Source: Alistipes sp.
GTDB lineage: Bacteria > Bacteroidota > Bacteroidia > Bacteroidales > Rikenellaceae
Direction: 5' to 3'
Length of the DNA stretch: 48,837 bases
Assembly: GCA_017505725.1 (NCBI GenBank)
Contig: JAFVOR010000052.1
Span: forward strand, 1 to 48,837
In this document: in pieces, positions 1 to 48,837 of the stretch
Layout: every line of letters starts with the position of its first letter
Position numbering within the stretch: the first letter of the stretch is position 1
Translations under genes and position numbers: made by a program
The notes under the pieces: model-generated
Seen by the model: the letters and a program-made list of their open reading frames with translations, nothing else
The model's database searches: none
Told to the model about the DNA's origin: nothing

Positions 1-22
1 GCCTACGGCTCTCGCAATGACG
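1..22. repeat. End of an inverted-repeat element, cut by the window edge
   Basis: The first 22 bases match 17713-17735 almost exactly (GGCTCTCGCAATGACG in common). There they form the right end of a 100-bp inverted-repeat element. Homology continues to about base 99 (matching to 17811), through the promoter of the structured RNA that follows. Only the right end is visible, so the full size of this copy is unknown. Confidence 0.7.
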
Positions 23-89
23 CTCTTATTTATCTTCCGCAAAATTAAAAATTTTTGCCGACAATACCGCAACTCTCGAAAATAATTTC

Positions 90-97
90 TAAATTTG
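90..97 (+). promoter_or_regulatory. Bacteroidota -7 box (TAAATTTG) of structured RNA copy A
   Basis: TAAATTTG fits the Bacteroidota -7 consensus TAnnTTTG. The surrounding string AATAATTTCTAAATTTGTA is identical at 17794-17812, ahead of RNA copy B, while sequence further downstream diverges. That pattern is expected of a conserved promoter. No clear TTG is seen about 20 bp upstream, so the -33 element is weak or different. Expected transcript start is near 104. Confidence 0.6.
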
Positions 98-103
98 TAA
101 TCG

Positions 104-298
104 AATTGCGGAATACGCAATTATTGTAGATGGCATTTAGGCTGTTGCGTTCACGGTAAAACGACCAAAATATACTACGAACAAGCAATAGGCACAATAA
201 ATGCCCTCGCTGTTTTGGCGTGGGTGTGCTTATGTTCGTATGGGTGCTTGGTCGTACCTTCCGTGAATAGGCACTTATCCACGCTTCTTTATTTTTAG
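104..298 (+). ncRNA. Structured leader/sRNA, copy A of a three-copy family
   Basis: A long imperfect hairpin is readable by eye. P1a pairs 150-156 with 261-267 and P1b pairs 161-167 with 249-255. Between them is an internal loop of AAA (158-160) against ACCT (256-259), plus one T-T mismatch. P2 pairs 176-187 with 227-240 with a 2-nt bulge. The tip carries GGCGTGGG at 217-224. The same architecture with different helix sequences occurs at 6615-6775 (C) and 17908-18028 (B). A T-rich tract at 285-298 may be the 3' end. The boundaries are estimates from the promoter and T-tract. It precedes the lipoprotein gene at 377. It could be a free sRNA or a cis-acting leader; I do not recognise the class. 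Confidence 0.6.
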
Positions 299-364
299 TT
301 AAGCGGTTGCTATCCTATAAGCAACGATAGTAACAAACTCAACTATAAGTATGTTTAACTAAAA
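294..364 (+). promoter_or_regulatory. Secondary hairpin between RNA A and the lipoprotein start
   Basis: TAGTTAA near 297 can pair with TTTAACTA near 355-362. Inside it, GTTGC/GCAAC or GGTTGCTATC/GATAGTAAC can form. The ATG follows within about 15 bases, so this hairpin sits where it could affect ribosome access. Function is inferred from position only. Confidence 0.35.
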
Positions 365-376
365 AATCAAATTACT

Positions 377-1045
377 ATGAAAAAGTTATTTATTATGATG
401 TTGCTATGTGCAACAATGGCTTATTTTCCTTCTTGCGAAAAAGAAGGACCAACATTAGGTAAAAGTAACTACACATTACGAAGCGAAGAATCTACAACAA
501 TAGAGGGTATGGGATTGTCTGGTGTTGTTTGGTCATCTAATAACGAATTTGTAGCAACTGCAGAAAACGATGTATTAACATCTAATAAAGTAGGTTCAAC
601 AACATTGAGTTGTGGTGATGCAGTAATTTCCGTAACTGTAAAACCGCGCTACACACTATACAACGAACCTTACGTGTCGTGGGGGTGTAGCATAAGTAGC
701 ATAAAAAGTCAATACGGACAGCCATATTCAGAAACTGATACAAGCCTTATATATCAAACGGCAAATTCAGCTGCACCGTTAATCATTTATATGTTTGAGA
801 ATAATTGTTTAACTTCTTATGGTGTTGTAGTTCCATTGAGTTATGGTGATATATTGGTTGATTTTATCGCTGAACGATATGTGATTGTTGCAGTGGAAGG
901 AACAACCGCCACATTTGTTCATGCATATGGAAAGTTTTCTGATCCTCAAATAGATTATTGGGGTCAAATGGCGTATTCAAACTCAATAGAAGGATTTATA
1001 GTTATGTATGTTCCTTACAATAATACGAGCAATTCTGCCGATTGA
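377..1045 (+). CDS. Putative lipoprotein with bacterial Ig-like (BIG2-type) domain
   Basis: 222 residues. The N-terminus is a lipoprotein signal: MKK, a hydrophobic core to about residue 18, then the lipobox ending in Cys20, followed by charged EKE. Residues about 32-85 (ending ...NKVGSTTLSC) resemble a BIG2-type Ig-like domain, including the VVWSSNNEFVATA segment. The C-terminal 130 residues are rich in Tyr and aromatics and I do not recognise them. The protein is probably anchored in the outer membrane. Composition is much more AT-rich than trmD and mutS nearby, which suggests acquisition. It is transcribed behind structured RNA A and followed by a strong hairpin at 1177-1210. Confidence 0.75.
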   Translation: MKKLFIMMLLCATMAYFPSCEKEGPTLGKSNYTLRSEESTTIEGMGLSGVVWSSNNEFVATAENDVLTSNKVGSTTLSCGDAVISVTVKPRYTLYNEPYVSWGCSISSIKSQYGQPYSETDTSLIYQTANSAAPLIIYMFENNCLTSYGVVVPLSYGDILVDFIAERYVIVAVEGTTATFVHAYGKFSDPQIDYWGQMAYSNSIEGFIVMYVPYNNTSNSAD

Positions 1046-1176
1046 CAAAATACTATCACACTTGATTTGGAAGAATCGAGAAGTATGAAAAGCAATACCT
1101 GCTTCACAAATATAGAAAATGCGATTATAAATAGTAATCTTGTAAAACCATTATAAAATCAACTATTTGTAAATTC

Positions 1177-1210
1177 TTATCGCCTCGCAGATTGCTCTGC
1201 GAGGCGATAA
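1177..1210. terminator. Strong hairpin terminator after the lipoprotein gene
   Basis: A perfect 14-bp stem (TTATCGCCTCGCAG, 1177-1190, with 1197-1210) around a 6-nt loop, followed by CTTTAATT. It lies 130 bases after the lipoprotein stop codon and just before the palindrome array. Being symmetrical, it could act on either strand. Confidence 0.75.
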
Positions 1211-1244
1211 CTTTAATTAACCCTACGATTGCCCACACCTTCAC

Positions 1245-1602
1245 GGGTATCGAAAACGATACCCAGCAGTAAAAAGGGAGCAAAAAACCAACAAAGGGTA
1301 ATCCTTCGCCCTCACGGGTATCGAAAACGATACCCAGCATAAAAAGGGAGCAAAAAAAACAACAAAGGGTAACCCTTCGCTCTTGTGGGTATCGAAAACG
1401 ATACCCAGCATAAAAAGGGAGCAAAAAAAACCAACAAAGGGCAATCCTTCGCTCTCGTGGGTATCGAAAACGATACCCAGCAGTAGAAAGGGAGCAGAAA
1501 AACCAACAAAGGGTAATCCTTCGCTCTTGTGGGTATCGAAAACGATACCCAACACGCCTTTGGAACAGTCCATCACCCTCACGGGTATCGAAAACGATAC
1601 CC
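1245..1602 (+). repeat. Palindrome array 1: six copies of GGGTATCGAAAACGATACCC
   Basis: Exact copies begin at 1245, 1316, 1387, 1459, 1531 and 1583. Each is an 8-bp inverted repeat (GGGTATCG/CGATACCC) around AAAA, always with AAAA on the plus strand. Start-to-start distances are 71, 71, 72, 72 and 52. The first spacers are near-identical (AGCAGTAAAAAGGGAGCAAA and so on), so this is partly a 71-72 bp tandem repeat. The last spacer is 32 bp and resembles the 32-33 bp spacers of array 2. No cas genes, leader or unique spacers are present, so it is not a CRISPR. Overlapping reading frames across it are artefacts of the periodicity. Confidence 0.95.
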
Positions 1603-1641
1603 AGCAGTAGAGAGTATATGGAGTGTAGGGAATTTAATGAG

Positions 1642-1680
1642 ATTAGGGAGAATAGCATTCGCTAAACTCCCTAATTTTTT
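1642..1680 (+). terminator. Hairpin with T-tract (ATTAGGGAG/CTCCCTAAT)
   Basis: A 9-bp perfect stem, 1642-1650 with 1667-1675, followed by TTTTT, has the form of an intrinsic terminator on the plus strand. The upstream string TAGGGAATTTAATGAGAT recurs near 41807 inside array 2. A related GGGAGTTTAGT hairpin follows uvrA at 34756, so this looks like a reused intergenic module. Confidence 0.5.
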
Positions 1681-1850
1681 AATATCATCAAAAAATCAAT
1701 GGCCAATGGCTACAAGCCACCCAACTTCAAAATCGTCAATGATTTGATTATTTTTGTGCGAGACGAGGGAACGGAGGCGGAGCATACTTTGGCGTATGTG
1801 AGCATTTCGTTATCCGAAGCATCGTGCAAAAAGAACTAATCAGAACGATT
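1681..1850. other. Intergenic segment downstream of trmD
   Basis: No supported gene. It holds a short low-complexity stretch (ATCAATGGCCAATGGC) and a GC-richer segment, about 1757-1845, with an imperfect hairpin GAGCATAC/GTATGTGAGC. Open frames here are short and have no recognisable domain or start context. The segment may be the trmD transcript's 3' region. Confidence 0.4.
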
Positions 1851-2528
1851 TTACTCCTCCAACAAGTCGGGGCGCAAAGCCTTGGTGCGGGCGTATGCCT
1901 GCTCGTCTTGCCACTTGGCAATCTCGGCAAAGTTGCCCGACAAGAGCACATCAGGTACTTTCCACCCATTGAACTCTGCAGGGCGAGTATAGACTGGTGG
2001 AGCGAGCAAATCGTCTTGGAAGCAGTCGGTCAGAGCCGAGGCCTCGTCGCCAATCGCGCCGGGCAAAAGGCGAACGACCGAATCGGTGATAATCGCGGCT
2101 GCCAACTCGCCACCTGTCAAGACATAGTCGCCAACCGAAATCTCGCGAGTAATAAGATGTTCGCGAATGCGGTAGTCGATGCCTTTGTAGTGACCGCAAA
2201 GGATTATTATATTCTCGAGCGTTGAGAGTCGGTTTGCCTCGTGCTGATCGTAGCGAATGCCATCAGGCGAGGTGAAGATAATCTCGTCGTAGTGGCGCTC
2301 GCTCTTGAGCTTCTCGATGCAACGGAACACCGGCTCAATCTTCATCACCATACCAGCCTCGCCACCGAAAGGGTAGTCGTCGACTTTGTGATGTTTATCC
2401 TCCGAGTAGTCGCGGATATTGTGAATGTGAATCTCGGCAAAACCGCCCTCCTGCGCACGCTTCAAAATCGACTCATTCAGAGGCGACACCAAAAGTTCTG
2501 GTACAACTGTTAAAATATCTATTCTCAT
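1851..2528 (-). CDS. trmD: tRNA (guanine-N1-)-methyltransferase TrmD
   Basis: 225 residues, the usual family length. It methylates G37 next to the anticodon using S-adenosylmethionine, preventing +1 frameshifting. The N-terminus [12 protein letters not shown], the FGGEAGMVM stretch (about residues 54-62), the [12 protein letters not shown] segment, the [13 protein letters not shown] knot segment and the C-terminal [22 protein letters not shown] string are all family hallmarks of the SPOUT knot enzymes. The start is fixed by the conserved MRI opening. Next upstream on the same strand, after a low-complexity gap, is the four-helix-bundle gene. Confidence 0.97.
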
Positions 2529-2583
2529 ACAAAATGCAAAATTCAGAATGCAAAATGCAAAATTAAATTAAAAATTCAAAATG
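2529..2583. repeat. TGCATTTTG/AATTAAA-type low-complexity intergenic repeat
   Basis: Repeated CAAAATGCAAAATTCAGAATG-like units. Similar tracts occur at 2965-2998, 3664-3705, 20046-20072, 34587-34612, 34863-34897, 40387-40405 and 48818-48837, always between genes. No function can be read from the sequence. Confidence 0.7.
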
Positions 2584-2961
2584 CTACTTTTCTTTATTAT
2601 CATTAGATTTCGCTGACAATATAATGCGGGAAATAACATTTGTTATATCACAATTTTCTTTATACAACTTATCATAATCTGCAACGGAAATATACTCGCT
2701 ATCTTTTAAGAGTGACAACCAATACTCCGTTTCGTACGACTCTTTGAGAGCAATGCTCATTTTTGCTATGAAATCATTTTTCGATTGAGCCCTTACAGCC
2801 TCGTGCACATTCGCACCGATGCTAGTACCACTCTTTAATAACTGCGTAGCCATTACTCTTTCGCCACTTCCACTCGCAATACATTTATACACATTTACAA
2901 CTTTCAGTGCAAAAGCGTAACTCATAGAGACAATAAGATTATCTTCTCGCATAATTTTCAA
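2584..2961 (-). CDS. Four-helix-bundle protein (23S rRNA intervening-sequence family)
   Basis: 125 residues, almost all helical. The pattern AFALKVVNVYKCIA... LLKSGTSIGANVHEAVRAQSK...DFIAKMSIALKESYETEYWLSLL matches the small four-helix-bundle family first seen in intervening sequences of 23S rRNA (also related to Avd of diversity-generating retroelements). No reverse transcriptase, template repeat or rRNA gene is near, so neither of those roles is indicated. The start could be the first Met or Met4 (MREDN). It is flanked on both sides by low-complexity repeats, which suggests it moved in as a unit between trmD and the hydrolase gene. Function in the cell is not known. Confidence 0.85.
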   Translation of the reverse strand: MKIMREDNLIVSMSYAFALKVVNVYKCIASGSGERVMATQLLKSGTSIGANVHEAVRAQSKNDFIAKMSIALKESYETEYWLSLLKDSEYISVADYDKLYKENCDITNVISRIILSAKSNDNKEK

Positions 2962-2996
2962 AGCTCATTCTGCATTTTGCATTCTGCATTCTGCAT

Positions 2997-3662
2997 TTAG
3001 AAATTCACTTCTCCGTTCAGAGCTTCGACCACAAAGGCATTATATAGCGACTCGTGGCCGATATTACTCTTCTCGCCGTGACCGGGGTAGATTGTAACCT
3101 CATCGCCCAACGGGAGGATATTGCCCAAGATCGACTTCATAATGGTGGGGTAGTCGCCACCCGGAAGATCGGTGCGACCAATGCACTCACGGAAGAGGGT
3201 GTCACCTGTAAAGAGCGACTTCGACTCCTCGTGCAAAAGCGCCACGCCACCAGGAGTGTGTCCAGGCGTTGGAATTACACGCAAAGTTGTATCTCCGAAG
3301 TGAAGCTCCTCGGTCGAGGCGAGGTCGATATCGATAGTTTCGGGCAGTTCGCCTACCTCGAGACCAAACATCGCACAATGCGACTTCGAGCCAAGCATTA
3401 TGGCGTTGTCGGCCGACGATGCGGCAAACTTTGCGCCATAGGTCTCGCGCACAAACTCAACACCGAGGATATGGTCGAAGTGGCAGTGGGTATTTACCGC
3501 CATAACAGGCTTTAAGCCCTGCTCCTCGATAAAGTCTGCCAAGATGCGATCCTCACGCGCCGACATATTGCCTGCGTCAATGACTACGCACTCCTTTGTC
3601 TCGTCCCACACGACGTATGTATTCTCCTGAATCGGATTGAAAACAAACGACTTAATCTCCAT
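2997..3662 (-). CDS. Metallo-beta-lactamase-fold hydrolase (glyoxalase II-like)
   Basis: 221 residues. Metal ligands are visible: NTHCHFDH (His59, His61, Asp63, His64), GHTPGG (about residue 134), FTGDTLF with the bridging Asp, and YPGHG near residue 193. The order and spacing fit the glyoxalase II/YcbL branch of metallo-beta-lactamase-fold thioester hydrolases with a two-zinc site. It is shorter than true glyoxalase II because the C-terminal glutathione-binding helical domain is missing, so the substrate is uncertain. No signal peptide, so cytoplasmic. Start taken at MEIKSFVFNPIQENTYV, the usual opening of this group. Confidence 0.9.
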   Translation of the reverse strand: MEIKSFVFNPIQENTYVVWDETKECVVIDAGNMSAREDRILADFIEEQGLKPVMAVNTHCHFDHILGVEFVRETYGAKFAASSADNAIMLGSKSHCAMFGLEVGELPETIDIDLASTEELHFGDTTLRVIPTPGHTPGGVALLHEESKSLFTGDTLFRECIGRTDLPGGDYPTIMKSILGNILPLGDEVTIYPGHGEKSNIGHESLYNAFVVEALNGEVNF

Positions 3663-3712
3663 ATAATTTTAATTTTTAATTCTTAATTTTTAATTTTTAA
3701 TTATCCAAAGGG

Positions 3713-6409
3713 CTAAATTCCTGCTATTTTCTTAATCTCATTGAGTTTATTGAGAGCCTCCAACGGGGTGAGAGAGTTGATGTCAAGCCCCTTGATTTGG
3801 TCACGAATCTGCACAAGGACAGGGTCATCAAGTTGGAACATCGACAACTGCACATCGGGGGTGCGTACCGACTCGGCAACATCGGCAACTCCTTGTGCAG
3901 TAGTCTTTTTGCCACGCTTGCGCAACTCGCCCTTCGGTACCATATCACTATTGCCATAGGCCTTCTCCAGCGCCTCGAGAATTGCGGTAGCACGCTCGAC
4001 AATCGTCGCAGGCATACCCGCCAATTGCGCCACGTGAATACCAAACGAGTGCTCCGTACCGCCACGCTCCAACTTGCGAAGGAATACCACCGTACCATCA
4101 ATCTCCTTGACCGAAACGTGGAAGTTTTTCACACGGGCACACACCTGCTCCATATCGTTGAGCTCGTGGTAGTGCGTAGCAAAGAGTGTGCGAGGATGGG
4201 CCGTAGGGTGGTTGTGGAGATACTCAACCATAGCCCACGCAATAGAGATACCATCATAGGTACTTGTGCCTCGGCCAATCTCATCGAGCAACACCAAACT
4301 ACGCTCCGAGATATTATTCAAAATTGAAGCCGACTCCAACATCTCGACCATAAAGGTCGATTCGCCCTGCGAGATATTGTCCGACGCACCCACACGGGTA
4401 AAAATCTTATCCACCAAGCCAATCTCCGCCTTCGATGCAGGTACAAACGAACCCATCTGTGCCATCAGCACAATAAGAGCGGTCTGGCGCAACAGAGCAG
4501 ACTTACCCGACATATTCGGACCGGTAATCATCATAATCTGCTGCGACTCGGTGTCGAGCATCACATCGTTCGGAATATACTTTTCGCCCACCTTCATCAA
4601 GGTCTCGATAACCGGGTGGCGTGCCGCCTTCAAGTTTATGGTGGTCGAGCGGTTGAGCTGAGGTCGCACATACTTGCGCTCCACCGCCACAACCGCCAAC
4701 GAATAGAGGCAATCTATGCGTGCCACAATCTGGGCATTGCGCTGAATCTCGCGCAAGTAACCTGTTGTATAGGCTATCAACTCGCTGTAAATCTGCTGCT
4801 CAAGTTGCAACATTCGTTCCTCCGCTCCGAGAATCTTTTGCTCATACTCCTTCAGCTCCTCGGTGATATATCGCTCGGCAGCAGCCAAGGTCTGCTTGCG
4901 AATCCAACGCTCTGGCACCTTGTCCTTATGGGTATTTCGCACCTCGATATAGTAGCCAAAGACATTGTTGTAGCCAATCTTGAGCGACGGAATACCCGTC
5001 AACTCGCTCTCCTGCTCCTGAATCTTTTGGAGCACCTCCTTACCGTGCGTTGCTATGCGGCGCAAGTCGTCAAGTTCGGCCGACACGCCATCGGCAATGA
5101 TGCCACCCTTCTGAATCTGGTTGGTTGCAGGGTCGGGATAGATGGTCTTGGCAATCTTCTGCGACAACTCGCTGAGAGGGTCGATATTCGACGCTGCAAG
5201 GTGGAGGATATCGCTATCCGACGACTCGAGTGCCGCCTTCAAGAGCTCGATTGCCTCCAACGAGTTCTTCAACTGAATCATCTCGCGAGGCAAGACTCGT
5301 AACGAAGCAATGCGAGATGCAATTCGCTCGATATCACCCGTCATTGACAGATGCTCGTTAACAGTGGAGCGAGTGGCAGAATCTTTCACGAATACCTCGA
5401 CCATATCCTGACGCTCTTCGATACGCTTCAAGTCGAGAATCGGCATTGCAATCCAGCGACGCAACAATCGCGCACCCATAGCGGTGCGAGTGCGATCGAG
5501 AGTCTTGGCAAGTGAGAAGTTGGTGTCACCTCCGCTCGACGCAAAAAGTTCAAGGTTGCGAGAGGTGAATTTATCGATCCACACATACTCCTCGCGGTCG
5601 AGTCGTGAAAGCGACGAGATGTGAGCAATATCGTTGTGTTGCGTAAACTCCAGGTAGTAGAGTATAGCACCTGCTGCCGAAATGGCACTGCGCATACCCT
5701 CCACGCCAAAGCCCTTCAATGTAGGAACCGAGAAGTGCGTGGTGAGTTTGCCGTAATTGACATCGTAGGAGAATACCCAATCCTCGAGGCAATAGATGTA
5801 ATAGCGCGAGCCGAAAGCCGCCACGAAACGCTCCTTGAGACCTCGCTGATAGACAATCTCCTTTGGCGAGAACGACGAGAGCAACTTCTCGATGTAGCGG
5901 TCATCGCCCTCTGCCACCGAAAACTCGCCCGTAGTGAGGTCGAGAAATGCCACACCTGTAGCCGATTGTCCGAAATAGACCGATGCAAGATAGTGGTTTT
6001 CGCGCTGCTCGACCACATTGTTTTCGAGCACTACGCCGGGGGTAACCACCTCGATAACGCCTCGCTTGACAACGCCCTTCTTTACGAGTTTAGGGTCTTC
6101 GAGCTGCTCACATATGGCCACACGCTTGCCGGCACGCACCAGGCGCGGGAGGTAGGAGTCGATGGCGTGGTGCGGAAAGCCCGCCAACTCCACTGTCGAA
6201 GCACCGCCATTGGCACGACGAGTGAGCGTAATGCCGAGTATTGCACTTGTTTCGATAGCATCGCTGCCGAATGTCTCGTAGAAATCGCCCATTCGGAACA
6301 ACAAAATCGCATCGGGATATTGAGCCTTTACATTCTCGTATTGCTCCATCAACTTCGTCTTACCCGACTTCTGCTCCTGCTCTTCGCCTGTTTTCTTTGT
6401 TCGTGCCAA
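3713..6409 (-). CDS. mutS: DNA mismatch repair protein MutS
   Basis: 898 residues, full length. It recognises base mismatches and small loops and, with MutL, starts mismatch repair. The N-terminal mismatch-binding domain carries the Phe-X-Glu motif in FRMGDFYETF near residue 44. The connector, lever and clamp regions follow. The ABC ATPase has Walker A GPNMSGKS at residues 630-637 and Walker B LLDEIGRGTSTYDG, then the TLFATHYHEL motif. The C-terminal dimerisation tail is present. A minus-strand TATATTTG box lies at 6442-6449, about 33 bases before the start, and is the likely -7 promoter element. Confidence 0.98.
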   Translation of the reverse strand: MARTKKTGEEQEQKSGKTKLMEQYENVKAQYPDAILLFRMGDFYETFGSDAIETSAILGITLTRRANGGASTVELAGFPHHAIDSYLPRLVRAGKRVAICEQLEDPKLVKKGVVKRGVIEVVTPGVVLENNVVEQRENHYLASVYFGQSATGVAFLDLTTGEFSVAEGDDRYIEKLLSSFSPKEIVYQRGLKERFVAAFGSRYYIYCLEDWVFSYDVNYGKLTTHFSVPTLKGFGVEGMRSAISAAGAILYYLEFTQHNDIAHISSLSRLDREEYVWIDKFTSRNLELFASSGGDTNFSLAKTLDRTRTAMGARLLRRWIAMPILDLKRIEERQDMVEVFVKDSATRSTVNEHLSMTGDIERIASRIASLRVLPREMIQLKNSLEAIELLKAALESSDSDILHLAASNIDPLSELSQKIAKTIYPDPATNQIQKGGIIADGVSAELDDLRRIATHGKEVLQKIQEQESELTGIPSLKIGYNNVFGYYIEVRNTHKDKVPERWIRKQTLAAAERYITEELKEYEQKILGAEERMLQLEQQIYSELIAYTTGYLREIQRNAQIVARIDCLYSLAVVAVERKYVRPQLNRSTTINLKAARHPVIETLMKVGEKYIPNDVMLDTESQQIMMITGPNMSGKSALLRQTALIVLMAQMGSFVPASKAEIGLVDKIFTRVGASDNISQGESTFMVEMLESASILNNISERSLVLLDEIGRGTSTYDGISIAWAMVEYLHNHPTAHPRTLFATHYHELNDMEQVCARVKNFHVSVKEIDGTVVFLRKLERGGTEHSFGIHVAQLAGMPATIVERATAILEALEKAYGNSDMVPKGELRKRGKKTTAQGVADVAESVRTPDVQLSMFQLDDPVLVQIRDQIKGLDINSLTPLEALNKLNEIKKIAGI

Positions 6410-6521
6410 AATTCCTTACCTATTTAAGAGTTATAATCGTGCAAATATAACAAAAAAAGTTGAGAGTGGAGAGTTGAGAGTTGAAAATTAATTTTTTAAG
6501 AGGGCAATGCCCTGCAAGGTG
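6410..6521. other. Intergenic: mutS promoter side and GAGAGTTGA-type repeat
   Basis: It contains a minus-strand TATATTTG box (6442-6449) for mutS. Next comes a short repeat of GTTGAGAG units (6459-6485), and a small hairpin AGGGC/GCCCT near 6500-6513. No coding frame is supported. Confidence 0.55.
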
Positions 6522-6552
6522 TTGTTTGTTTGCGAAAAGTTTTCTATATTTG
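6522..6552 (+). promoter_or_regulatory. Promoter of structured RNA copy C (TTG-N20-TATATTTG)
   Basis: TTG at 6522-6524, 20 bases, then TATATTTG at 6545-6552, an exact match to the Bacteroidota housekeeping promoter layout. The core GCGAAAAGTTTTCTATATTTG resembles the CGAAAATAATTTCTAAATTTG core ahead of RNA copies A and B. Expected transcript start is near 6559. Confidence 0.75.
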
Positions 6553-6558
6553 CAACGC

Positions 6559-6810
6559 TGAAAGGCGATTGAATTGTCTTTCGGCAGACATATAGAAAGT
6601 GTTTTCGCAGTCCTAAGATGGAAATGTGGTAGTTTTCAAATGCGATAGGATAACGAACAACACCTATTTCTTGTATATGTACGGTTAGGAGCTTTCTGCC
6701 CCTACGACCTGCATATTACAGGTGTGGGGCATTGTATCGTTTATTATCGCAGGGTTTTACCACAACCTCCATTTTGATAAACGGAAATCAACTCCACACT
6801 TTCTTTTTTA
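6559..6810 (+). ncRNA. Structured leader/sRNA, copy C of a three-copy family
   Basis: P0 pairs 6594-6602 (AGAAAGTGT) with 6796-6804, a perfect 9 bp followed by a T6 tract. P1a pairs 6615-6621 with 6769-6775 (one G-T). P1b pairs 6625-6631 with 6758-6764. The internal loop between them is exactly AAA (6622-6624) against ACCT (6765-6768). P2 pairs 6641-6656 with 6737-6751 with small bulges. The apical arm ACCTG/CAGGT and GCCCC/GGGGC contains GGTGTGGG at 6721-6728. Copies A and B show the same loop and motif with different helices. Because P0 plus the T-run could terminate transcription, this may be a free RNA or an attenuator for the genes from 6863. Class not recognised. Confidence 0.65.
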
Positions 6811-6815
6811 TAAAT

Positions 6816-6842
6816 AACCCACCGCATAGGAGTTGCTACGGT
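6816..6842 (+). promoter_or_regulatory. Small hairpin ahead of the first island gene
   Basis: ACCG...TAG near 6820-6829 pairs with CTA.CGGT near 6836-6842, leaving a GAGTTG loop. The ATG at 6863 follows 20 bases later. RNA copy A also has a second hairpin in the same place before its gene. Regulatory meaning is inferred from position. Confidence 0.3.
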
Positions 6843-6862
6843 AACTTAAAAGCCAAACATTT

Positions 6863-7024
6863 ATGTCACAGTATGCAGTTTATTACAGAAAGAACAACTC
6901 TGATTGTTGCACTTATGTAACCATGGATTATCCTTCAGAGGGTCAGGCTATGGATATTTTGTTGCGACAGGGCACAATCAGACCATCTGACAATGTTTTC
7001 ATCAAGAGAATTGAGCGTCGTTAA
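6863..7024 (+). CDS. Small unknown protein (53 aa)
   Basis: ATG to TAA encodes MSQYAVYYRKNN...RIERR. The 53-residue product has no signal peptide, membrane segment or recognised domain; the C-terminal third is basic (FIKRIERR). It is the first gene after structured RNA C and ends 8 bases before the hairpin at 7032-7070. A coding role is supported by its start just after the leader, its clean end before a terminator and a low-GC composition like the next genes. It remains an unknown. Confidence 0.55.
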   Translation: MSQYAVYYRKNNSDCCTYVTMDYPSEGQAMDILLRQGTIRPSDNVFIKRIERR

Positions 7025-7031
7025 TTGTTTT

Positions 7032-7070
7032 GAGCCTGTCTAACTATGTGACCGCATATTAGATAGGCTC
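7032..7070 (+). terminator. Hairpin terminator after the 53-aa gene
   Basis: GAGCCTGTCTAA (7032-7043) pairs with TTAGATAGGCTC (7059-7070), a 12-bp stem with one G-T pair, then CTTTTG. It fits an intrinsic terminator separating the first small gene from those at 7105 onward. Confidence 0.65.
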
Positions 7071-7104
7071 CTTTTGATTTGCACTTAAATTCTATGTGAG
7101 CATT

Positions 7105-7281
7105 ATGATACTCTGCCAACATTGTGGCAAAGAACTCCCAGATACTTGGAACTGGTTTATATGTGATAAATGCGGTTTTAGAGTATGTCCGTCTTGCTTG
7201 TCAAAACATACGGGTAAATACTCTTCTGGTGGGTATAAATGTAGTCGTTGTGCTTTTGGGCAGATGAAACAATCTAAATAA
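7105..7281 (+). CDS. Small C4-type zinc-binding protein (58 aa)
   Basis: With the ATG at 7105 the product is 58 residues with four CxxC pairs: C4-C7 (CQHC), C20-C23 (CDKC), C28-C31 (CPSC) and C46-C49 (CSRC). That is enough for two tetrahedral zinc sites in a treble-clef or rubredoxin-like knuckle arrangement. A GTG three codons earlier (7096) is possible but less likely. No DNA-binding helix or enzyme motif can be named. It is followed 4 bases later by another small gene, suggesting co-transcription. The cysteine pattern makes it clearly coding; the partner is unknown. Confidence 0.75.
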   Translation: MILCQHCGKELPDTWNWFICDKCGFRVCPSCLSKHTGKYSSGGYKCSRCAFGQMKQSK

Positions 7282-7285
7282 TAAT

Positions 7286-7447
7286 ATGACTATGGGAGAA
7301 ACAATTTTAGACAAATATGCAGAACTTGTGGGTTTAACAAATCAGGAGCAAGACCCTATTGATAGGTTCAAGCAGATTGTGAATCAAGTGGAAGGAACTA
7401 TCATATATACTGACGATGTTGTAGATAATACATCTTCTAAAGAATAA
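7286..7447 (+). CDS. Small acidic unknown protein (53 aa)
   Basis: ATG at 7286, TAA at 7445-7447; the product runs MTMGETILDKYAELVGL...DNTSSKE. It is acidic and predicted helical in its first half, with no membrane segment. It starts 4 bases after the zinc-protein stop codon and ends 42 bases before the next gene, so the three genes 7105-8764 are probably one transcript. An internal Met at residue 3 is an alternative start. No family recognised. Confidence 0.55.
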   Translation: MTMGETILDKYAELVGLTNQEQDPIDRFKQIVNQVEGTIIYTDDVVDNTSSKE

Positions 7448-7489
7448 TTTGTAAGTGACATATCCCGTATTGTAATAAAAGATTTTATT

Positions 7490-8764
7490 ATGAAAAACAT
7501 AAAATTAGAAGTGGGGGAGATATCTTCCCAAATATTTTTATCACTTGTGGTAAGAGCAATAAATGAAAGTGAACGCCACTTTGGAGATAATGAAGAGACA
7601 TCTGAAGCTCTTCGTGACGATGATTTTTTTATAGATATAATTTCTGCGAAAGAAGTTAATGTTTGTTATATGCATAATGCGGATGCACTTACTGGAGCGG
7701 TGCTTATACGGATTAGCCTCCAATATGGACATATTTCCATTCAAGGCGAGTGGGGAATTGAATATCATAAATATTTATCTATAGATGATAGAAACAATTA
7801 TGAGGCATTATATGAAGAGCTACTTAACTCTACAGCTCGTCTGCTAGAGACTTGCATCGCAGATGAAATAAAAATGCTAAAGCATCACTATGATATAGTT
7901 AAAACCTTTCCATACGGATTTAATAAGGTGACTTGCATTAACAATACAACAGGAGCTATTGAAGATGTTAGACTTTCTCCATATTATAATGTCTTGGATA
8001 AAAACAAACAAGCCATTTATAAGACCATTGGACGTTGTCAAAACCATGGTATTGTATATGTGGAGGAATATGGCTATTGCAGTGCTAAAGCTCTGGATAG
8101 ACATGGCTTAGGGGCGATGTATAGGTTGTCATCTACATATCTGTCTATGCTGACTTCCACGGGATACTTATTGTGGATTCCCGTTTGTTCGCTTGAACAA
8201 TCTACAAAACTGCCTTTTAATAAGTTCGTATGTCTAAAAAGTGTGAAGGAGCAGGGGTCCGATAGTGCTATCGTTATATATCTATCATCTAAAGGCATTT
8301 TGTATAATGATAATGTAATACAATCTACTCCAATCTTTCCAAATCCGATAGAATTTGAGACATCCCAAAATGTTACTGTTAAATACCAAACAAATAATAC
8401 AGAGTATGTGTTAAGGGTGTTAGAAACTGGAGAAATATCCATAGAGCAAACCGATACAGATAATAATAAGACGACTAATATATACAATATTGAAAAGATA
8501 GTAGAGAGGGAAGAGATAAACAATCATTCTGACTTACTGCCTTTCTCTGACAAGATAAGCAATTTAGTTGAAGGTCAAATCTGTGATGGTTCACAATTCG
8601 AGCCAATAATTTCGACGAATACAAGAAATAGACTTAGAGACGAAGAACAAGAAAAGAAAAATAGACAAGAGCATCCAATTTTGTATTTTCTTATATATAA
8701 TTGGAAGATAATAGTTGGAGTTATTATTTTCGTGATACTAATGCTTATAAGTATGTCTGTTTAA
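7490..8764 (+). CDS. Unknown tail-anchored membrane protein (424 aa)
   Basis: 424 residues. There is no N-terminal signal; a single hydrophobic segment at the very C-terminus (NWKIIVGVIIFVILMLISMSV, about 404-424) is preceded by a charged stretch EEQEKKNRQEHP. This is a tail-anchor layout with the bulk of the protein in the cytoplasm. The body is rich in Asn, Thr and Ile, has scattered cysteines, and no motif I recognise. A central region (about 180-330) is compatible with mainly beta structure. Low GC and location in the 6863-9320 island suggest acquisition. It is co-directional with the zinc protein and 53-aa gene, so a joint role is possible. Confidence 0.75.
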   Translation: MKNIKLEVGEISSQIFLSLVVRAINESERHFGDNEETSEALRDDDFFIDIISAKEVNVCYMHNADALTGAVLIRISLQYGHISIQGEWGIEYHKYLSIDDRNNYEALYEELLNSTARLLETCIADEIKMLKHHYDIVKTFPYGFNKVTCINNTTGAIEDVRLSPYYNVLDKNKQAIYKTIGRCQNHGIVYVEEYGYCSAKALDRHGLGAMYRLSSTYLSMLTSTGYLLWIPVCSLEQSTKLPFNKFVCLKSVKEQGSDSAIVIYLSSKGILYNDNVIQSTPIFPNPIEFETSQNVTVKYQTNNTEYVLRVLETGEISIEQTDTDNNKTTNIYNIEKIVEREEINNHSDLLPFSDKISNLVEGQICDGSQFEPIISTNTRNRLRDEEQEKKNRQEHPILYFLIYNWKIIVGVIIFVILMLISMSV

Positions 8765-8787
8765 TCATTTCCCACGAGGCGGATTTT

Positions 8788-8827
8788 GAGTCTTGCACGC
8801 ACTCTGTTATAGGTGCGTGCAAGACTC
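8788..8827. terminator. Perfect 15-bp hairpin after the tail-anchored protein gene
   Basis: GAGTCTTGCACGCAC (8788-8802) pairs perfectly with 8813-8827 around a 10-nt loop. It lies 24 bases past the stop codon of the 424-aa gene. There is no strong T-run afterwards, so efficiency is uncertain, but stem strength and place suggest a terminator. Confidence 0.65.
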
Positions 8828-8946
8828 TTGATTTGGCTGTTGCAAAATTGCGTTAACATATTGCTGAGGCATTTGAGGGCAACAAAGAGTGGTGGGAAGA
8901 TGAAGAGAACGAAGATGCTATCAATGAACAATATCAAGATAGGTAA
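8827..8946 (+). pseudogene. Possible gene remnant with an in-frame stop
   Basis: One frame reads DLAVAKLR, stop, then HIAEAFEGNKEWWEDEENEDAI...QDR, stop. The acidic, Trp-rich second half looks protein-like rather than random, but there is no start codon after the in-frame TAA at 8854. It looks like the 3' end of a gene truncated at the hairpin. Weak evidence. Confidence 0.3.
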
Positions 8947-9008
8947 CGTACACAAATTCTGTCTTCAATTATGAGAGAAAGCGTTGTTGTGGATAATTGA
9001 TAGATAAT

Positions 9009-9320
9009 ATGGCAAAAGAGACAAAATTATCATTCTTGATGACTGTTGATGGCTATGAGATTTATATCGAGGATGCCCAACGGGAATTGTATGAGCAAGC
9101 TGCGGATGATAATGAACTAACCGATTTTGAGGTATGGATAAGGGTTTTATTAGCAGAGGAGAATGATATGTTTGATGAGGAAGAAGATATGCTAATCAAT
9201 ACAACATTCCATGGAACTAAATCAGGGCTGAAGTCAGAGTTGTATAAATTGGTTCGTAGCGAACGATTTGCAAAAGAAAAACAATTTAGCTTCGACTTTG
9301 ATAAACTAGATTTGCAATAA
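9009..9320 (+). CDS. Unknown acidic protein (103 aa)
   Basis: From ATG 9009 the product runs MAKETKLSFLMTVDGYEIYI...KLDLQ, 103 residues. It is strongly acidic in the middle (AEENDMFDEEEDM) with a basic patch near the end (RSERFAKEKQ). No membrane segment or known domain. The TTG at 8997 used by an automatic call is unlikely as the start. It is the last gene of the AT-rich island and ends before the shared terminator at 9427-9460. Confidence 0.65.
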   Translation: MAKETKLSFLMTVDGYEIYIEDAQRELYEQAADDNELTDFEVWIRVLLAEENDMFDEEEDMLINTTFHGTKSGLKSELYKLVRSERFAKEKQFSFDFDKLDLQ

Positions 9321-9426
9321 TTGTTGTACAGGAAATAGGTAATACAACATAAAAGGAGGCTGAAGGTAGCTATCTTTTTGCAGTATGGTTTGTGCGAGTT
9401 TTTTTTAGCAATCACATTTACAAATA

Positions 9427-9460
9427 AAAGGCGATCAGCAATAATTTGCCAATCGCCTTT
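9427..9460. terminator. Bidirectional terminator between convergent genes
   Basis: AAAGGCGAT (9427-9435) pairs with ATCGCCTTT (9452-9460). A and T runs on the two sides let it serve both the plus-strand island and the minus-strand UGSC gene that ends at 9464. Confidence 0.75.
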
Positions 9461-9463
9461 GTG

Positions 9464-11368
9464 CTATTTAATATAAAACTCCGAAATAGGTCTGTAGCCC
9501 CTCTCCTGCATCAGTTTATCCCATTCGCGAGGCAGCTCAATCTGCACCGTCTCGAAGCCTCCGCCGGGCATCGTCTGCACCTTGTTGCGGCTATCGTCGC
9601 CCGTAATCAGAAAGGCGGTCATATTCTCCTTCATAGTAGGGATTGTAACCATCTCGGTTTCGGGAGTATCGTACCACACAGGTGTTGGAGTAGTGGCTGC
9701 GCCTTCGGTACGAGTGAGATGGCCCTTCCAGTTGCGAATAGGGTGGCGCTCCTCGGGGTTGCTGCCAGGGTTGGCGTAGTAGTTTGCAAATACTCGTTCG
9801 TGCAACGAGCGACGAGCTGTGCGAATCAAGTCTTGCTCGAGGGAGTACGGAGTGCGATATCTCTTGGCAAGATTCTTTGCAATGGGCTTGGTGAGCAGAA
9901 TTGTGCGATAGGTGAACTGCTTGCCACTACCCAGCGCAAACTGGCAACGCTCGGTGATATCCCACGCCAAAAGCTCCATAATCTTCTGCGGATCGGTCGA
10001 CGATGGTGCCATATTATTACCCCAAAGCAGTGTCGAACAGGTGGTTATGGTATTATCATTCATCGCATAGCCGAGGCGCACGTGGTAGGGTTTCCATCCC
10101 ACCTCGCGACAAGCCACCTCATCCTCGACCAGGCACCAAGGCATAGGATAGCCGAATGTTCCCATTCGATTTTGCTTTACATAGTATCCCGCCAGATTCA
10201 TCAGCGCAAGATTCATAAAACGACCTATCGTGGCGTTTGCCGCCTCGTTTATCTCGCCTTGAGCGCAATCGAATCCGAGTTGTCGTGCCACAGGGCCATT
10301 CAGCCAAGAGTAGGGCACCCAAGCGTGCGTACTCGCCAAAGTGCGACGGAACGAGCCTGCGCCCATCGCCTTTGTCATCGCTATAAGAATAGGCATATAC
10401 TCGGGTTTGCACCCCGCCATCACGCCATTTACAGCCACGTGCCACACCGTAGTATTGCGATGTGCTACAGGGAGAACAGCCACCGTCTCATCCCACTTCA
10501 TATCGGTAAAACGCAGAAACTCGCTCACCTTCTCGAATGTTGGTGGCACAATAGGCAAACCATCAGACCAATTCATCTCACGAAAATGGTCGTTCACCTC
10601 CTGATAAGTACCATAGAATATGTCGTCACGCAAACCGCCTTGATTGCTTTTGGCACTACGAGCCAACTCCTCGGCTGTAATTGGTGTGGTGAGAGCCTTC
10701 ACAATTTGAGGGTACAACACCTCGCGAGTATTTTTAATCAACTCGTCGGTCGTGTGCGAAGCAAATGCACCGGGATATTCCGCTACACGCGGCGCGGGAA
10801 GACCATTATTGGTAGAGGTGTAGAACACCTGCTCGGTAAATGTAGGCGCAGCAATAGCCACCGATGGGATGCCGATATACTCGGCCGCGATACACGAACC
10901 GACCTCTTTGGGTGTGCAAAGTCCGCAGCCGCAATTGCCTGAAATAACTGCGTTTACACCCATCGAGCGCAACTTCTGCTGAAACTCCTCTTTCGAGCGA
11001 CGAGTGACACCCGGAGCAGGGTAAACTCCTGCCGCACCTATCTCGTCGAGCAGAATGATTCGTGCAGTTGGATAATCCTTCAAAATAAGGCGTTTGAGCT
11101 CGGGGTGGGTTATGCGAGCCATAAAACTTCCGCCCACAATAGCGATGGTTTTACCCTCGAGAGAGGTGAGGCGAGGCGCCATCTCAATCATCTGTACCGT
11201 GCCACGACCTACGGGTGACACGACAGCGAAACCATCACCTTTAGTGATTGTTGCCCCCGATTCGGTCTTGCAAGTTTCATCGCATATAATACGCGCAGAA
11301 GATTGCGCAGAGGTCGTTGCAGAGTGGATAACAAAAAGTAGCGTCAGAAGTTTAGGAATAAATTTCAT
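9464..11368 (-). CDS. Exported UGSC-family protein with Cys in place of Sec
   Basis: The Met at 11368 gives 634 residues starting MKFIPKLLTLLFVIHSATTSAQ, a Sec signal peptide; the longer frame upstream has no signal and overlaps the next gene, so the shorter start is chosen. Residues about 25-250 resemble the UGSC domain: ISGNCGCGLCTP (Cys146, Cys148, Cys151) sits where selenocysteine-containing relatives have UGSC. The C-terminal half (WSDGLPIVPPT, NTTVWHVAVNGVMAGCKPEY, GSFRRTLASTHAW) is a second conserved domain often found with it. A redox or thiol role is suggested by the family name only; the reaction is not known to me. Monocistronic between terminator 9427-9460 and the helicase gene. 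Confidence 0.7.
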   Translation of the reverse strand: MKFIPKLLTLLFVIHSATTSAQSSARIICDETCKTESGATITKGDGFAVVSPVGRGTVQMIEMAPRLTSLEGKTIAIVGGSFMARITHPELKRLILKDYPTARIILLDEIGAAGVYPAPGVTRRSKEEFQQKLRSMGVNAVISGNCGCGLCTPKEVGSCIAAEYIGIPSVAIAAPTFTEQVFYTSTNNGLPAPRVAEYPGAFASHTTDELIKNTREVLYPQIVKALTTPITAEELARSAKSNQGGLRDDIFYGTYQEVNDHFREMNWSDGLPIVPPTFEKVSEFLRFTDMKWDETVAVLPVAHRNTTVWHVAVNGVMAGCKPEYMPILIAMTKAMGAGSFRRTLASTHAWVPYSWLNGPVARQLGFDCAQGEINEAANATIGRFMNLALMNLAGYYVKQNRMGTFGYPMPWCLVEDEVACREVGWKPYHVRLGYAMNDNTITTCSTLLWGNNMAPSSTDPQKIMELLAWDITERCQFALGSGKQFTYRTILLTKPIAKNLAKRYRTPYSLEQDLIRTARRSLHERVFANYYANPGSNPEERHPIRNWKGHLTRTEGAATTPTPVWYDTPETEMVTIPTMKENMTAFLITGDDSRNKVQTMPGGGFETVQIELPREWDKLMQERGYRPISEFYIK

Positions 11369-11420
11369 ATCGTCTCGTTTTTGATGATACGATATTAAAG
11401 ATAGTATCACAGGGCAAAAG

Positions 11421-12851
11421 TTAAATTTTATCCTCGAAAAAGCGTTCGTCGAAGTTGACAAAGTAGAGTCGTTCCGTTGCTCGGGTCATTGCTGTATAGA
11501 GCCAGCGAAGCATATCCTTTGTCATAGGTTCATCACCAAAGATGCATCTATCGACAAATACCGCCTTCCACTGACCGCCCTGTGCCTTGTGACAGGTTAC
11601 GGCATAGGCAAATTTTATCTGCAAGGCGTTGAAATAGTCATTCTCACGAATCTCCTGAAGGCGTTTGATCTTGCTCTTTACATCGAGATAGTCCTTCTCA
11701 ACCTCGCGGAATAGGCGCTCGCTCTCATCTCGAGTGAGCGAAGGCGACTCGGAGTGGAGCGTGTCGAGCAACACCTTGCATTCGATCTCGGTATCGTCAT
11801 AGTCACCAAATGATAGGGTAGCGGTAGCAAAGCGAAAACCGTAAAACTCCTCCACACGACGCAGTCGCTTCAAGCGGGCAATATCTCCATTGGCAATGAA
11901 GTTGATTGGGCAGTTCTCGATTCGGTCGGTGTAGTGATAATTATTCTTTGCAACCATCAGTATATCACCGCTTTCCAACTCCTCTTCAGCCATCAGATTT
12001 ATGCGGCGAATACCCTCATTGTAGCGGTTTGCGCGTTTATTCGAGCGAGTGATTACGATGGTCTCCTCACGACCATAGCGGTCGTAGCAATCCTGCAACG
12101 CCTCCAACAAATCTGAGCCACCCACCGACTGCACATCGTCGTAGCCGAGGTCGAACTTCGGAATCTCGTAAATCTTGTTTTCAAGCATACAACGCACAAG
12201 TGTTGCATTGAAGAGTATTCCCGAATTTTGCTCCTGACGCACTACCTCATCCATCGAGCCATAGACCACATCACCGAATTGACTCATCTCCATCGCATCA
12301 AGGGCAGGTGAGAAGTCGGCACCAACGGGCGGCAACTGGGCATTATCGCCCACCAGAACGAGTCGGCAATTTCTGCCCGAGCGGACATATTGCACCAGAT
12401 CCTCGAGCAACGATCCACTGCCAAACTGCACACCGTCAGAGCCGGTATGAGTAGACAACATCGAAGCCTCATCTACGATGTAAATCACATCTTTATCACG
12501 GTTTATATTAAGTGAAAATTTAGATTCATACGAGGCGTTGGTGCGCTCACGATAGATGTGTTTGTGAATGGTAAACGCCTTCTCGCCCGAGTAGTGCGAC
12601 AAGACCTTTGCTGCTCGACCCGTAGGGGCAAGCAACACCGAGCGAATACCGACACTTTTCAATGCTGCAACAATGGCTGAGACGAGCGTAGTTTTACCCG
12701 TTCCGGCATATCCGTTCAACACAAAAATCGAAGATGTATCGCCTTCGGCGAGATACTCTGCAAAGGCCTCGACGATTTTTTTTTGATTATTCGTTGGTTG
12801 ATACAATAATTTTGCGTAAATTTGGCACGAAATATCGGAGATGTTAATCAT
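11421..12851 (-). CDS. RecD/PIF1-like ATP-dependent DNA helicase
   Basis: 476 residues. Superfamily 1 helicase motifs are clear: Q-motif-like LLYQPTNNQKKIVEAF, Walker A GYAGTGKT (residues 47-54), motif Ia LLAPTGRAAKVL, the TIHKHIY signature, Walker B VDEASML near 126, LVGDNAQLPPVG (motif III), and the C-terminal UvrD_C_2 segment TCHKAQGGQWKAVF...LYTAMTRATERLY. It lacks the long N-terminal region of RecD2, so it is the short form common in Bacteroidales. Likely role is 5'-3' DNA unwinding in repair. It is divergent from the gene at 12895, 43 bases away. Confidence 0.9.
   Translation of the reverse strand: MINISDISCQIYAKLLYQPTNNQKKIVEAFAEYLAEGDTSSIFVLNGYAGTGKTTLVSAIVAALKSVGIRSVLLAPTGRAAKVLSHYSGEKAFTIHKHIYRERTNASYESKFSLNINRDKDVIYIVDEASMLSTHTGSDGVQFGSGSLLEDLVQYVRSGRNCRLVLVGDNAQLPPVGADFSPALDAMEMSQFGDVVYGSMDEVVRQEQNSGILFNATLVRCMLENKIYEIPKFDLGYDDVQSVGGSDLLEALQDCYDRYGREETIVITRSNKRANRYNEGIRRINLMAEEELESGDILMVAKNNYHYTDRIENCPINFIANGDIARLKRLRRVEEFYGFRFATATLSFGDYDDTEIECKVLLDTLHSESPSLTRDESERLFREVEKDYLDVKSKIKRLQEIRENDYFNALQIKFAYAVTCHKAQGGQWKAVFVDRCIFGDEPMTKDMLRWLYTAMTRATERLYFVNFDERFFEDKI
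12794..12824 (+). promoter_or_regulatory. Promoter TTG-N20-TAAATTTG for the 12895 operon
   Basis: TTG at 12794-12796, 20 bases, TAAATTTG at 12817-12824, an exact Bacteroidota promoter layout on the plus strand. It lies inside the 5' end of the helicase gene, so the transcript would begin antisense to it near 12831 and have a leader of about 64 bases. Confidence 0.65.
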
Positions 12852-12894
12852 CGGTGTTCAAAATTTTGTACAAACTTAACAATAAAATATCAAA

Positions 12895-13548
12895 ATGGGA
12901 AAGAAAATTACTCTAATTGTATTCGAAATTCTTCTCGCAGCAGGAGTTTTGGCACTTACCTACTGGCTCTATCTGCTTATTTCGACACCTATTAAGTTCG
13001 AGAACGAGCAGAAGGTGCGTGAGGCTGCAGTTATCGAGCGCATCAAGGACATCCGCACCGCAGAGCGTCAGTTCAAGGCTAAGCACCAGCACTTTACTGC
13101 CGATTTCGACTCGCTCATCAACTTTGTTCTCACCGAGACTATGGAGGGCGAGCGCAAGAAGATTGACGAGGATGACTCAGTAGCAATGGCTCAGGCAAAG
13201 AAAAAGTATGGTAAGAAGTTCAAGAATATCGAGAAGTTCACATTCTCGGTCAAGGACTCGCTCTTCAAGCACCTCACAGCAGAGCAGGTTAAGGAGTTGC
13301 GCTATGTGCCATTCTCAAACAATCAGACCGAGTTTATCCTCGAGGCTGGTATGCTTGCTACCGAGTCGAAGGTTGTAATCCCTGTTGTGGAGTGCCGTAC
13401 TCCGTACATCGCATTCCTCGATACCGTAAAGTATCGTCAGCAGATTATCAACCTCATCGATAATATGGAGAACAACTTTAACAGATATCCAGGCATCAAG
13501 TTCGGTGCGATGGATCGTGGTAACAATGAGGCAGGAAACTGGGAGTAA
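12895..13548 (+). CDS. Conserved single-pass membrane protein of unknown function
   Basis: 217 residues. An N-terminal membrane helix (about 5-30, LIVFEILLAAGVLALTYWLYLLI) is followed by a helical region IERIKDIRTAERQFKAKHQHFTADFDSLINFV. This gives a pilin- or pseudopilin-like outline, although no prepilin peptidase site is seen. The rest is soluble and lies outside the cytoplasm if the helix is an anchor. It overlaps the DUF3822 gene by 23 bases, so the two are translated from one message, followed by rsmD. Role unknown. Confidence 0.8.
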   Translation: MGKKITLIVFEILLAAGVLALTYWLYLLISTPIKFENEQKVREAAVIERIKDIRTAERQFKAKHQHFTADFDSLINFVLTETMEGERKKIDEDDSVAMAQAKKKYGKKFKNIEKFTFSVKDSLFKHLTAEQVKELRYVPFSNNQTEFILEAGMLATESKVVIPVVECRTPYIAFLDTVKYRQQIINLIDNMENNFNRYPGIKFGAMDRGNNEAGNWE

Positions 13549-14119
13549 TCCAAACCAAGCCCCAAAGAAAGTGTCCATTCAAGTAAAATTGGGTGGACGC
13601 TCTTTTTCTGCGGAGCAGTTCTCCGTAGCTGAGGGGAGAGAATATATAGAGTTCGTAATCGACACGCCGCGCGTGACACTCGCTCCGCGCGATGAGGTAT
13701 CGCTCGACAACGCAGCGACTATTCTCTCGCTTGCGGGCAAGGGTTGCCATAGCAACGAAGTGAGCGTATGCAGCGAGCTGCAGAACGATATCGTGGCAGT
13801 CATAGCCATCAATAGCAAAGCCTTGGAGAGTATCGTTGCAAAGTGGGGTAGTCGCGCCTCATTCTCGTCACCTCTGCTCGATATGCGCCACAACGACGAA
13901 GTGTGTCTCACAATCGATACCAGCGAGCAGGTATGCTATATGCGACTATTTGACGGTGGCCTACAGCGTGCTGAGGCAAATGCAGCAACCACTGCCGAGG
14001 ATATCCTCTACTACGCAAAAGAGTGGCTCGGAGAGAGGGATATACCTATATATATTAAAAATGGCACAGCACAAGCCAAACTATTGCGTAAGTATTTCAA
14101 ACGAGTGGTATGCGAATAA
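13526..14119 (+). CDS. DUF3822 family protein
   Basis: The ATG at 13526 (MRQETGSNPNQAPKK) gives 197 residues; a GTG at 13505 is less likely. The sequence matches the DUF3822 pattern seen in Bacteroidota directly ahead of rsmD: beta-rich, with LAPRDEVSLDNAA, VVAVIAINSKALE-like strands and a C-terminal IPIYIKNGTAQAKLLRKYF. The overall fold is likely related to the actin/hexokinase ATPase superfamily, but ATP-binding residues are not obvious. It overlaps upstream and downstream genes, so it is translationally coupled to both. Function not established. Confidence 0.75.
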   Translation: MRQETGSNPNQAPKKVSIQVKLGGRSFSAEQFSVAEGREYIEFVIDTPRVTLAPRDEVSLDNAATILSLAGKGCHSNEVSVCSELQNDIVAVIAINSKALESIVAKWGSRASFSSPLLDMRHNDEVCLTIDTSEQVCYMRLFDGGLQRAEANAATTAEDILYYAKEWLGERDIPIYIKNGTAQAKLLRKYFKRVVCE

Positions 14120-14646
14120 TAAGTGGTAAATTCAAGGGTAGAGCCATCAACCCTCCGCGCAATCTCCGCGCAAGACCAACAACGGACTTTGCAAAGGAGA
14201 ATCTATTCAATGTACTCAATAACCTCGTAGATTTCGAGGAGTGCGATGTGTTGGATCTCTTTGCCGGCACAGGTTCGGTTAGCTACGAGTTTGCATCACG
14301 CGGAGCACGTAGTGTCACATCGGTCGAAATAAATGCCGTACACCACGCATTCATTCGTCGCACCGCCAAGGAACTTGGTGCCGACAATATGTATGTCGTC
14401 AAGGCAAATGCCTTCCTCTATCTGCGCAGTTGCCCTAAGAAATTCGACATCGTATTCTCGGATGCGCCATACGACCTTGAGGGGCTCGAGGAGATTGTTC
14501 CGCTTGTTTTGGATAGCGAGATACTAAATGAGGGCGGAATCTTCATTTTTGAGCACTCCGACAAGTATGATTTCTCAAATCACCCATATTTCTGGCAATT
14601 AAGAAGTTACGGAAGTGTACAGTTTTCGATGTTCCGAAAGGAGTAA
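14110..14646 (+). CDS. rsmD: 16S rRNA (guanine966-N2)-methyltransferase RsmD
   Basis: 178 residues, typical length. The N-terminus MRIISGKFKGRAI and NPPRNLRARPTTDFAKENLFNVL are RsmD hallmarks. The SAM-binding motif I is DVLDLFAGTGS (46-56). Motif IV, normally (D/N)PPY, here reads DAPY at 118-121, with Ala in place of the first Pro. The rest of the fold is intact, so the enzyme is probably active. The 10-base overlap with the DUF3822 gene implies coupling. The product methylates G966 of 16S rRNA. Confidence 0.93.
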   Translation: MRIISGKFKGRAINPPRNLRARPTTDFAKENLFNVLNNLVDFEECDVLDLFAGTGSVSYEFASRGARSVTSVEINAVHHAFIRRTAKELGADNMYVVKANAFLYLRSCPKKFDIVFSDAPYDLEGLEEIVPLVLDSEILNEGGIFIFEHSDKYDFSNHPYFWQLRSYGSVQFSMFRKE

Positions 14647-14683
14647 AAAAAAGAAAAAAAAGTGAAAAAAAGTTGCGAAATAT

Positions 14684-14714
14684 TTTGCAGATAAAAAAAA
14701 TTGCCCTATATTTG
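14684..14714 (+). promoter_or_regulatory. Promoter of tRNA-Asp (TTG-N20-TATATTTG)
   Basis: TTG at 14684-14686, exactly 20 bases, then TATATTTG at 14707-14714. The tRNA begins 23 bases after the -7 box. This is the clearest promoter in the window. Confidence 0.85.
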
Positions 14715-14736
14715 CACTCGCAATCAGGAAATGAAT

Positions 14737-14810
14737 GGTGCGTTAGTTCAGCTGGTTAGAATACGTGCCTGTCACGCACGGGGTCAGGGGTTCGAGTCCC
14801 CTACGCACCG
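14737..14810 (+). tRNA. tRNA-Asp (anticodon GTC)
   Basis: A 74-nt cloverleaf. The acceptor stem is GGTGCGT/ACGCACC with discriminator G. The anticodon arm is CGTGC-CTGTCAC-GCACG with anticodon GTC, and the T arm contains GGTTCGAGTCCC. CCA is not encoded. It is transcribed from its own promoter and followed by a short hairpin at 14815-14832 with a T-run. Confidence 0.97.
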
Positions 14811-14814
14811 CAAG

Positions 14815-14836
14815 AGTCGCTAAATGGCGACTTTTG
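14815..14836 (+). terminator. Terminator of tRNA-Asp
   Basis: AGTCGC (14815-14820) pairs with GCGACT (14827-14832), followed by TTTTG. It begins 5 bases after the tRNA 3' end. Confidence 0.7.
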
Positions 14837-14882
14837 TGTTTTTACACCTAAGGCGCAAACAACTTTATCGGAGCAAAGAAAA

Positions 14883-14913
14883 ACAGAGTCGTCCCTTGTG
14901 AGGGCGACTCTGT
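14883..14913 (-). terminator. Terminator of the DUF5696-like gene
   Basis: ACAGAGTCG plus CCC pairs with GGG plus CGACTCTGT across 14883-14913, with one bulged T. On the minus strand it is followed by TTTTTC, so it ends the transcript of the gene that stops at 14932. Confidence 0.75.
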
Positions 14914-14931
14914 CTATTTTAGGCGTTACTA

Positions 14932-16815
14932 TTAGAATGGCTTCGGAACATAAATCGAGCCATCAGGGTTTATGAGGATGTAACTGATTGGAGCGATACT
15001 CTTGCTCTCCCACACAACGCTCTGCTCGTTATAGTTGCAGATAGTCTTGCTGCCATCGGCATAGGCGGTCAAGAATAGATTCTCGCCCACCTGACGATGG
15101 TCTGTCATAAGTTCCCTCTGCAGGTGTCGTACGGGCACAAACTCATCCCAGGCTCGCTTGATGCGAGGCACATCGGCAAATTTATAGGTGTAGAATATCG
15201 GACGACCACCAAACTCGACAATCTTCAACGAGATTTTCGGATCGACCACGCCATCGCCCTCCATCCAACGAGGATCGCCCGACTTCTCCAACTTATAAAG
15301 ACATTTTCCGCGAGTATGATTCTGAGTAGCACGATCGGAGTTGTAGAGTATAATGCCGTGATAAACCAACTCCCACAATGGGCGCACACCCGTAGCAAAC
15401 GGATATCGACCATCTGCCAAACTCTTAATCTCCCTGCCCACATAGTTGATATAATCGATATTTGCTGCCACGTGGTCGTAACCGCCCTCACTTGCAGCTC
15501 CACCCATCAATCGTTTCGATTCGGCAAGAATTTTATTCTGAATCACTGCCATCTGCTCGGGAGTAGCAGGGTGTCGAGGATCGGCACATCTATTCGGATA
15601 GGTTGCCGAGTAAACATCGATATAGTGTGGGCCACGAACACCCAAATTTGCCATTTTCTTCAACTCCTCGGGTACCCACTTGCTCCACGATGCCACCTGG
15701 CACACATTGATGCACCATCCACCTGCCCAAATGCTGCCACGATCATAAGAACCATCCTTGAGTTTACCTGCCCACCACTCGTCCCACATTGGAGAGACAG
15801 TATAGCCATCGGTATTGGTTGCGTGAAGGGTCATTTGATAGCCGAGGCTCTGTGTCTTCTCAATGAGTCGGCGCAGGCCAGCCTCACCACCGATAGATTG
15901 CTCAACTGGAAAATGTTGCGGTGTGCGACCATCGTAACCACCATAGTTCCAGCCCGCCGAGACAAATGTCGCCTTATCGACACCTGAATCCTTGATGGCT
16001 TGCACAAACTCGCCAGACACACCAAAAGGCATATGCACCTCGAGTGGATACTCGGTCTCGGCCGTAAAATCGGCCTTCACACGATCGGGGCTTTTTGACG
16101 AAATATCAGCGATAGGCTTTGCGCAGTGGGTTTGGATACGCACTACAATAGACTCGGTGAGATAGTCGAGCTCAGGTTGCTCTTTGATGCGTTCCTTGAT
16201 GGTTTTGACTCCGCTATTCTCAAACTGATAACGCTGGTACGCCTTTGCGATGTTGGCATAAGTCGCATCTTCGCCCTTGAGACAGTGGTAGTCAATAACG
16301 ATATCGTCGTACAGATCGAAATATTTACGCACTAAATCGGCTCTGAAACGAAGCACCGTCTCATAGTTGCCATCTGTTGCACGAGCTATAAAGGAGTAGT
16401 CGAAACGCCACTTCTTGACGTGTCCCCACCAGAGATTATCACCACGCTTCATAGCGTAGATAGGCATCACGCTTCTTGTAGTTCGATAGCCTCCGTTCTC
16501 CTTATCGAAGTATCCGTACATTCCGCGTGCGCTCATCCAATAGCCTTCGTTGCCCTTAACGGCCTTCATAAACGAAGGTAGCACCTCGATTCCCCAAACA
16601 CCATCGGCTATATGCTCCTTCGGGATGGTCAATCGCATACCCTCGGCACATTTCACAAGTTTATACTTGCGTATCTCGACCTTATTTTCGCCATTCGGTA
16701 TAGGTTTCTCGGTCGAATCATTTGGTTTGCCATACAACATTCTCACCTCGACACTTTGCGCCGAGAGCGATGCTGCAAAGAGTAGAAAAACAAACAATGT
16801 GGATAATCTCTTCAT
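14932..16815 (-). CDS. Secreted DUF5696-like protein, probable glycoside hydrolase fold
   Basis: 627 residues with a Sec signal peptide (MKRLSTLFVFLLFAASLSAQ). The N-terminal 150 residues are beta-rich (SARGMYGYFDKENGGY, YSFIARATDGNYETVLRF). The middle and C-terminal part looks like a TIM barrel: VSAGWNYGGYDGRTPQ, LGYQMTLHATNTDGY, GPHYIDVYSATYPNRC and GAASEGGYDHV are strand-end segments with acidic residues. They resemble DUF5696 proteins and, more distantly, GH101-type endo-alpha-N-acetylgalactosaminidases. A carbohydrate substrate is likely but cannot be named. There are no SusC/D genes beside it. It stands directly downstream of the methyltransferase gene, 11 bases apart. Confidence 0.6.
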   Translation of the reverse strand: MKRLSTLFVFLLFAASLSAQSVEVRMLYGKPNDSTEKPIPNGENKVEIRKYKLVKCAEGMRLTIPKEHIADGVWGIEVLPSFMKAVKGNEGYWMSARGMYGYFDKENGGYRTTRSVMPIYAMKRGDNLWWGHVKKWRFDYSFIARATDGNYETVLRFRADLVRKYFDLYDDIVIDYHCLKGEDATYANIAKAYQRYQFENSGVKTIKERIKEQPELDYLTESIVVRIQTHCAKPIADISSKSPDRVKADFTAETEYPLEVHMPFGVSGEFVQAIKDSGVDKATFVSAGWNYGGYDGRTPQHFPVEQSIGGEAGLRRLIEKTQSLGYQMTLHATNTDGYTVSPMWDEWWAGKLKDGSYDRGSIWAGGWCINVCQVASWSKWVPEELKKMANLGVRGPHYIDVYSATYPNRCADPRHPATPEQMAVIQNKILAESKRLMGGAASEGGYDHVAANIDYINYVGREIKSLADGRYPFATGVRPLWELVYHGIILYNSDRATQNHTRGKCLYKLEKSGDPRWMEGDGVVDPKISLKIVEFGGRPIFYTYKFADVPRIKRAWDEFVPVRHLQRELMTDHRQVGENLFLTAYADGSKTICNYNEQSVVWESKSIAPISYILINPDGSIYVPKPF

Positions 16816-16826
16816 TTTTTCAATTG

Positions 16827-17594
16827 CTATTTAGTCGCCACAAAAAATAGATCGAAGCACTTCATACCGGCCTCGTAAGGGACGATAGAGTAGTCCTCCA
16901 TCGTGATTGATTCGGTGAGGGAGCTATTGCGCTTATGCAGATTACGACGATTTAACCTATTGAGCAGATCGTATGGCCACTGCAGCATCTTGCGAGGCAG
17001 ACGGTGCTGCAAATCGAGCAGATCGAAGCGCATTATCTTGCGCACCGACTGGCGATTCTTCTCATAGTAGGCCATAACCTTCTCGTTGCCCACAACGCCA
17101 TACGCCTCCACCTTCGAGAAGTGACACTCGAGCAGATTTCGCAGCTCGTCGGCATTGTACTCACGCACGTGCCAAGGGTTGCGAGTGAGCGACATAGGGG
17201 CATTTGGTGTGGAAACCACGAACTTGCCACCGGGACGCAGCACTCTCGCCACCTCGCGCACAAGGTCGATATCCTCCTCGATATGCTCGATTACCTGAAA
17301 CGACACCACCGAATCGAACGAGCAGTTCTCAAACTCGATTGGTGGCACCTCCATATTGTAGTACTCGACATTCTCGAGCTGAAGCGGACTCTCGGGCAGA
17401 GTCTTATCAATAGATATATATCTCATAGCCTTCCTGGCTATTATCTCCACTCCATAACCCGTGCCGGTGCCTATCTCGAGGATATCACCCTCGACCAACT
17501 CGGCAGCACGATGATACGCCAGCACCGAGCGCTGGTAGACATAGTTATCAGACTTTTCGAGCGACACGCGCTCTGCGGTTGCTATATTCGCCAT
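16827..17594 (-). CDS. Class I SAM-dependent methyltransferase
   Basis: 255 residues. Motif I is DILEIGTGTGYG (37-48), followed by a post-I acidic residue in ISIDKTLPES, and FQVIEHIEEDIDLVREVARVLRPGGKFVVSTPNAPMS. These are typical of the Methyltransf_11/25 group (UbiG-, SmtA-like). The C-terminal region has a basic stretch LLNRLNRRNLHKRN. The substrate cannot be read; neighbours give no pathway. The DUF5696-like gene follows at 11 bases and probably shares the message. Confidence 0.85.
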   Translation of the reverse strand: MANIATAERVSLEKSDNYVYQRSVLAYHRAAELVEGDILEIGTGTGYGVEIIARKAMRYISIDKTLPESPLQLENVEYYNMEVPPIEFENCSFDSVVSFQVIEHIEEDIDLVREVARVLRPGGKFVVSTPNAPMSLTRNPWHVREYNADELRNLLECHFSKVEAYGVVGNEKVMAYYEKNRQSVRKIMRFDLLDLQHRLPRKMLQWPYDLLNRLNRRNLHKRNSSLTESITMEDYSIVPYEAGMKCFDLFFVATK

Positions 17595-17635
17595 ATTCTT
17601 AACTTTTAGCCATTGGCCATTAGCTATTTTATAGC
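17595..17635. repeat. Low-complexity TTAGCCATTGGCCATTAGC repeat
   Basis: Short interspersed TAGCCATT/CCATTAG units ahead of the inverted-repeat element. Similar strings appear at 34714-34742 and 41250-41306. No function visible. Confidence 0.5.
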
Positions 17636-17735
17636 CGTCATTCCGAAGGAGCGAAGCGACTGTGGGAATCCCCCTTATTGTTATTAAAATTAAAAGTGGG
17701 AGATTGCCACGAGCCTAGCGGCTCTCGCAATGACG
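17636..17735. repeat. 100-bp inverted-repeat (MITE-like) element
   Basis: Both ends read CGTCATT(C/G)CG inward. The left arm GTCATTCCGAAGGAGCGAAG and the reverse complement of the right arm align over about 38 bases with several mismatches, separated by an AT-rich loop. The right end is also found at 1-22. No transposase frame. It resembles the GTCATTGCGAG-type palindromic elements scattered in many bacterial genomes. It sits just upstream of structured RNA B, as does the partial copy ahead of RNA A. Confidence 0.7.
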
Positions 17736-17801
17736 ATTTGTTTATTTTCTGCAAAAATAAAAAATTTTACCCATAATTCCGCAACTCTTGAAAATAATTT
17801 C

Positions 17802-17809
17802 TAAATTTG
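17802..17809 (+). promoter_or_regulatory. -7 box (TAAATTTG) of structured RNA copy B
   Basis: TAAATTTG inside a string shared with the promoter of RNA copy A; the identity runs from the inverted-repeat end (17713) to 17812 and then stops. Expected transcript start is near 17816. Confidence 0.6.
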
Positions 17810-17815
17810 TAGCAC

Positions 17816-18065
17816 CATAACATAAAATCGCACTTGCCTATGAAACATTAGTGTACTTGATACGCACAATCTAGACATATTGAAAAAGCTATTTTAGTTT
17901 TATTCTACTATTCAGAAAGTTTGGCGACTAATTTGAATACCAGTAGGAATAATACAAGAATACTCACGCTATACGGCGTGGGCTTTCGGTTATTCTACTG
18001 GTAGGTTACGCCAAACACCTCTGAATAGAAATACACTGAAAGTACCGCGCTTTTTTTTGTGCGTA
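17816..18065 (+). ncRNA. Structured leader/sRNA, copy B of a three-copy family
   Basis: P0 pairs 17861-17869 (TACGCACAA) with 18057-18065, perfect 9 bp. P1a pairs 17908-17915 with 18021-18028 and P1b pairs 17919-17926 with 18009-18016, both perfect 8 bp. The internal loop between them is exactly AAA (17916-17918) against ACCT (18017-18020). P2 pairs 17938-17952 with 17990-18003 with one bulged G. The apical hairpin CACGC/GCGTG contains GGCGTGGG at 17975-17982. A T8 run is at 18051-18058. Helices share no sequence with copies A and C, yet pairing, loop and motif are kept. It lies ahead of the frameshifted gene at 18140. Ends are estimated. Confidence 0.65.
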
Positions 18066-18139
18066 TTTATCATTTTTAAAAGGTACAACGGAGAAACTGG
18101 AAAGAGAAAATTTATATTTAATCAACAAACAGTAGATTT

Positions 18140-19053
18140 ATGAAGAGATTTATATTAGCAGCTATTTTATTAGCGTCTACAACATCAATATATGCAAAAA
18201 GAGTTGGTGTTTATTGTTTCTTTAAAATAGTGGAATCCAATTATATGAAGATAGTAACATCAAAAGTTTGATAATATGCGATGATAATAAAATGCAGGTT
18301 GCTATCCAAAATAAAACGTCAAAAATAATATATATAGATAAAGCAAATAGTTTTATCTACATAAATAATCAGCCGACGTCATTATTTTCAAACTCAGTTT
18401 ATTCATCTGGAGTGACAAATACGAGTGGGACTGCTTTTAACTTAGGTGGAGTTGCCAAGGCAATGGGACTCAAAGGCGGTATTGGCGCATTGATGGGAGC
18501 TACAACCATAGGAGGTAGTTCGAGTAGTTCTAATATTACAACAACATACGAACAAAGAATTTTAGCCATAGCTCCACATGCAACGGAGATAATATACACT
18601 TGTTCAGTACAATTGCATCCTTTAATAATCGACAAGGGAGAAGAGGGTGGTTTCGTTAGTTTCCGCATTGGCCGCAATGGTCGATTTATTGATCCTAATA
18701 CTGGACAGTCTCAAAAATTCGAAATAGGATTGAGCCGTAAATACTCACAAAAAGCTACTCCGTTTAATATGAAATTTGTGGCCACATATTCTACGAATGA
18801 ATCTTTTGAAGATAAGCAGTTAATTACAGCAGAACATTACATTAGCGATGTGGTAATTGATAATAAGCGTGGAATAAAAAAGGTGGGCACCTACTTACCA
18901 TATTGCACACCGTATATAAATAATGGTCAAGAATGTTACAAATTTAGAACAGGAACAGACCCTTTGGGAGCGATAGCTGCAGGAGTAACCTGTATTGTTA
19001 GTATTGCAGGCTCAGTAGCCCTAATCGTTGTTGCTGCGGTAAGTGCTTCTTAA
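18140..19053 (+). pseudogene. Secreted hypothetical protein gene with a -1 frameshift
   Basis: ATG 18140 opens MKRFILAAILLASTTSIYAKRVGVYCFFK, a signal peptide plus mature start, but stops at 18269. The continuation lies one frame back: from about 18226 it reads NSGIQLYEDSNIKSLII, then runs without stops to 19053 (about 276 codons). Joined, the product would be about 304 residues, with a Gly/Ser/Thr-rich region (GGIGALMGATTIGGSSSSS) and a C-terminal hydrophobic helix (DPLGAIAAGVTCIVSIAGSVALIVVAAVSAS). The shift is at TTTAAAA (18221-18227), where one base may have been lost or where ribosomes could slip. Read as frameshifted gene; a sequencing error is possible. Family not named. Confidence 0.7.
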
Positions 19054-19136
19054 AAAGGTTACTTATGATGCAATCACAAGTTTCAGCATCATAGAATATC
19101 GCAGAAACATTCTCTATTCTCATAGAAGTAGATAAA

Positions 19137-19154
19137 GCCGAGCTTTTGCTCGGC
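19137..19154. terminator. Hairpin terminator GCCGAGC-TTTT-GCTCGGC
   Basis: A perfect 7-bp GC-rich stem, 19137-19143 with 19148-19154, followed by TTATTT. It lies between the frameshifted gene (plus) and the S1-protein gene (minus) and could serve both. Confidence 0.7.
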
Positions 19155-19181
19155 TTATTTACAACTTTTAACTTTACACTT

Positions 19182-20018
19182 CTAGCTTTTAACTTGTATT
19201 GCACCTTTGGTGCAAGTTACTCGGTTGTGGCTCATAAGCACACCCAACGAGCGTTTGAATAGCTTTTTGCTCATATTGAGCGCATCACGAATCTCCTCAG
19301 GCGAGCTATTGTCGGTAAGTGCGAGTGAGCCACCTGCCGCTACGATAGCATCGTAGAGCACCTCTGCCGAGTCCTTAACCTGTGCAAAGCCCTTCTGCTG
19401 CAACGAGAGGTCGATGCGATTATCGTCGGTAATACGACTGACATACGCCTCGACTCTGTCACCGAGATTTATCTCGCGGAAAATCTGATTTTTGTAGATC
19501 ATTCCCCAATGGCGATTCTCGACAATGGCACGATAGCCAATCTCGCTCTCCGACACAATCAACGCCTCGACCTTCTGGCGTGGCGAGAGGGTGATTATAT
19601 CGTCGTTATTGACATACTGCTTCAACTTCGAGGTTGCCACACAACGGTCTGTAACATTATCGACATAGAGATAGACCGCCTTATACGAGCCAACCAACAC
19701 ACCGCCCTGCTGATTGCGGTTCGGGAGGAACAAGTCCTTACCCGTGATGCCCCAATCGAGGAATGCACCGTGAATATTCTTATCCACCACCTTGAGGTAG
19801 GCACATTTGCCGGCTGTAATTTTGGGTGTTTCGGTAGTTGCCACGATACGATCCTCCGAGTCGTGGTAGACAAATACCTCCACCTCATCATCTACCTTCT
19901 GCGTCAGCGACACGTAGCGATTGGGGAGCAACACCTCGTTGCCCTCCTCGTCTGCAAGATAGAGACCAAACTCCGACACTCGCGCAACACGCAAGGTTTG
20001 TATTTCACCAATTCTCAT
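19182..20018 (-). CDS. cvfB: CvfB-like S1 RNA-binding protein
   Basis: 278 residues. Tandem S1-like OB folds are visible: residues 1-60 (MRIGEIQTLRVARVSEFGLYLADEEGNEVLLP), a second domain (KVVDKNIHGAFLDWGITGKDLFLP) and a third (GDRVEAYVSRITDDNRIDLSLQ). A C-terminal winged-helix segment follows (AEVLYDAIVAAGGSLALTDNSSPEEIRDALNMSKKLFKRSLG). This order is that of CvfB/YitL, a conserved virulence factor and RNA-binding regulator in Firmicutes. The symbol is by family resemblance. Its role in Bacteroidota is not known. Monocistronic, with korB downstream of a low-complexity gap on the same strand. Confidence 0.85.
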   Translation of the reverse strand: MRIGEIQTLRVARVSEFGLYLADEEGNEVLLPNRYVSLTQKVDDEVEVFVYHDSEDRIVATTETPKITAGKCAYLKVVDKNIHGAFLDWGITGKDLFLPNRNQQGGVLVGSYKAVYLYVDNVTDRCVATSKLKQYVNNDDIITLSPRQKVEALIVSESEIGYRAIVENRHWGMIYKNQIFREINLGDRVEAYVSRITDDNRIDLSLQQKGFAQVKDSAEVLYDAIVAAGGSLALTDNSSPEEIRDALNMSKKLFKRSLGVLMSHNRVTCTKGAIQVKS

Positions 20019-20077
20019 CTATTTTCGTTTATTATTCAGACAAATTCTGCATTTTGAATTTTGCATTTTGAATTTCT

Positions 20078-21106
20078 TTACTCAACCTTCCAGGTTTCGC
20101 CACCGAAGAACAGGTCATCGGCCTTCATATTTGGCTTAACGCTCTGCTGCTCCTCGATTTGGCGTGCAACCTCCGAGTCGTAAGTTGGGCGTGCCACATC
20201 ACGAATAATGCCCACCGCAACGGGGAACTCCGGATAGCGCATCGAAGCCAACATTGTATGCAGAGCTGTATCCTCACAGTGCGCATCGTGAGTCAGTACA
20301 TCGTCGAGAGTGTAGCCATCCTCGCCAACGGTCACCACCTTCAACTTCAAGCCATCGAGCACCAAACCCTTCTCTTTGTTTGCGCCAAAGAGCATCTTCT
20401 CGCCGTGCACAAGGCGGATGGTGCGCTCTTCGCGTATAGCCTTCGTATCAGCATAGTCAGCGTGGGTTTTATGGTTGAAAATCACACAATTAACCAGCGC
20501 TTCGACCACCGACATACCCTTGTGGCAGGCACCCTCGACAAGCAACTCCTTGGTCAAGTCGAGCTCCATATCGATGGTACGAGCAACAAACGAAGCCTTG
20601 GCACCAATAGCCAATACCGCAGGAGAGAATGGCTCCTCAATAGTACCAAAAGGCGAAGTCTTGGTCACCTTACCCAACTTCGAAGTAGGGGAGTACTGAC
20701 CTTTGGTCAAGCCATAAATCTCGTTGTTGAAAAGGATGAGATTCAGATCGATATTGCGGCGGCAAGCGTGGATAAAGTGGTTACCACCGATAGCCAACGA
20801 GTCGCCATCACCCGAACATACCCATACCGAGAGGTCGGGGCGTGCGGTCTTGAGGCCCGTAGAGATAGCCGCAGCACGACCGTGAATGGTGTGGAAGCCA
20901 TAGGTATTCATATAGTAGACAAAGCGTGACGAACAGCCGATACCCGACACAAATGCGAAGTTCTCGCGTGGGATATCGAGTCGCTCGGCCACCTCGGGTA
21001 ACGCCTTCAAAACCGAGTTGAATAGTGCGTGGTCGCCACAACCCGGGCACCACTTAACAGCGTTTCCGTTACGAAAATCATTTGGGGTGTATTCTCTCTT
21101 TGCCAT
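20078..21106 (-). CDS. korB: 2-oxoacid:ferredoxin oxidoreductase, beta subunit
   Basis: 342 residues. It binds thiamine diphosphate for ferredoxin-linked oxidation of a 2-oxoacid, most likely 2-oxoglutarate. Visible are WCPGCGDHALFNSV (Cys20, Cys23), GIGCSSRFVYYMNTYGFHTIHGRA, the thiamine-diphosphate motif GDGDSLAIGGNH...NIDLNLILFNNEIYGLTKGQYSPTS, and the C-terminal EEQQSVKPNMKADDLFF. It starts one base after the korA stop codon, so the two are one operon. Sequence alone does not fully separate KorB from other 2-oxoacid types. Confidence 0.92.
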   Translation of the reverse strand: MAKREYTPNDFRNGNAVKWCPGCGDHALFNSVLKALPEVAERLDIPRENFAFVSGIGCSSRFVYYMNTYGFHTIHGRAAAISTGLKTARPDLSVWVCSGDGDSLAIGGNHFIHACRRNIDLNLILFNNEIYGLTKGQYSPTSKLGKVTKTSPFGTIEEPFSPAVLAIGAKASFVARTIDMELDLTKELLVEGACHKGMSVVEALVNCVIFNHKTHADYADTKAIREERTIRLVHGEKMLFGANKEKGLVLDGLKLKVVTVGEDGYTLDDVLTHDAHCEDTALHTMLASMRYPEFPVAVGIIRDVARPTYDSEVARQIEEQQSVKPNMKADDLFFGGETWKVE

Positions 21107-21107
21107 A

Positions 21108-22961
21108 CTAATTCTGATTTATGTGTGAATAGATTACCTCCTTCAGAGCATCCACATCGAATGGTCTTGCTCCCATATCAGTCACCGAGCGAATATCAGG
21201 GTGGTTTGTCATTGAGCGCAAATGCGATGCAAGTTGTCCGCTATTGCTCTCGCAGACCAAGATATGGTCGTACATTGCAAGCTCCTCAAGCAGACCATTC
21301 TGGAGTGGGTTTATCAAGTCGATAGTTGCAAAGGCTATCTCCTGCTTCTCGCTATGGAGCTGCATCACAGCCTCTCGTACCTTTCCGACATTGCTACCCC
21401 AAGCCAACACAAGCATATCGCCACCAATAGAGCCCTCCGAAACAACCGGCAAAACCATCTCGGCAACCATTGCTACACGCTCGGCACGCAGTGCACCCAT
21501 CGAGGCGTGGTCGGCAGGATTGTAGGATATGACACCCGTAACAGGTTGCTTCTCCAAGCCTCCAAGACGATGCTCCAAGCCCTCCGTACCAGGGATTGCC
21601 CAATAGCGAGCCAACTCCTCGTTTGCCGAATACGGATTGAACAGACCGTGCTCGTTGAAGCACTCAGCCTTGTCAGCCAACTCCTCACGCGAAACGATAG
21701 GAGGATTTATCTCCTGCAACTCTGCCACACGCTTAATCTTCCATGGCTCTGTACCATTGGCAAGGTTAGCATCGGTCAAAAGTACCACAGGCATCATTCG
21801 CTCCAAGGCAATCTTGGCTGCCAAATAGGCCTTATCGAAGCAGTCGGCAGGGGAGTGCGCAGTCAATACCACGAGCGGACTATCACCGTTGCGACCATAC
21901 ATAGCCTGCAGGAGGTCGGCCTGCTCGCTCTTGGTTGGCAAGCCCGTAGATGGGCCACCTCGCTGAACATCTACCACAACAAGTGGAATCTGTGCCATCA
22001 CAGCCAAACCGAGCGCCTCGCTCTTGAGAGCCAAGCCCGGACCCGAGGTTGTTGTTACCGCCAATGCACCTCCAAACGATGCTCCAATAGCGGTGCAGAT
22101 ACCTGCAATCTCATCCTCGGCCTGAACGGTCTTAACACCCAAGGCCTTGTGCTTTGCCAACTCCTCCAGGATGCCCGTAGCAGGGGTAATAGGGTAGGAG
22201 CCACAGAATAGAGGTCTGCCACTCTTCTCGGCAGCAGCAATAAAGCCCCAAGCCACTGCCTGATTACCATTAACCGAACGGTAAGTGCCCGGCTCGAGAG
22301 CCTTTTCGCTCGAGTGCTCTACCTCGCCCACAAGGTGTCTATTCTTGGCATAGTTCTCACCCGCCTCGAGTGCAGCGATATTAGCCTTGCTGACAAGCGG
22401 ATTCTTCTTGCCGAACTTCTTCTCGATGAACTTCTTGGCGTAGTCGATAGGGATGTCGTACATACCAAGCGTAACACCCAGCACCACCATATTGCGGCAC
22501 TTGAGTGCCGACTTGCGGTCCAACTCAAACTCTGCCACTGCATCGAGTGTCATCTGCGTGATTGGGGCTTCGACTATAGTACACTCCTCGAGCTTGAGTT
22601 CGCTATCGATGGTCTCGATATCGTAGCCCACCTTGGCAACGCTCTCCTTTGTGTAGTTGTCGCTATCGAGCAACAACATAGCAGTCGATTTGGCGTACTT
22701 GCGATGTGCAACAAGGGCTGCAGGATTCATCGCAACCAAAATATCGCACTTATCACCCTCGTGTGCAACCGCCTGCGAGGAGAAATGCACTTGGAAACCC
22801 GATACACCCGCAACCGTACCTTGTGGTGCACGGACCTCGGCAGGGTAGTCGGGAAAGGTGAATACACCATAGCCTGCAAATGCGGCACTCTCCGAGAAGA
22901 GGTTGCCCACCATCTGCATACCATCGCCCGAGTCTCCCGAAAATCGAATTACTCTACTCAT
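21108..22961 (-). CDS. korA: 2-oxoacid:acceptor oxidoreductase, alpha (gamma-alpha fused) subunit
   Basis: 617 residues. Residues about 1-185 are the gamma domain (RFSGDSGDGMQMVGNLFSESAAF). From about 225 follows the pyrimidine-binding alpha domain: GSYPITPATGILEEL, QAEDEIAGICTAIGASFGG, TTSGPGLALKSEALGLAV, VVVDVQRGGPSTGLPTKSEQADLLQAMYGRNGD. The C-terminus carries the domain with VLAWGSNVGKVREAV. The fusion is the usual Bacteroidota form. With korB it makes or uses succinyl-CoA under anaerobic conditions, coupled to ferredoxin. Confidence 0.93.
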   Translation of the reverse strand: MSRVIRFSGDSGDGMQMVGNLFSESAAFAGYGVFTFPDYPAEVRAPQGTVAGVSGFQVHFSSQAVAHEGDKCDILVAMNPAALVAHRKYAKSTAMLLLDSDNYTKESVAKVGYDIETIDSELKLEECTIVEAPITQMTLDAVAEFELDRKSALKCRNMVVLGVTLGMYDIPIDYAKKFIEKKFGKKNPLVSKANIAALEAGENYAKNRHLVGEVEHSSEKALEPGTYRSVNGNQAVAWGFIAAAEKSGRPLFCGSYPITPATGILEELAKHKALGVKTVQAEDEIAGICTAIGASFGGALAVTTTSGPGLALKSEALGLAVMAQIPLVVVDVQRGGPSTGLPTKSEQADLLQAMYGRNGDSPLVVLTAHSPADCFDKAYLAAKIALERMMPVVLLTDANLANGTEPWKIKRVAELQEINPPIVSREELADKAECFNEHGLFNPYSANEELARYWAIPGTEGLEHRLGGLEKQPVTGVISYNPADHASMGALRAERVAMVAEMVLPVVSEGSIGGDMLVLAWGSNVGKVREAVMQLHSEKQEIAFATIDLINPLQNGLLEELAMYDHILVCESNSGQLASHLRSMTNHPDIRSVTDMGARPFDVDALKEVIYSHINQN

Positions 22962-22993
22962 AGTTTTAGGTTTTATATTGTTTTAAGTCTCTA

Positions 22994-23383
22994 CTATTTA
23001 ACCACTCCCTTGATGGTAAGCACCTCGGTGCCACCGACCGAATTGGAACGCAGTTGCACCACACGACGAAAGATACCCTGCTCAGCACGCTTCGACTCGA
23101 CAGTGATGCGAATCTCGCCGCCCTGACCTACAGCCACCGGCTTGCGCGAAAACTCGCTCTTGAGGCAGGGACAAGTGGTGGTAGCAGCAAGCAATACCAA
23201 AGGCTCGGAGCCATCATTGGTAAAACGGATGGTCAGTACCTTGTTCTCGCCCTTGCGGTCAATCTCGCCAAAGTCGCACTCGCTATGCTCGAGGCGGATG
23301 TGAGCACCATTGTAGTGCACCTTCTCCTCGGCGTGTAGCGCAAATGGCACCACTGCACAAAGCAACATCAATAGGTATCTCAT
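22994..23383 (-). CDS. DUF1573 family exported protein
   Basis: 129 residues: a signal peptide (MRYLLMLLCAVVPFALHA) and one DUF1573 Ig-like domain. The family pattern is visible: CDFGEIDRKGENKVLTIRFTN, then DGSEPLVLLAATTTCPCLK with a CPC pair, KPVAVGQGGEIRITV and QLRSNSVGGTEVLTIKG. DUF1573 proteins are abundant in Bacteroidota and often stand next to Ton or envelope genes. It is the last gene of the exbB-exbD-tonB set, separated from tonB by one base, so it is co-transcribed. Probably periplasmic. Role unknown. Confidence 0.85.
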   Translation of the reverse strand: MRYLLMLLCAVVPFALHAEEKVHYNGAHIRLEHSECDFGEIDRKGENKVLTIRFTNDGSEPLVLLAATTTCPCLKSEFSRKPVAVGQGGEIRITVESKRAEQGIFRRVVQLRSNSVGGTEVLTIKGVVK

Positions 23384-23384
23384 A

Positions 23385-24056
23385 CTACTTTACCTTGAAT
23401 ATATAGGTGATTGTTCCGCCTTGAGTAAATGCCTTCGCCTCGGTAAAGCGAGCTCTGCGTGCAGCCTTGATTGCCGCATCAACAAGCACCTTGCTCTGCG
23501 TGGTTGAGCCCTTTGGCTCGAACTGAGCATCGGTCACCACACCTTTCTGGTTTACCGCCACCTTCACTACGACCTTACCCGACTCGTTACCCGGAGGGTA
23601 TACAGGTCGTGGTAACTCACCAACAAGGCCTCGTCCAAGCAAGCCCTCATCGAGCTCGGCATTGCCAAGCGGATTCAAACCTCCGCCCGTACCCGAAGCT
23701 TTGGTCACGGTATCCAGCTTTGCTCTGTCGTTGCCGGCATTAGCCTCCTTGTCGACACCATCCTTCGGCATCTGGAACAAGGCTCGCTTGTTCACAGTTC
23801 GAGTCTCCTCAGCCTTGCCCTCGACCTGCTGTGTATTATCACGCGTAGAGAGTTTCTCGTGACGAGGAGCCTCCTTCACCTTTGGTACAGGCGCAGGCTT
23901 TGGCTTTGGTGGTTCGGGCTTCACCATCTCGATATATATGATGTCGCTCTCGGGCTTCTCGGCTGGTCGATACGAAATATCGACATAGAGAAAAGCCCCC
24001 GTAAGCATCAACACATAGAGTGTCGAGAATATGTAAGCATAAAGTTTAGAACTCAT
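23385..24056 (-). CDS. tonB: TonB-like energy transducer
   Basis: 223 residues. One N-terminal membrane helix (about 6-27), a Pro/Lys/Glu-rich spacer (KPEPPKPKPAPVPKVKEAP), and a C-terminal domain with GKVVVKVAVNQKGVVTDAQFEPKGSTTQSK...AARRARFTEAKAFTQGGTITYIFKV, the TonB C-terminal fold. It carries inner-membrane proton-motive energy to outer-membrane transporters. It follows exbD by 43 bases in the order exbB, exbD, tonB. The spacer is shorter than in E. coli TonB. Confidence 0.9.
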   Translation of the reverse strand: MSSKLYAYIFSTLYVLMLTGAFLYVDISYRPAEKPESDIIYIEMVKPEPPKPKPAPVPKVKEAPRHEKLSTRDNTQQVEGKAEETRTVNKRALFQMPKDGVDKEANAGNDRAKLDTVTKASGTGGGLNPLGNAELDEGLLGRGLVGELPRPVYPPGNESGKVVVKVAVNQKGVVTDAQFEPKGSTTQSKVLVDAAIKAARRARFTEAKAFTQGGTITYIFKVK

Positions 24057-24099
24057 AGTTTTCCTCGGCTCTCAACCATAGGTCTAAAGCCTCCTGCAT

Positions 24100-24504
24100 T
24101 TATTTAGCTTGCGTAGCAAGTATCAATCTATATCCGTTATCCTTGGCTATGTTCATCACCTTGACAACCTCGTCGACCGCAACCTTCTTATCGCAATGCA
24201 ACGACACGGTTGGCTTCTCCTGACCATCGAGACGAGCCTTCAAGGCACGCTCAACGCCTCCGATGCCCTCCACCTTGTCGAGCTCGACATAGTAGAGGTA
24301 GTTTGAGCCACTCTGTTTAATAGAAACGGTGGTTATAGCCTTATCCTTGAGCTGATTCGAGCTTCGCGGCAACTCCAACTTCAACGCATTAGGGTTGATG
24401 AGGGTAGTGGCGATGAGCATAAAGATCAACAGCAGGAACATAAGGTCGGTCATCGCCGATGAGGAGAATGACTTATCGACCTTCGAGCCTCTTTTAATTG
24501 CCAT
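24100..24504 (-). CDS. exbD: ExbD/TolR biopolymer transport protein
   Basis: 134 residues. One N-terminal membrane helix (MTDLMFLLLIFMLIATTL, about 17-38) holds the conserved Asp20 that handles protons in the ExbBD motor. A periplasmic domain with KKVAVDEVVKVMNIAKDNGYRLILATQ follows. Topology and length are typical. It starts 8 bases after exbB. Confidence 0.92.
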   Translation of the reverse strand: MAIKRGSKVDKSFSSSAMTDLMFLLLIFMLIATTLINPNALKLELPRSSNQLKDKAITTVSIKQSGSNYLYYVELDKVEGIGGVERALKARLDGQEKPTVSLHCDKKVAVDEVVKVMNIAKDNGYRLILATQAK

Positions 24505-24512
24505 AATTCAAA

Positions 24513-25196
24513 CTATTTTTGAGCAGGTTGATTCAAGATATCCATAAAGGCAATTGAGTTGGCCTCCATACGGAAGACGAGCTTCTCGATGCGTGCCACC
24601 AGGTAGTTGTAGCCGAAATATGCAGGAATACCCACAATGAGACCACCTACGGTTGTCACCATAGCCACATACATACCGCCCGAGAGCAACGCCATATCGA
24701 CAGTACCACCAGCGTTGGACATATCCATAAAGGTACGCACCATACCAAGCACAGTACCCAAGAAACCGATCATCGGAGCACCACCGGCGATGGTTGCAAG
24801 GAACGGAAGACCATTCTCCAACTTCGACACCTCGAGGTTGGCCACATTCTCGATAGCATTCTGTACATCGCTCATTGGGCGACCAAGGCGCTCCAAACCC
24901 TTCTCGATCATACGAGCAATAGGAGTGTCAACGTGCTTGCAAAATGCGATAGCCTCCTTAACATTACCCTCCATCACATACTGACGAATGCGATTCATAA
25001 AGTTCATATCGAGGCGTGTTGCACGCTGAATAGCCACAAAACGCTCCACGAAGATGAAGATTGTCACTCCGCCCAATGCGAGCAGTACCCACATCAGCCA
25101 TCCACCTGCATTGAACAACTCCCAAAGGGACATCTGCTCTGCAACATTAACTGCCTCCTGTGCCACCTCATCTGTGGCCTGCAAAAACTTAATCAT
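24513..25196 (-). CDS. exbB: MotA/TolQ/ExbB proton channel protein
   Basis: 227 residues with three membrane segments: about 28-50 (LFNAGGWLMWVLLALGGVTIFIFVE), 130-150 (FLATIAGGAPMIGFLGTVLGMVRTF) and 170-195 (GGMYVAMVTTVGGLIVGIPAYFGYNYL). The GTVLGM and TTVGGLIVGIPA motifs are family hallmarks. It forms the stator complex with ExbD to energise TonB. It lies 18 bases downstream of tamB and likely belongs to the same transcription unit. Confidence 0.92.
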   Translation of the reverse strand: MIKFLQATDEVAQEAVNVAEQMSLWELFNAGGWLMWVLLALGGVTIFIFVERFVAIQRATRLDMNFMNRIRQYVMEGNVKEAIAFCKHVDTPIARMIEKGLERLGRPMSDVQNAIENVANLEVSKLENGLPFLATIAGGAPMIGFLGTVLGMVRTFMDMSNAGGTVDMALLSGGMYVAMVTTVGGLIVGIPAYFGYNYLVARIEKLVFRMEANSIAFMDILNQPAQK

Positions 25197-25214
25197 AATT
25201 GTTTGTGTTTTAAT

Positions 25215-28200
25215 TTATTTAGTTTGTATCTCTTTTTTCTTGGCTGTGGCTTGCTTGCCATCTTCGCTACGCGACCTTTGTCGATCACGATTCTCGCGTT
25301 TGAAGCGATTTTTCAGACGCATACGCAAATCTTTGGCATTATCAAAATCCTCCTTGAAATAGATTCCGATACCAGTCTCCTGCAGACCTTGATTCTCGTC
25401 GAAACGGTCGATGGTGTGGGTGAAGCCCTTCAAGCGGAGTGTACCGGCTCTATCAATCAACCAGGTGAGGTAGGCCTCGCCCGTAAAGTTCGAATTGGCA
25501 TTCACCACCTGCGTCTTGTCGACAATGTAGTTGCCCTCCACCTCAATCAGAAGACGGTTGTCAATCAAACCCTTCGAGAATCCAAAATCGACCTCATCGC
25601 TCATCTGCTCGGTGCGCGGACGGTAGCGAAGTACAATCTTGTAGTCATCGCTCGAGAGCCAATTGCTGAACTGATTCGACAACATCTCAAAACCCGTTGC
25701 CGCAGTTGCCGAAGCGCCAATCGACGACGACATCGAATTTGACGACTCCGAGATGAAACTATTAGCTAAAATAAGGTATAGGAACTGCTGCGACTTACTC
25801 TCTGGTGTTGCCAATGCGCTGGCTATGATATTCTGCACATCCGAATCTGCATTAGGCACCACGATATCGAAAGTCACATTTGGTTGTGTCAAACGGTCGG
25901 TAAGGTGGATGAAACACTCAACAGGCACAGCACGCGACGAGCGGTTGCCATCGAGTGAGCCTTCGAGCAGAGGTTGCAGCGACGCCTTGAGTTTGTAGAC
26001 CGCATCAATATTGAGCATAGCATCGAGTGGGTTGCCCGTCCACTGAATTGTAGAGCCCGGCTCGATCTCAAACCACTTATTCACAATATTCTGCAGTGTG
26101 AAAAGATAACTTCCCTTCTCGATGGTGAGGTCACCATACATCTCGAATATATCGGCCTGAGGATTGATACGCAGGTTGAGCATACCCTCGCCCGAGCCCT
26201 TGATAATGTCGCCCACCGTAGGGTCAATCACCAACTGCACCTCGGCATTAGGGCGTACATCAAGAGCCATCGTTATATCCATAGCATCACCGCTCGACAT
26301 ACGACGCTGACGACGATTCTCGAACATCATCTTCTTGCGTACAAGGTAGGAGGTGGTATCGACACTATTCTTCGATGCGAAGGTCACAAAGTCAGCCGAC
26401 TGAATCTCGCTGTTATCGGTGAGCGGCATATAGAACTTGCTGTTGTCGTCGCTATGTGCCACGACATCCATCTTTACACCAGCTTTATCACCTCGCACAC
26501 TGCCACTTCCCGAGGCATATATCTGACCATAGAACATCGAGTTATCGCGCTCGGTGGTGTTGAGCACCTTCATATTATCGACCGTGATATCGATACCATA
26601 TTCGATATTTGAGAGGTGTGCCAACGAGACATCGAGCGAGAGTCGGCCCTCGCCTCTCTCCTGATCGAACACCGGCACATCGGTGGCGATAAATCGATTG
26701 TTCTCGACCTTCAATGTTGCCTTTGGTGCGTTATATCTACACTGCGTATATGCTATCGTGGTCGCCAAGCTGTCGACATCAATTTTACCTTGTAACTCGG
26801 CATTTCGTCCCTCTCCCGATATGGATACATCGATATCTGCCCAACCCTCTGTATCGGTTATCACTCCGCTCAAGAGGGGATCAAGCAAGCCCACATCTAC
26901 ACTATCCGTACGCATACGGGCGTAGTAGCGAGTGCGAGATGGGGCGAAGTAACCCTGGATGATACTGCGGTTATTCTTGCGAACGGAGATATCGAGCGAA
27001 GCTCGGCTGCGACCGAAGTCCCACTTCGACAGGAGTTGCAACCCCGGCACGCCAATACCGTTGATGTCGATGCTGTCCATATCGATTTTGGCATCGATAC
27101 GAGGCTCGTGCAACGCAGAGTGGATGGTGGCATATCCATTGGTGCGACCATCGACAATATAACCCACGCTACTAGTAATCTGGGTAAACGGAGCAAGCGA
27201 GAAGTTACGGAGAGACATATACACCGAGTCCTGCGAATTGCGTGAAGCAACTCCATTGACAAATAGCTCCTGCGTATCGCTTCGCACCGCAAAGCGACGG
27301 ATATCCACTCGCGAGGAGTCCATCTCGATACCATCGGTAGTGATATTCCACGTAGAGTTACTGCTCTCCACCGACGAAGGATTCAACTTGACCGATATGT
27401 TGCGACGACCATCTATGCGCGAAACAAGAGCATTAGCCGAGACCTCACCCGATAGATCCTGCAACGAATCGGCAAAAATTGCATCGACGCTTATGGCATT
27501 ATCCTTGGCTCCAGCCTTCACCCCCACATCCGAGAGGTGGAACATTCCGGCGTAGAGATCCTCGGCCGAGAGTGTCACAGCCAACGAATCACCCGCATTG
27601 CCCGCCTTGACATCGATATTTGTCACAAGATAGTTGTTGTGCATCAGATATGTAGACGAAGCCTTCATCTTGAAGCGATTATCGGCCGGGCTAATCAACA
27701 TAGCCACGCTCGAGCCCTCCGCCATCTCCAGGCCCTCGGTGATACAACCCAGCAGAGGATCTATATCCTTGGTCTTGACCGAGAGTATAGCCACCTTGTC
27801 GCCAATATCCGCCACGCGGTTGTCGATATTGCGTCGAGCATTCTCATCGTAGAGCATCGGCACATACTGCATCAAGAGATTTTTCAGGTAGTAGACCACA
27901 TCCTTGTAGGCGGTACGACTCTCAAAAGCCACATCGACAAAGTCGGAAGTAAGAGTAAGAGTTCGTGCATCCTCGTTACTCTCAACCGAGAGTTCCACCA
28001 AATCTGCATCACAACTGCGACCAATAGTCTCGTACTCTGCGCTTGCGACACGCAACTCGCCATTCATATCGTCAAGCGAGCGACCTCGTGCCGAGAATCC
28101 GACCTCGCCACGCAGCACCGAAATCGAATCTCTACGGTTGATATTCATTGCGTGGAGATCGGCGTGATCGATCGAGAACATCGCATCGTAGAGAGGCATC

Positions 28201-29753
28201 GACCTGTCCGACCAGTCGACAATCGCGCGTCCTCCCATCACAAGAGCCTTGTCCGAAGAGCCCACCGAGGCGACAACACGACTATTATCGATATCCGCCA
28301 CGACATTCACATCATTGAAGTCATATCCGTTGAGCCCTATGCTCTCGAGGTGACAACCACCCGAGATTTGCGGTGTATACCCATCGCCAAACCCGGCATT
28401 GATGCTCGCATTAAGGGTAGCCTTTCCGAATATATCCTTTGAAAGAATCTTTGCCAAATCGACATCCTCACCCGACACCGTAGCCACAACCTCTTTGCGT
28501 CCCTTGGCAGGGTTAAGCATCGAACACTCCAAAACGACCTCACCGCCACTTGCAAGCAGACTCTTCGCCTTTGCCTTGAAGTCGTGGATAGTACCCCTGA
28601 ACTCACCCGAAGCATTGACAGCCTTGAGTCTATGCACATATTCCGCCGCCGCACCATCGAGAGAGAGATTGGCGATATTATGGAGCAGACCTGCAATCTC
28701 CTCTGTCGAAGCTTTAAGTCTATCAACTTTGATATCGAAATGGGTACGGTCGACATCCACCAGACCTCGCACTCGAACAGAACCCGACAACGATCCACCA
28801 CGCTCAAGCTTGGCATTATCAAGGCGGCCCTTAAAATCCGCAACTGTACCGTTCATCGATGCGGTCAAGTCGTAAAGGGTAGTATCCCATCGCCAGATAG
28901 CATCGGCGAAATAGCCGACATCGTGCGACGAGAGGGTAGAATTCGACACACTGGCAATGATAGGCACATTATTAATAAAGTCTTTATACTCGAGCCAATC
29001 CTTACCGTTGAGCAATACACTATTGATGTTTATCTGGCTTCGTGCGGTACGAATCTTAATGTCATCAAAACTAAGTTTACCAGAATCCACACAGAACCTA
29101 CCGCTAAAATCCTCCACCTCGAATCCTGTTCGTTCCTTGAAGGACAAAGCGGTAATCTGGCTCGACACCACGCCATTAACCACCTCGAAATCATCGAGCA
29201 CCACAGCGATATCATCTATGCACATATTAGCGAAGTCGATACCATCACCATAATCTTTGTCGTGGTCGAGATGCATCCTGAAAGATATATCCGAGCCACA
29301 CACATCGTCCATACTAAACTTAAAATCACTCTTACGCTCGCGTGAGGAGATCTTATCGGTAATCTCCTTGACATTCACCTCGCCACGCTTGGTATCACGC
29401 AGAACAAACTTTCCGCCCGTTACGACACCTTCGGTAAGTTTCAAGTTCCTATTGAACAATAGCGAGAGTGGTCCTATCGTAGCATCGGCACGATTCACAA
29501 AGAGAAGTGTGTCACCATCAAGATCCTCTACATAGAAATCCCGGACAGTGATTCGACTGAATCCTCCGAGAGTAATCTTTCCTACTCTAACAGTCGAGCC
29601 AAGATAGTCGCTTGCAAAGAGTGCAGCGCGGTCGATTGCAGCATTCTGCACAGAAGGGATAGAGAGCAAAACAGCAGGCAACGCAGAAAAAATTATCAGC
29701 AATATAGCGATTGCGGATAGCACCTTTAACGATATTTTTATAACTTTGCGCAC
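25215..29753 (-). CDS. tamB: TamB-like translocation and assembly module protein
   Basis: 1512 residues, the usual great length. An N-terminal signal anchor (about 8-33) is followed by AsmA-like and long repetitive beta-helical regions, then the C-terminal DUF490/TamB domain: NGYATIHSALHEPRIDAKI, PVECFIHLTDRLTQPNVTFDIVVPNADSDVQNIIASAL, FLYLILANSFIS and YKIVLRYRPRTEQMSDEVDFGFSKGLIDNRLLIEVEGNY. The protein spans the periplasm as a lipid-transfer groove and aids outer-membrane protein and lipid export. It is divergent from tsaD, and exbB-exbD-tonB-DUF1573 follow, an envelope-maintenance grouping. The charged tail (KKEIQTK) is short. Confidence 0.93.
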   Translation of the reverse strand: MRKVIKISLKVLSAIAILLIIFSALPAVLLSIPSVQNAAIDRAALFASDYLGSTVRVGKITLGGFSRITVRDFYVEDLDGDTLLFVNRADATIGPLSLLFNRNLKLTEGVVTGGKFVLRDTKRGEVNVKEITDKISSRERKSDFKFSMDDVCGSDISFRMHLDHDKDYGDGIDFANMCIDDIAVVLDDFEVVNGVVSSQITALSFKERTGFEVEDFSGRFCVDSGKLSFDDIKIRTARSQININSVLLNGKDWLEYKDFINNVPIIASVSNSTLSSHDVGYFADAIWRWDTTLYDLTASMNGTVADFKGRLDNAKLERGGSLSGSVRVRGLVDVDRTHFDIKVDRLKASTEEIAGLLHNIANLSLDGAAAEYVHRLKAVNASGEFRGTIHDFKAKAKSLLASGGEVVLECSMLNPAKGRKEVVATVSGEDVDLAKILSKDIFGKATLNASINAGFGDGYTPQISGGCHLESIGLNGYDFNDVNVVADIDNSRVVASVGSSDKALVMGGRAIVDWSDRSMPLYDAMFSIDHADLHAMNINRRDSISVLRGEVGFSARGRSLDDMNGELRVASAEYETIGRSCDADLVELSVESNEDARTLTLTSDFVDVAFESRTAYKDVVYYLKNLLMQYVPMLYDENARRNIDNRVADIGDKVAILSVKTKDIDPLLGCITEGLEMAEGSSVAMLISPADNRFKMKASSTYLMHNNYLVTNIDVKAGNAGDSLAVTLSAEDLYAGMFHLSDVGVKAGAKDNAISVDAIFADSLQDLSGEVSANALVSRIDGRRNISVKLNPSSVESSNSTWNITTDGIEMDSSRVDIRRFAVRSDTQELFVNGVASRNSQDSVYMSLRNFSLAPFTQITSSVGYIVDGRTNGYATIHSALHEPRIDAKIDMDSIDINGIGVPGLQLLSKWDFGRSRASLDISVRKNNRSIIQGYFAPSRTRYYARMRTDSVDVGLLDPLLSGVITDTEGWADIDVSISGEGRNAELQGKIDVDSLATTIAYTQCRYNAPKATLKVENNRFIATDVPVFDQERGEGRLSLDVSLAHLSNIEYGIDITVDNMKVLNTTERDNSMFYGQIYASGSGSVRGDKAGVKMDVVAHSDDNSKFYMPLTDNSEIQSADFVTFASKNSVDTTSYLVRKKMMFENRRQRRMSSGDAMDITMALDVRPNAEVQLVIDPTVGDIIKGSGEGMLNLRINPQADIFEMYGDLTIEKGSYLFTLQNIVNKWFEIEPGSTIQWTGNPLDAMLNIDAVYKLKASLQPLLEGSLDGNRSSRAVPVECFIHLTDRLTQPNVTFDIVVPNADSDVQNIIASALATPESKSQQFLYLILANSFISESSNSMSSSIGASATAATGFEMLSNQFSNWLSSDDYKIVLRYRPRTEQMSDEVDFGFSKGLIDNRLLIEVEGNYIVDKTQVVNANSNFTGEAYLTWLIDRAGTLRLKGFTHTIDRFDENQGLQETGIGIYFKEDFDNAKDLRMRLKNRFKRENRDRQRSRSEDGKQATAKKKEIQTK

Positions 29754-29806
29754 TGCTTTGTTCTGATTTTCGGCACTTTATGCCATATAAGTTATATAAT
29801 AACTTA

Positions 29807-29836
29807 CAAAAGTAATCATATTTTGCCGAACTTGCA
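29807..29836 (-). promoter_or_regulatory. Promoter of tamB (TTG-N20-TACTTTTG, minus strand)
   Basis: On the minus strand TTG, 20 bases, then TACTTTTG, whose complement is at 29807-29814. The -7 box is about 54 bases ahead of the tamB start. Exact consensus spacing. Confidence 0.65.
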
Positions 29837-29878
29837 AACAAAGCACCAAAAAAGATAGAAAAAATATTAAAAAACAAA

Positions 29879-30898
29879 ATGAATAGCGACATCATCATCC
29901 TCGGCATTGAATCATCGTGCGACGACACATCGGCTGCTGTGCTCAGAAACACAACCCTCCTCTCGAGCGTAATCGCCTCACAGGCGGTACACGAGCGATA
30001 TGGAGGCGTAATCCCCGAACTCGCATCGCGTGCCCATCAGCAAAATATCGTACCTGTGGTCGACGCAGCGTTGCGTGATGCCGGCATTACAGTCGACAAG
30101 GTCGATGCTATAGCCTTCACCCGTGGTCCGGGTCTGCTCGGATCGCTGATGGTGGGCACATCATTTGCCAAAGGATTGGCCATCGCAAACAACATTCCAC
30201 TCGTGGAGGTGAATCACCTGCACGGACACATTCTTTCACACTTTGTCGATATGCCCAATCAGGAGTGCGAGCATCCGAACTTCCCGTTCCTATGCCTCTT
30301 GGTCAGCGGCGGACACACTCAGATTGTGAAGGTCAACTCGCCATTCGATATGGAGATTGTCGGCTCGACCATCGATGATGCAGCAGGCGAAGCACTCGAC
30401 AAGTGCGCCAAAGTGATGGGATTGCCATACCCCGGTGGCCCTGTTATTGATGCCCTTGCAAAGGAGGGAAATCCCGATGCATTCAAGTTCGCAAAGCCAC
30501 GCATCGGAGAGTTCGATTTCTCGTTTTCGGGACTCAAGACATCGTTCCTCTACACACTACGCGATGCAGTAGCCGAAAATCCAAATTTCGTAGAGGAGCG
30601 CAAGTGTGACCTATGTGCGTCGATTCTCCACACCGTGGTAGACATCCTCGCAGAGCGACTCGTCAAGGCAGCAAAACACTATCGCATTTCGGACATCGCC
30701 ATTGGCGGCGGAGTAGCCGCAAACTCACTCCTCCGAGAGCGTGTCGCCGAGGAGGGAGGCAAGCGCGGCTGGCGCACCTTTATCCCCGAGCGACGCTTCA
30801 CAACCGACAATGCCGCAATGATCGCCGTGGCGGGTTACTACAAGTATCAGCGCGAGGAGTTCTCAACCCTCGACGCAGCTCCCGTAGCAAGATTTTAG
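29879..30898 (+). CDS. tsaD: tRNA N6-adenosine threonylcarbamoyltransferase TsaD
   Basis: 339 residues, standard length. It transfers threonylcarbamoyl to A37 of ANN-decoding tRNAs with TsaB and TsaE. Visible are ILGIESSCDDTSAAV at the start, YGGVIPELASRAHQQN, PGLLGSLMVGTSFAKGLA, the metal-binding VNHLHGHILSHF with paired His, LVSGGHTQIV, GEALDKCAKVMGLPYPGGP, FSFSGLKTSF and GGVAANSLLRE. Divergent from tamB, a pairing common in Bacteroidota. Confidence 0.97.
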   Translation: MNSDIIILGIESSCDDTSAAVLRNTTLLSSVIASQAVHERYGGVIPELASRAHQQNIVPVVDAALRDAGITVDKVDAIAFTRGPGLLGSLMVGTSFAKGLAIANNIPLVEVNHLHGHILSHFVDMPNQECEHPNFPFLCLLVSGGHTQIVKVNSPFDMEIVGSTIDDAAGEALDKCAKVMGLPYPGGPVIDALAKEGNPDAFKFAKPRIGEFDFSFSGLKTSFLYTLRDAVAENPNFVEERKCDLCASILHTVVDILAERLVKAAKHYRISDIAIGGGVAANSLLRERVAEEGGKRGWRTFIPERRFTTDNAAMIAVAGYYKYQREEFSTLDAAPVARF

Positions 30899-30930
30899 CG
30901 TAGAAAAAGGGTGTTTTACACCTATTCACT

Positions 30931-30960
30931 TTGAATTTCCGTTTTCTTTTCGTACTTTTG
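30931..30960 (+). promoter_or_regulatory. Promoter ahead of the permease gene (TTG-N19-TACTTTTG)
   Basis: TTG at 30931-30933, 19 bases, TACTTTTG at 30953-30960, 27 bases before the ATG at 30988. A small hairpin GGTGT-TTT-ACACC at 30910-30922 just before it may end the tsaD transcript. Confidence 0.7.
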
Positions 30961-30987
30961 CTTCTCTAAAGCAATTCCGAAAAGAAG

Positions 30988-31773
30988 ATGGATTGGCATA
31001 TTGTGGTCATATTGTTGGTATCGGGTACACTTGTCGGCATAATTAACACGCTGGCAGGTGGTGGCTCAATCATCACTATGACTATGTTTATGGCATTCGG
31101 TCTTCCGATTAATGTCGCAAACGGAACGAACCGAATCGCGGTGCTGCTGCAAAACCTCACCGCCTCGATAACCTTCCTTCGCAAAAAGACATTCGACCTG
31201 AAGCACGGACTACTCCTCTCAATCCCCGTTATCGTGGGAAACATTGCAGGCTCATTCGTCGCATCATACATCAACGACTGGGTTTTCAAAATCTGCTTTG
31301 GCGTGATTCTGCTTGTCATAATGGTATACCTGCTACTTGACACACGAATTAAGCTAAAGGCAGGCAACAGACTCGAGATCAAACCAATACACTACTTCTG
31401 GTTTTTGCTCATCGGATTCTACGGAGGCTACATCTACATCGGTATCGGATACCTCATTCTCGCCATAGCATTGTGGCTTATGCGTATGGATTTGGTTACA
31501 GCCAATGCCATCAAGGGCTTTGTAATTCTACTTGCCACACCTTTCTCGTTGGCAGTATTTATGATTATGGGCAATGTCGACTACACCTTTGGCATTATTC
31601 ACGGTGTTGGCAATATGGTTGGCTCATTCATTGCATCGCACTATATGGCCGGTTGGGGCAAGAACTTCATAAAGATATTTATGGCTGTGATTGTCGCCAT
31701 CTGCTTCGCCGACCTTATCGGATGGATTTCGTTGCACGACTTCTTCTACACAATGATGTCGATAAAGGAGTAA
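30988..31773 (+). CDS. TauE/SafE-family membrane permease
   Basis: 261 residues with about eight hydrophobic segments. The opening [32 protein letters not shown]...[14 protein letters not shown] is the first TauE/SafE repeat. The second half ([22 protein letters not shown]...[15 protein letters not shown]) is the inverted second repeat. The family exports or imports sulfite, sulfoacetate or other organic anions; the substrate here is not indicated. The gene ends 6 bases before uvrA, so the two may be read through together. Confidence 0.9.
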
Positions 31774-31779
31774 CGCCTT

Positions 31780-34602
31780 ATGGAGGATAAGATCAAGATA
31801 ATAGGCGCCCGCGCCCATAATCTCAAAAATATCGACCTCGAGATACCCCGCAACGCATTGGTCGTTATCACGGGTTTGTCGGGATCGGGTAAATCTTCAT
31901 TGGCATTCGACACTATCTACGCCGAAGGACAACGCCGCTATATGGAGACTCTGTCGATGTATGCACGCCAATATATTGGCACAATGGAACGCCCTGATGT
32001 AGACAAGATTACGGGATTGTCGCCCGTTGTGGCCATCGAGCAGAAGACCACCAACCGAAACCCTCGTTCGACAGTCGGCACCGTGACCGAAATAGCCGAT
32101 TTCCTGCGACTGCTCTTTGCGAGAGCATCGCGAGCCTACTCCCCGGAGACAGGCGAGGAGATGGCACACTACTCCGACGAGCAGATTGCCGACCTCATTC
32201 TTCGTGACTACGAAGGTCGCAAAATCGCATTCTTGGCCCCCGTAGTTCGTGAGCGCAAAGGTCACTACCGAGATCTGTTCGACTCATTCCTCCGCAAGGG
32301 ATATATCTACGCCCGCATCGACGGAGTGATTCGCGACTTTACAGTCGGCGAGCAACTCGACCGCTATAAGACCCACTCGATTGAGCTTGTGGTCGACAGA
32401 ATGACTGCACGCGCAGATGCTCGAGACCGCATTATGACCTCGCTTCGCGAGGCTATGCGACAAGGTAAGGGACAGATGGCTATACACGACTACGACACCG
32501 GCGAGATTCGCCACTACTCGCGCCACCTGATGTGCCCAACCACAGGCATCGCATTCGAGGATCCCGAGCCATTCACCTTCTCGTTCAACTCACCCAAGGG
32601 GGCTTGCCCGCGATGCAACGGACTTGGCGAGGAGGCCGTATTCGACATCAAGCGAGTGATTCCCGACGAGCGACTCACCCTTCGCGAAGGTGGCGTTGCA
32701 CCGCTCGGTAAATGGCACGATAATATACTCTTTTCGACACTCGACGCACTCGGCAAACGATACGATTTCACGCTCGACGACCCTATCGGAACAATCTCGG
32801 AGGAGGGGCTCAACGCCATTCTCTATGGCGACGACGAGCCTATGTTGGTCGAGGTGTCAGAGTATTCGAGTCGAGGTCGTCAGATGCGCACCTGGGAGGG
32901 CGTGGCCGAGTATATCAACTCAAAAATCGAGGATGAGAACAGTCGCAAGGGCGATAAGTGGAGGGAGCAATTCGTGGCATATCACAAGTGTTCGCTCTGC
33001 GGTGGTTCACGCCTCAAGGAGAACGCACAACACTTCCGCATTGCCGGCAAAAACATAGCCGAACTGAGTGCGATGTCCATCTCACGACTACGCGAGTGGT
33101 TCGATGGGGTAGAGTCGCAAATGACGGAGAAAGAGCTCACCATAGCACGCGAGATACTCAAAGAGATACGAGAAAGACTCCGCTTCCTCACCGATGTGGG
33201 CTTGGGTTATCTCTCGCTGGGCAGAGCCTCGCGAACACTCTCAGGAGGAGAGAGTCAGCGAATCCGCCTGGCAACGCAGATTGGCTCGAAATTGGTCAAT
33301 GTATTGTATATCCTCGACGAGCCGAGCATCGGTCTGCATCAGCGTGACAACGAGCGACTCATCAACAGCCTCAAACAGCTTCGTGATGCGGGCAACTCGG
33401 TCATCGTAGTGGAGCACGACGAGGAGATGATGCGCGAGGCAGACTACATCGTCGACATAGGTCCGAAGGCGGGTCGCAGAGGTGGAAATATCGTAGCACA
33501 AGGTACATATAGTGAAATATTAAATGCAACGGGCTATACCGCTGATTATCTTGCACATCGTCGTACCATAGAAATTCCAACAGAGTTGCGAGAGGGTAGT
33601 GGCGAGTCGATCAAGATATTTGGCGCTCGGGGCAACAATCTCAAGGGTGTGGATGTAGAATTTCCGCTCGGCAAACTCATCTGCGTCACAGGTGTAAGCG
33701 GATCGGGCAAATCGTCACTCATCAATGGCACTCTTGTGCCGATTTTGTCGCACAAACTCTACCGCTCATACGGCCAACCACTTGAGTATGACCGCATCGA
33801 GGGTATCGACAATATCGACAAACTGGTGGTTGTCGATCAGTTGCCGATAGGTCGCACACCACGCTCCAATCCTGCCACCTACTCAAATGTGTTTGCCGAC
33901 ATCCGCAAACTTTTCGAGGCAACGCCCGATGCCCAAGTTCGAGGCTTCAAGGCGGGCCGATTCTCCTTCAATGTGAAGGGTGGTCGTTGCGAGGAGTGTC
34001 GCGGTGCAGGCGTGCAGACCATCGAGATGAACTTCCTGCCCGATGTCTATGTCGAGTGCAAGGCTTGCGGTGGCAATCGTTACAACAAGGAGACTCTCGA
34101 GGTGCGCTATAAGGGTAAGAATATCAACGATATACTCAATATGACAATCAACATCGCGGTTGAATTCTTTGAGCATATCCCAACCATACATCAGAAGCTG
34201 AAGGCTATTCAGGATGTCGGCCTCGGCTACCTCACACTTGGACAGCCTTGCACCACATTGTCGGGTGGTGAGAGTCAGCGCATCAAGCTCTCGGCAGAGC
34301 TATCGAAGTGCGACACAGGTCGCACGCTCTACATCCTCGACGAGCCTACGACAGGACTCCATTTCGAGGATATCCGCTGCTTGATTGGCGTATTGAACAA
34401 GCTGGTAGATAAGGGAAATACGGTTATCGTTATCGAACACAACCTCGATGTTATCAAGGTTGCCGACCACATCATCGACCTCGGCCCAGAAGGCGGCGAA
34501 GAGGGTGGCGAAATCATCGCCGCAGGCACTCCAAGCGAGGTCGCCAAGTGCAAAAAGAGCCACACAGCAAAGTATCTGAGCAAATTAAAAATTAAGAATT
34601 AA
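31780..34602 (+). CDS. uvrA: Excinuclease ABC subunit A (UvrA)
   Basis: 940 residues, full length. It senses bulky DNA lesions and loads UvrB. Two ABC ATPase modules are present: Walker A GLSGSGKS (32-39) and GVSGSGKS near 640. Signatures are [17 protein letters not shown] and [16 protein letters not shown], with Walker [14 protein letters not shown] and [13 protein letters not shown]. Zinc-binding pairs are seen in [16 protein letters not shown], and CEECRGAG...CKACGG. All parts are intact. A hairpin at 34756-34796 is a probable terminator. Confidence 0.98.
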
Positions 34603-34755
34603 AAATTAAAAATTTTCAGCGCACCCTTAATATCCGCTACTAGCCTTTACTAGCCCTTAAAAATGTTTGCGCCGTGACAAAGAGTAGGGGTTTGCAAAAC
34701 TAAATAAGGATTTTAGCCACTAACCATTAACCATTGGCTTTTAGATTAGAGATTT

Positions 34756-34796
34756 GGGAGTTTAGTAAATGTCGATTTTGGGCACACTAAACTCCC
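34756..34796. terminator. Hairpin GGGAGTTTAGT/ACTAAACTCCC
   Basis: A perfect 11-bp stem, 34756-34766 with 34786-34796, followed by TAAATTCTTTAATTT. It is probably the uvrA terminator. Its GGGAG...CTCCC ends are related to the hairpin at 1642-1675. Confidence 0.6.
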
Positions 34797-34898
34797 TAAA
34801 TTCTTTAATTTCCCTAAATTCGTTCCTACTAGCCCTAAAAATTTATAATTCTTACCACACAATTTTGCATTTTGCATTTTGAATTCTGAATTTTTAAT

Positions 34899-34906
34899 TA
34901 TATTTG
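34899..34906 (+). promoter_or_regulatory. -7 box TATATTTG of the porin-potABCD operon
   Basis: Consensus -7 box 33 bases before the ATG at 34939. No well-placed TTG 19-20 bases upstream; a TTTG at 34878-34881 is 17 bases away. Confidence 0.5.
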
Positions 34907-34938
34907 TACCCTGAACCATTAGCACATTTGTATGGAAG

Positions 34939-36021
34939 ATGAAAAGAGGATTGGCACTGCTTGTAGCAACACTTTGCTACTTCTGTACTTATTCACAAGA
35001 GGCTAGCACCTCTAACAACATTCCCGAGTTTGTCGTAACGCCCCGTTTCGATGTTAATCCTTATGCGCCTGTCAAAGGTGGCTACTCGGGATACGATTTT
35101 GGCAATTCATCACTCTACACATTCCTCGATGGCGAGATAGGCAATTTCTCCTACTCGTTTGCAGGTCATTGGTTTTCAAGCGATTGGGCTTCTACAAAAG
35201 CGCTCTACGAGAACGCTTTTCGCTCCGACGATGTCGATTTTATCGACTGGCTCACCTTGTCGTACCAGGTCGGGCAGTTCGGCTTTACCGTGGGCAAGGA
35301 TATGTTGGCGATAGGTACTTGGGAGTTGGACTATTACGATGTTGATGTTCACACCTCGCTCGTATCGCCATTCTGGCACAAGATGGCTATCTATCAGTGG
35401 GGTGGCGAGGTAAACTACACCTCGAAAGACGAGAGCACTTGGCTCCGCTTCCAATTCAGCACTTCGCCATTCGGCGAGCGACCTTTCGCATCAAAATTGT
35501 TCACCTACTCGCTCTATTGGAGTGGCGAATATGGCTGTTTCTCGCCAATCTGGTCCACAAATTTCGTGGAGTATGAGCGTGGAAAATTCATCAACCTCAT
35601 CGCACTCGGCAACTCATTCTCGGCAGGAGATTTTACAATCGAGGTCGATTATATGAATCGCGCATCGTCTGTAAAACGCTTCTTCAATCAGGAGTGGAGC
35701 ATCAGCGGACAGCTGCTTTACAACTACAAGGACAAGGTCGAGGTATTCGCCAAAGGCGGATACGAGAACTACAATAGCGACCTCTTCGGCTACGAGTACG
35801 AGAGCGCAGATGACATTTGGTTTATCCCTACCGATAACTCGCTCTGCCCAAAGTATTGGTACGCGGGTGGTGGAGTACACTACTTCCCGTTGCGCGACAG
35901 CCGCGATCTACGCCTGCACGCTGTGGTCACTTACAACAATTTCGCCAAGAGCGTATCGTTTACTCTTGGTGCAGTATATCACTTTAATCTAACTCAAACC
36001 ATTCTGAAAAACCGCAAGTAA
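34939..36021 (+). CDS. Predicted outer-membrane beta-barrel (porin-like) protein
   Basis: 360 residues. Signal peptide MKRGLALLVATLCYFCTYSQ. The rest alternates hydrophobic and polar residues with many aromatics, as in a barrel: YTFLDGEIGNFSYSFAGHWF, WLTLSYQVGQFGFTVGKDML, STWLRFQFSTSPFG, LRLHAVVTYNNF and SVSFTLGAVYHFN, the last ending near the C-terminus like a final strand. No TonB box or plug. It is 3 bases upstream of potA, so it is in the same operon. It may be the outer-membrane entry route for the polyamine system (inferred from linkage). A family name cannot be given with certainty. Confidence 0.7.
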   Translation: MKRGLALLVATLCYFCTYSQEASTSNNIPEFVVTPRFDVNPYAPVKGGYSGYDFGNSSLYTFLDGEIGNFSYSFAGHWFSSDWASTKALYENAFRSDDVDFIDWLTLSYQVGQFGFTVGKDMLAIGTWELDYYDVDVHTSLVSPFWHKMAIYQWGGEVNYTSKDESTWLRFQFSTSPFGERPFASKLFTYSLYWSGEYGCFSPIWSTNFVEYERGKFINLIALGNSFSAGDFTIEVDYMNRASSVKRFFNQEWSISGQLLYNYKDKVEVFAKGGYENYNSDLFGYEYESADDIWFIPTDNSLCPKYWYAGGGVHYFPLRDSRDLRLHAVVTYNNFAKSVSFTLGAVYHFNLTQTILKNRK

Positions 36022-36024
36022 GAG

Positions 36025-37416
36025 ATGGCAAAAAAGAACGAAACAATCATTAAAATCGAAAATATCTCCAAGTCATTTGGGGATAAGGTCGTGCTCAACA
36101 ACATCAACCTCGAGATCAAGCGAGGCGAGTTTGTAACCTTGCTCGGACCTTCGGGTTGCGGCAAGACAACGCTGTTGCGTATGTTGGCAGGCTTCACGAA
36201 GCCCGACGAGGGTGGTGTAATAAGTATGGAGGGTAAGAACATACTCGATATTCCACCTCATCAGCGACCTCTCAATACGGTTTTTCAGCGATATGCACTC
36301 TTTCCGCATCTCGATGTATTCGAGAATATCGCATTTGGCCTTCAGCTCAAGAAGGTTCCCGCAAAGGAGATTGAGACTCGCGTACGCAAGGCGTTGAAGA
36401 TGGTGTCGATGACCGACTACGAGGACCGCGATGTCAACTCGCTCTCGGGTGGTCAGCAGCAGCGTGTGGCTATTGCTCGAGCTATCGTCAACCAGCCACA
36501 GGTGCTTCTCCTCGATGAGCCATTGGCTGCGCTCGATTTGAAGATGCGTAAGGATATGCAGATGGAGCTCAAGCAGATGCACGAGGCGTTGGGCATCACC
36601 TTCATCTATGTCACACACGACCAGGAGGAGGCTCTCACGTTGAGCGACACCATCGTGGTTATGAGTGAGGGCGAGATTCAGCAGATTGGCAGCCCAGCCG
36701 ACATCTACAACGAGCCTGCAAACTCGTTTGTAGCAGATTTTATTGGAGAGAGTAACATCCTCAATGGCACAATGATACGCGACAAGGAGGTGGAGTTTAT
36801 CGGTCACAAGTTCGAGTGTGTCGACGAGGGCTTTGGCGAGATGAAGGCTGTGGATGTTGTGGTACGACCAGAGGATATCTATCTGGTGAACAATGCCGAC
36901 AATGGCGACTTCACAGGCGTAGTCAAGTCGTGCATATTCAAGGGTGTACACTACGAGATGTTCATCGAGACCGACAAGGGTTACGAGCTTATGATTCAGG
37001 ACTATAACGCATTCGAAGAGGGTAGCAAGGTAGGTATGTTCATCAAGCCATCCGACATCCACGTTATGCAGAAGGAGCGCACTCGCAACACCTTTGTGGG
37101 TGAGATGACTTCGCCTACAACCGTAAAGTTCCTCGACACCGAGTTCGAGTGCGAGGAGCAGCCGAATCTACACACAGGTGACCGCGTATCGGTGCGAGTC
37201 GATTTCAACAAAGTTGAACTTCTCGACCACAAGGAGGAGGGTCAGCTCATCGGTTCGGTGCACTTCATCCTCTACAAGGGAAATCACTATCACCTCACCG
37301 TCAAGACCGAGGATGGCGACCTTATTTATGTGGACACCAACGATGTATGGGACAACTTCGACGTTGTGGGCATCTCGATTGACAAGCGCGATTTGTATAT
37401 CACAAAATTGGTTTAG
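36025..37416 (+). CDS. potA: Polyamine ABC transporter ATP-binding protein PotA
   Basis: 463 residues. Walker A GPSGCGKT (41-48), Q-loop region [20 protein letters not shown], signature [17 protein letters not shown], Walker [13 protein letters not shown] and the switch His in [14 protein letters not shown]. The [21 protein letters not shown] segment leads to the TOBE region. It is about 90 residues longer than E. coli PotA: the C-terminus appears to carry two OB/TOBE-like units (to 340, and 365-463 with [15 protein letters not shown] and [19 protein letters not shown]). It energises spermidine/putrescine uptake with PotB and PotC. Confidence 0.93.
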
Positions 37417-37431
37417 CGACAACTTCTTAAG

Positions 37432-38220
37432 ATGAAATTTCTAACTAACATATCCAAGCGATCGAATTGGGCAATACCGTATGTCATATTCCTGGCAATA
37501 TTCGTTGCTCTGCCGCTTGTGCTGATTGTAGTCTACGCATTCGAGGATGCGTTGGGCAACTTCTCGCTGGAGAACTTCTCCCGTTTCATCGAGCAGTCCG
37601 AGGCACTCAATACCTTTATCTATTCGATTGGCATTGCACTTATAACCACCATATTATGTATCCTTCTGGGATATCCTGCTGCGTGGATATTGGCCAATCG
37701 CAATCTCAACAAGTCGGAGGTTATGGTCGTATTGTTCATCCTGCCAATGTGGATCAACATCTTGGTGCGAACTCTCGCCACGGTTGCGTTGTTCGACTTT
37801 GTGCAGATACCACTCGGTGAGGGTGCGTTGATTTTCGGTATGATCTACAACTTCTTGCCATTTATGATCTATCCAATCTACAACACACTGCAGAAGATGG
37901 ATCACTCGCTTATCGAGGCTGCCGAAGACCTGGGTGCGACCCCGTCGGAGGTATTCCGCAAGGTGACAGTGCCACTCTCGATGCCGGGCGTGATGTCGGG
38001 CATTATGATGGTCTTTATGCCAACCATCTCGACATTTGCCATTGCCGAGTTGCTGACAATGAACAATGTAAAACTCTTTGGTACAACCATCCAGGAGAAT
38101 ATCAATAACGGAATGTGGAACTATGGCGCAGCACTGTCGCTCATTATGCTCGTAATCATTGGTGCAACATCACTCTTCTCGGGTGGTGACGAGCAGACCG
38201 ACAGCGATAGCCTCATCTAA
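37432..38220 (+). CDS. potB: Polyamine ABC transporter permease PotB
   Basis: 262 residues, six predicted membrane helices. The EAA-type loop EAAEDLGATPSEVFRKVTVPLSMPGVMSG, which docks to the ATPase, is clear. The N-terminal PYVIFLAIFVALPLVLIVVYAF and the ILPMWINILVRTLA segment fit PotB/PotH permeases. It follows potA by 15 bases and precedes potC by 14. Confidence 0.93.
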   Translation: MKFLTNISKRSNWAIPYVIFLAIFVALPLVLIVVYAFEDALGNFSLENFSRFIEQSEALNTFIYSIGIALITTILCILLGYPAAWILANRNLNKSEVMVVLFILPMWINILVRTLATVALFDFVQIPLGEGALIFGMIYNFLPFMIYPIYNTLQKMDHSLIEAAEDLGATPSEVFRKVTVPLSMPGVMSGIMMVFMPTISTFAIAELLTMNNVKLFGTTIQENINNGMWNYGAALSLIMLVIIGATSLFSGGDEQTDSDSLI

Positions 38221-38234
38221 TAGGGTATAGGAAT

Positions 38235-39035
38235 ATGAAGAAACTATTTGCACAACTCTATCTGTGGCTGCTCTTGGCGCTCCTCTACGCTCCAATCATC
38301 ATTATTGCCATATTCTCGTTTACTGAGTCGAAGGTATTGGGCAACTGGACAGGATTCTCGACAGACCTCTACACATCGTTATTTACAGGTGGCGCACACC
38401 ACTCTCTGATTGATGCCATCAAGAACACTTTGACCATAGCACTCCTTGCCGCTACGGCATCGACGCTCTTGGGCAGCGTGGCAGCCATCGGCATCTACAA
38501 TATGCGAGGTCGCAAGAAGCAGATAATCAACTTCTTGAACGATATTCCGATGCTCAACCCCGACATCATCACAGGTATCTCGCTCTTCCTGCTCTTTGTC
38601 AGCCTGGGTATCTCGCAGGGCTACACAACAGTGGTGCTGTCGCACATCGCATTCTGCACACCTTATGTTGTGTTGAGTGTTATGCCTCGACTTCAGCAGA
38701 TGAATCCGAATATCTACGAGGCTGCACTGGATCTCGGCGCAACGCCATTTCAGGCCCTTCGCAAGATTATCATCCCCGAGATTCGCCCGGGTATGATTTC
38801 GGGTTTTATTCTTGCATTCACGCTCTCGATTGATGACTTTGCGGTGACGCTCTTCACCAAGGGAAACGAGGGACTCGAGACACTTTCGACATACATCTAT
38901 GCCGATGCACGCAAGGGTGGACTTACACCCGAATTGCGACCTTTGTCGACAATAATCTTCGCAGTGGTATTGCTGCTGCTTATCATCATCAATGTACGCG
39001 CCAAGCGTGCTGCCAAGCGCAAACAAGCACTCTAA
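38235..39035 (+). CDS. potC: Polyamine ABC transporter permease PotC
   Basis: 266 residues. N-terminal helix with LLALLYAPIIIIAIFSFTESK, typical of PotC/PotI. The EAA loop is EAALDLGATPFQALRKIIIPEIRPGMISG, and FILAFTLSIDDFAVTLFTKG is the conserved final region. It pairs with PotB to form the channel. The potD start codon follows 4 bases after its stop. Confidence 0.94.
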   Translation: MKKLFAQLYLWLLLALLYAPIIIIAIFSFTESKVLGNWTGFSTDLYTSLFTGGAHHSLIDAIKNTLTIALLAATASTLLGSVAAIGIYNMRGRKKQIINFLNDIPMLNPDIITGISLFLLFVSLGISQGYTTVVLSHIAFCTPYVVLSVMPRLQQMNPNIYEAALDLGATPFQALRKIIIPEIRPGMISGFILAFTLSIDDFAVTLFTKGNEGLETLSTYIYADARKGGLTPELRPLSTIIFAVVLLLLIIINVRAKRAAKRKQAL

Positions 39036-39039
39036 AAAA

Positions 39040-40362
39040 ATGAAAAGATTAGTTACAATCATAACTTCGTTACTCTGCCTCGCATCCTCAGCGTGGGCAG
39101 CTGACCGTGCACACACACTCAAGATATACAACTGGGCGGACTATATCGACGAAACAGTATTGGACGACTTCAAGGTGTGGTACAAGGAGCAGACAGGTGA
39201 GGAGGTAGAGATTATCTACCAGCTCTTCGATATCAACGAGATAATGTTAGCGAAGATTGAGCGCGGCAAGGAGGACTTCGATGTGGTATGCCCATCGGAG
39301 TACATCATCGAGCGTATGCTGCGTAACAATATGCTCATACCTATCGATAAGGATTTCGGGCAAACACCTAATTATCTGCACAATATCTCGCCTTATATCA
39401 TCGATTGCTTCAACAAGATTGACGGTTCGGGCAAGAATGCCAACGACTACGCAGTGGGCTATATGTGGGGTACCACAGGAATCCTATACAACACCCGCTA
39501 TGTAACACTCGACGAGGCTTCGTCGTGGGCCGCACTCCAAAACCCTAAGTTCGAGAAGAAGATATTCATCAAGGATGCCTTCCGCGATGTATACAGCACA
39601 ATACTCATCTATCTGCGACAAAAGGAGTTAACAGATGGTTCGATCACACTTGAGAAGTTGATGTACGACTCATCTGACAACTCGATTGCCGAGGTCGAGG
39701 CATTCCTCAAGAGCGCAAAGCATCTGGTTGCCGGTTGGGAGGCCGATTTCGGCAAGGAGATGATGACCAAGGAGAAGGCCTATATCAACCTCACCTGGAG
39801 CGGTGATGCAGTATGGGCCATCGAGGAGGCTGCCGAGGTGGGTGTGCCACTCGACTACACTGTACCAAAGGAGGGTAGTAATGTTTGGTTCGATGGTTGG
39901 GTGATTCCAAAATATGCCCAAAACATCAAGGCTGCACGCTACTTCATAAACTTTATGTGTCGTCCCGACATCGCCATTCGCAATATGGAGGAGATTGGCT
40001 ATGTGAGCGTTATAGCCGCACCCGAGGTGCTCGAGTCGCAGATAGACGAGGAGATGACCGAGAGCATCGATGCTTCATACTTCTTCGGCGAAGGTGCCAA
40101 ACAGGCGAAGCTCAACCCTGTACTTTATCCCGACCGCTCCGTAGTCGAGCGTTGCGCTATGATGCACGATTCGGGCGACCGCACCCCAAAGATGTTGGAG
40201 ATGTGGGCGCGTGTCAAGGGTGATAGCGTACCTTTGTGGATATGGGCAGTTATCATCGTGTCGTTCAGCGCTATAGCCTTCCTCTATATCCGTCGCAAGA
40301 TTATTGTGGCACACAAAAAGAGCCATCGCGCCGCCAAATACACACAGCGCAAGTGCAAATAA
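39040..40362 (+). CDS. potD: Polyamine-binding protein PotD with a C-terminal membrane anchor
   Basis: 440 residues from ATG 39040 (MKRLVTIITSLLCLASSAWAAD, a signal peptide without lipobox). Binding-protein motifs: LKIYNWADYIDETVLDDF, FDVVCPSEYIIERM, YAVGYMWGTTGILYNT, YINLTWSGDAVWAIEEA and VWFDGWVIPKYAQN. Unusually, residues about 397-417 form a membrane helix (LWIWAVIIVSFSAIAFLYI) with a basic tail RRKIIVAHKKSHRAAK. By the positive-inside rule this would fix the protein in the inner membrane with the binding domain in the periplasm. It replaces the lipid anchor used elsewhere. Last gene of the operon. Confidence 0.9.
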   Translation: MKRLVTIITSLLCLASSAWAADRAHTLKIYNWADYIDETVLDDFKVWYKEQTGEEVEIIYQLFDINEIMLAKIERGKEDFDVVCPSEYIIERMLRNNMLIPIDKDFGQTPNYLHNISPYIIDCFNKIDGSGKNANDYAVGYMWGTTGILYNTRYVTLDEASSWAALQNPKFEKKIFIKDAFRDVYSTILIYLRQKELTDGSITLEKLMYDSSDNSIAEVEAFLKSAKHLVAGWEADFGKEMMTKEKAYINLTWSGDAVWAIEEAAEVGVPLDYTVPKEGSNVWFDGWVIPKYAQNIKAARYFINFMCRPDIAIRNMEEIGYVSVIAAPEVLESQIDEEMTESIDASYFFGEGAKQAKLNPVLYPDRSVVERCAMMHDSGDRTPKMLEMWARVKGDSVPLWIWAVIIVSFSAIAFLYIRRKIIVAHKKSHRAAKYTQRKCK

Positions 40363-40397
40363 TTGATTACGATATTATCGATTTTACACTTTGCATT

Positions 40398-40427
40398 TTG
40401 CAATTTGCTTTTTTAATTGTACATTTG
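40398..40427 (+). promoter_or_regulatory. Promoter of tRNA-Leu (TTG-N19-TACATTTG)
   Basis: TTG at 40398-40400, 19 bases, TACATTTG at 40420-40427, 15 bases before the tRNA. The -33 element falls inside a TGCATTTTG-type low-complexity tract. Confidence 0.7.
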
Positions 40428-40441
40428 CACCGCAAAACAGG

Positions 40442-40527
40442 GCTCGGATGGTGGAATAGGTAGACACGCCGGACTTAAAATCCTGTGGCCAGTAATGGCC
40501 GTGCGGGTTCGATTCCCGCTCCGAGTA
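40442..40527 (+). tRNA. tRNA-Leu (anticodon TAA)
   Basis: An 86-nt class II tRNA. The acceptor stem is GCTCGGA/TCCGAGT (first pair G-T), with discriminator A. D arm region is TGGTGGAATAGGTAGACACG. The anticodon loop is CTTAAAA with anticodon TAA, the long variable arm is TGGCCAGTAATGGCC, and the T arm is GCGGGTTCGATTCCCGC. CCA not encoded. One C-T mismatch in the anticodon stem. Confidence 0.97.
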
Positions 40528-40531
40528 CTTC

Positions 40532-40560
40532 AAAGAGTTCGCTTTTTCGGCGAACTCTTT
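40532..40560 (+). terminator. Terminator of tRNA-Leu
   Basis: AAAGAGTTCGC (40532-40542) pairs with GCGAACTCTTT (40550-40560), a perfect 11-bp stem with a TTTTTCG loop, then TTTCG. It begins 5 bases after the tRNA. Confidence 0.85.
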
Positions 40561-40773
40561 TTCGTTCTCTTCGCGTGACTCAGTCAGTCGGTGGCGTTTC
40601 GGGCGACTTGTCTGCGTAGTCGTGCATTGTAGCGGAGGCGTATTGCTTCGCAATAGTAAGCCTTGTGCGTATAGTCAAAAAAGTAAATTCTATTTCCTTT
40701 CTGTCTATCCGCCCAATGCTTGCAACTATGTTGCCACCTCTGCTCCAATAGTTCCACTTTGGTCACCTCTCAA

Positions 40774-40882
40774 CTGCGGCGACCGTTCGATTCCTATTGG
40801 GGAAAAATTCTGCGTGGTGGATATGTATGATTGGGCGACCGTTGACGACTTTTCCTGAAAAGTCGCCGTCAGTCGGTGGCGG
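40774..40882 (+). repeat. 109-bp direct repeat, copy 1
   Basis: Identical over 109 bases to 41049-41157 by eye. It contains a hairpin CGACTTTTC/GAAAAGTCG (40846-40865) near its end and finishes with CAGTCGGTGGCGG. Exact identity points to a recent duplication or gene conversion. Confidence 0.9.
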
Positions 40883-40909
40883 TGTGGCAGAGTTATCTGC
40901 GTAGTCTAT

Positions 40910-41021
40910 TGATAGATGTTGTTGCTGCGCAACTTCGACGATAAATTAAATATCTTCACCTCAAATAAATTTGGCTTTTGCTATTTAATTTATCCTCGAA
41001 ACATTCGTTTAACATCTATCA
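40910..41021. repeat. 112-bp interrupted inverted repeat
   Basis: TGATAGATGTT (40910-40920) pairs with AACATCTATCA (41011-41021), and further in GATAAATTAAATA (40940-40952) pairs perfectly with TATTTAATTTATC (40982-40994). A TTCG/CGAA pair lies between. This makes a long two-tier stem with a 29-base loop, placed between the two 109-bp repeats. Confidence 0.75.
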
Positions 41022-41048
41022 TTTTTGAACTACCTGCTCTGCGCAAAC

Positions 41049-41157
41049 CTGCGGCGACCGTTCGATTCCTATTGGGGAAAAATTCTGCGTGGTGGATATG
41101 TATGATTGGGCGACCGTTGACGACTTTTCCTGAAAAGTCGCCGTCAGTCGGTGGCGG
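41049..41157 (+). repeat. 109-bp direct repeat, copy 2
   Basis: Same 109 bases as 40774-40882, 275 bp further on. Flanking sequence on both sides differs from copy 1. Confidence 0.9.
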
Positions 41158-41248
41158 CTCGGGTGTTTTATATTGGGGGTGTTTCGGGGTTTGAAAGGCA
41201 AGTAAGTGCAAGTAGAGTAGAACAAAGAGAATGCAATATCAATTCATT

Positions 41249-41307
41249 ACTCGCCCTTAATAGCCATTAATAGCCGTTAACAGCCGTTAATGGCCGTTAA
41301 TACGCTC
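41249..41307. repeat. Short GCCGTTAATA tandem repeats
   Basis: About five degenerate 10-bp units (CCCTTAATAG, CCATTAATAG, CCGTTAACAG, CCGTTAATGG, CCGTTAATAC) run directly into the first palindrome of array 2. Confidence 0.8.
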
Positions 41308-42294
41308 GGGTATCGAAAACGATACCCAGCACTCCCCAGTAAACCCTCGCAAAGCACCAAAGTTGTATCCCTAGGAAACCCCAGAATCCCCATCAAGGAG
41401 CGAAGCTCAGCCCCATTACCCCTACTATCCCTTATGGGTATCGAAAACGATACCCAACCAACCCTTTGGGATAGCCCATAATCATCACAGGTATCGAAAA
41501 CGATACCCAGCACTCCTTTGTGGAAGTCTCACGCAAACACGGGTATCGAAAATGATACCCAGCACCGCTTTGGGAAAGCCCATAACCATCACAGGTATCG
41601 AAAACGATACCCAGCACTCCCCAGCAAACACTCTAAAGCACCATAGGTGCATCCCCAGTAAATCCTATAATCCACATCTAAGAGCAAAGCTCAGCCCCAT
41701 TACCCCTACCATCCCTTATGGGTATCGAAAACGATACCCAGCACGAAGAGGGACACACCACGCAAACATAGGTATTAAAAATCATACCCACGACATAGGG
41801 GAGGCATAGGGAATTTGATGAGAATAGGGAGAATAGATAACGGAGCTAAGCTCTCTAATCTCACTGAAAGCCAATGGTTAATAGTCCTACAACCACGCGT
41901 ATCGAAAACGATACCCAACCAACCCTTTGGGATAGCCCATCCCCATAACGGGTATCGAAAACGATACCCAACCAACCCTTTGGGATAATCCATCACCATC
42001 ACGGGTATCGAAAACGATACCCAGTCGTCAATGAGGAGTATCTCAGCACAAACAAAACGATTCACGCAGCCTTGTGGGTATCGAAAACGATACCCAGCAG
42101 TATCAGGTGGCTACGCGGAAGGTGAGCGAGAATGCCACTACTCAAACACGGGTATCGAAAACGATACCCAGTCGTCAATGAGGAGAATCTCAGCACAAAC
42201 AAAACGATTCACGCTGCCTTGTGGGTATCGAAAACGATACCCAACACTCCTTTGTGGAAGTCTCACGCAAACACGGGTATCGAAAACGATACCC
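41308..42294 (+). repeat. Palindrome array 2: fourteen copies of GGGTATCGAAAACGATACCC
   Basis: Copies start at 41308, 41436, 41489, 41541, 41593, 41720, 41770, 41897, 41950, 42003, 42076, 42150, 42223 and 42275. Those at 41489, 41541, 41593 and 41897 have one change; 41770 is degenerate. All have AAAA on the plus strand. Distances are 128, 53, 52, 52, 127, 50, 127, 53, 53, 73, 74, 73 and 52. Spacers fall into families, for example AACCAACCCTTTGGGATA and ACTCCTTTGTGGAAGTCTCA. Two long spacers (41328-41435 and 41613-41719) are near-copies. The spacer at 41790-41896 includes the AGGGAATTTGATGAGA module also found after array 1. Confidence 0.95.
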
Positions 42295-42448
42295 AGCAAT
42301 GCCAAATCGATGCGTGGGCTTGCAATTCTCGTATAATCTTTGTAACTTGCCACAGCAAATTACTGCCGAGAATGGTACAATGGTTATGTAAGAAATGGTG
42401 GTACAATTGAGCCGGTAGAAATTGTTGGGTATAAAGACAGTTACAATT

Positions 42449-43402
42449 ATGCTTATTTCTTTGATTTTTTCCACTATGGTAACTATTGGAACCATTAACA
42501 TGGAATTTCACAATAGCAAATACCCTAATAAGCCCGAGCAAGATATCCAAACTATGCAAGGAGGTGAACTCTCATTAGCCGTGGTGTTAATGTTAGGCAA
42601 TGCTAATATACCACCTGATAGCAGTATATTAACCACTGAAGATGACTATACTCTGCTTGTCAACTACTTTTGCAATGGATCGGAAGAATATGGCGAAGGT
42701 ATTTCCGCTAAATTATATAGCATATTTTTATTTTATCCGCAAAAATTAGATGAAACTATAAAACACATAGATTCATTGTCGGAGGATAAGCGCAAAAAGG
42801 CAGAAGAACAATTGTGTTTCCACATTTTCGGTCACTATTGTGCATATTATCGATATGATCTCGATGGTTTTTTCGTGAGATTCCCCCTTTTGGAAACGAG
42901 ATATAAGGCCATCATTCAATCTATCTACGAAAGAACAAAACCTTTTGAAGAGCAACAAGTAAGTTATAGCGAGGTAGAACTCAATAATTTATCGCACGAA
43001 CTTAATAGAACACTTAATAGCTACGTCATATTAAATGAGGTTCAGATATCTGATGCTGTGCTAAAGACATTGAAGTCAGAAGCTCCGTTCTATTTTGACG
43101 AGCAATATGTTGAGTTAATACATTACTGGCTATCAGGTTTTACAATACACTCTACTGAAATTAGTACTCGAGTATATCAGGTTTTGTACTGTGAACCTGA
43201 AGTGGCAGAACGACTTTGCAGATACATAAAGTGTTTGCCAGAGGATTCAAGTAAGATTGCCACAAATCGCCTTGTTGAGACCGTTGTTTCAGAGTATATT
43301 AAAGATAGTGGTATTTTTGAGGAAAGGATATTTTTCTTAAAATTCCCCTCAATGAAACAATATAGCGATAAGATTTTATCAACATTCAAGAGTGCAAATT
43401 AA
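42449..43402 (+). CDS. Unknown membrane-anchored protein (317 aa)
   Basis: From ATG 42449 the product has 317 residues; a TTG at 42422 would add nine. The N-terminus MLISLIFSTMVTIGTI is a signal anchor, followed by a soluble, helical, acidic domain (LSEDKRKKAEEQLCFHIFGHYCAYY, VELNNLSHELNRTLNSYVIL, VAERLCRYIKCLPEDSSKIA). The repeated pattern of helix pairs hints at an alpha-solenoid, but no family is recognised. AT-rich like the other accessory genes and placed right after palindrome array 2. It ends before the hairpin at 43411-43438. Confidence 0.7.
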   Translation: MLISLIFSTMVTIGTINMEFHNSKYPNKPEQDIQTMQGGELSLAVVLMLGNANIPPDSSILTTEDDYTLLVNYFCNGSEEYGEGISAKLYSIFLFYPQKLDETIKHIDSLSEDKRKKAEEQLCFHIFGHYCAYYRYDLDGFFVRFPLLETRYKAIIQSIYERTKPFEEQQVSYSEVELNNLSHELNRTLNSYVILNEVQISDAVLKTLKSEAPFYFDEQYVELIHYWLSGFTIHSTEISTRVYQVLYCEPEVAERLCRYIKCLPEDSSKIATNRLVETVVSEYIKDSGIFEERIFFLKFPSMKQYSDKILSTFKSAN

Positions 43403-43410
43403 TTAATCTT

Positions 43411-43438
43411 AACCTACACTGGCATTCCCGTGTAGGTT
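43411..43438. terminator. Hairpin AACCTACAC/GTGTAGGTT
   Basis: A perfect 9-bp stem, 43411-43419 with 43430-43438, 8 bases past the stop codon of the 317-aa gene, followed by TCTAAT. Likely terminator. Confidence 0.7.
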
Positions 43439-43455
43439 TCTAATCCCAACATTCT

Positions 43456-43829
43456 ATGACCAAAACGACCCGCATCGTATGCCTGTGCATACTCGGTGCG
43501 GTGGGGACCTTTGCGGGGTCTCCACCATCAACGCACCCATTATAGAAGATAAAACAAAATTGACAACTCCCACGGAGCCACTGCGTTCAGCATATATCGT
43601 AGCCGATATTGCAATGCAGGATCCGGTTGCCATATCGTTACAAGGCGAGCTCTATGCCCTCGAGCGTAGAACACTCGCCGAGTACAATGGCGACAACACT
43701 CTATTCACCTCTCGTGCGGATGTACTACGACTTGATGAGGGGAGGTATTCGTTCTCGTCGCGTGGCTCAGTCAGTCGGCACATAGAATGCCTCGAAAAAA
43801 CTTCTCTTATTTTACATAGTAAAATTTAG
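43456..43829 (+). pseudogene. Broken gene for a small exported protein
   Basis: ATG 43456 encodes a signal-like MTKTTRIVCLCILGAVGTFAG and stops after 29 codons at 43545. An overlapping frame, open to 43829, continues INAPIIEDKTKLTTPTEPLRSAYIVADIAMQDPVAISLQGELYALERRTLAEY..., which looks like the mature protein. A frameshift of one base near 43500-43540 separates them. The 3' end runs into the repeated TCGCGTGGCTCAGTCAGTCGG string (to 43778), suggesting the true C-terminus was replaced. Family not recognised. Confidence 0.5.
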
Positions 43830-43845
43830 TTACCAATATTTTTGC

Positions 43846-43853
43846 TAACTTTG
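43846..43853 (+). promoter_or_regulatory. -7 box TAACTTTG of the GH10 gene
   Basis: TAACTTTG matches TAnnTTTG and stands 41 bases before the ATG at 43895. The -33 region is only weakly TTG-like. Confidence 0.55.
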
Positions 43854-43894
43854 CAGAAGAAAGGTCAAAACAACAAACCAAAAACTAACCATAT

Positions 43895-45439
43895 ATGAAA
43901 AAGACATTTTTAGCACTTGCGCTCGCACTCTTTGCTGGCAGCGCAGTGGCACAGGAGCCGGTATTTCCTCGCTCGGCAGCCGAAGACACCAAAGGCTATA
44001 TGAGTGCAGAGTATTGGAAAATTTGGAACGCCGAGGAGCAGGCACGCATCGACGCAGACATCGAGAAGTATCGTAAGGCCGATGGCGAGATAGTACTCGC
44101 AAACATCGGTCGCAAGCGCGACGTGAAAATCGAGCAGGTTGAGCACGAGTTCATCTTCGGCGCACACATCTTCAACTTCAACCAGCTCGGCACGAAGGAG
44201 CGCAACGACCGCTACAAGGAGCTCTACGGAACATTGTTCAACCGAGCAACCGTACCTTTCTATTGGAAAGAGTTCGAGTTGGAGCAGGGCAAGCCTCGCT
44301 TTGCAACTGAGTATCGCGACACCGAGGAGTACTGGAACAACTGCAAGGATCCTCACTCGGAGTTGCATTGGCGTCGCCCTTCAACCGACCAGATTGTAGA
44401 GTTCTGCGAGTCGAAAGGAGTCCGTATGCACGGCCACGTACTTGTTTGGGGTAACCGCAAGTGGCAGATGCCTTATTGGTACAAGAATCTGATGTCTGAG
44501 GAGGAGCGTGCTTCATTCTCTCGCTATTTCCCTAACGAGAAGGATCGTTGGGCAAGCAAAGATGTCATCTCGAAGGAGTGGAAGTATATGTCGTTCGACG
44601 AGAGTGCCGAGGCTTTCTCGACATTCATCAAGAATCTGGACACCGCACTCGAGAATCGCATCAAGCAGATTGCCGAGCACTACAAGGATCGCCTTCATAG
44701 CTACGATGTTGTAAATGAGAGCGCAGAGGATATGAAAAGCGACCTTATCCCTGAGGGACACGCAGTAGCACGCAGCCGCTATGGCGTGATGAATGGCGAC
44801 TATCCATACAAGTCGCTTAAGTGGGCGGAGAAGTACTTCCCAAGTAATGTTGCGCTCAATATTAATGATTATCACAAAAGGCCAACCTATACCGAGCAGA
44901 CCAAGCGCCTTTTGGAGCGTGGTTGCAAGATCGATGTTATGGGCTTGCAGATGCACCTCTTCGACTTGGCGCTCTGTCAGGGTATTGCTGACGGATGGAA
45001 GGTGCAGACCCCTTCGCAGGTACGCGAGTATATCGGCTACGCAAACAAGACAGGTCTGCCTCTCCACTTGAGCGAGATCACCATCACCGCACCTTCGCAG
45101 GACGAGCGTGGTTTGATGATTCAGGGTATCATCACACAGCAGCTCTACCGCTTGTGGTTCTCGCAGGAGAAGATGATTGGTATCACCTGGTGGAATGTAG
45201 TGGATGGTTGCGGTGCAAAGAAGGAGCCTACCGTTTCGGGCTTGTTCACTCGCGATATGCAACCAAAGCCATCGTACTACGCCCTCAATCAGCTCATCAA
45301 CAAGGAGTGGAAGACCAACCTCACCGTCAAGGCTGACGAGAGTGGCAAGGTACAGTTCCGAGGTTTCAAGGGCAAGTACCGCATCACCTACAAGGACAAG
45401 AAGGGAAAGACTCAGGTTGTTGAGTACGAACTCAAGTAG
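43895..45439 (+). CDS. Glycoside hydrolase family 10 (endo-1,4-beta-xylanase-like)
   Basis: 514 residues with signal peptide MKKTFLALALALFAGSAVAQ. GH10 landmarks in order: FNRATVPFYWKEFELEQGK, RMHGHVLVWGNRKWQMP, YDVVNES with the acid/base Glu275 (usually WDVVNE), INDYHK, DVMGLQMHLF, LHLSEITITAP with the nucleophile Glu394, and GITWWNVVDG near the barrel end. A 50-residue beta tail follows (VKADESGKVQFRGFKGKYRITY). An N-terminal extension of about 85 residues contains a beta-rich segment (EIVLANIGRKRDVKIEQVEHEFIFGAHIFN). Exported; likely acts on xylan or a related glycan. No SusC/D partner nearby. Confidence 0.88.
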   Translation: MKKTFLALALALFAGSAVAQEPVFPRSAAEDTKGYMSAEYWKIWNAEEQARIDADIEKYRKADGEIVLANIGRKRDVKIEQVEHEFIFGAHIFNFNQLGTKERNDRYKELYGTLFNRATVPFYWKEFELEQGKPRFATEYRDTEEYWNNCKDPHSELHWRRPSTDQIVEFCESKGVRMHGHVLVWGNRKWQMPYWYKNLMSEEERASFSRYFPNEKDRWASKDVISKEWKYMSFDESAEAFSTFIKNLDTALENRIKQIAEHYKDRLHSYDVVNESAEDMKSDLIPEGHAVARSRYGVMNGDYPYKSLKWAEKYFPSNVALNINDYHKRPTYTEQTKRLLERGCKIDVMGLQMHLFDLALCQGIADGWKVQTPSQVREYIGYANKTGLPLHLSEITITAPSQDERGLMIQGIITQQLYRLWFSQEKMIGITWWNVVDGCGAKKEPTVSGLFTRDMQPKPSYYALNQLINKEWKTNLTVKADESGKVQFRGFKGKYRITYKDKKGKTQVVEYELK

Positions 45440-45460
45440 ACCAAGAGGTCAGATAAAAAG

Positions 45461-45487
45461 AATAGGCTCGGAAATTCCGAGCCTATT
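45461..45487. terminator. Bidirectional terminator overlapping the miaA stop codon
   Basis: AATAGGCTCGG (45461-45471) pairs perfectly with CCGAGCCTATT (45477-45487). It ends the GH10 transcript (plus) and, with the A-run at 45456-45462, the miaA transcript (minus). The miaA stop codon (45483-45485) is inside the stem. Confidence 0.85.
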
Positions 45488-46379
45488 TTGTAAGATAATC
45501 GATAACCTCTTCTGCGGTTGGTTTCGTAAACCAGCGAATATCCTTGTCACGCCTAAACCACGTCATCTGCCGCTTGGCGTAGCGACGCGAATTGCGCTTA
45601 ATCAACTCCACCGCCTCACCCTTCGATATTGTGCCATCGAAGTAGTCGAACAACTCGCTAAAGCCTACGGTCTGCAGAGCATTGAGATGACGGTAGGGTA
45701 GCATCGCTCGAGCTTCGGCCTCCAAGCCCGCCTCCATCATCAAATCGACACGACAATTTATTCGCTCATAGAGCTCTTCGCGAGGGTAGTCGACACCAAT
45801 CTTTACAATCTCGAAATCGCGTTTTTTTGCACCTCCTTTGCGAAGTGACGAGTAGGGTCGCCCTGTTGTCAGACACACCTCCACAGCTCGCAAAACACGC
45901 TGTGGATTGCATCTATCGACCTCGTTGTAGTAGACCTCATCCAACTCTCGCAACTGCTCAACAAGCGACTCCAAACCCTCGGTCTCGAGGCGACGAAGCA
46001 ACTCGTCACGCAAGGCTGGCTCGGCATCGGGCAAATCGTCCATACCCTCGCACAAAGCCTTGATATAGAGGCCTGAACCACCTACTGCAACCACCGTATC
46101 GTGGTCGGCAAACAACTCCGAAAGTCGCTCCAATGCCACACGCTCATAGGCTCCGCAGTTGAACTCCTCGTGAACATCCAAGCAGTCGACCAAGTGATGC
46201 TCCACACGCGCCATCTGCACACGCGAAGGTTGTGCAGTTCCTATCGCCATTCCACGATAGAATTGGCGGGAATCGGTCGAAATGATAGGTGCAGCGAAGT
46301 GCTCCGCCACAGCGATACTCAAATCGGTCTTTCCCGACCCCGTAGGGCCTACAATGACGATAAGTCGTTTACCACTCAT
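45483..46379 (-). CDS. miaA: tRNA dimethylallyltransferase MiaA
   Basis: The Met at 46379 gives 298 residues (MSGKRLIVIVGPTGSGKT, P-loop at 11-18). It adds the dimethylallyl group to A37 of UNN-decoding tRNAs. Conserved segments: ISTDSRQFYRGMAIGTAQPS, HHLVDCLDVHEEFNCGAYERVA, VGGSGLYIKALCEGMDDLP, DRCNPQRVLRAVEVCLTTGRP, and the C-terminal LIKRNSRRYAKRQMTWFRRDKDIRWF. A start 13 codons further upstream is possible but would lengthen the overlap with the neighbouring gene. The chosen start overlaps that gene by 11 bases, implying coupled translation. Confidence 0.96.
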   Translation of the reverse strand: MSGKRLIVIVGPTGSGKTDLSIAVAEHFAAPIISTDSRQFYRGMAIGTAQPSRVQMARVEHHLVDCLDVHEEFNCGAYERVALERLSELFADHDTVVAVGGSGLYIKALCEGMDDLPDAEPALRDELLRRLETEGLESLVEQLRELDEVYYNEVDRCNPQRVLRAVEVCLTTGRPYSSLRKGGAKKRDFEIVKIGVDYPREELYERINCRVDLMMEAGLEAEARAMLPYRHLNALQTVGFSELFDYFDGTISKGEAVELIKRNSRRYAKRQMTWFRRDKDIRWFTKPTAEEVIDYLTK

Positions 46380-46881
46380 CGTCGCCTCCATCGTCATTGA
46401 AATCGCCACCGAAGTCATCCATCATCTCCTCGAAGATGGAGCCTGCGCTCGAATCCACCGCATCGGGATCGTACTGATCAGGTACCGGAGCATTCTCGAA
46501 TGCCACACGCGGATAGGTAAGATCCGGATTTGGCTCGGATGAAGCTACCAACTCGATATAGAAGGCACGATCGGCAAACATATCGAAGAGGTAGATAAGG
46601 CGCGAATAGTCGGCAACAATAATCTCCGCCAACGATGTCTTGGCCATTGGCAGTGGTGCATCGTCGCCCTCGTAGCCCGTATCACCCATATCCATCAGCG
46701 TAAACTCGCGGCAACGCTGCCACTCATCGTCGGCTGTGAAGAACGATGCCATACAGTCATCATAGCCGATTGAGCTGATGATAAAGTCGTGAAACTCTGC
46801 CAAGGTCATCAACGGATCGACCTCGAAATCGCGAACGAAATTATCGTTCTCGTCGCTCAACATTCTGAATTTAAGAATCAT
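46369..46881 (-). CDS. pRiA4b ORF-3-like protein
   Basis: 170 residues. The first 120 match the plasmid pRiA4b ORF-3/IS1096-passenger-like fold: LKFRMLSDENDNFVRDFEVDPLMTLAEFHDFIISSIGYDDCMASFFTADDEW, then DMGDTGYEGDDAPLPMAKTSLAEII, and YLFDMFADRAFYIELVA. A long acidic tail (DYDPDAVDSS, then EEMMDDFGGDFNDDGGDDEW) follows. No transposase is near, so this is a chromosomal copy, placed upstream of miaA. Biochemical role unknown. Confidence 0.8.
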   Translation of the reverse strand: MILKFRMLSDENDNFVRDFEVDPLMTLAEFHDFIISSIGYDDCMASFFTADDEWQRCREFTLMDMGDTGYEGDDAPLPMAKTSLAEIIVADYSRLIYLFDMFADRAFYIELVASSEPNPDLTYPRVAFENAPVPDQYDPDAVDSSAGSIFEEMMDDFGGDFNDDGGDDEW

Positions 46882-46906
46882 AGCTGCTTTTATCTATAGT
46901 TTTGTG

Positions 46907-47929
46907 TTAAATATCGTGCGAAAGTGGGGGAGGAACACATCCTGCAGTATCGAAGTCGCCCCAACGCTCCGCAATCGAATCAATCACTGCCATCAACTCG
47001 GCAGGGTCGTTCTCGGTGACAAGACGCATTCGTGTCTCCTTGAAGTTGGGCAACCCCTTGAAGTAGTTCGATAGGTGGCGACGCATCTCCAACACGCCAA
47101 CACGCTCACCCTTCACCTCGATAGATTTCGAGAGATGCTCCTTGGCGATAGCCACTCGCTCGACAACGCTTGGTTGTGGCAACACCTCACCCGTATCGAG
47201 GAAGTGACGCACCTCGCGGAATATCCACGGACGGCCATAGGTGGCGCGACCAATCATCACAGCATCAACGCCATAGCGGTCGAACATCTGGCGTGCCTTC
47301 TCGCCCGAATCGACATCTCCGTTGCCAATAATCGGAATCTTTATAAGCGGATTATTCTTGACCTTGCCAATGAGAGTCCAATCGGCCTCGCCCTTGTAGA
47401 GTTGGCATCGAGTGCGTCCGTGAATGGTCAGGGCAGCAATACCCACATCCTGCAGACGAAGCGCTATCTCCTCAATATTCTTCGAATCATCATCCCAACC
47501 CAGGCGAGTCTTGACCGTTACGGGCTTCTTGACCGCCTCGACAATCTGCTTGGTCATCTCGACCATCAGCGGCACATCGCGCATCATACCCGAGCCTGCA
47601 CCTCGGCCTGCAATCTTCTTCATCGGACAGCCGAAGTTGATGTCGATAATATCGGGATTGGCCGACTCGGCTATGCGTGCCGCCTCGACCATTGGCTCAA
47701 TCTGATTGCCATAGATCTGAATAGCCACAGGTCGCTCGAAGTCGTTGATATTCAGCTTTGCACGCGACTTCCACGCATCACGAATCAGGCCATCCGACGA
47801 GATAAACTCGGTAGTCACCATATCTGCGCCAAAACGCTTGCAGATGTAGCGAAACGAGGGGTCGGTAACATCCTCCATCGGAGCAAGAAAGAGTGCCTCC
47901 TTGCGAAATTCAATATCGCCAATTTTCAT
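46907..47929 (-). CDS. dusB: tRNA-dihydrouridine synthase DusB
   Basis: 340 residues. An FMN-dependent reductase that makes dihydrouridine in tRNA. Motifs: LFLAPMEDVTDPSFRYICKRFGADMVTTEFI, VAIQIYGNQ, DIIDINFGCPMKKIAGRGAGSGMM with the catalytic Cys near residue 101, VKTRLGWDD, ALTIHGRTRCQLYKGEADW, IPIIGNGDVDSGEKA and GVDAVMIGRATYGRPWIF. The start is fixed by a 4-base ATGA overlap with the transporter gene upstream. Family subgroup B by the GCPMKK and RTRCQLYKG strings. Confidence 0.95.
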   Translation of the reverse strand: MKIGDIEFRKEALFLAPMEDVTDPSFRYICKRFGADMVTTEFISSDGLIRDAWKSRAKLNINDFERPVAIQIYGNQIEPMVEAARIAESANPDIIDINFGCPMKKIAGRGAGSGMMRDVPLMVEMTKQIVEAVKKPVTVKTRLGWDDDSKNIEEIALRLQDVGIAALTIHGRTRCQLYKGEADWTLIGKVKNNPLIKIPIIGNGDVDSGEKARQMFDRYGVDAVMIGRATYGRPWIFREVRHFLDTGEVLPQPSVVERVAIAKEHLSKSIEVKGERVGVLEMRRHLSNYFKGLPNFKETRMRLVTENDPAELMAVIDSIAERWGDFDTAGCVPPPLSHDI

Positions 47930-48816
47930 CGATGCTTATAAATTTGGTAGGAATTAACAATATTTTGCCACACTATATATGCCGTTGGAGCGACACACGC
48001 CAAGGGGTTGAGAAACGACTGCGCAAGCCATATCGCAAGCACCGTATTCTTCTGTCCAAGGGCCTGTCCGCCCGCCGCTCTGTCGCCATAACGCTCTCCA
48101 AGCCACTTGCCAAGCGCAAACTGCGCCACGCAAGCCACAAACGCAACCAAAGCCAAGAGGAGTTCAGTATCTATCTCGGTCACGCCATTTTGGATGATGA
48201 AGTGGGTGGTTTTGCCCACAATAACAACCAGCGACAGCAGCCATATATAGAAGGGTAGCATTGTGCGAGAGCCAATCCATTGCGCCGCCTTCGGGGTGAG
48301 CCAGCGACACAACTGCGCCACCACAAACGGAGCAATAAGCAGAGGTGACACTCGAGCCAGAATCTCCGCCACACTACAGGTGCCATTTCCCCAAGCCGAG
48401 AGCAAAGGGGGTGCAACAAAGGCAATTATGATATTGCAGACGAGGCTATGTGTTGCCATAGTCTCGATCTTTGCACCAAGCATACCTGCAATAACCACCG
48501 CGCCCATAGCCATAGGGGCAAGCACACATATCATACCACCTTGCGCCACAGTATCGCCCAGCGGCAGCAGTGCGTAGTAGAAGGCAACTGCGCCCACTAT
48601 CTGCACCACCATCAGCCACAGATGCAACCACGAAGGGCGCATATCACGCACATTCACTCGGCAGAAGGTGCAGAAGAGCATCGAGAAGATGAACAGCGGA
48701 GTGGAGACTCCGCCCGTCATCTCATCGAATGCTGTGATAGGATAGCACAACAAAGCACCAATCACCATACCCAAAGGCATAGCGATGGTGCGCATTGTAT
48801 GTGAGGAGATATTCAT
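47926..48816 (-). CDS. BASS-family (bile acid:sodium symporter-like) transporter
   Basis: 296 residues with about nine or ten membrane helices. The pattern fits the BASS/SbtA-like fold: TPLFIFSMLFCTFCRVN, LAPMAMGAVVIAGMLGAKIETMATHSLVCNIIIAFVAPPLL, and the C-terminal [36 protein letters not shown], the conserved GxKNT plus xxP crossover segment. The substrate could be an organic anion other than bile salts. It overlaps dusB by 4 bases (ATGA), so they share a message. Low-complexity sequence follows its start to the window end. Confidence 0.85.
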   Translation of the reverse strand: MNISSHTMRTIAMPLGMVIGALLCYPITAFDEMTGGVSTPLFIFSMLFCTFCRVNVRDMRPSWLHLWLMVVQIVGAVAFYYALLPLGDTVAQGGMICVLAPMAMGAVVIAGMLGAKIETMATHSLVCNIIIAFVAPPLLSAWGNGTCSVAEILARVSPLLIAPFVVAQLCRWLTPKAAQWIGSRTMLPFYIWLLSLVVIVGKTTHFIIQNGVTEIDTELLLALVAFVACVAQFALGKWLGERYGDRAAGGQALGQKNTVLAIWLAQSFLNPLACVAPTAYIVWQNIVNSYQIYKHR

Positions 48817-48837
48817 TTAATTAAAATTCAAAATGCA

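What the first reader, a model, noticed from the sequence alone, without database searches (positions are those of the whole stretch)
104..18065. Candidate new structured RNA family: three copies, different helices, same AAA/ACCU internal loop
At 150-267, 6615-6775 and 17908-18028 the sequence folds into the same object. There is an outer helix of 7-8 bp, an internal loop of exactly AAA on the 5' side and ACCU on the 3' side, and an inner helix of 7-8 bp. A third bulged helix and a tip arm with GGYGUGGG on its 3' side follow. The helix sequences are unrelated between copies, yet pairing is kept at nearly every position. That is covariation, readable by eye, and hard to get by chance three times. 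Two copies add a perfect 9-bp closing helix, and all three have a T-rich tract downstream. I cannot match this to a class I know; it may be a known Bacteroidota RNA.
Basis: seen in the sequence. Interest (0 to 1): 0.85.

Follow-up and report, generated by a model that had tools for sequence, protein, structure and literature searches.

The report
New leader RNA of acquired genes
Three look-alike RNAs in this genome belong to a large, apparently undescribed family of intricately folded RNAs found across the Bacteroidota, each placed between a promoter and a different, often exported-protein gene, so they probably control how newly acquired genes are expressed.

Summary
The three structures are real copies of one RNA family. 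A covariance model from 21 relatives finds it in 43 of 61 genomes (own plus 60 relatives), in 15 of 197 others sampled from the phylum and in named Bacteroides, Parabacteroides, Prevotella and Flavobacteriaceae. No credible Rfam 15 match was found in the loci scanned. Two corrections follow. (1) The AAA/ACCU loop is not a plain internal loop: GGU just before the inner strand pairs with ACC just after it and covaries (GGU:ACC 123, GGC:GCC 11, AGU:ACU 1; unpaired 3 of 142), and on the other strand AA often faces UU the same way. Two facing hairpins seem to cross the rod. (2) The T tract is probably not the end: a covarying stem lies beyond it, before the start codon. A promoter box precedes 122 of 142; an ORF starts within 120 nt in 132 of 147, against 314 of 894 random positions. 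The genes are unrelated, and similar RNAs precede unrelated genes (145 of 156 pairs). Best reading: a cis-acting 5' leader of acquired genes. What it senses or does is untested.

The parts
90..97 (+). copy 1: TAnnTTTG promoter-like box (TAAATTTG)
   Evidence: sequence; such a box within 110 nt upstream in 122 of 142 copies vs 23 of 259 control windows
106..290 (+). copy 1 of the RNA, from 5' hairpin TTGCG/CGCAA (106-120) to the U-rich tract; P1 150-158/259-267, AA 159-160, P2 161-168/248-255, GGU 243-245, ACC 256-258, tip arm about 203-224; no UU run after P2
   Evidence: R1 match 117-290, 27.7 bits, E 0.0014; below the E 0.001 cut-off and added by hand
377..1045 (+). gene behind copy 1: 222-aa exported-looking protein, no Pfam match
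6545..6552 (+). copy 2: TAnnTTTG promoter-like box (TATATTTG)
   Evidence: family statistic
6585..6835 (+). copy 2 of the RNA: closing helix K 6595-6602/6796-6803, P1 6614-6622/6768-6776, AA 6623-6624, P2 6625-6632/6757-6764, GGU 6753-6755, ACC 6765-6767, U tract 6804-6809, E stem CAACUCC 6789-6795 with GGAGUUG 6829-6835
   Evidence: R1 match 6586-6806, 36.9 bits
6863..7024 (+). ORF behind copy 2: 53 aa, not exported-looking
6409..11434 (.). about 5 kb carrying copy 2 between mutS (3713-6409) and the 11421-12851 ORF, which are adjacent in two relatives (G006, G029); GC 33-39% over 6401-9600, 53% on either side
17802..17809 (+). copy 3: TAnnTTTG promoter-like box (TAAATTTG)
   Evidence: family statistic
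17851..18086 (+). copy 3 of the RNA: 5' hairpin 17851-17865, closing helix 17861-17869/18057-18065, P1 17908-17916/18020-18028, AA 17917-17918, P2 17919-17926/18009-18016, GGU 18004-18006, ACC 18017-18019, U run 18051-18058, E stem GUACC 18042-18046 with GGUAC 18082-18086
   Evidence: R1 match 17873-18057, 172.9 bits (this copy was used to build the model)
18140..19053 (+). gene behind copy 3: starts with a signal peptide, frame broken near 18268 (43 aa, then the rest in another frame); no Pfam match for the second part
17600..19216 (.). 1.6 kb carrying copy 3 and its gene; the flanking methyltransferase and CvfB-like genes are adjacent in four relatives (G003, G006, G028, G030); GC 32-39%, 51% on either side

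Best explanation
It is a cis-acting 5' leader RNA. Transcription starts at a promoter about 50 nt upstream. The nascent RNA folds into a small 5' hairpin, a long rod (closing helix K, P1, P2, P3, tip arm) and a last stem E that crosses K as a pseudoknot and ends shortly before the start codon of the gene. The strands flanking P2 also carry hairpins of their own (GGU:ACC, and in most subfamilies AA:UU), so P2 is a loop-loop (kissing) helix, or the RNA switches between rod and two hairpins. The leader most likely sets how much of the mRNA is completed or translated, through the K / U-tract / E region. It sits before unrelated accessory genes, mostly exported proteins plus some DNA methylase, nuclease and regulator genes; genes are exchanged behind it and it turns up at new places. 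Shown by sequence: family, pairing, position, unrelated genes, one locus with exchanged genes, empty sites. Inferred: transcription into the gene, control of expression, and how it works.
For: Covariation on 30 aligned copies: P1 98.5% of cells paired with 7 of 9 pairs changed on both sides; whole structure 90.9% paired, score 0.361 vs 0.161 shuffled (0/500), slid versions at most 0.110. Own vs swapped partners: P1 z 47.7, P3 38.1, P2 30.6, a':c 11.9, c:c' 9.9 (121 copies), E 15.3 (142 copies). GGU/ACC pair table. Promoter box 122 of 142 vs 23 of 259 windows. ORF of 40 aa or more starting within 120 nt downstream: 132 of 147, vs 29 of 142 in the antisense direction and 314 of 894 random positions; longest ORF signal-peptide-like in 108 of 141 vs 8 of 69 and 107 of 510. 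Unrelated genes: 100 clusters among 141. Gene exchange behind the same RNA in G028/G029. Empty sites.
Against: No RNA-seq, reporter, ligand or protein partner. The U tract directly after the closing helix looks like an intrinsic terminator, so some transcripts may end there. The second closing helix beyond the U run was seen only in subfamilies A and B. In the distant loci, 3 of 11 (L399, L403, L406) have no ORF of 40 aa within 260 nt, and L396, L398 and L402 have theirs 137-227 nt away. The closing pair of the AA:UU hairpin fails in 33 of 131 copies and 11 more have no UU; of the window copies only copy 2 has it. A coarse window test of GGU:ACC against swapped partners gave no signal (z -0.4), because the pair is nearly invariant. 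On the alignment, P3 and the tip pair in only 79.1% and 81.3% of cells.
Confidence: 0.62

Rival explanations
1. A stand-alone small RNA that ends at the U tract. The closing helix plus U tract is its terminator, and the gene behind it is transcribed separately.
For: Closing helix followed by a U-rich tract in the copies printed; own promoter box; rods fold very stably.
Against: E stem beyond the U tract covaries (z 15.3; 4 of 6 pairs with two-sided changes); in A/B a closing helix beyond the U run changes on both sides in L048 and L052 (read by eye); short, peaked distance to an ORF.
Confidence: 0.18
2. A riboswitch or second-messenger sensor shared by many unrelated genes, like the c-di-GMP riboswitches with many copies per genome (comparison recalled, no call).
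For: Up to 21 copies per genome before unrelated, often exported-protein genes; pseudoknotted leader.
Against: Few positions outside helices are invariant, so a small-molecule pocket is not obvious; P2 exists in 38 sequence types.
Confidence: 0.2
3. A DNA recombination site (attC-like folded single strand) that captures gene cassettes; transcription is incidental.
For: Genes exchanged behind the element, RNA pairs with unrelated genes, empty sites.
Against: attC core pair RYYYAAC...GTTRRRY in 1 of 142, shuffled mean 2.0; no integron integrase above cut-off in the genome; G-U pairs in P1 (39 of 1136) and E, though none in P2 (0 of 993); promoter box; right junction in G028/G029 lies inside an ORF with no RNA match near it.
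Confidence: 0.12
4. A miniature transposable element spreading by itself, with no role for the gene behind it.
For: In 8 of 15 similar pairs looked at, likeness ends within 8 nt of the end of the RNA match, and the genes are unrelated.
Against: Position before a gene start and replacement of helices as matched pairs need selection on the RNA; no target-site duplication was looked for.
Confidence: 0.08

Closest known systems
Cis-regulatory leader RNAs / many-copy riboswitches (e.g. c-di-GMP-I; recalled)
   Same: Structured 5' leader, many copies per genome, diverse and often surface-related genes
   Different: No conserved ligand pocket seen; hairpins cross the rod; no Rfam match
Flavo-1 (RF01705), Bacteroidales-1 (RF01693), Bacteroides-1 (RF01694), 6S-flavo (RF01685) and other Bacteroidetes motifs listed in PMC2864571 (passages seen)
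   Same: Bacteroidota structured RNAs, mostly without assigned function
   Different: None of these four models matched the three window copies or 8 distant loci at E up to 10
64 structured 5' regions reported for Flavobacterium psychrophilum (PMC9723704; passages seen)
   Same: Structured 5' regions in the phylum, some without Rfam hits
   Different: Not compared: their list is in a supplement that could not be opened, so an overlap is possible
HMP2 candidate structured RNAs of Fremin and Bhatt 2021 (PMC8040213; abstract, outline and first part of Results seen)
   Same: Automated predictions from gut metagenomes may include fragments of this family
   Different: No such family described in the text seen; supplementary tables could not be read
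Integron attC sites (recalled)
   Same: Variable sequence, conserved stem-loop, next to exchangeable genes
   Different: No attC core; lies before the gene behind a promoter; G-U pairs; no integron integrase above cut-off
Synthetic paranemic or kissing-hairpin RNA motifs (recalled)
   Same: Alternating within-strand and between-strand pairing of two facing hairpins
   Different: Natural, with variable helices; three-dimensional form not known

Membership tests
Rfam families (release 15) | score at or above gathering threshold | tested here: not met
   window at gathering: only 2 tRNAs; copies 1-3 alone at E up to 10: six sub-threshold matches, none credible; 12 loci at E up to 1: one sub-threshold match overlapping an RNA copy (L032, Thr_leader, E 0.49); 8 distant loci at E up to 10: no match at or above gathering score except a tRNA
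6S RNA / 6S-flavo | match to the 6S models | tested here: not met
   no match at E up to 10 on the three window copies
cis-acting leader RNA | set position between a promoter and an ORF on the same strand | tested here: met
   promoter box 122 of 142 vs 23 of 259; ORF within 120 nt 132 of 147 vs 314 of 894 random
cis-acting leader RNA | co-transcribed with the gene and changes its expression | not testable with these tools
   no transcript data or reporter; E stem past the U tract is indirect support
riboswitch | related genes or pathway behind the copies (not required of all classes) | tested here: not met
   100 clusters among 141 downstream proteins; 39 Pfam families among 95 of the 100 representatives, each in at most 3
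riboswitch | ligand binding | not testable with these tools
   needs in-line or SHAPE probing
integron cassette (attC) | core sites RYYYAAC and GTTRRRY | tested here: not met
   1 of 142, shuffled mean 2.0
integron cassette (attC) | integron integrase in the genome | tested here: inconclusive
   below-cut-off matches only, as in all 14 control genomes; genome 85% complete
intrinsically terminated small RNA | 3' end at the U tract | not testable with these tools
   conserved pairing continues beyond it

The most novel reading that the evidence does not exclude
A phylum-wide, portable control leader for acquired genes: a natural RNA whose two arms first fold as separate hairpins and then zip together by crossing (paranemic-like) pairing, with P2 as a sequence-coded kissing helix. 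Its helices are replaced as matched pairs so that many copies can coexist in one cell, and it gives any newly captured gene the same regulated start.
Probability: 0.3. Interest if true: 0.93.

Novelty: new variant of a known kind. Interest (0 to 1): 0.8.

Why it matters
If it holds, bacteria across a phylum place one elaborate RNA in front of many unrelated acquired genes, which would be a common entry rule for horizontally acquired DNA that I did not find described. It would also give a naturally replicated test case for crossed-hairpin RNA folding, because each copy carries different helices with the same topology.

Tried and rejected
Rejected: match to a described Rfam family. Helix sequences as guides to their own flanks or gene: P1, P3 and P2 versus up to 200 nt upstream and 220 nt downstream, own vs swapped flanks, all |z| at most 1.1. 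attC site. Common phage or plasmid element: copy 3 had no match in phages or plasmids; a Bacteroides timonensis copy had none in phages and 2 partial plasmid matches (Parabacteroides distasonis, Phocaeicola massiliensis). Viral contigs: 6 with the full TTTGGCGAT pattern, all 6 confirmed by R1 (two pairs of them look alike); 0 with the TTCCAGA pattern; 14 with a bare 16-mer, none confirmed. A Lysobacter contig in the genome scan was not confirmed, so nothing outside Bacteroidota is claimed. A toxin-antitoxin or retron reading was dropped because the genes behind the RNA are unrelated. A viral scan with the CvfB-like protein gave nothing.

Limits: R1 was built from subfamilies A and B, so others are undercounted; over 40 genomes the search uses stricter filters, and in the phylum search 13 candidates per listed genome were scored. 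The AA..ACC anchor was used to parse the copies, so AA and ACC conservation is partly built in. GGU did not enter the second parse, but there the best-pairing triplet near P2' was taken: GGU:ACC 103, GGC:GCC 11, others 3, of 117. One search took the right-most GG instead, but 15 of its 142 rows came from the first parse, whose score favoured GGT and TTT, and 4 were placed by hand. Six of 148 distinct matches were dropped (L044, L133, L137, L145, L147, L191). The ORF choice favoured signal peptides (109 of 141; control 169 of 570 ORFs of 100 aa or more, which include the genes in question); one search takes the longest ORF instead and adds position controls. R-scape was not available.
Full report
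Observation. The three objects are present at the given places on the + strand and fold better than every one of 200 shuffles (z -3.2, -5.5, -7.6). A structural descriptor finds these three with the tip motif, and one weaker minus-strand hit without it. Rfam 15 finds only two tRNAs in the window, and nothing credible on the copies at E up to 10.

Family. A tip-plus-ACCU pattern matched 50 places in the same 2.36-Mb genome, against 19 for the reversed pattern; a minority are the RNA, picked out with the descriptor. BLAST with copy 3 hit 14 of 61 genomes, including two other families. Model R1, from 21 aligned copies (21 of 40 predicted pairs with two-sided changes; model), finds 43 of 61 genomes (own plus 60 relatives) in 8 of 25 genera with up to 21 copies in one genome, and 15 of 197 other genomes drawn from the phylum. 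R1 also matches copies not used to build it, including window copy 2 (36.9 bits, E 2e-5) and copy 1 (27.7 bits, E 0.0014). I gave 41 of these loci to R1; 38 were confirmed at E up to 0.01. Confirmed named carriers include Paraprevotella clara, Bacteroides timonensis, B. cutis, B. caecigallinarum, Parabacteroides distasonis An863, Hoylesella loescheii, Prevotella disiens, Flavobacterium segetis, Flagellimonas meridianipacifica and Galbibacter mesophilus.

Structure. From 148 R1 matches plus copy 1, added by hand, 148 distinct sequences remain, and I parsed 142. In 5' to 3' order: 5' hairpin, closing strand K, a, P1, AA, P2, UUU, P3, a', tip arm, c1, P3', GGU, P2', ACC, P1', c1', E, K', U tract, E'. 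Own partners beat partners swapped among 121 copies by z 47.7, 30.6 and 38.1; when swapping is confined to copies with the same P2, P1 and P3 still give 16.2 and 14.3, while P2 gives none because it is then identical. The strands outside P1 and P3 can pair in two ways (rod a:c' 6.5, a':c 11.9; within strand a:a' 8.0, c:c' 9.9), which the test does not separate. On a separate alignment of 30 copies, 90.9% of cells pair, the covariation score is 0.361 against 0.161 shuffled (0 of 500) and at most 0.110 when slid; P1 pairs in 98.5% of cells with up to five pair types per pair, P3 in 79.1%.

The loop next to P2 is more than a loop. GGU, just before P2', faces ACC, just after it: GGU:ACC 123, GGC:GCC 11 (five P2 types), GGU:GCC 2, GGU:AUC 2, AGU:ACU 1, not paired 3, of 142; all three window copies have GGU:ACC. 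Within one subfamily aligned on its own, C with G (7) and U with A (3) go together without exception. On the other strand the A run before P2 faces a U run after it; the bases closing that stem are G-C 81, U-A 9, C-G 6, U-G 2, against 33 that do not pair and 11 copies without UU; in the window only copy 2 has it. Own vs swapped z is 5.8, but only 2.0 within P2 types, so this hairpin is less certain than GGU:ACC. Both cross P2. They may exist together with P2 as a kissing complex inside a four-way junction, or alternate with it; sequence alone cannot tell. P2 is purely Watson-Crick: 987 Watson-Crick, 0 G-U, 6 others, while P1 has 1050, 39 and 47 (the parse scores disfavour G-U in both).

Past the U tract. 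In copy 2 CAACUCC just before the closing strand pairs with GGAGUUG, which ends 28 nt before the start codon; the related L062 has CAUCUCC and GGAGAUG. Over 142 copies, own vs swapped gives z 15.3, and 4 of 6 pairs show two-sided changes in 30 aligned copies. This stem crosses the closing helix as a pseudoknot. In subfamilies A and B a second closing helix also lies beyond the U run and differs on both sides in L048 and L052 (read by eye). So selection seems to act on an RNA that continues to the gene. A 5' hairpin is also favoured (mean score 15.5 vs 13.4 in shuffles, sd 0.2).

Position. A TAnnTTTG box, the promoter consensus of this phylum (recalled), lies within 110 nt upstream of 122 of 142 copies, against 23 of 259 control windows. 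Of 147 copies with at least 300 nt downstream, 132 have an ORF of at least 40 aa starting within 120 nt on the same strand (141 within 260 nt), against 29 of 142 (69) in the antisense direction upstream and 314 of 894 (510) random positions in the same loci; distances to the first ORF of 60 aa peak at 40-60 nt; the longest ORF begins with a signal-peptide-like stretch in 108 of 141, against 8 of 69 and 107 of 510 (my simple rule). The proteins fall into 100 clusters by BLASTP, 81 of them single. Of 95 of these representatives, Pfam at E up to 1e-5 names 39 families (25 shown), none in more than 3 proteins, among them EcoRI-type and C-5 DNA methylases, a GIY-YIG nuclease, fimbrillin-like and BspA-type proteins. 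PADLOC's 25 shown models are methylases and one PD-T4-3, each in one protein.

Movement. Of 156 RNA pairs at least 80% identical over at least 150 nt with both genes known, 145 precede unrelated proteins and 11 related ones; the pairs are not independent. In 15 pairs looked at more closely, likeness ends within 8 nt of the end of the RNA match in 8 and runs 37-108 nt further in 7; it starts within 82 nt of the RNA start in 13. In G028 and G029 the same locus is 96% identical until 12-17 nt before the start codons, then carries different genes (about 2.5 and 3.0 kb), then is 93% identical again; the right junction lies inside an ORF. In the window, copy 3 with its gene is a 1.6-kb insert absent from four relatives, and copy 2 lies in 5 kb absent from two; the closest relative (G005) has an RNA 82% identical to copy 2 at that place with another gene behind it. 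These stretches have 32-39% GC against 51-53% on either side. Related RNAs such as L056, L060, L181, L164 and L182 keep P1 but differ in P3 on both strands.

What it does. The best-supported reading is a cis-acting 5' leader for acquired genes; the K / U-tract / E region is the likeliest place of control, by analogy with other leaders (inference). Not shown: transcript ends, expression effect, ligand or protein partner. The rivals are a terminated small RNA, a shared sensor RNA and a DNA site; the last is weakened by the lack of attC cores (1 of 142 against 2.0 expected) and by G-U pairs in P1 and E. In more distant genomes 3 of 11 loci have no ORF of 40 aa within 260 nt, which does not favour a strict leader there.

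Literature. In eight full-text searches no listed title or abstract start describes such a family; one search failed. I saw the abstract, outline and first part of the Results of PMC8040213, and passages of PMC2864571, PMC9723704 and PMC10994844. Supplements could not be opened, so an unnamed entry among the 5183 automated candidates of PMC8040213, or among the 64 structured 5' regions of PMC9723704, remains possible. The kind (structured leader RNA) is known; the family, its crossing hairpins and its promiscuous use before acquired genes appear to be new.

Noticed in passing
window 18140-19053: The exported-protein gene behind copy 3 is split by a frame change near 18268; gene decay or an assembly error.
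   Followed up: no
L044 (G034) 1541-1722: One RNA looks like a chimera: its 5' half fits an L051-like copy and its 3' half an L053-like copy, so P1 and P2 no longer pair; suggests recombination inside the conserved tip (or a chimeric contig).
   Followed up: partly
L163 910-1127 and 1261-1476: Two copies in tandem on one strand, about 130 nt apart, with no ORF of 40 aa found between them.
   Followed up: no
window 1-100 and 17640-17800: Copies 1 and 3 share the sequence upstream of the promoter, including part of a dispersed repeat (..GGCTCTCGCAATGACG..). The copy 3 insert is edged by AACTTTTAGCC/AACTTTTAAC-like repeats.
   Followed up: partly
L396, L398 (G085, G234) and L402 (G167): In a distant family the next ORF looks like a SusC-like protein or an ECF sigma factor, 137-227 nt downstream (named by eye from the protein start).
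   Followed up: no
L404 and L405: Two different families carry similar small proteins (68 and 95 aa, PNFEYPAS / PEFDYPAS) 36-40 nt behind the RNA.
   Followed up: no
L042, L050, L157: Three copies precede related small proteins that look like helix-turn-helix regulators (by eye).
   Followed up: no
L032 493-528 (-) and L053 1767-1801 (+): Matches to DUF805b RNA (RF02914), below gathering score; in L053 about 35 nt behind the RNA.
   Followed up: no
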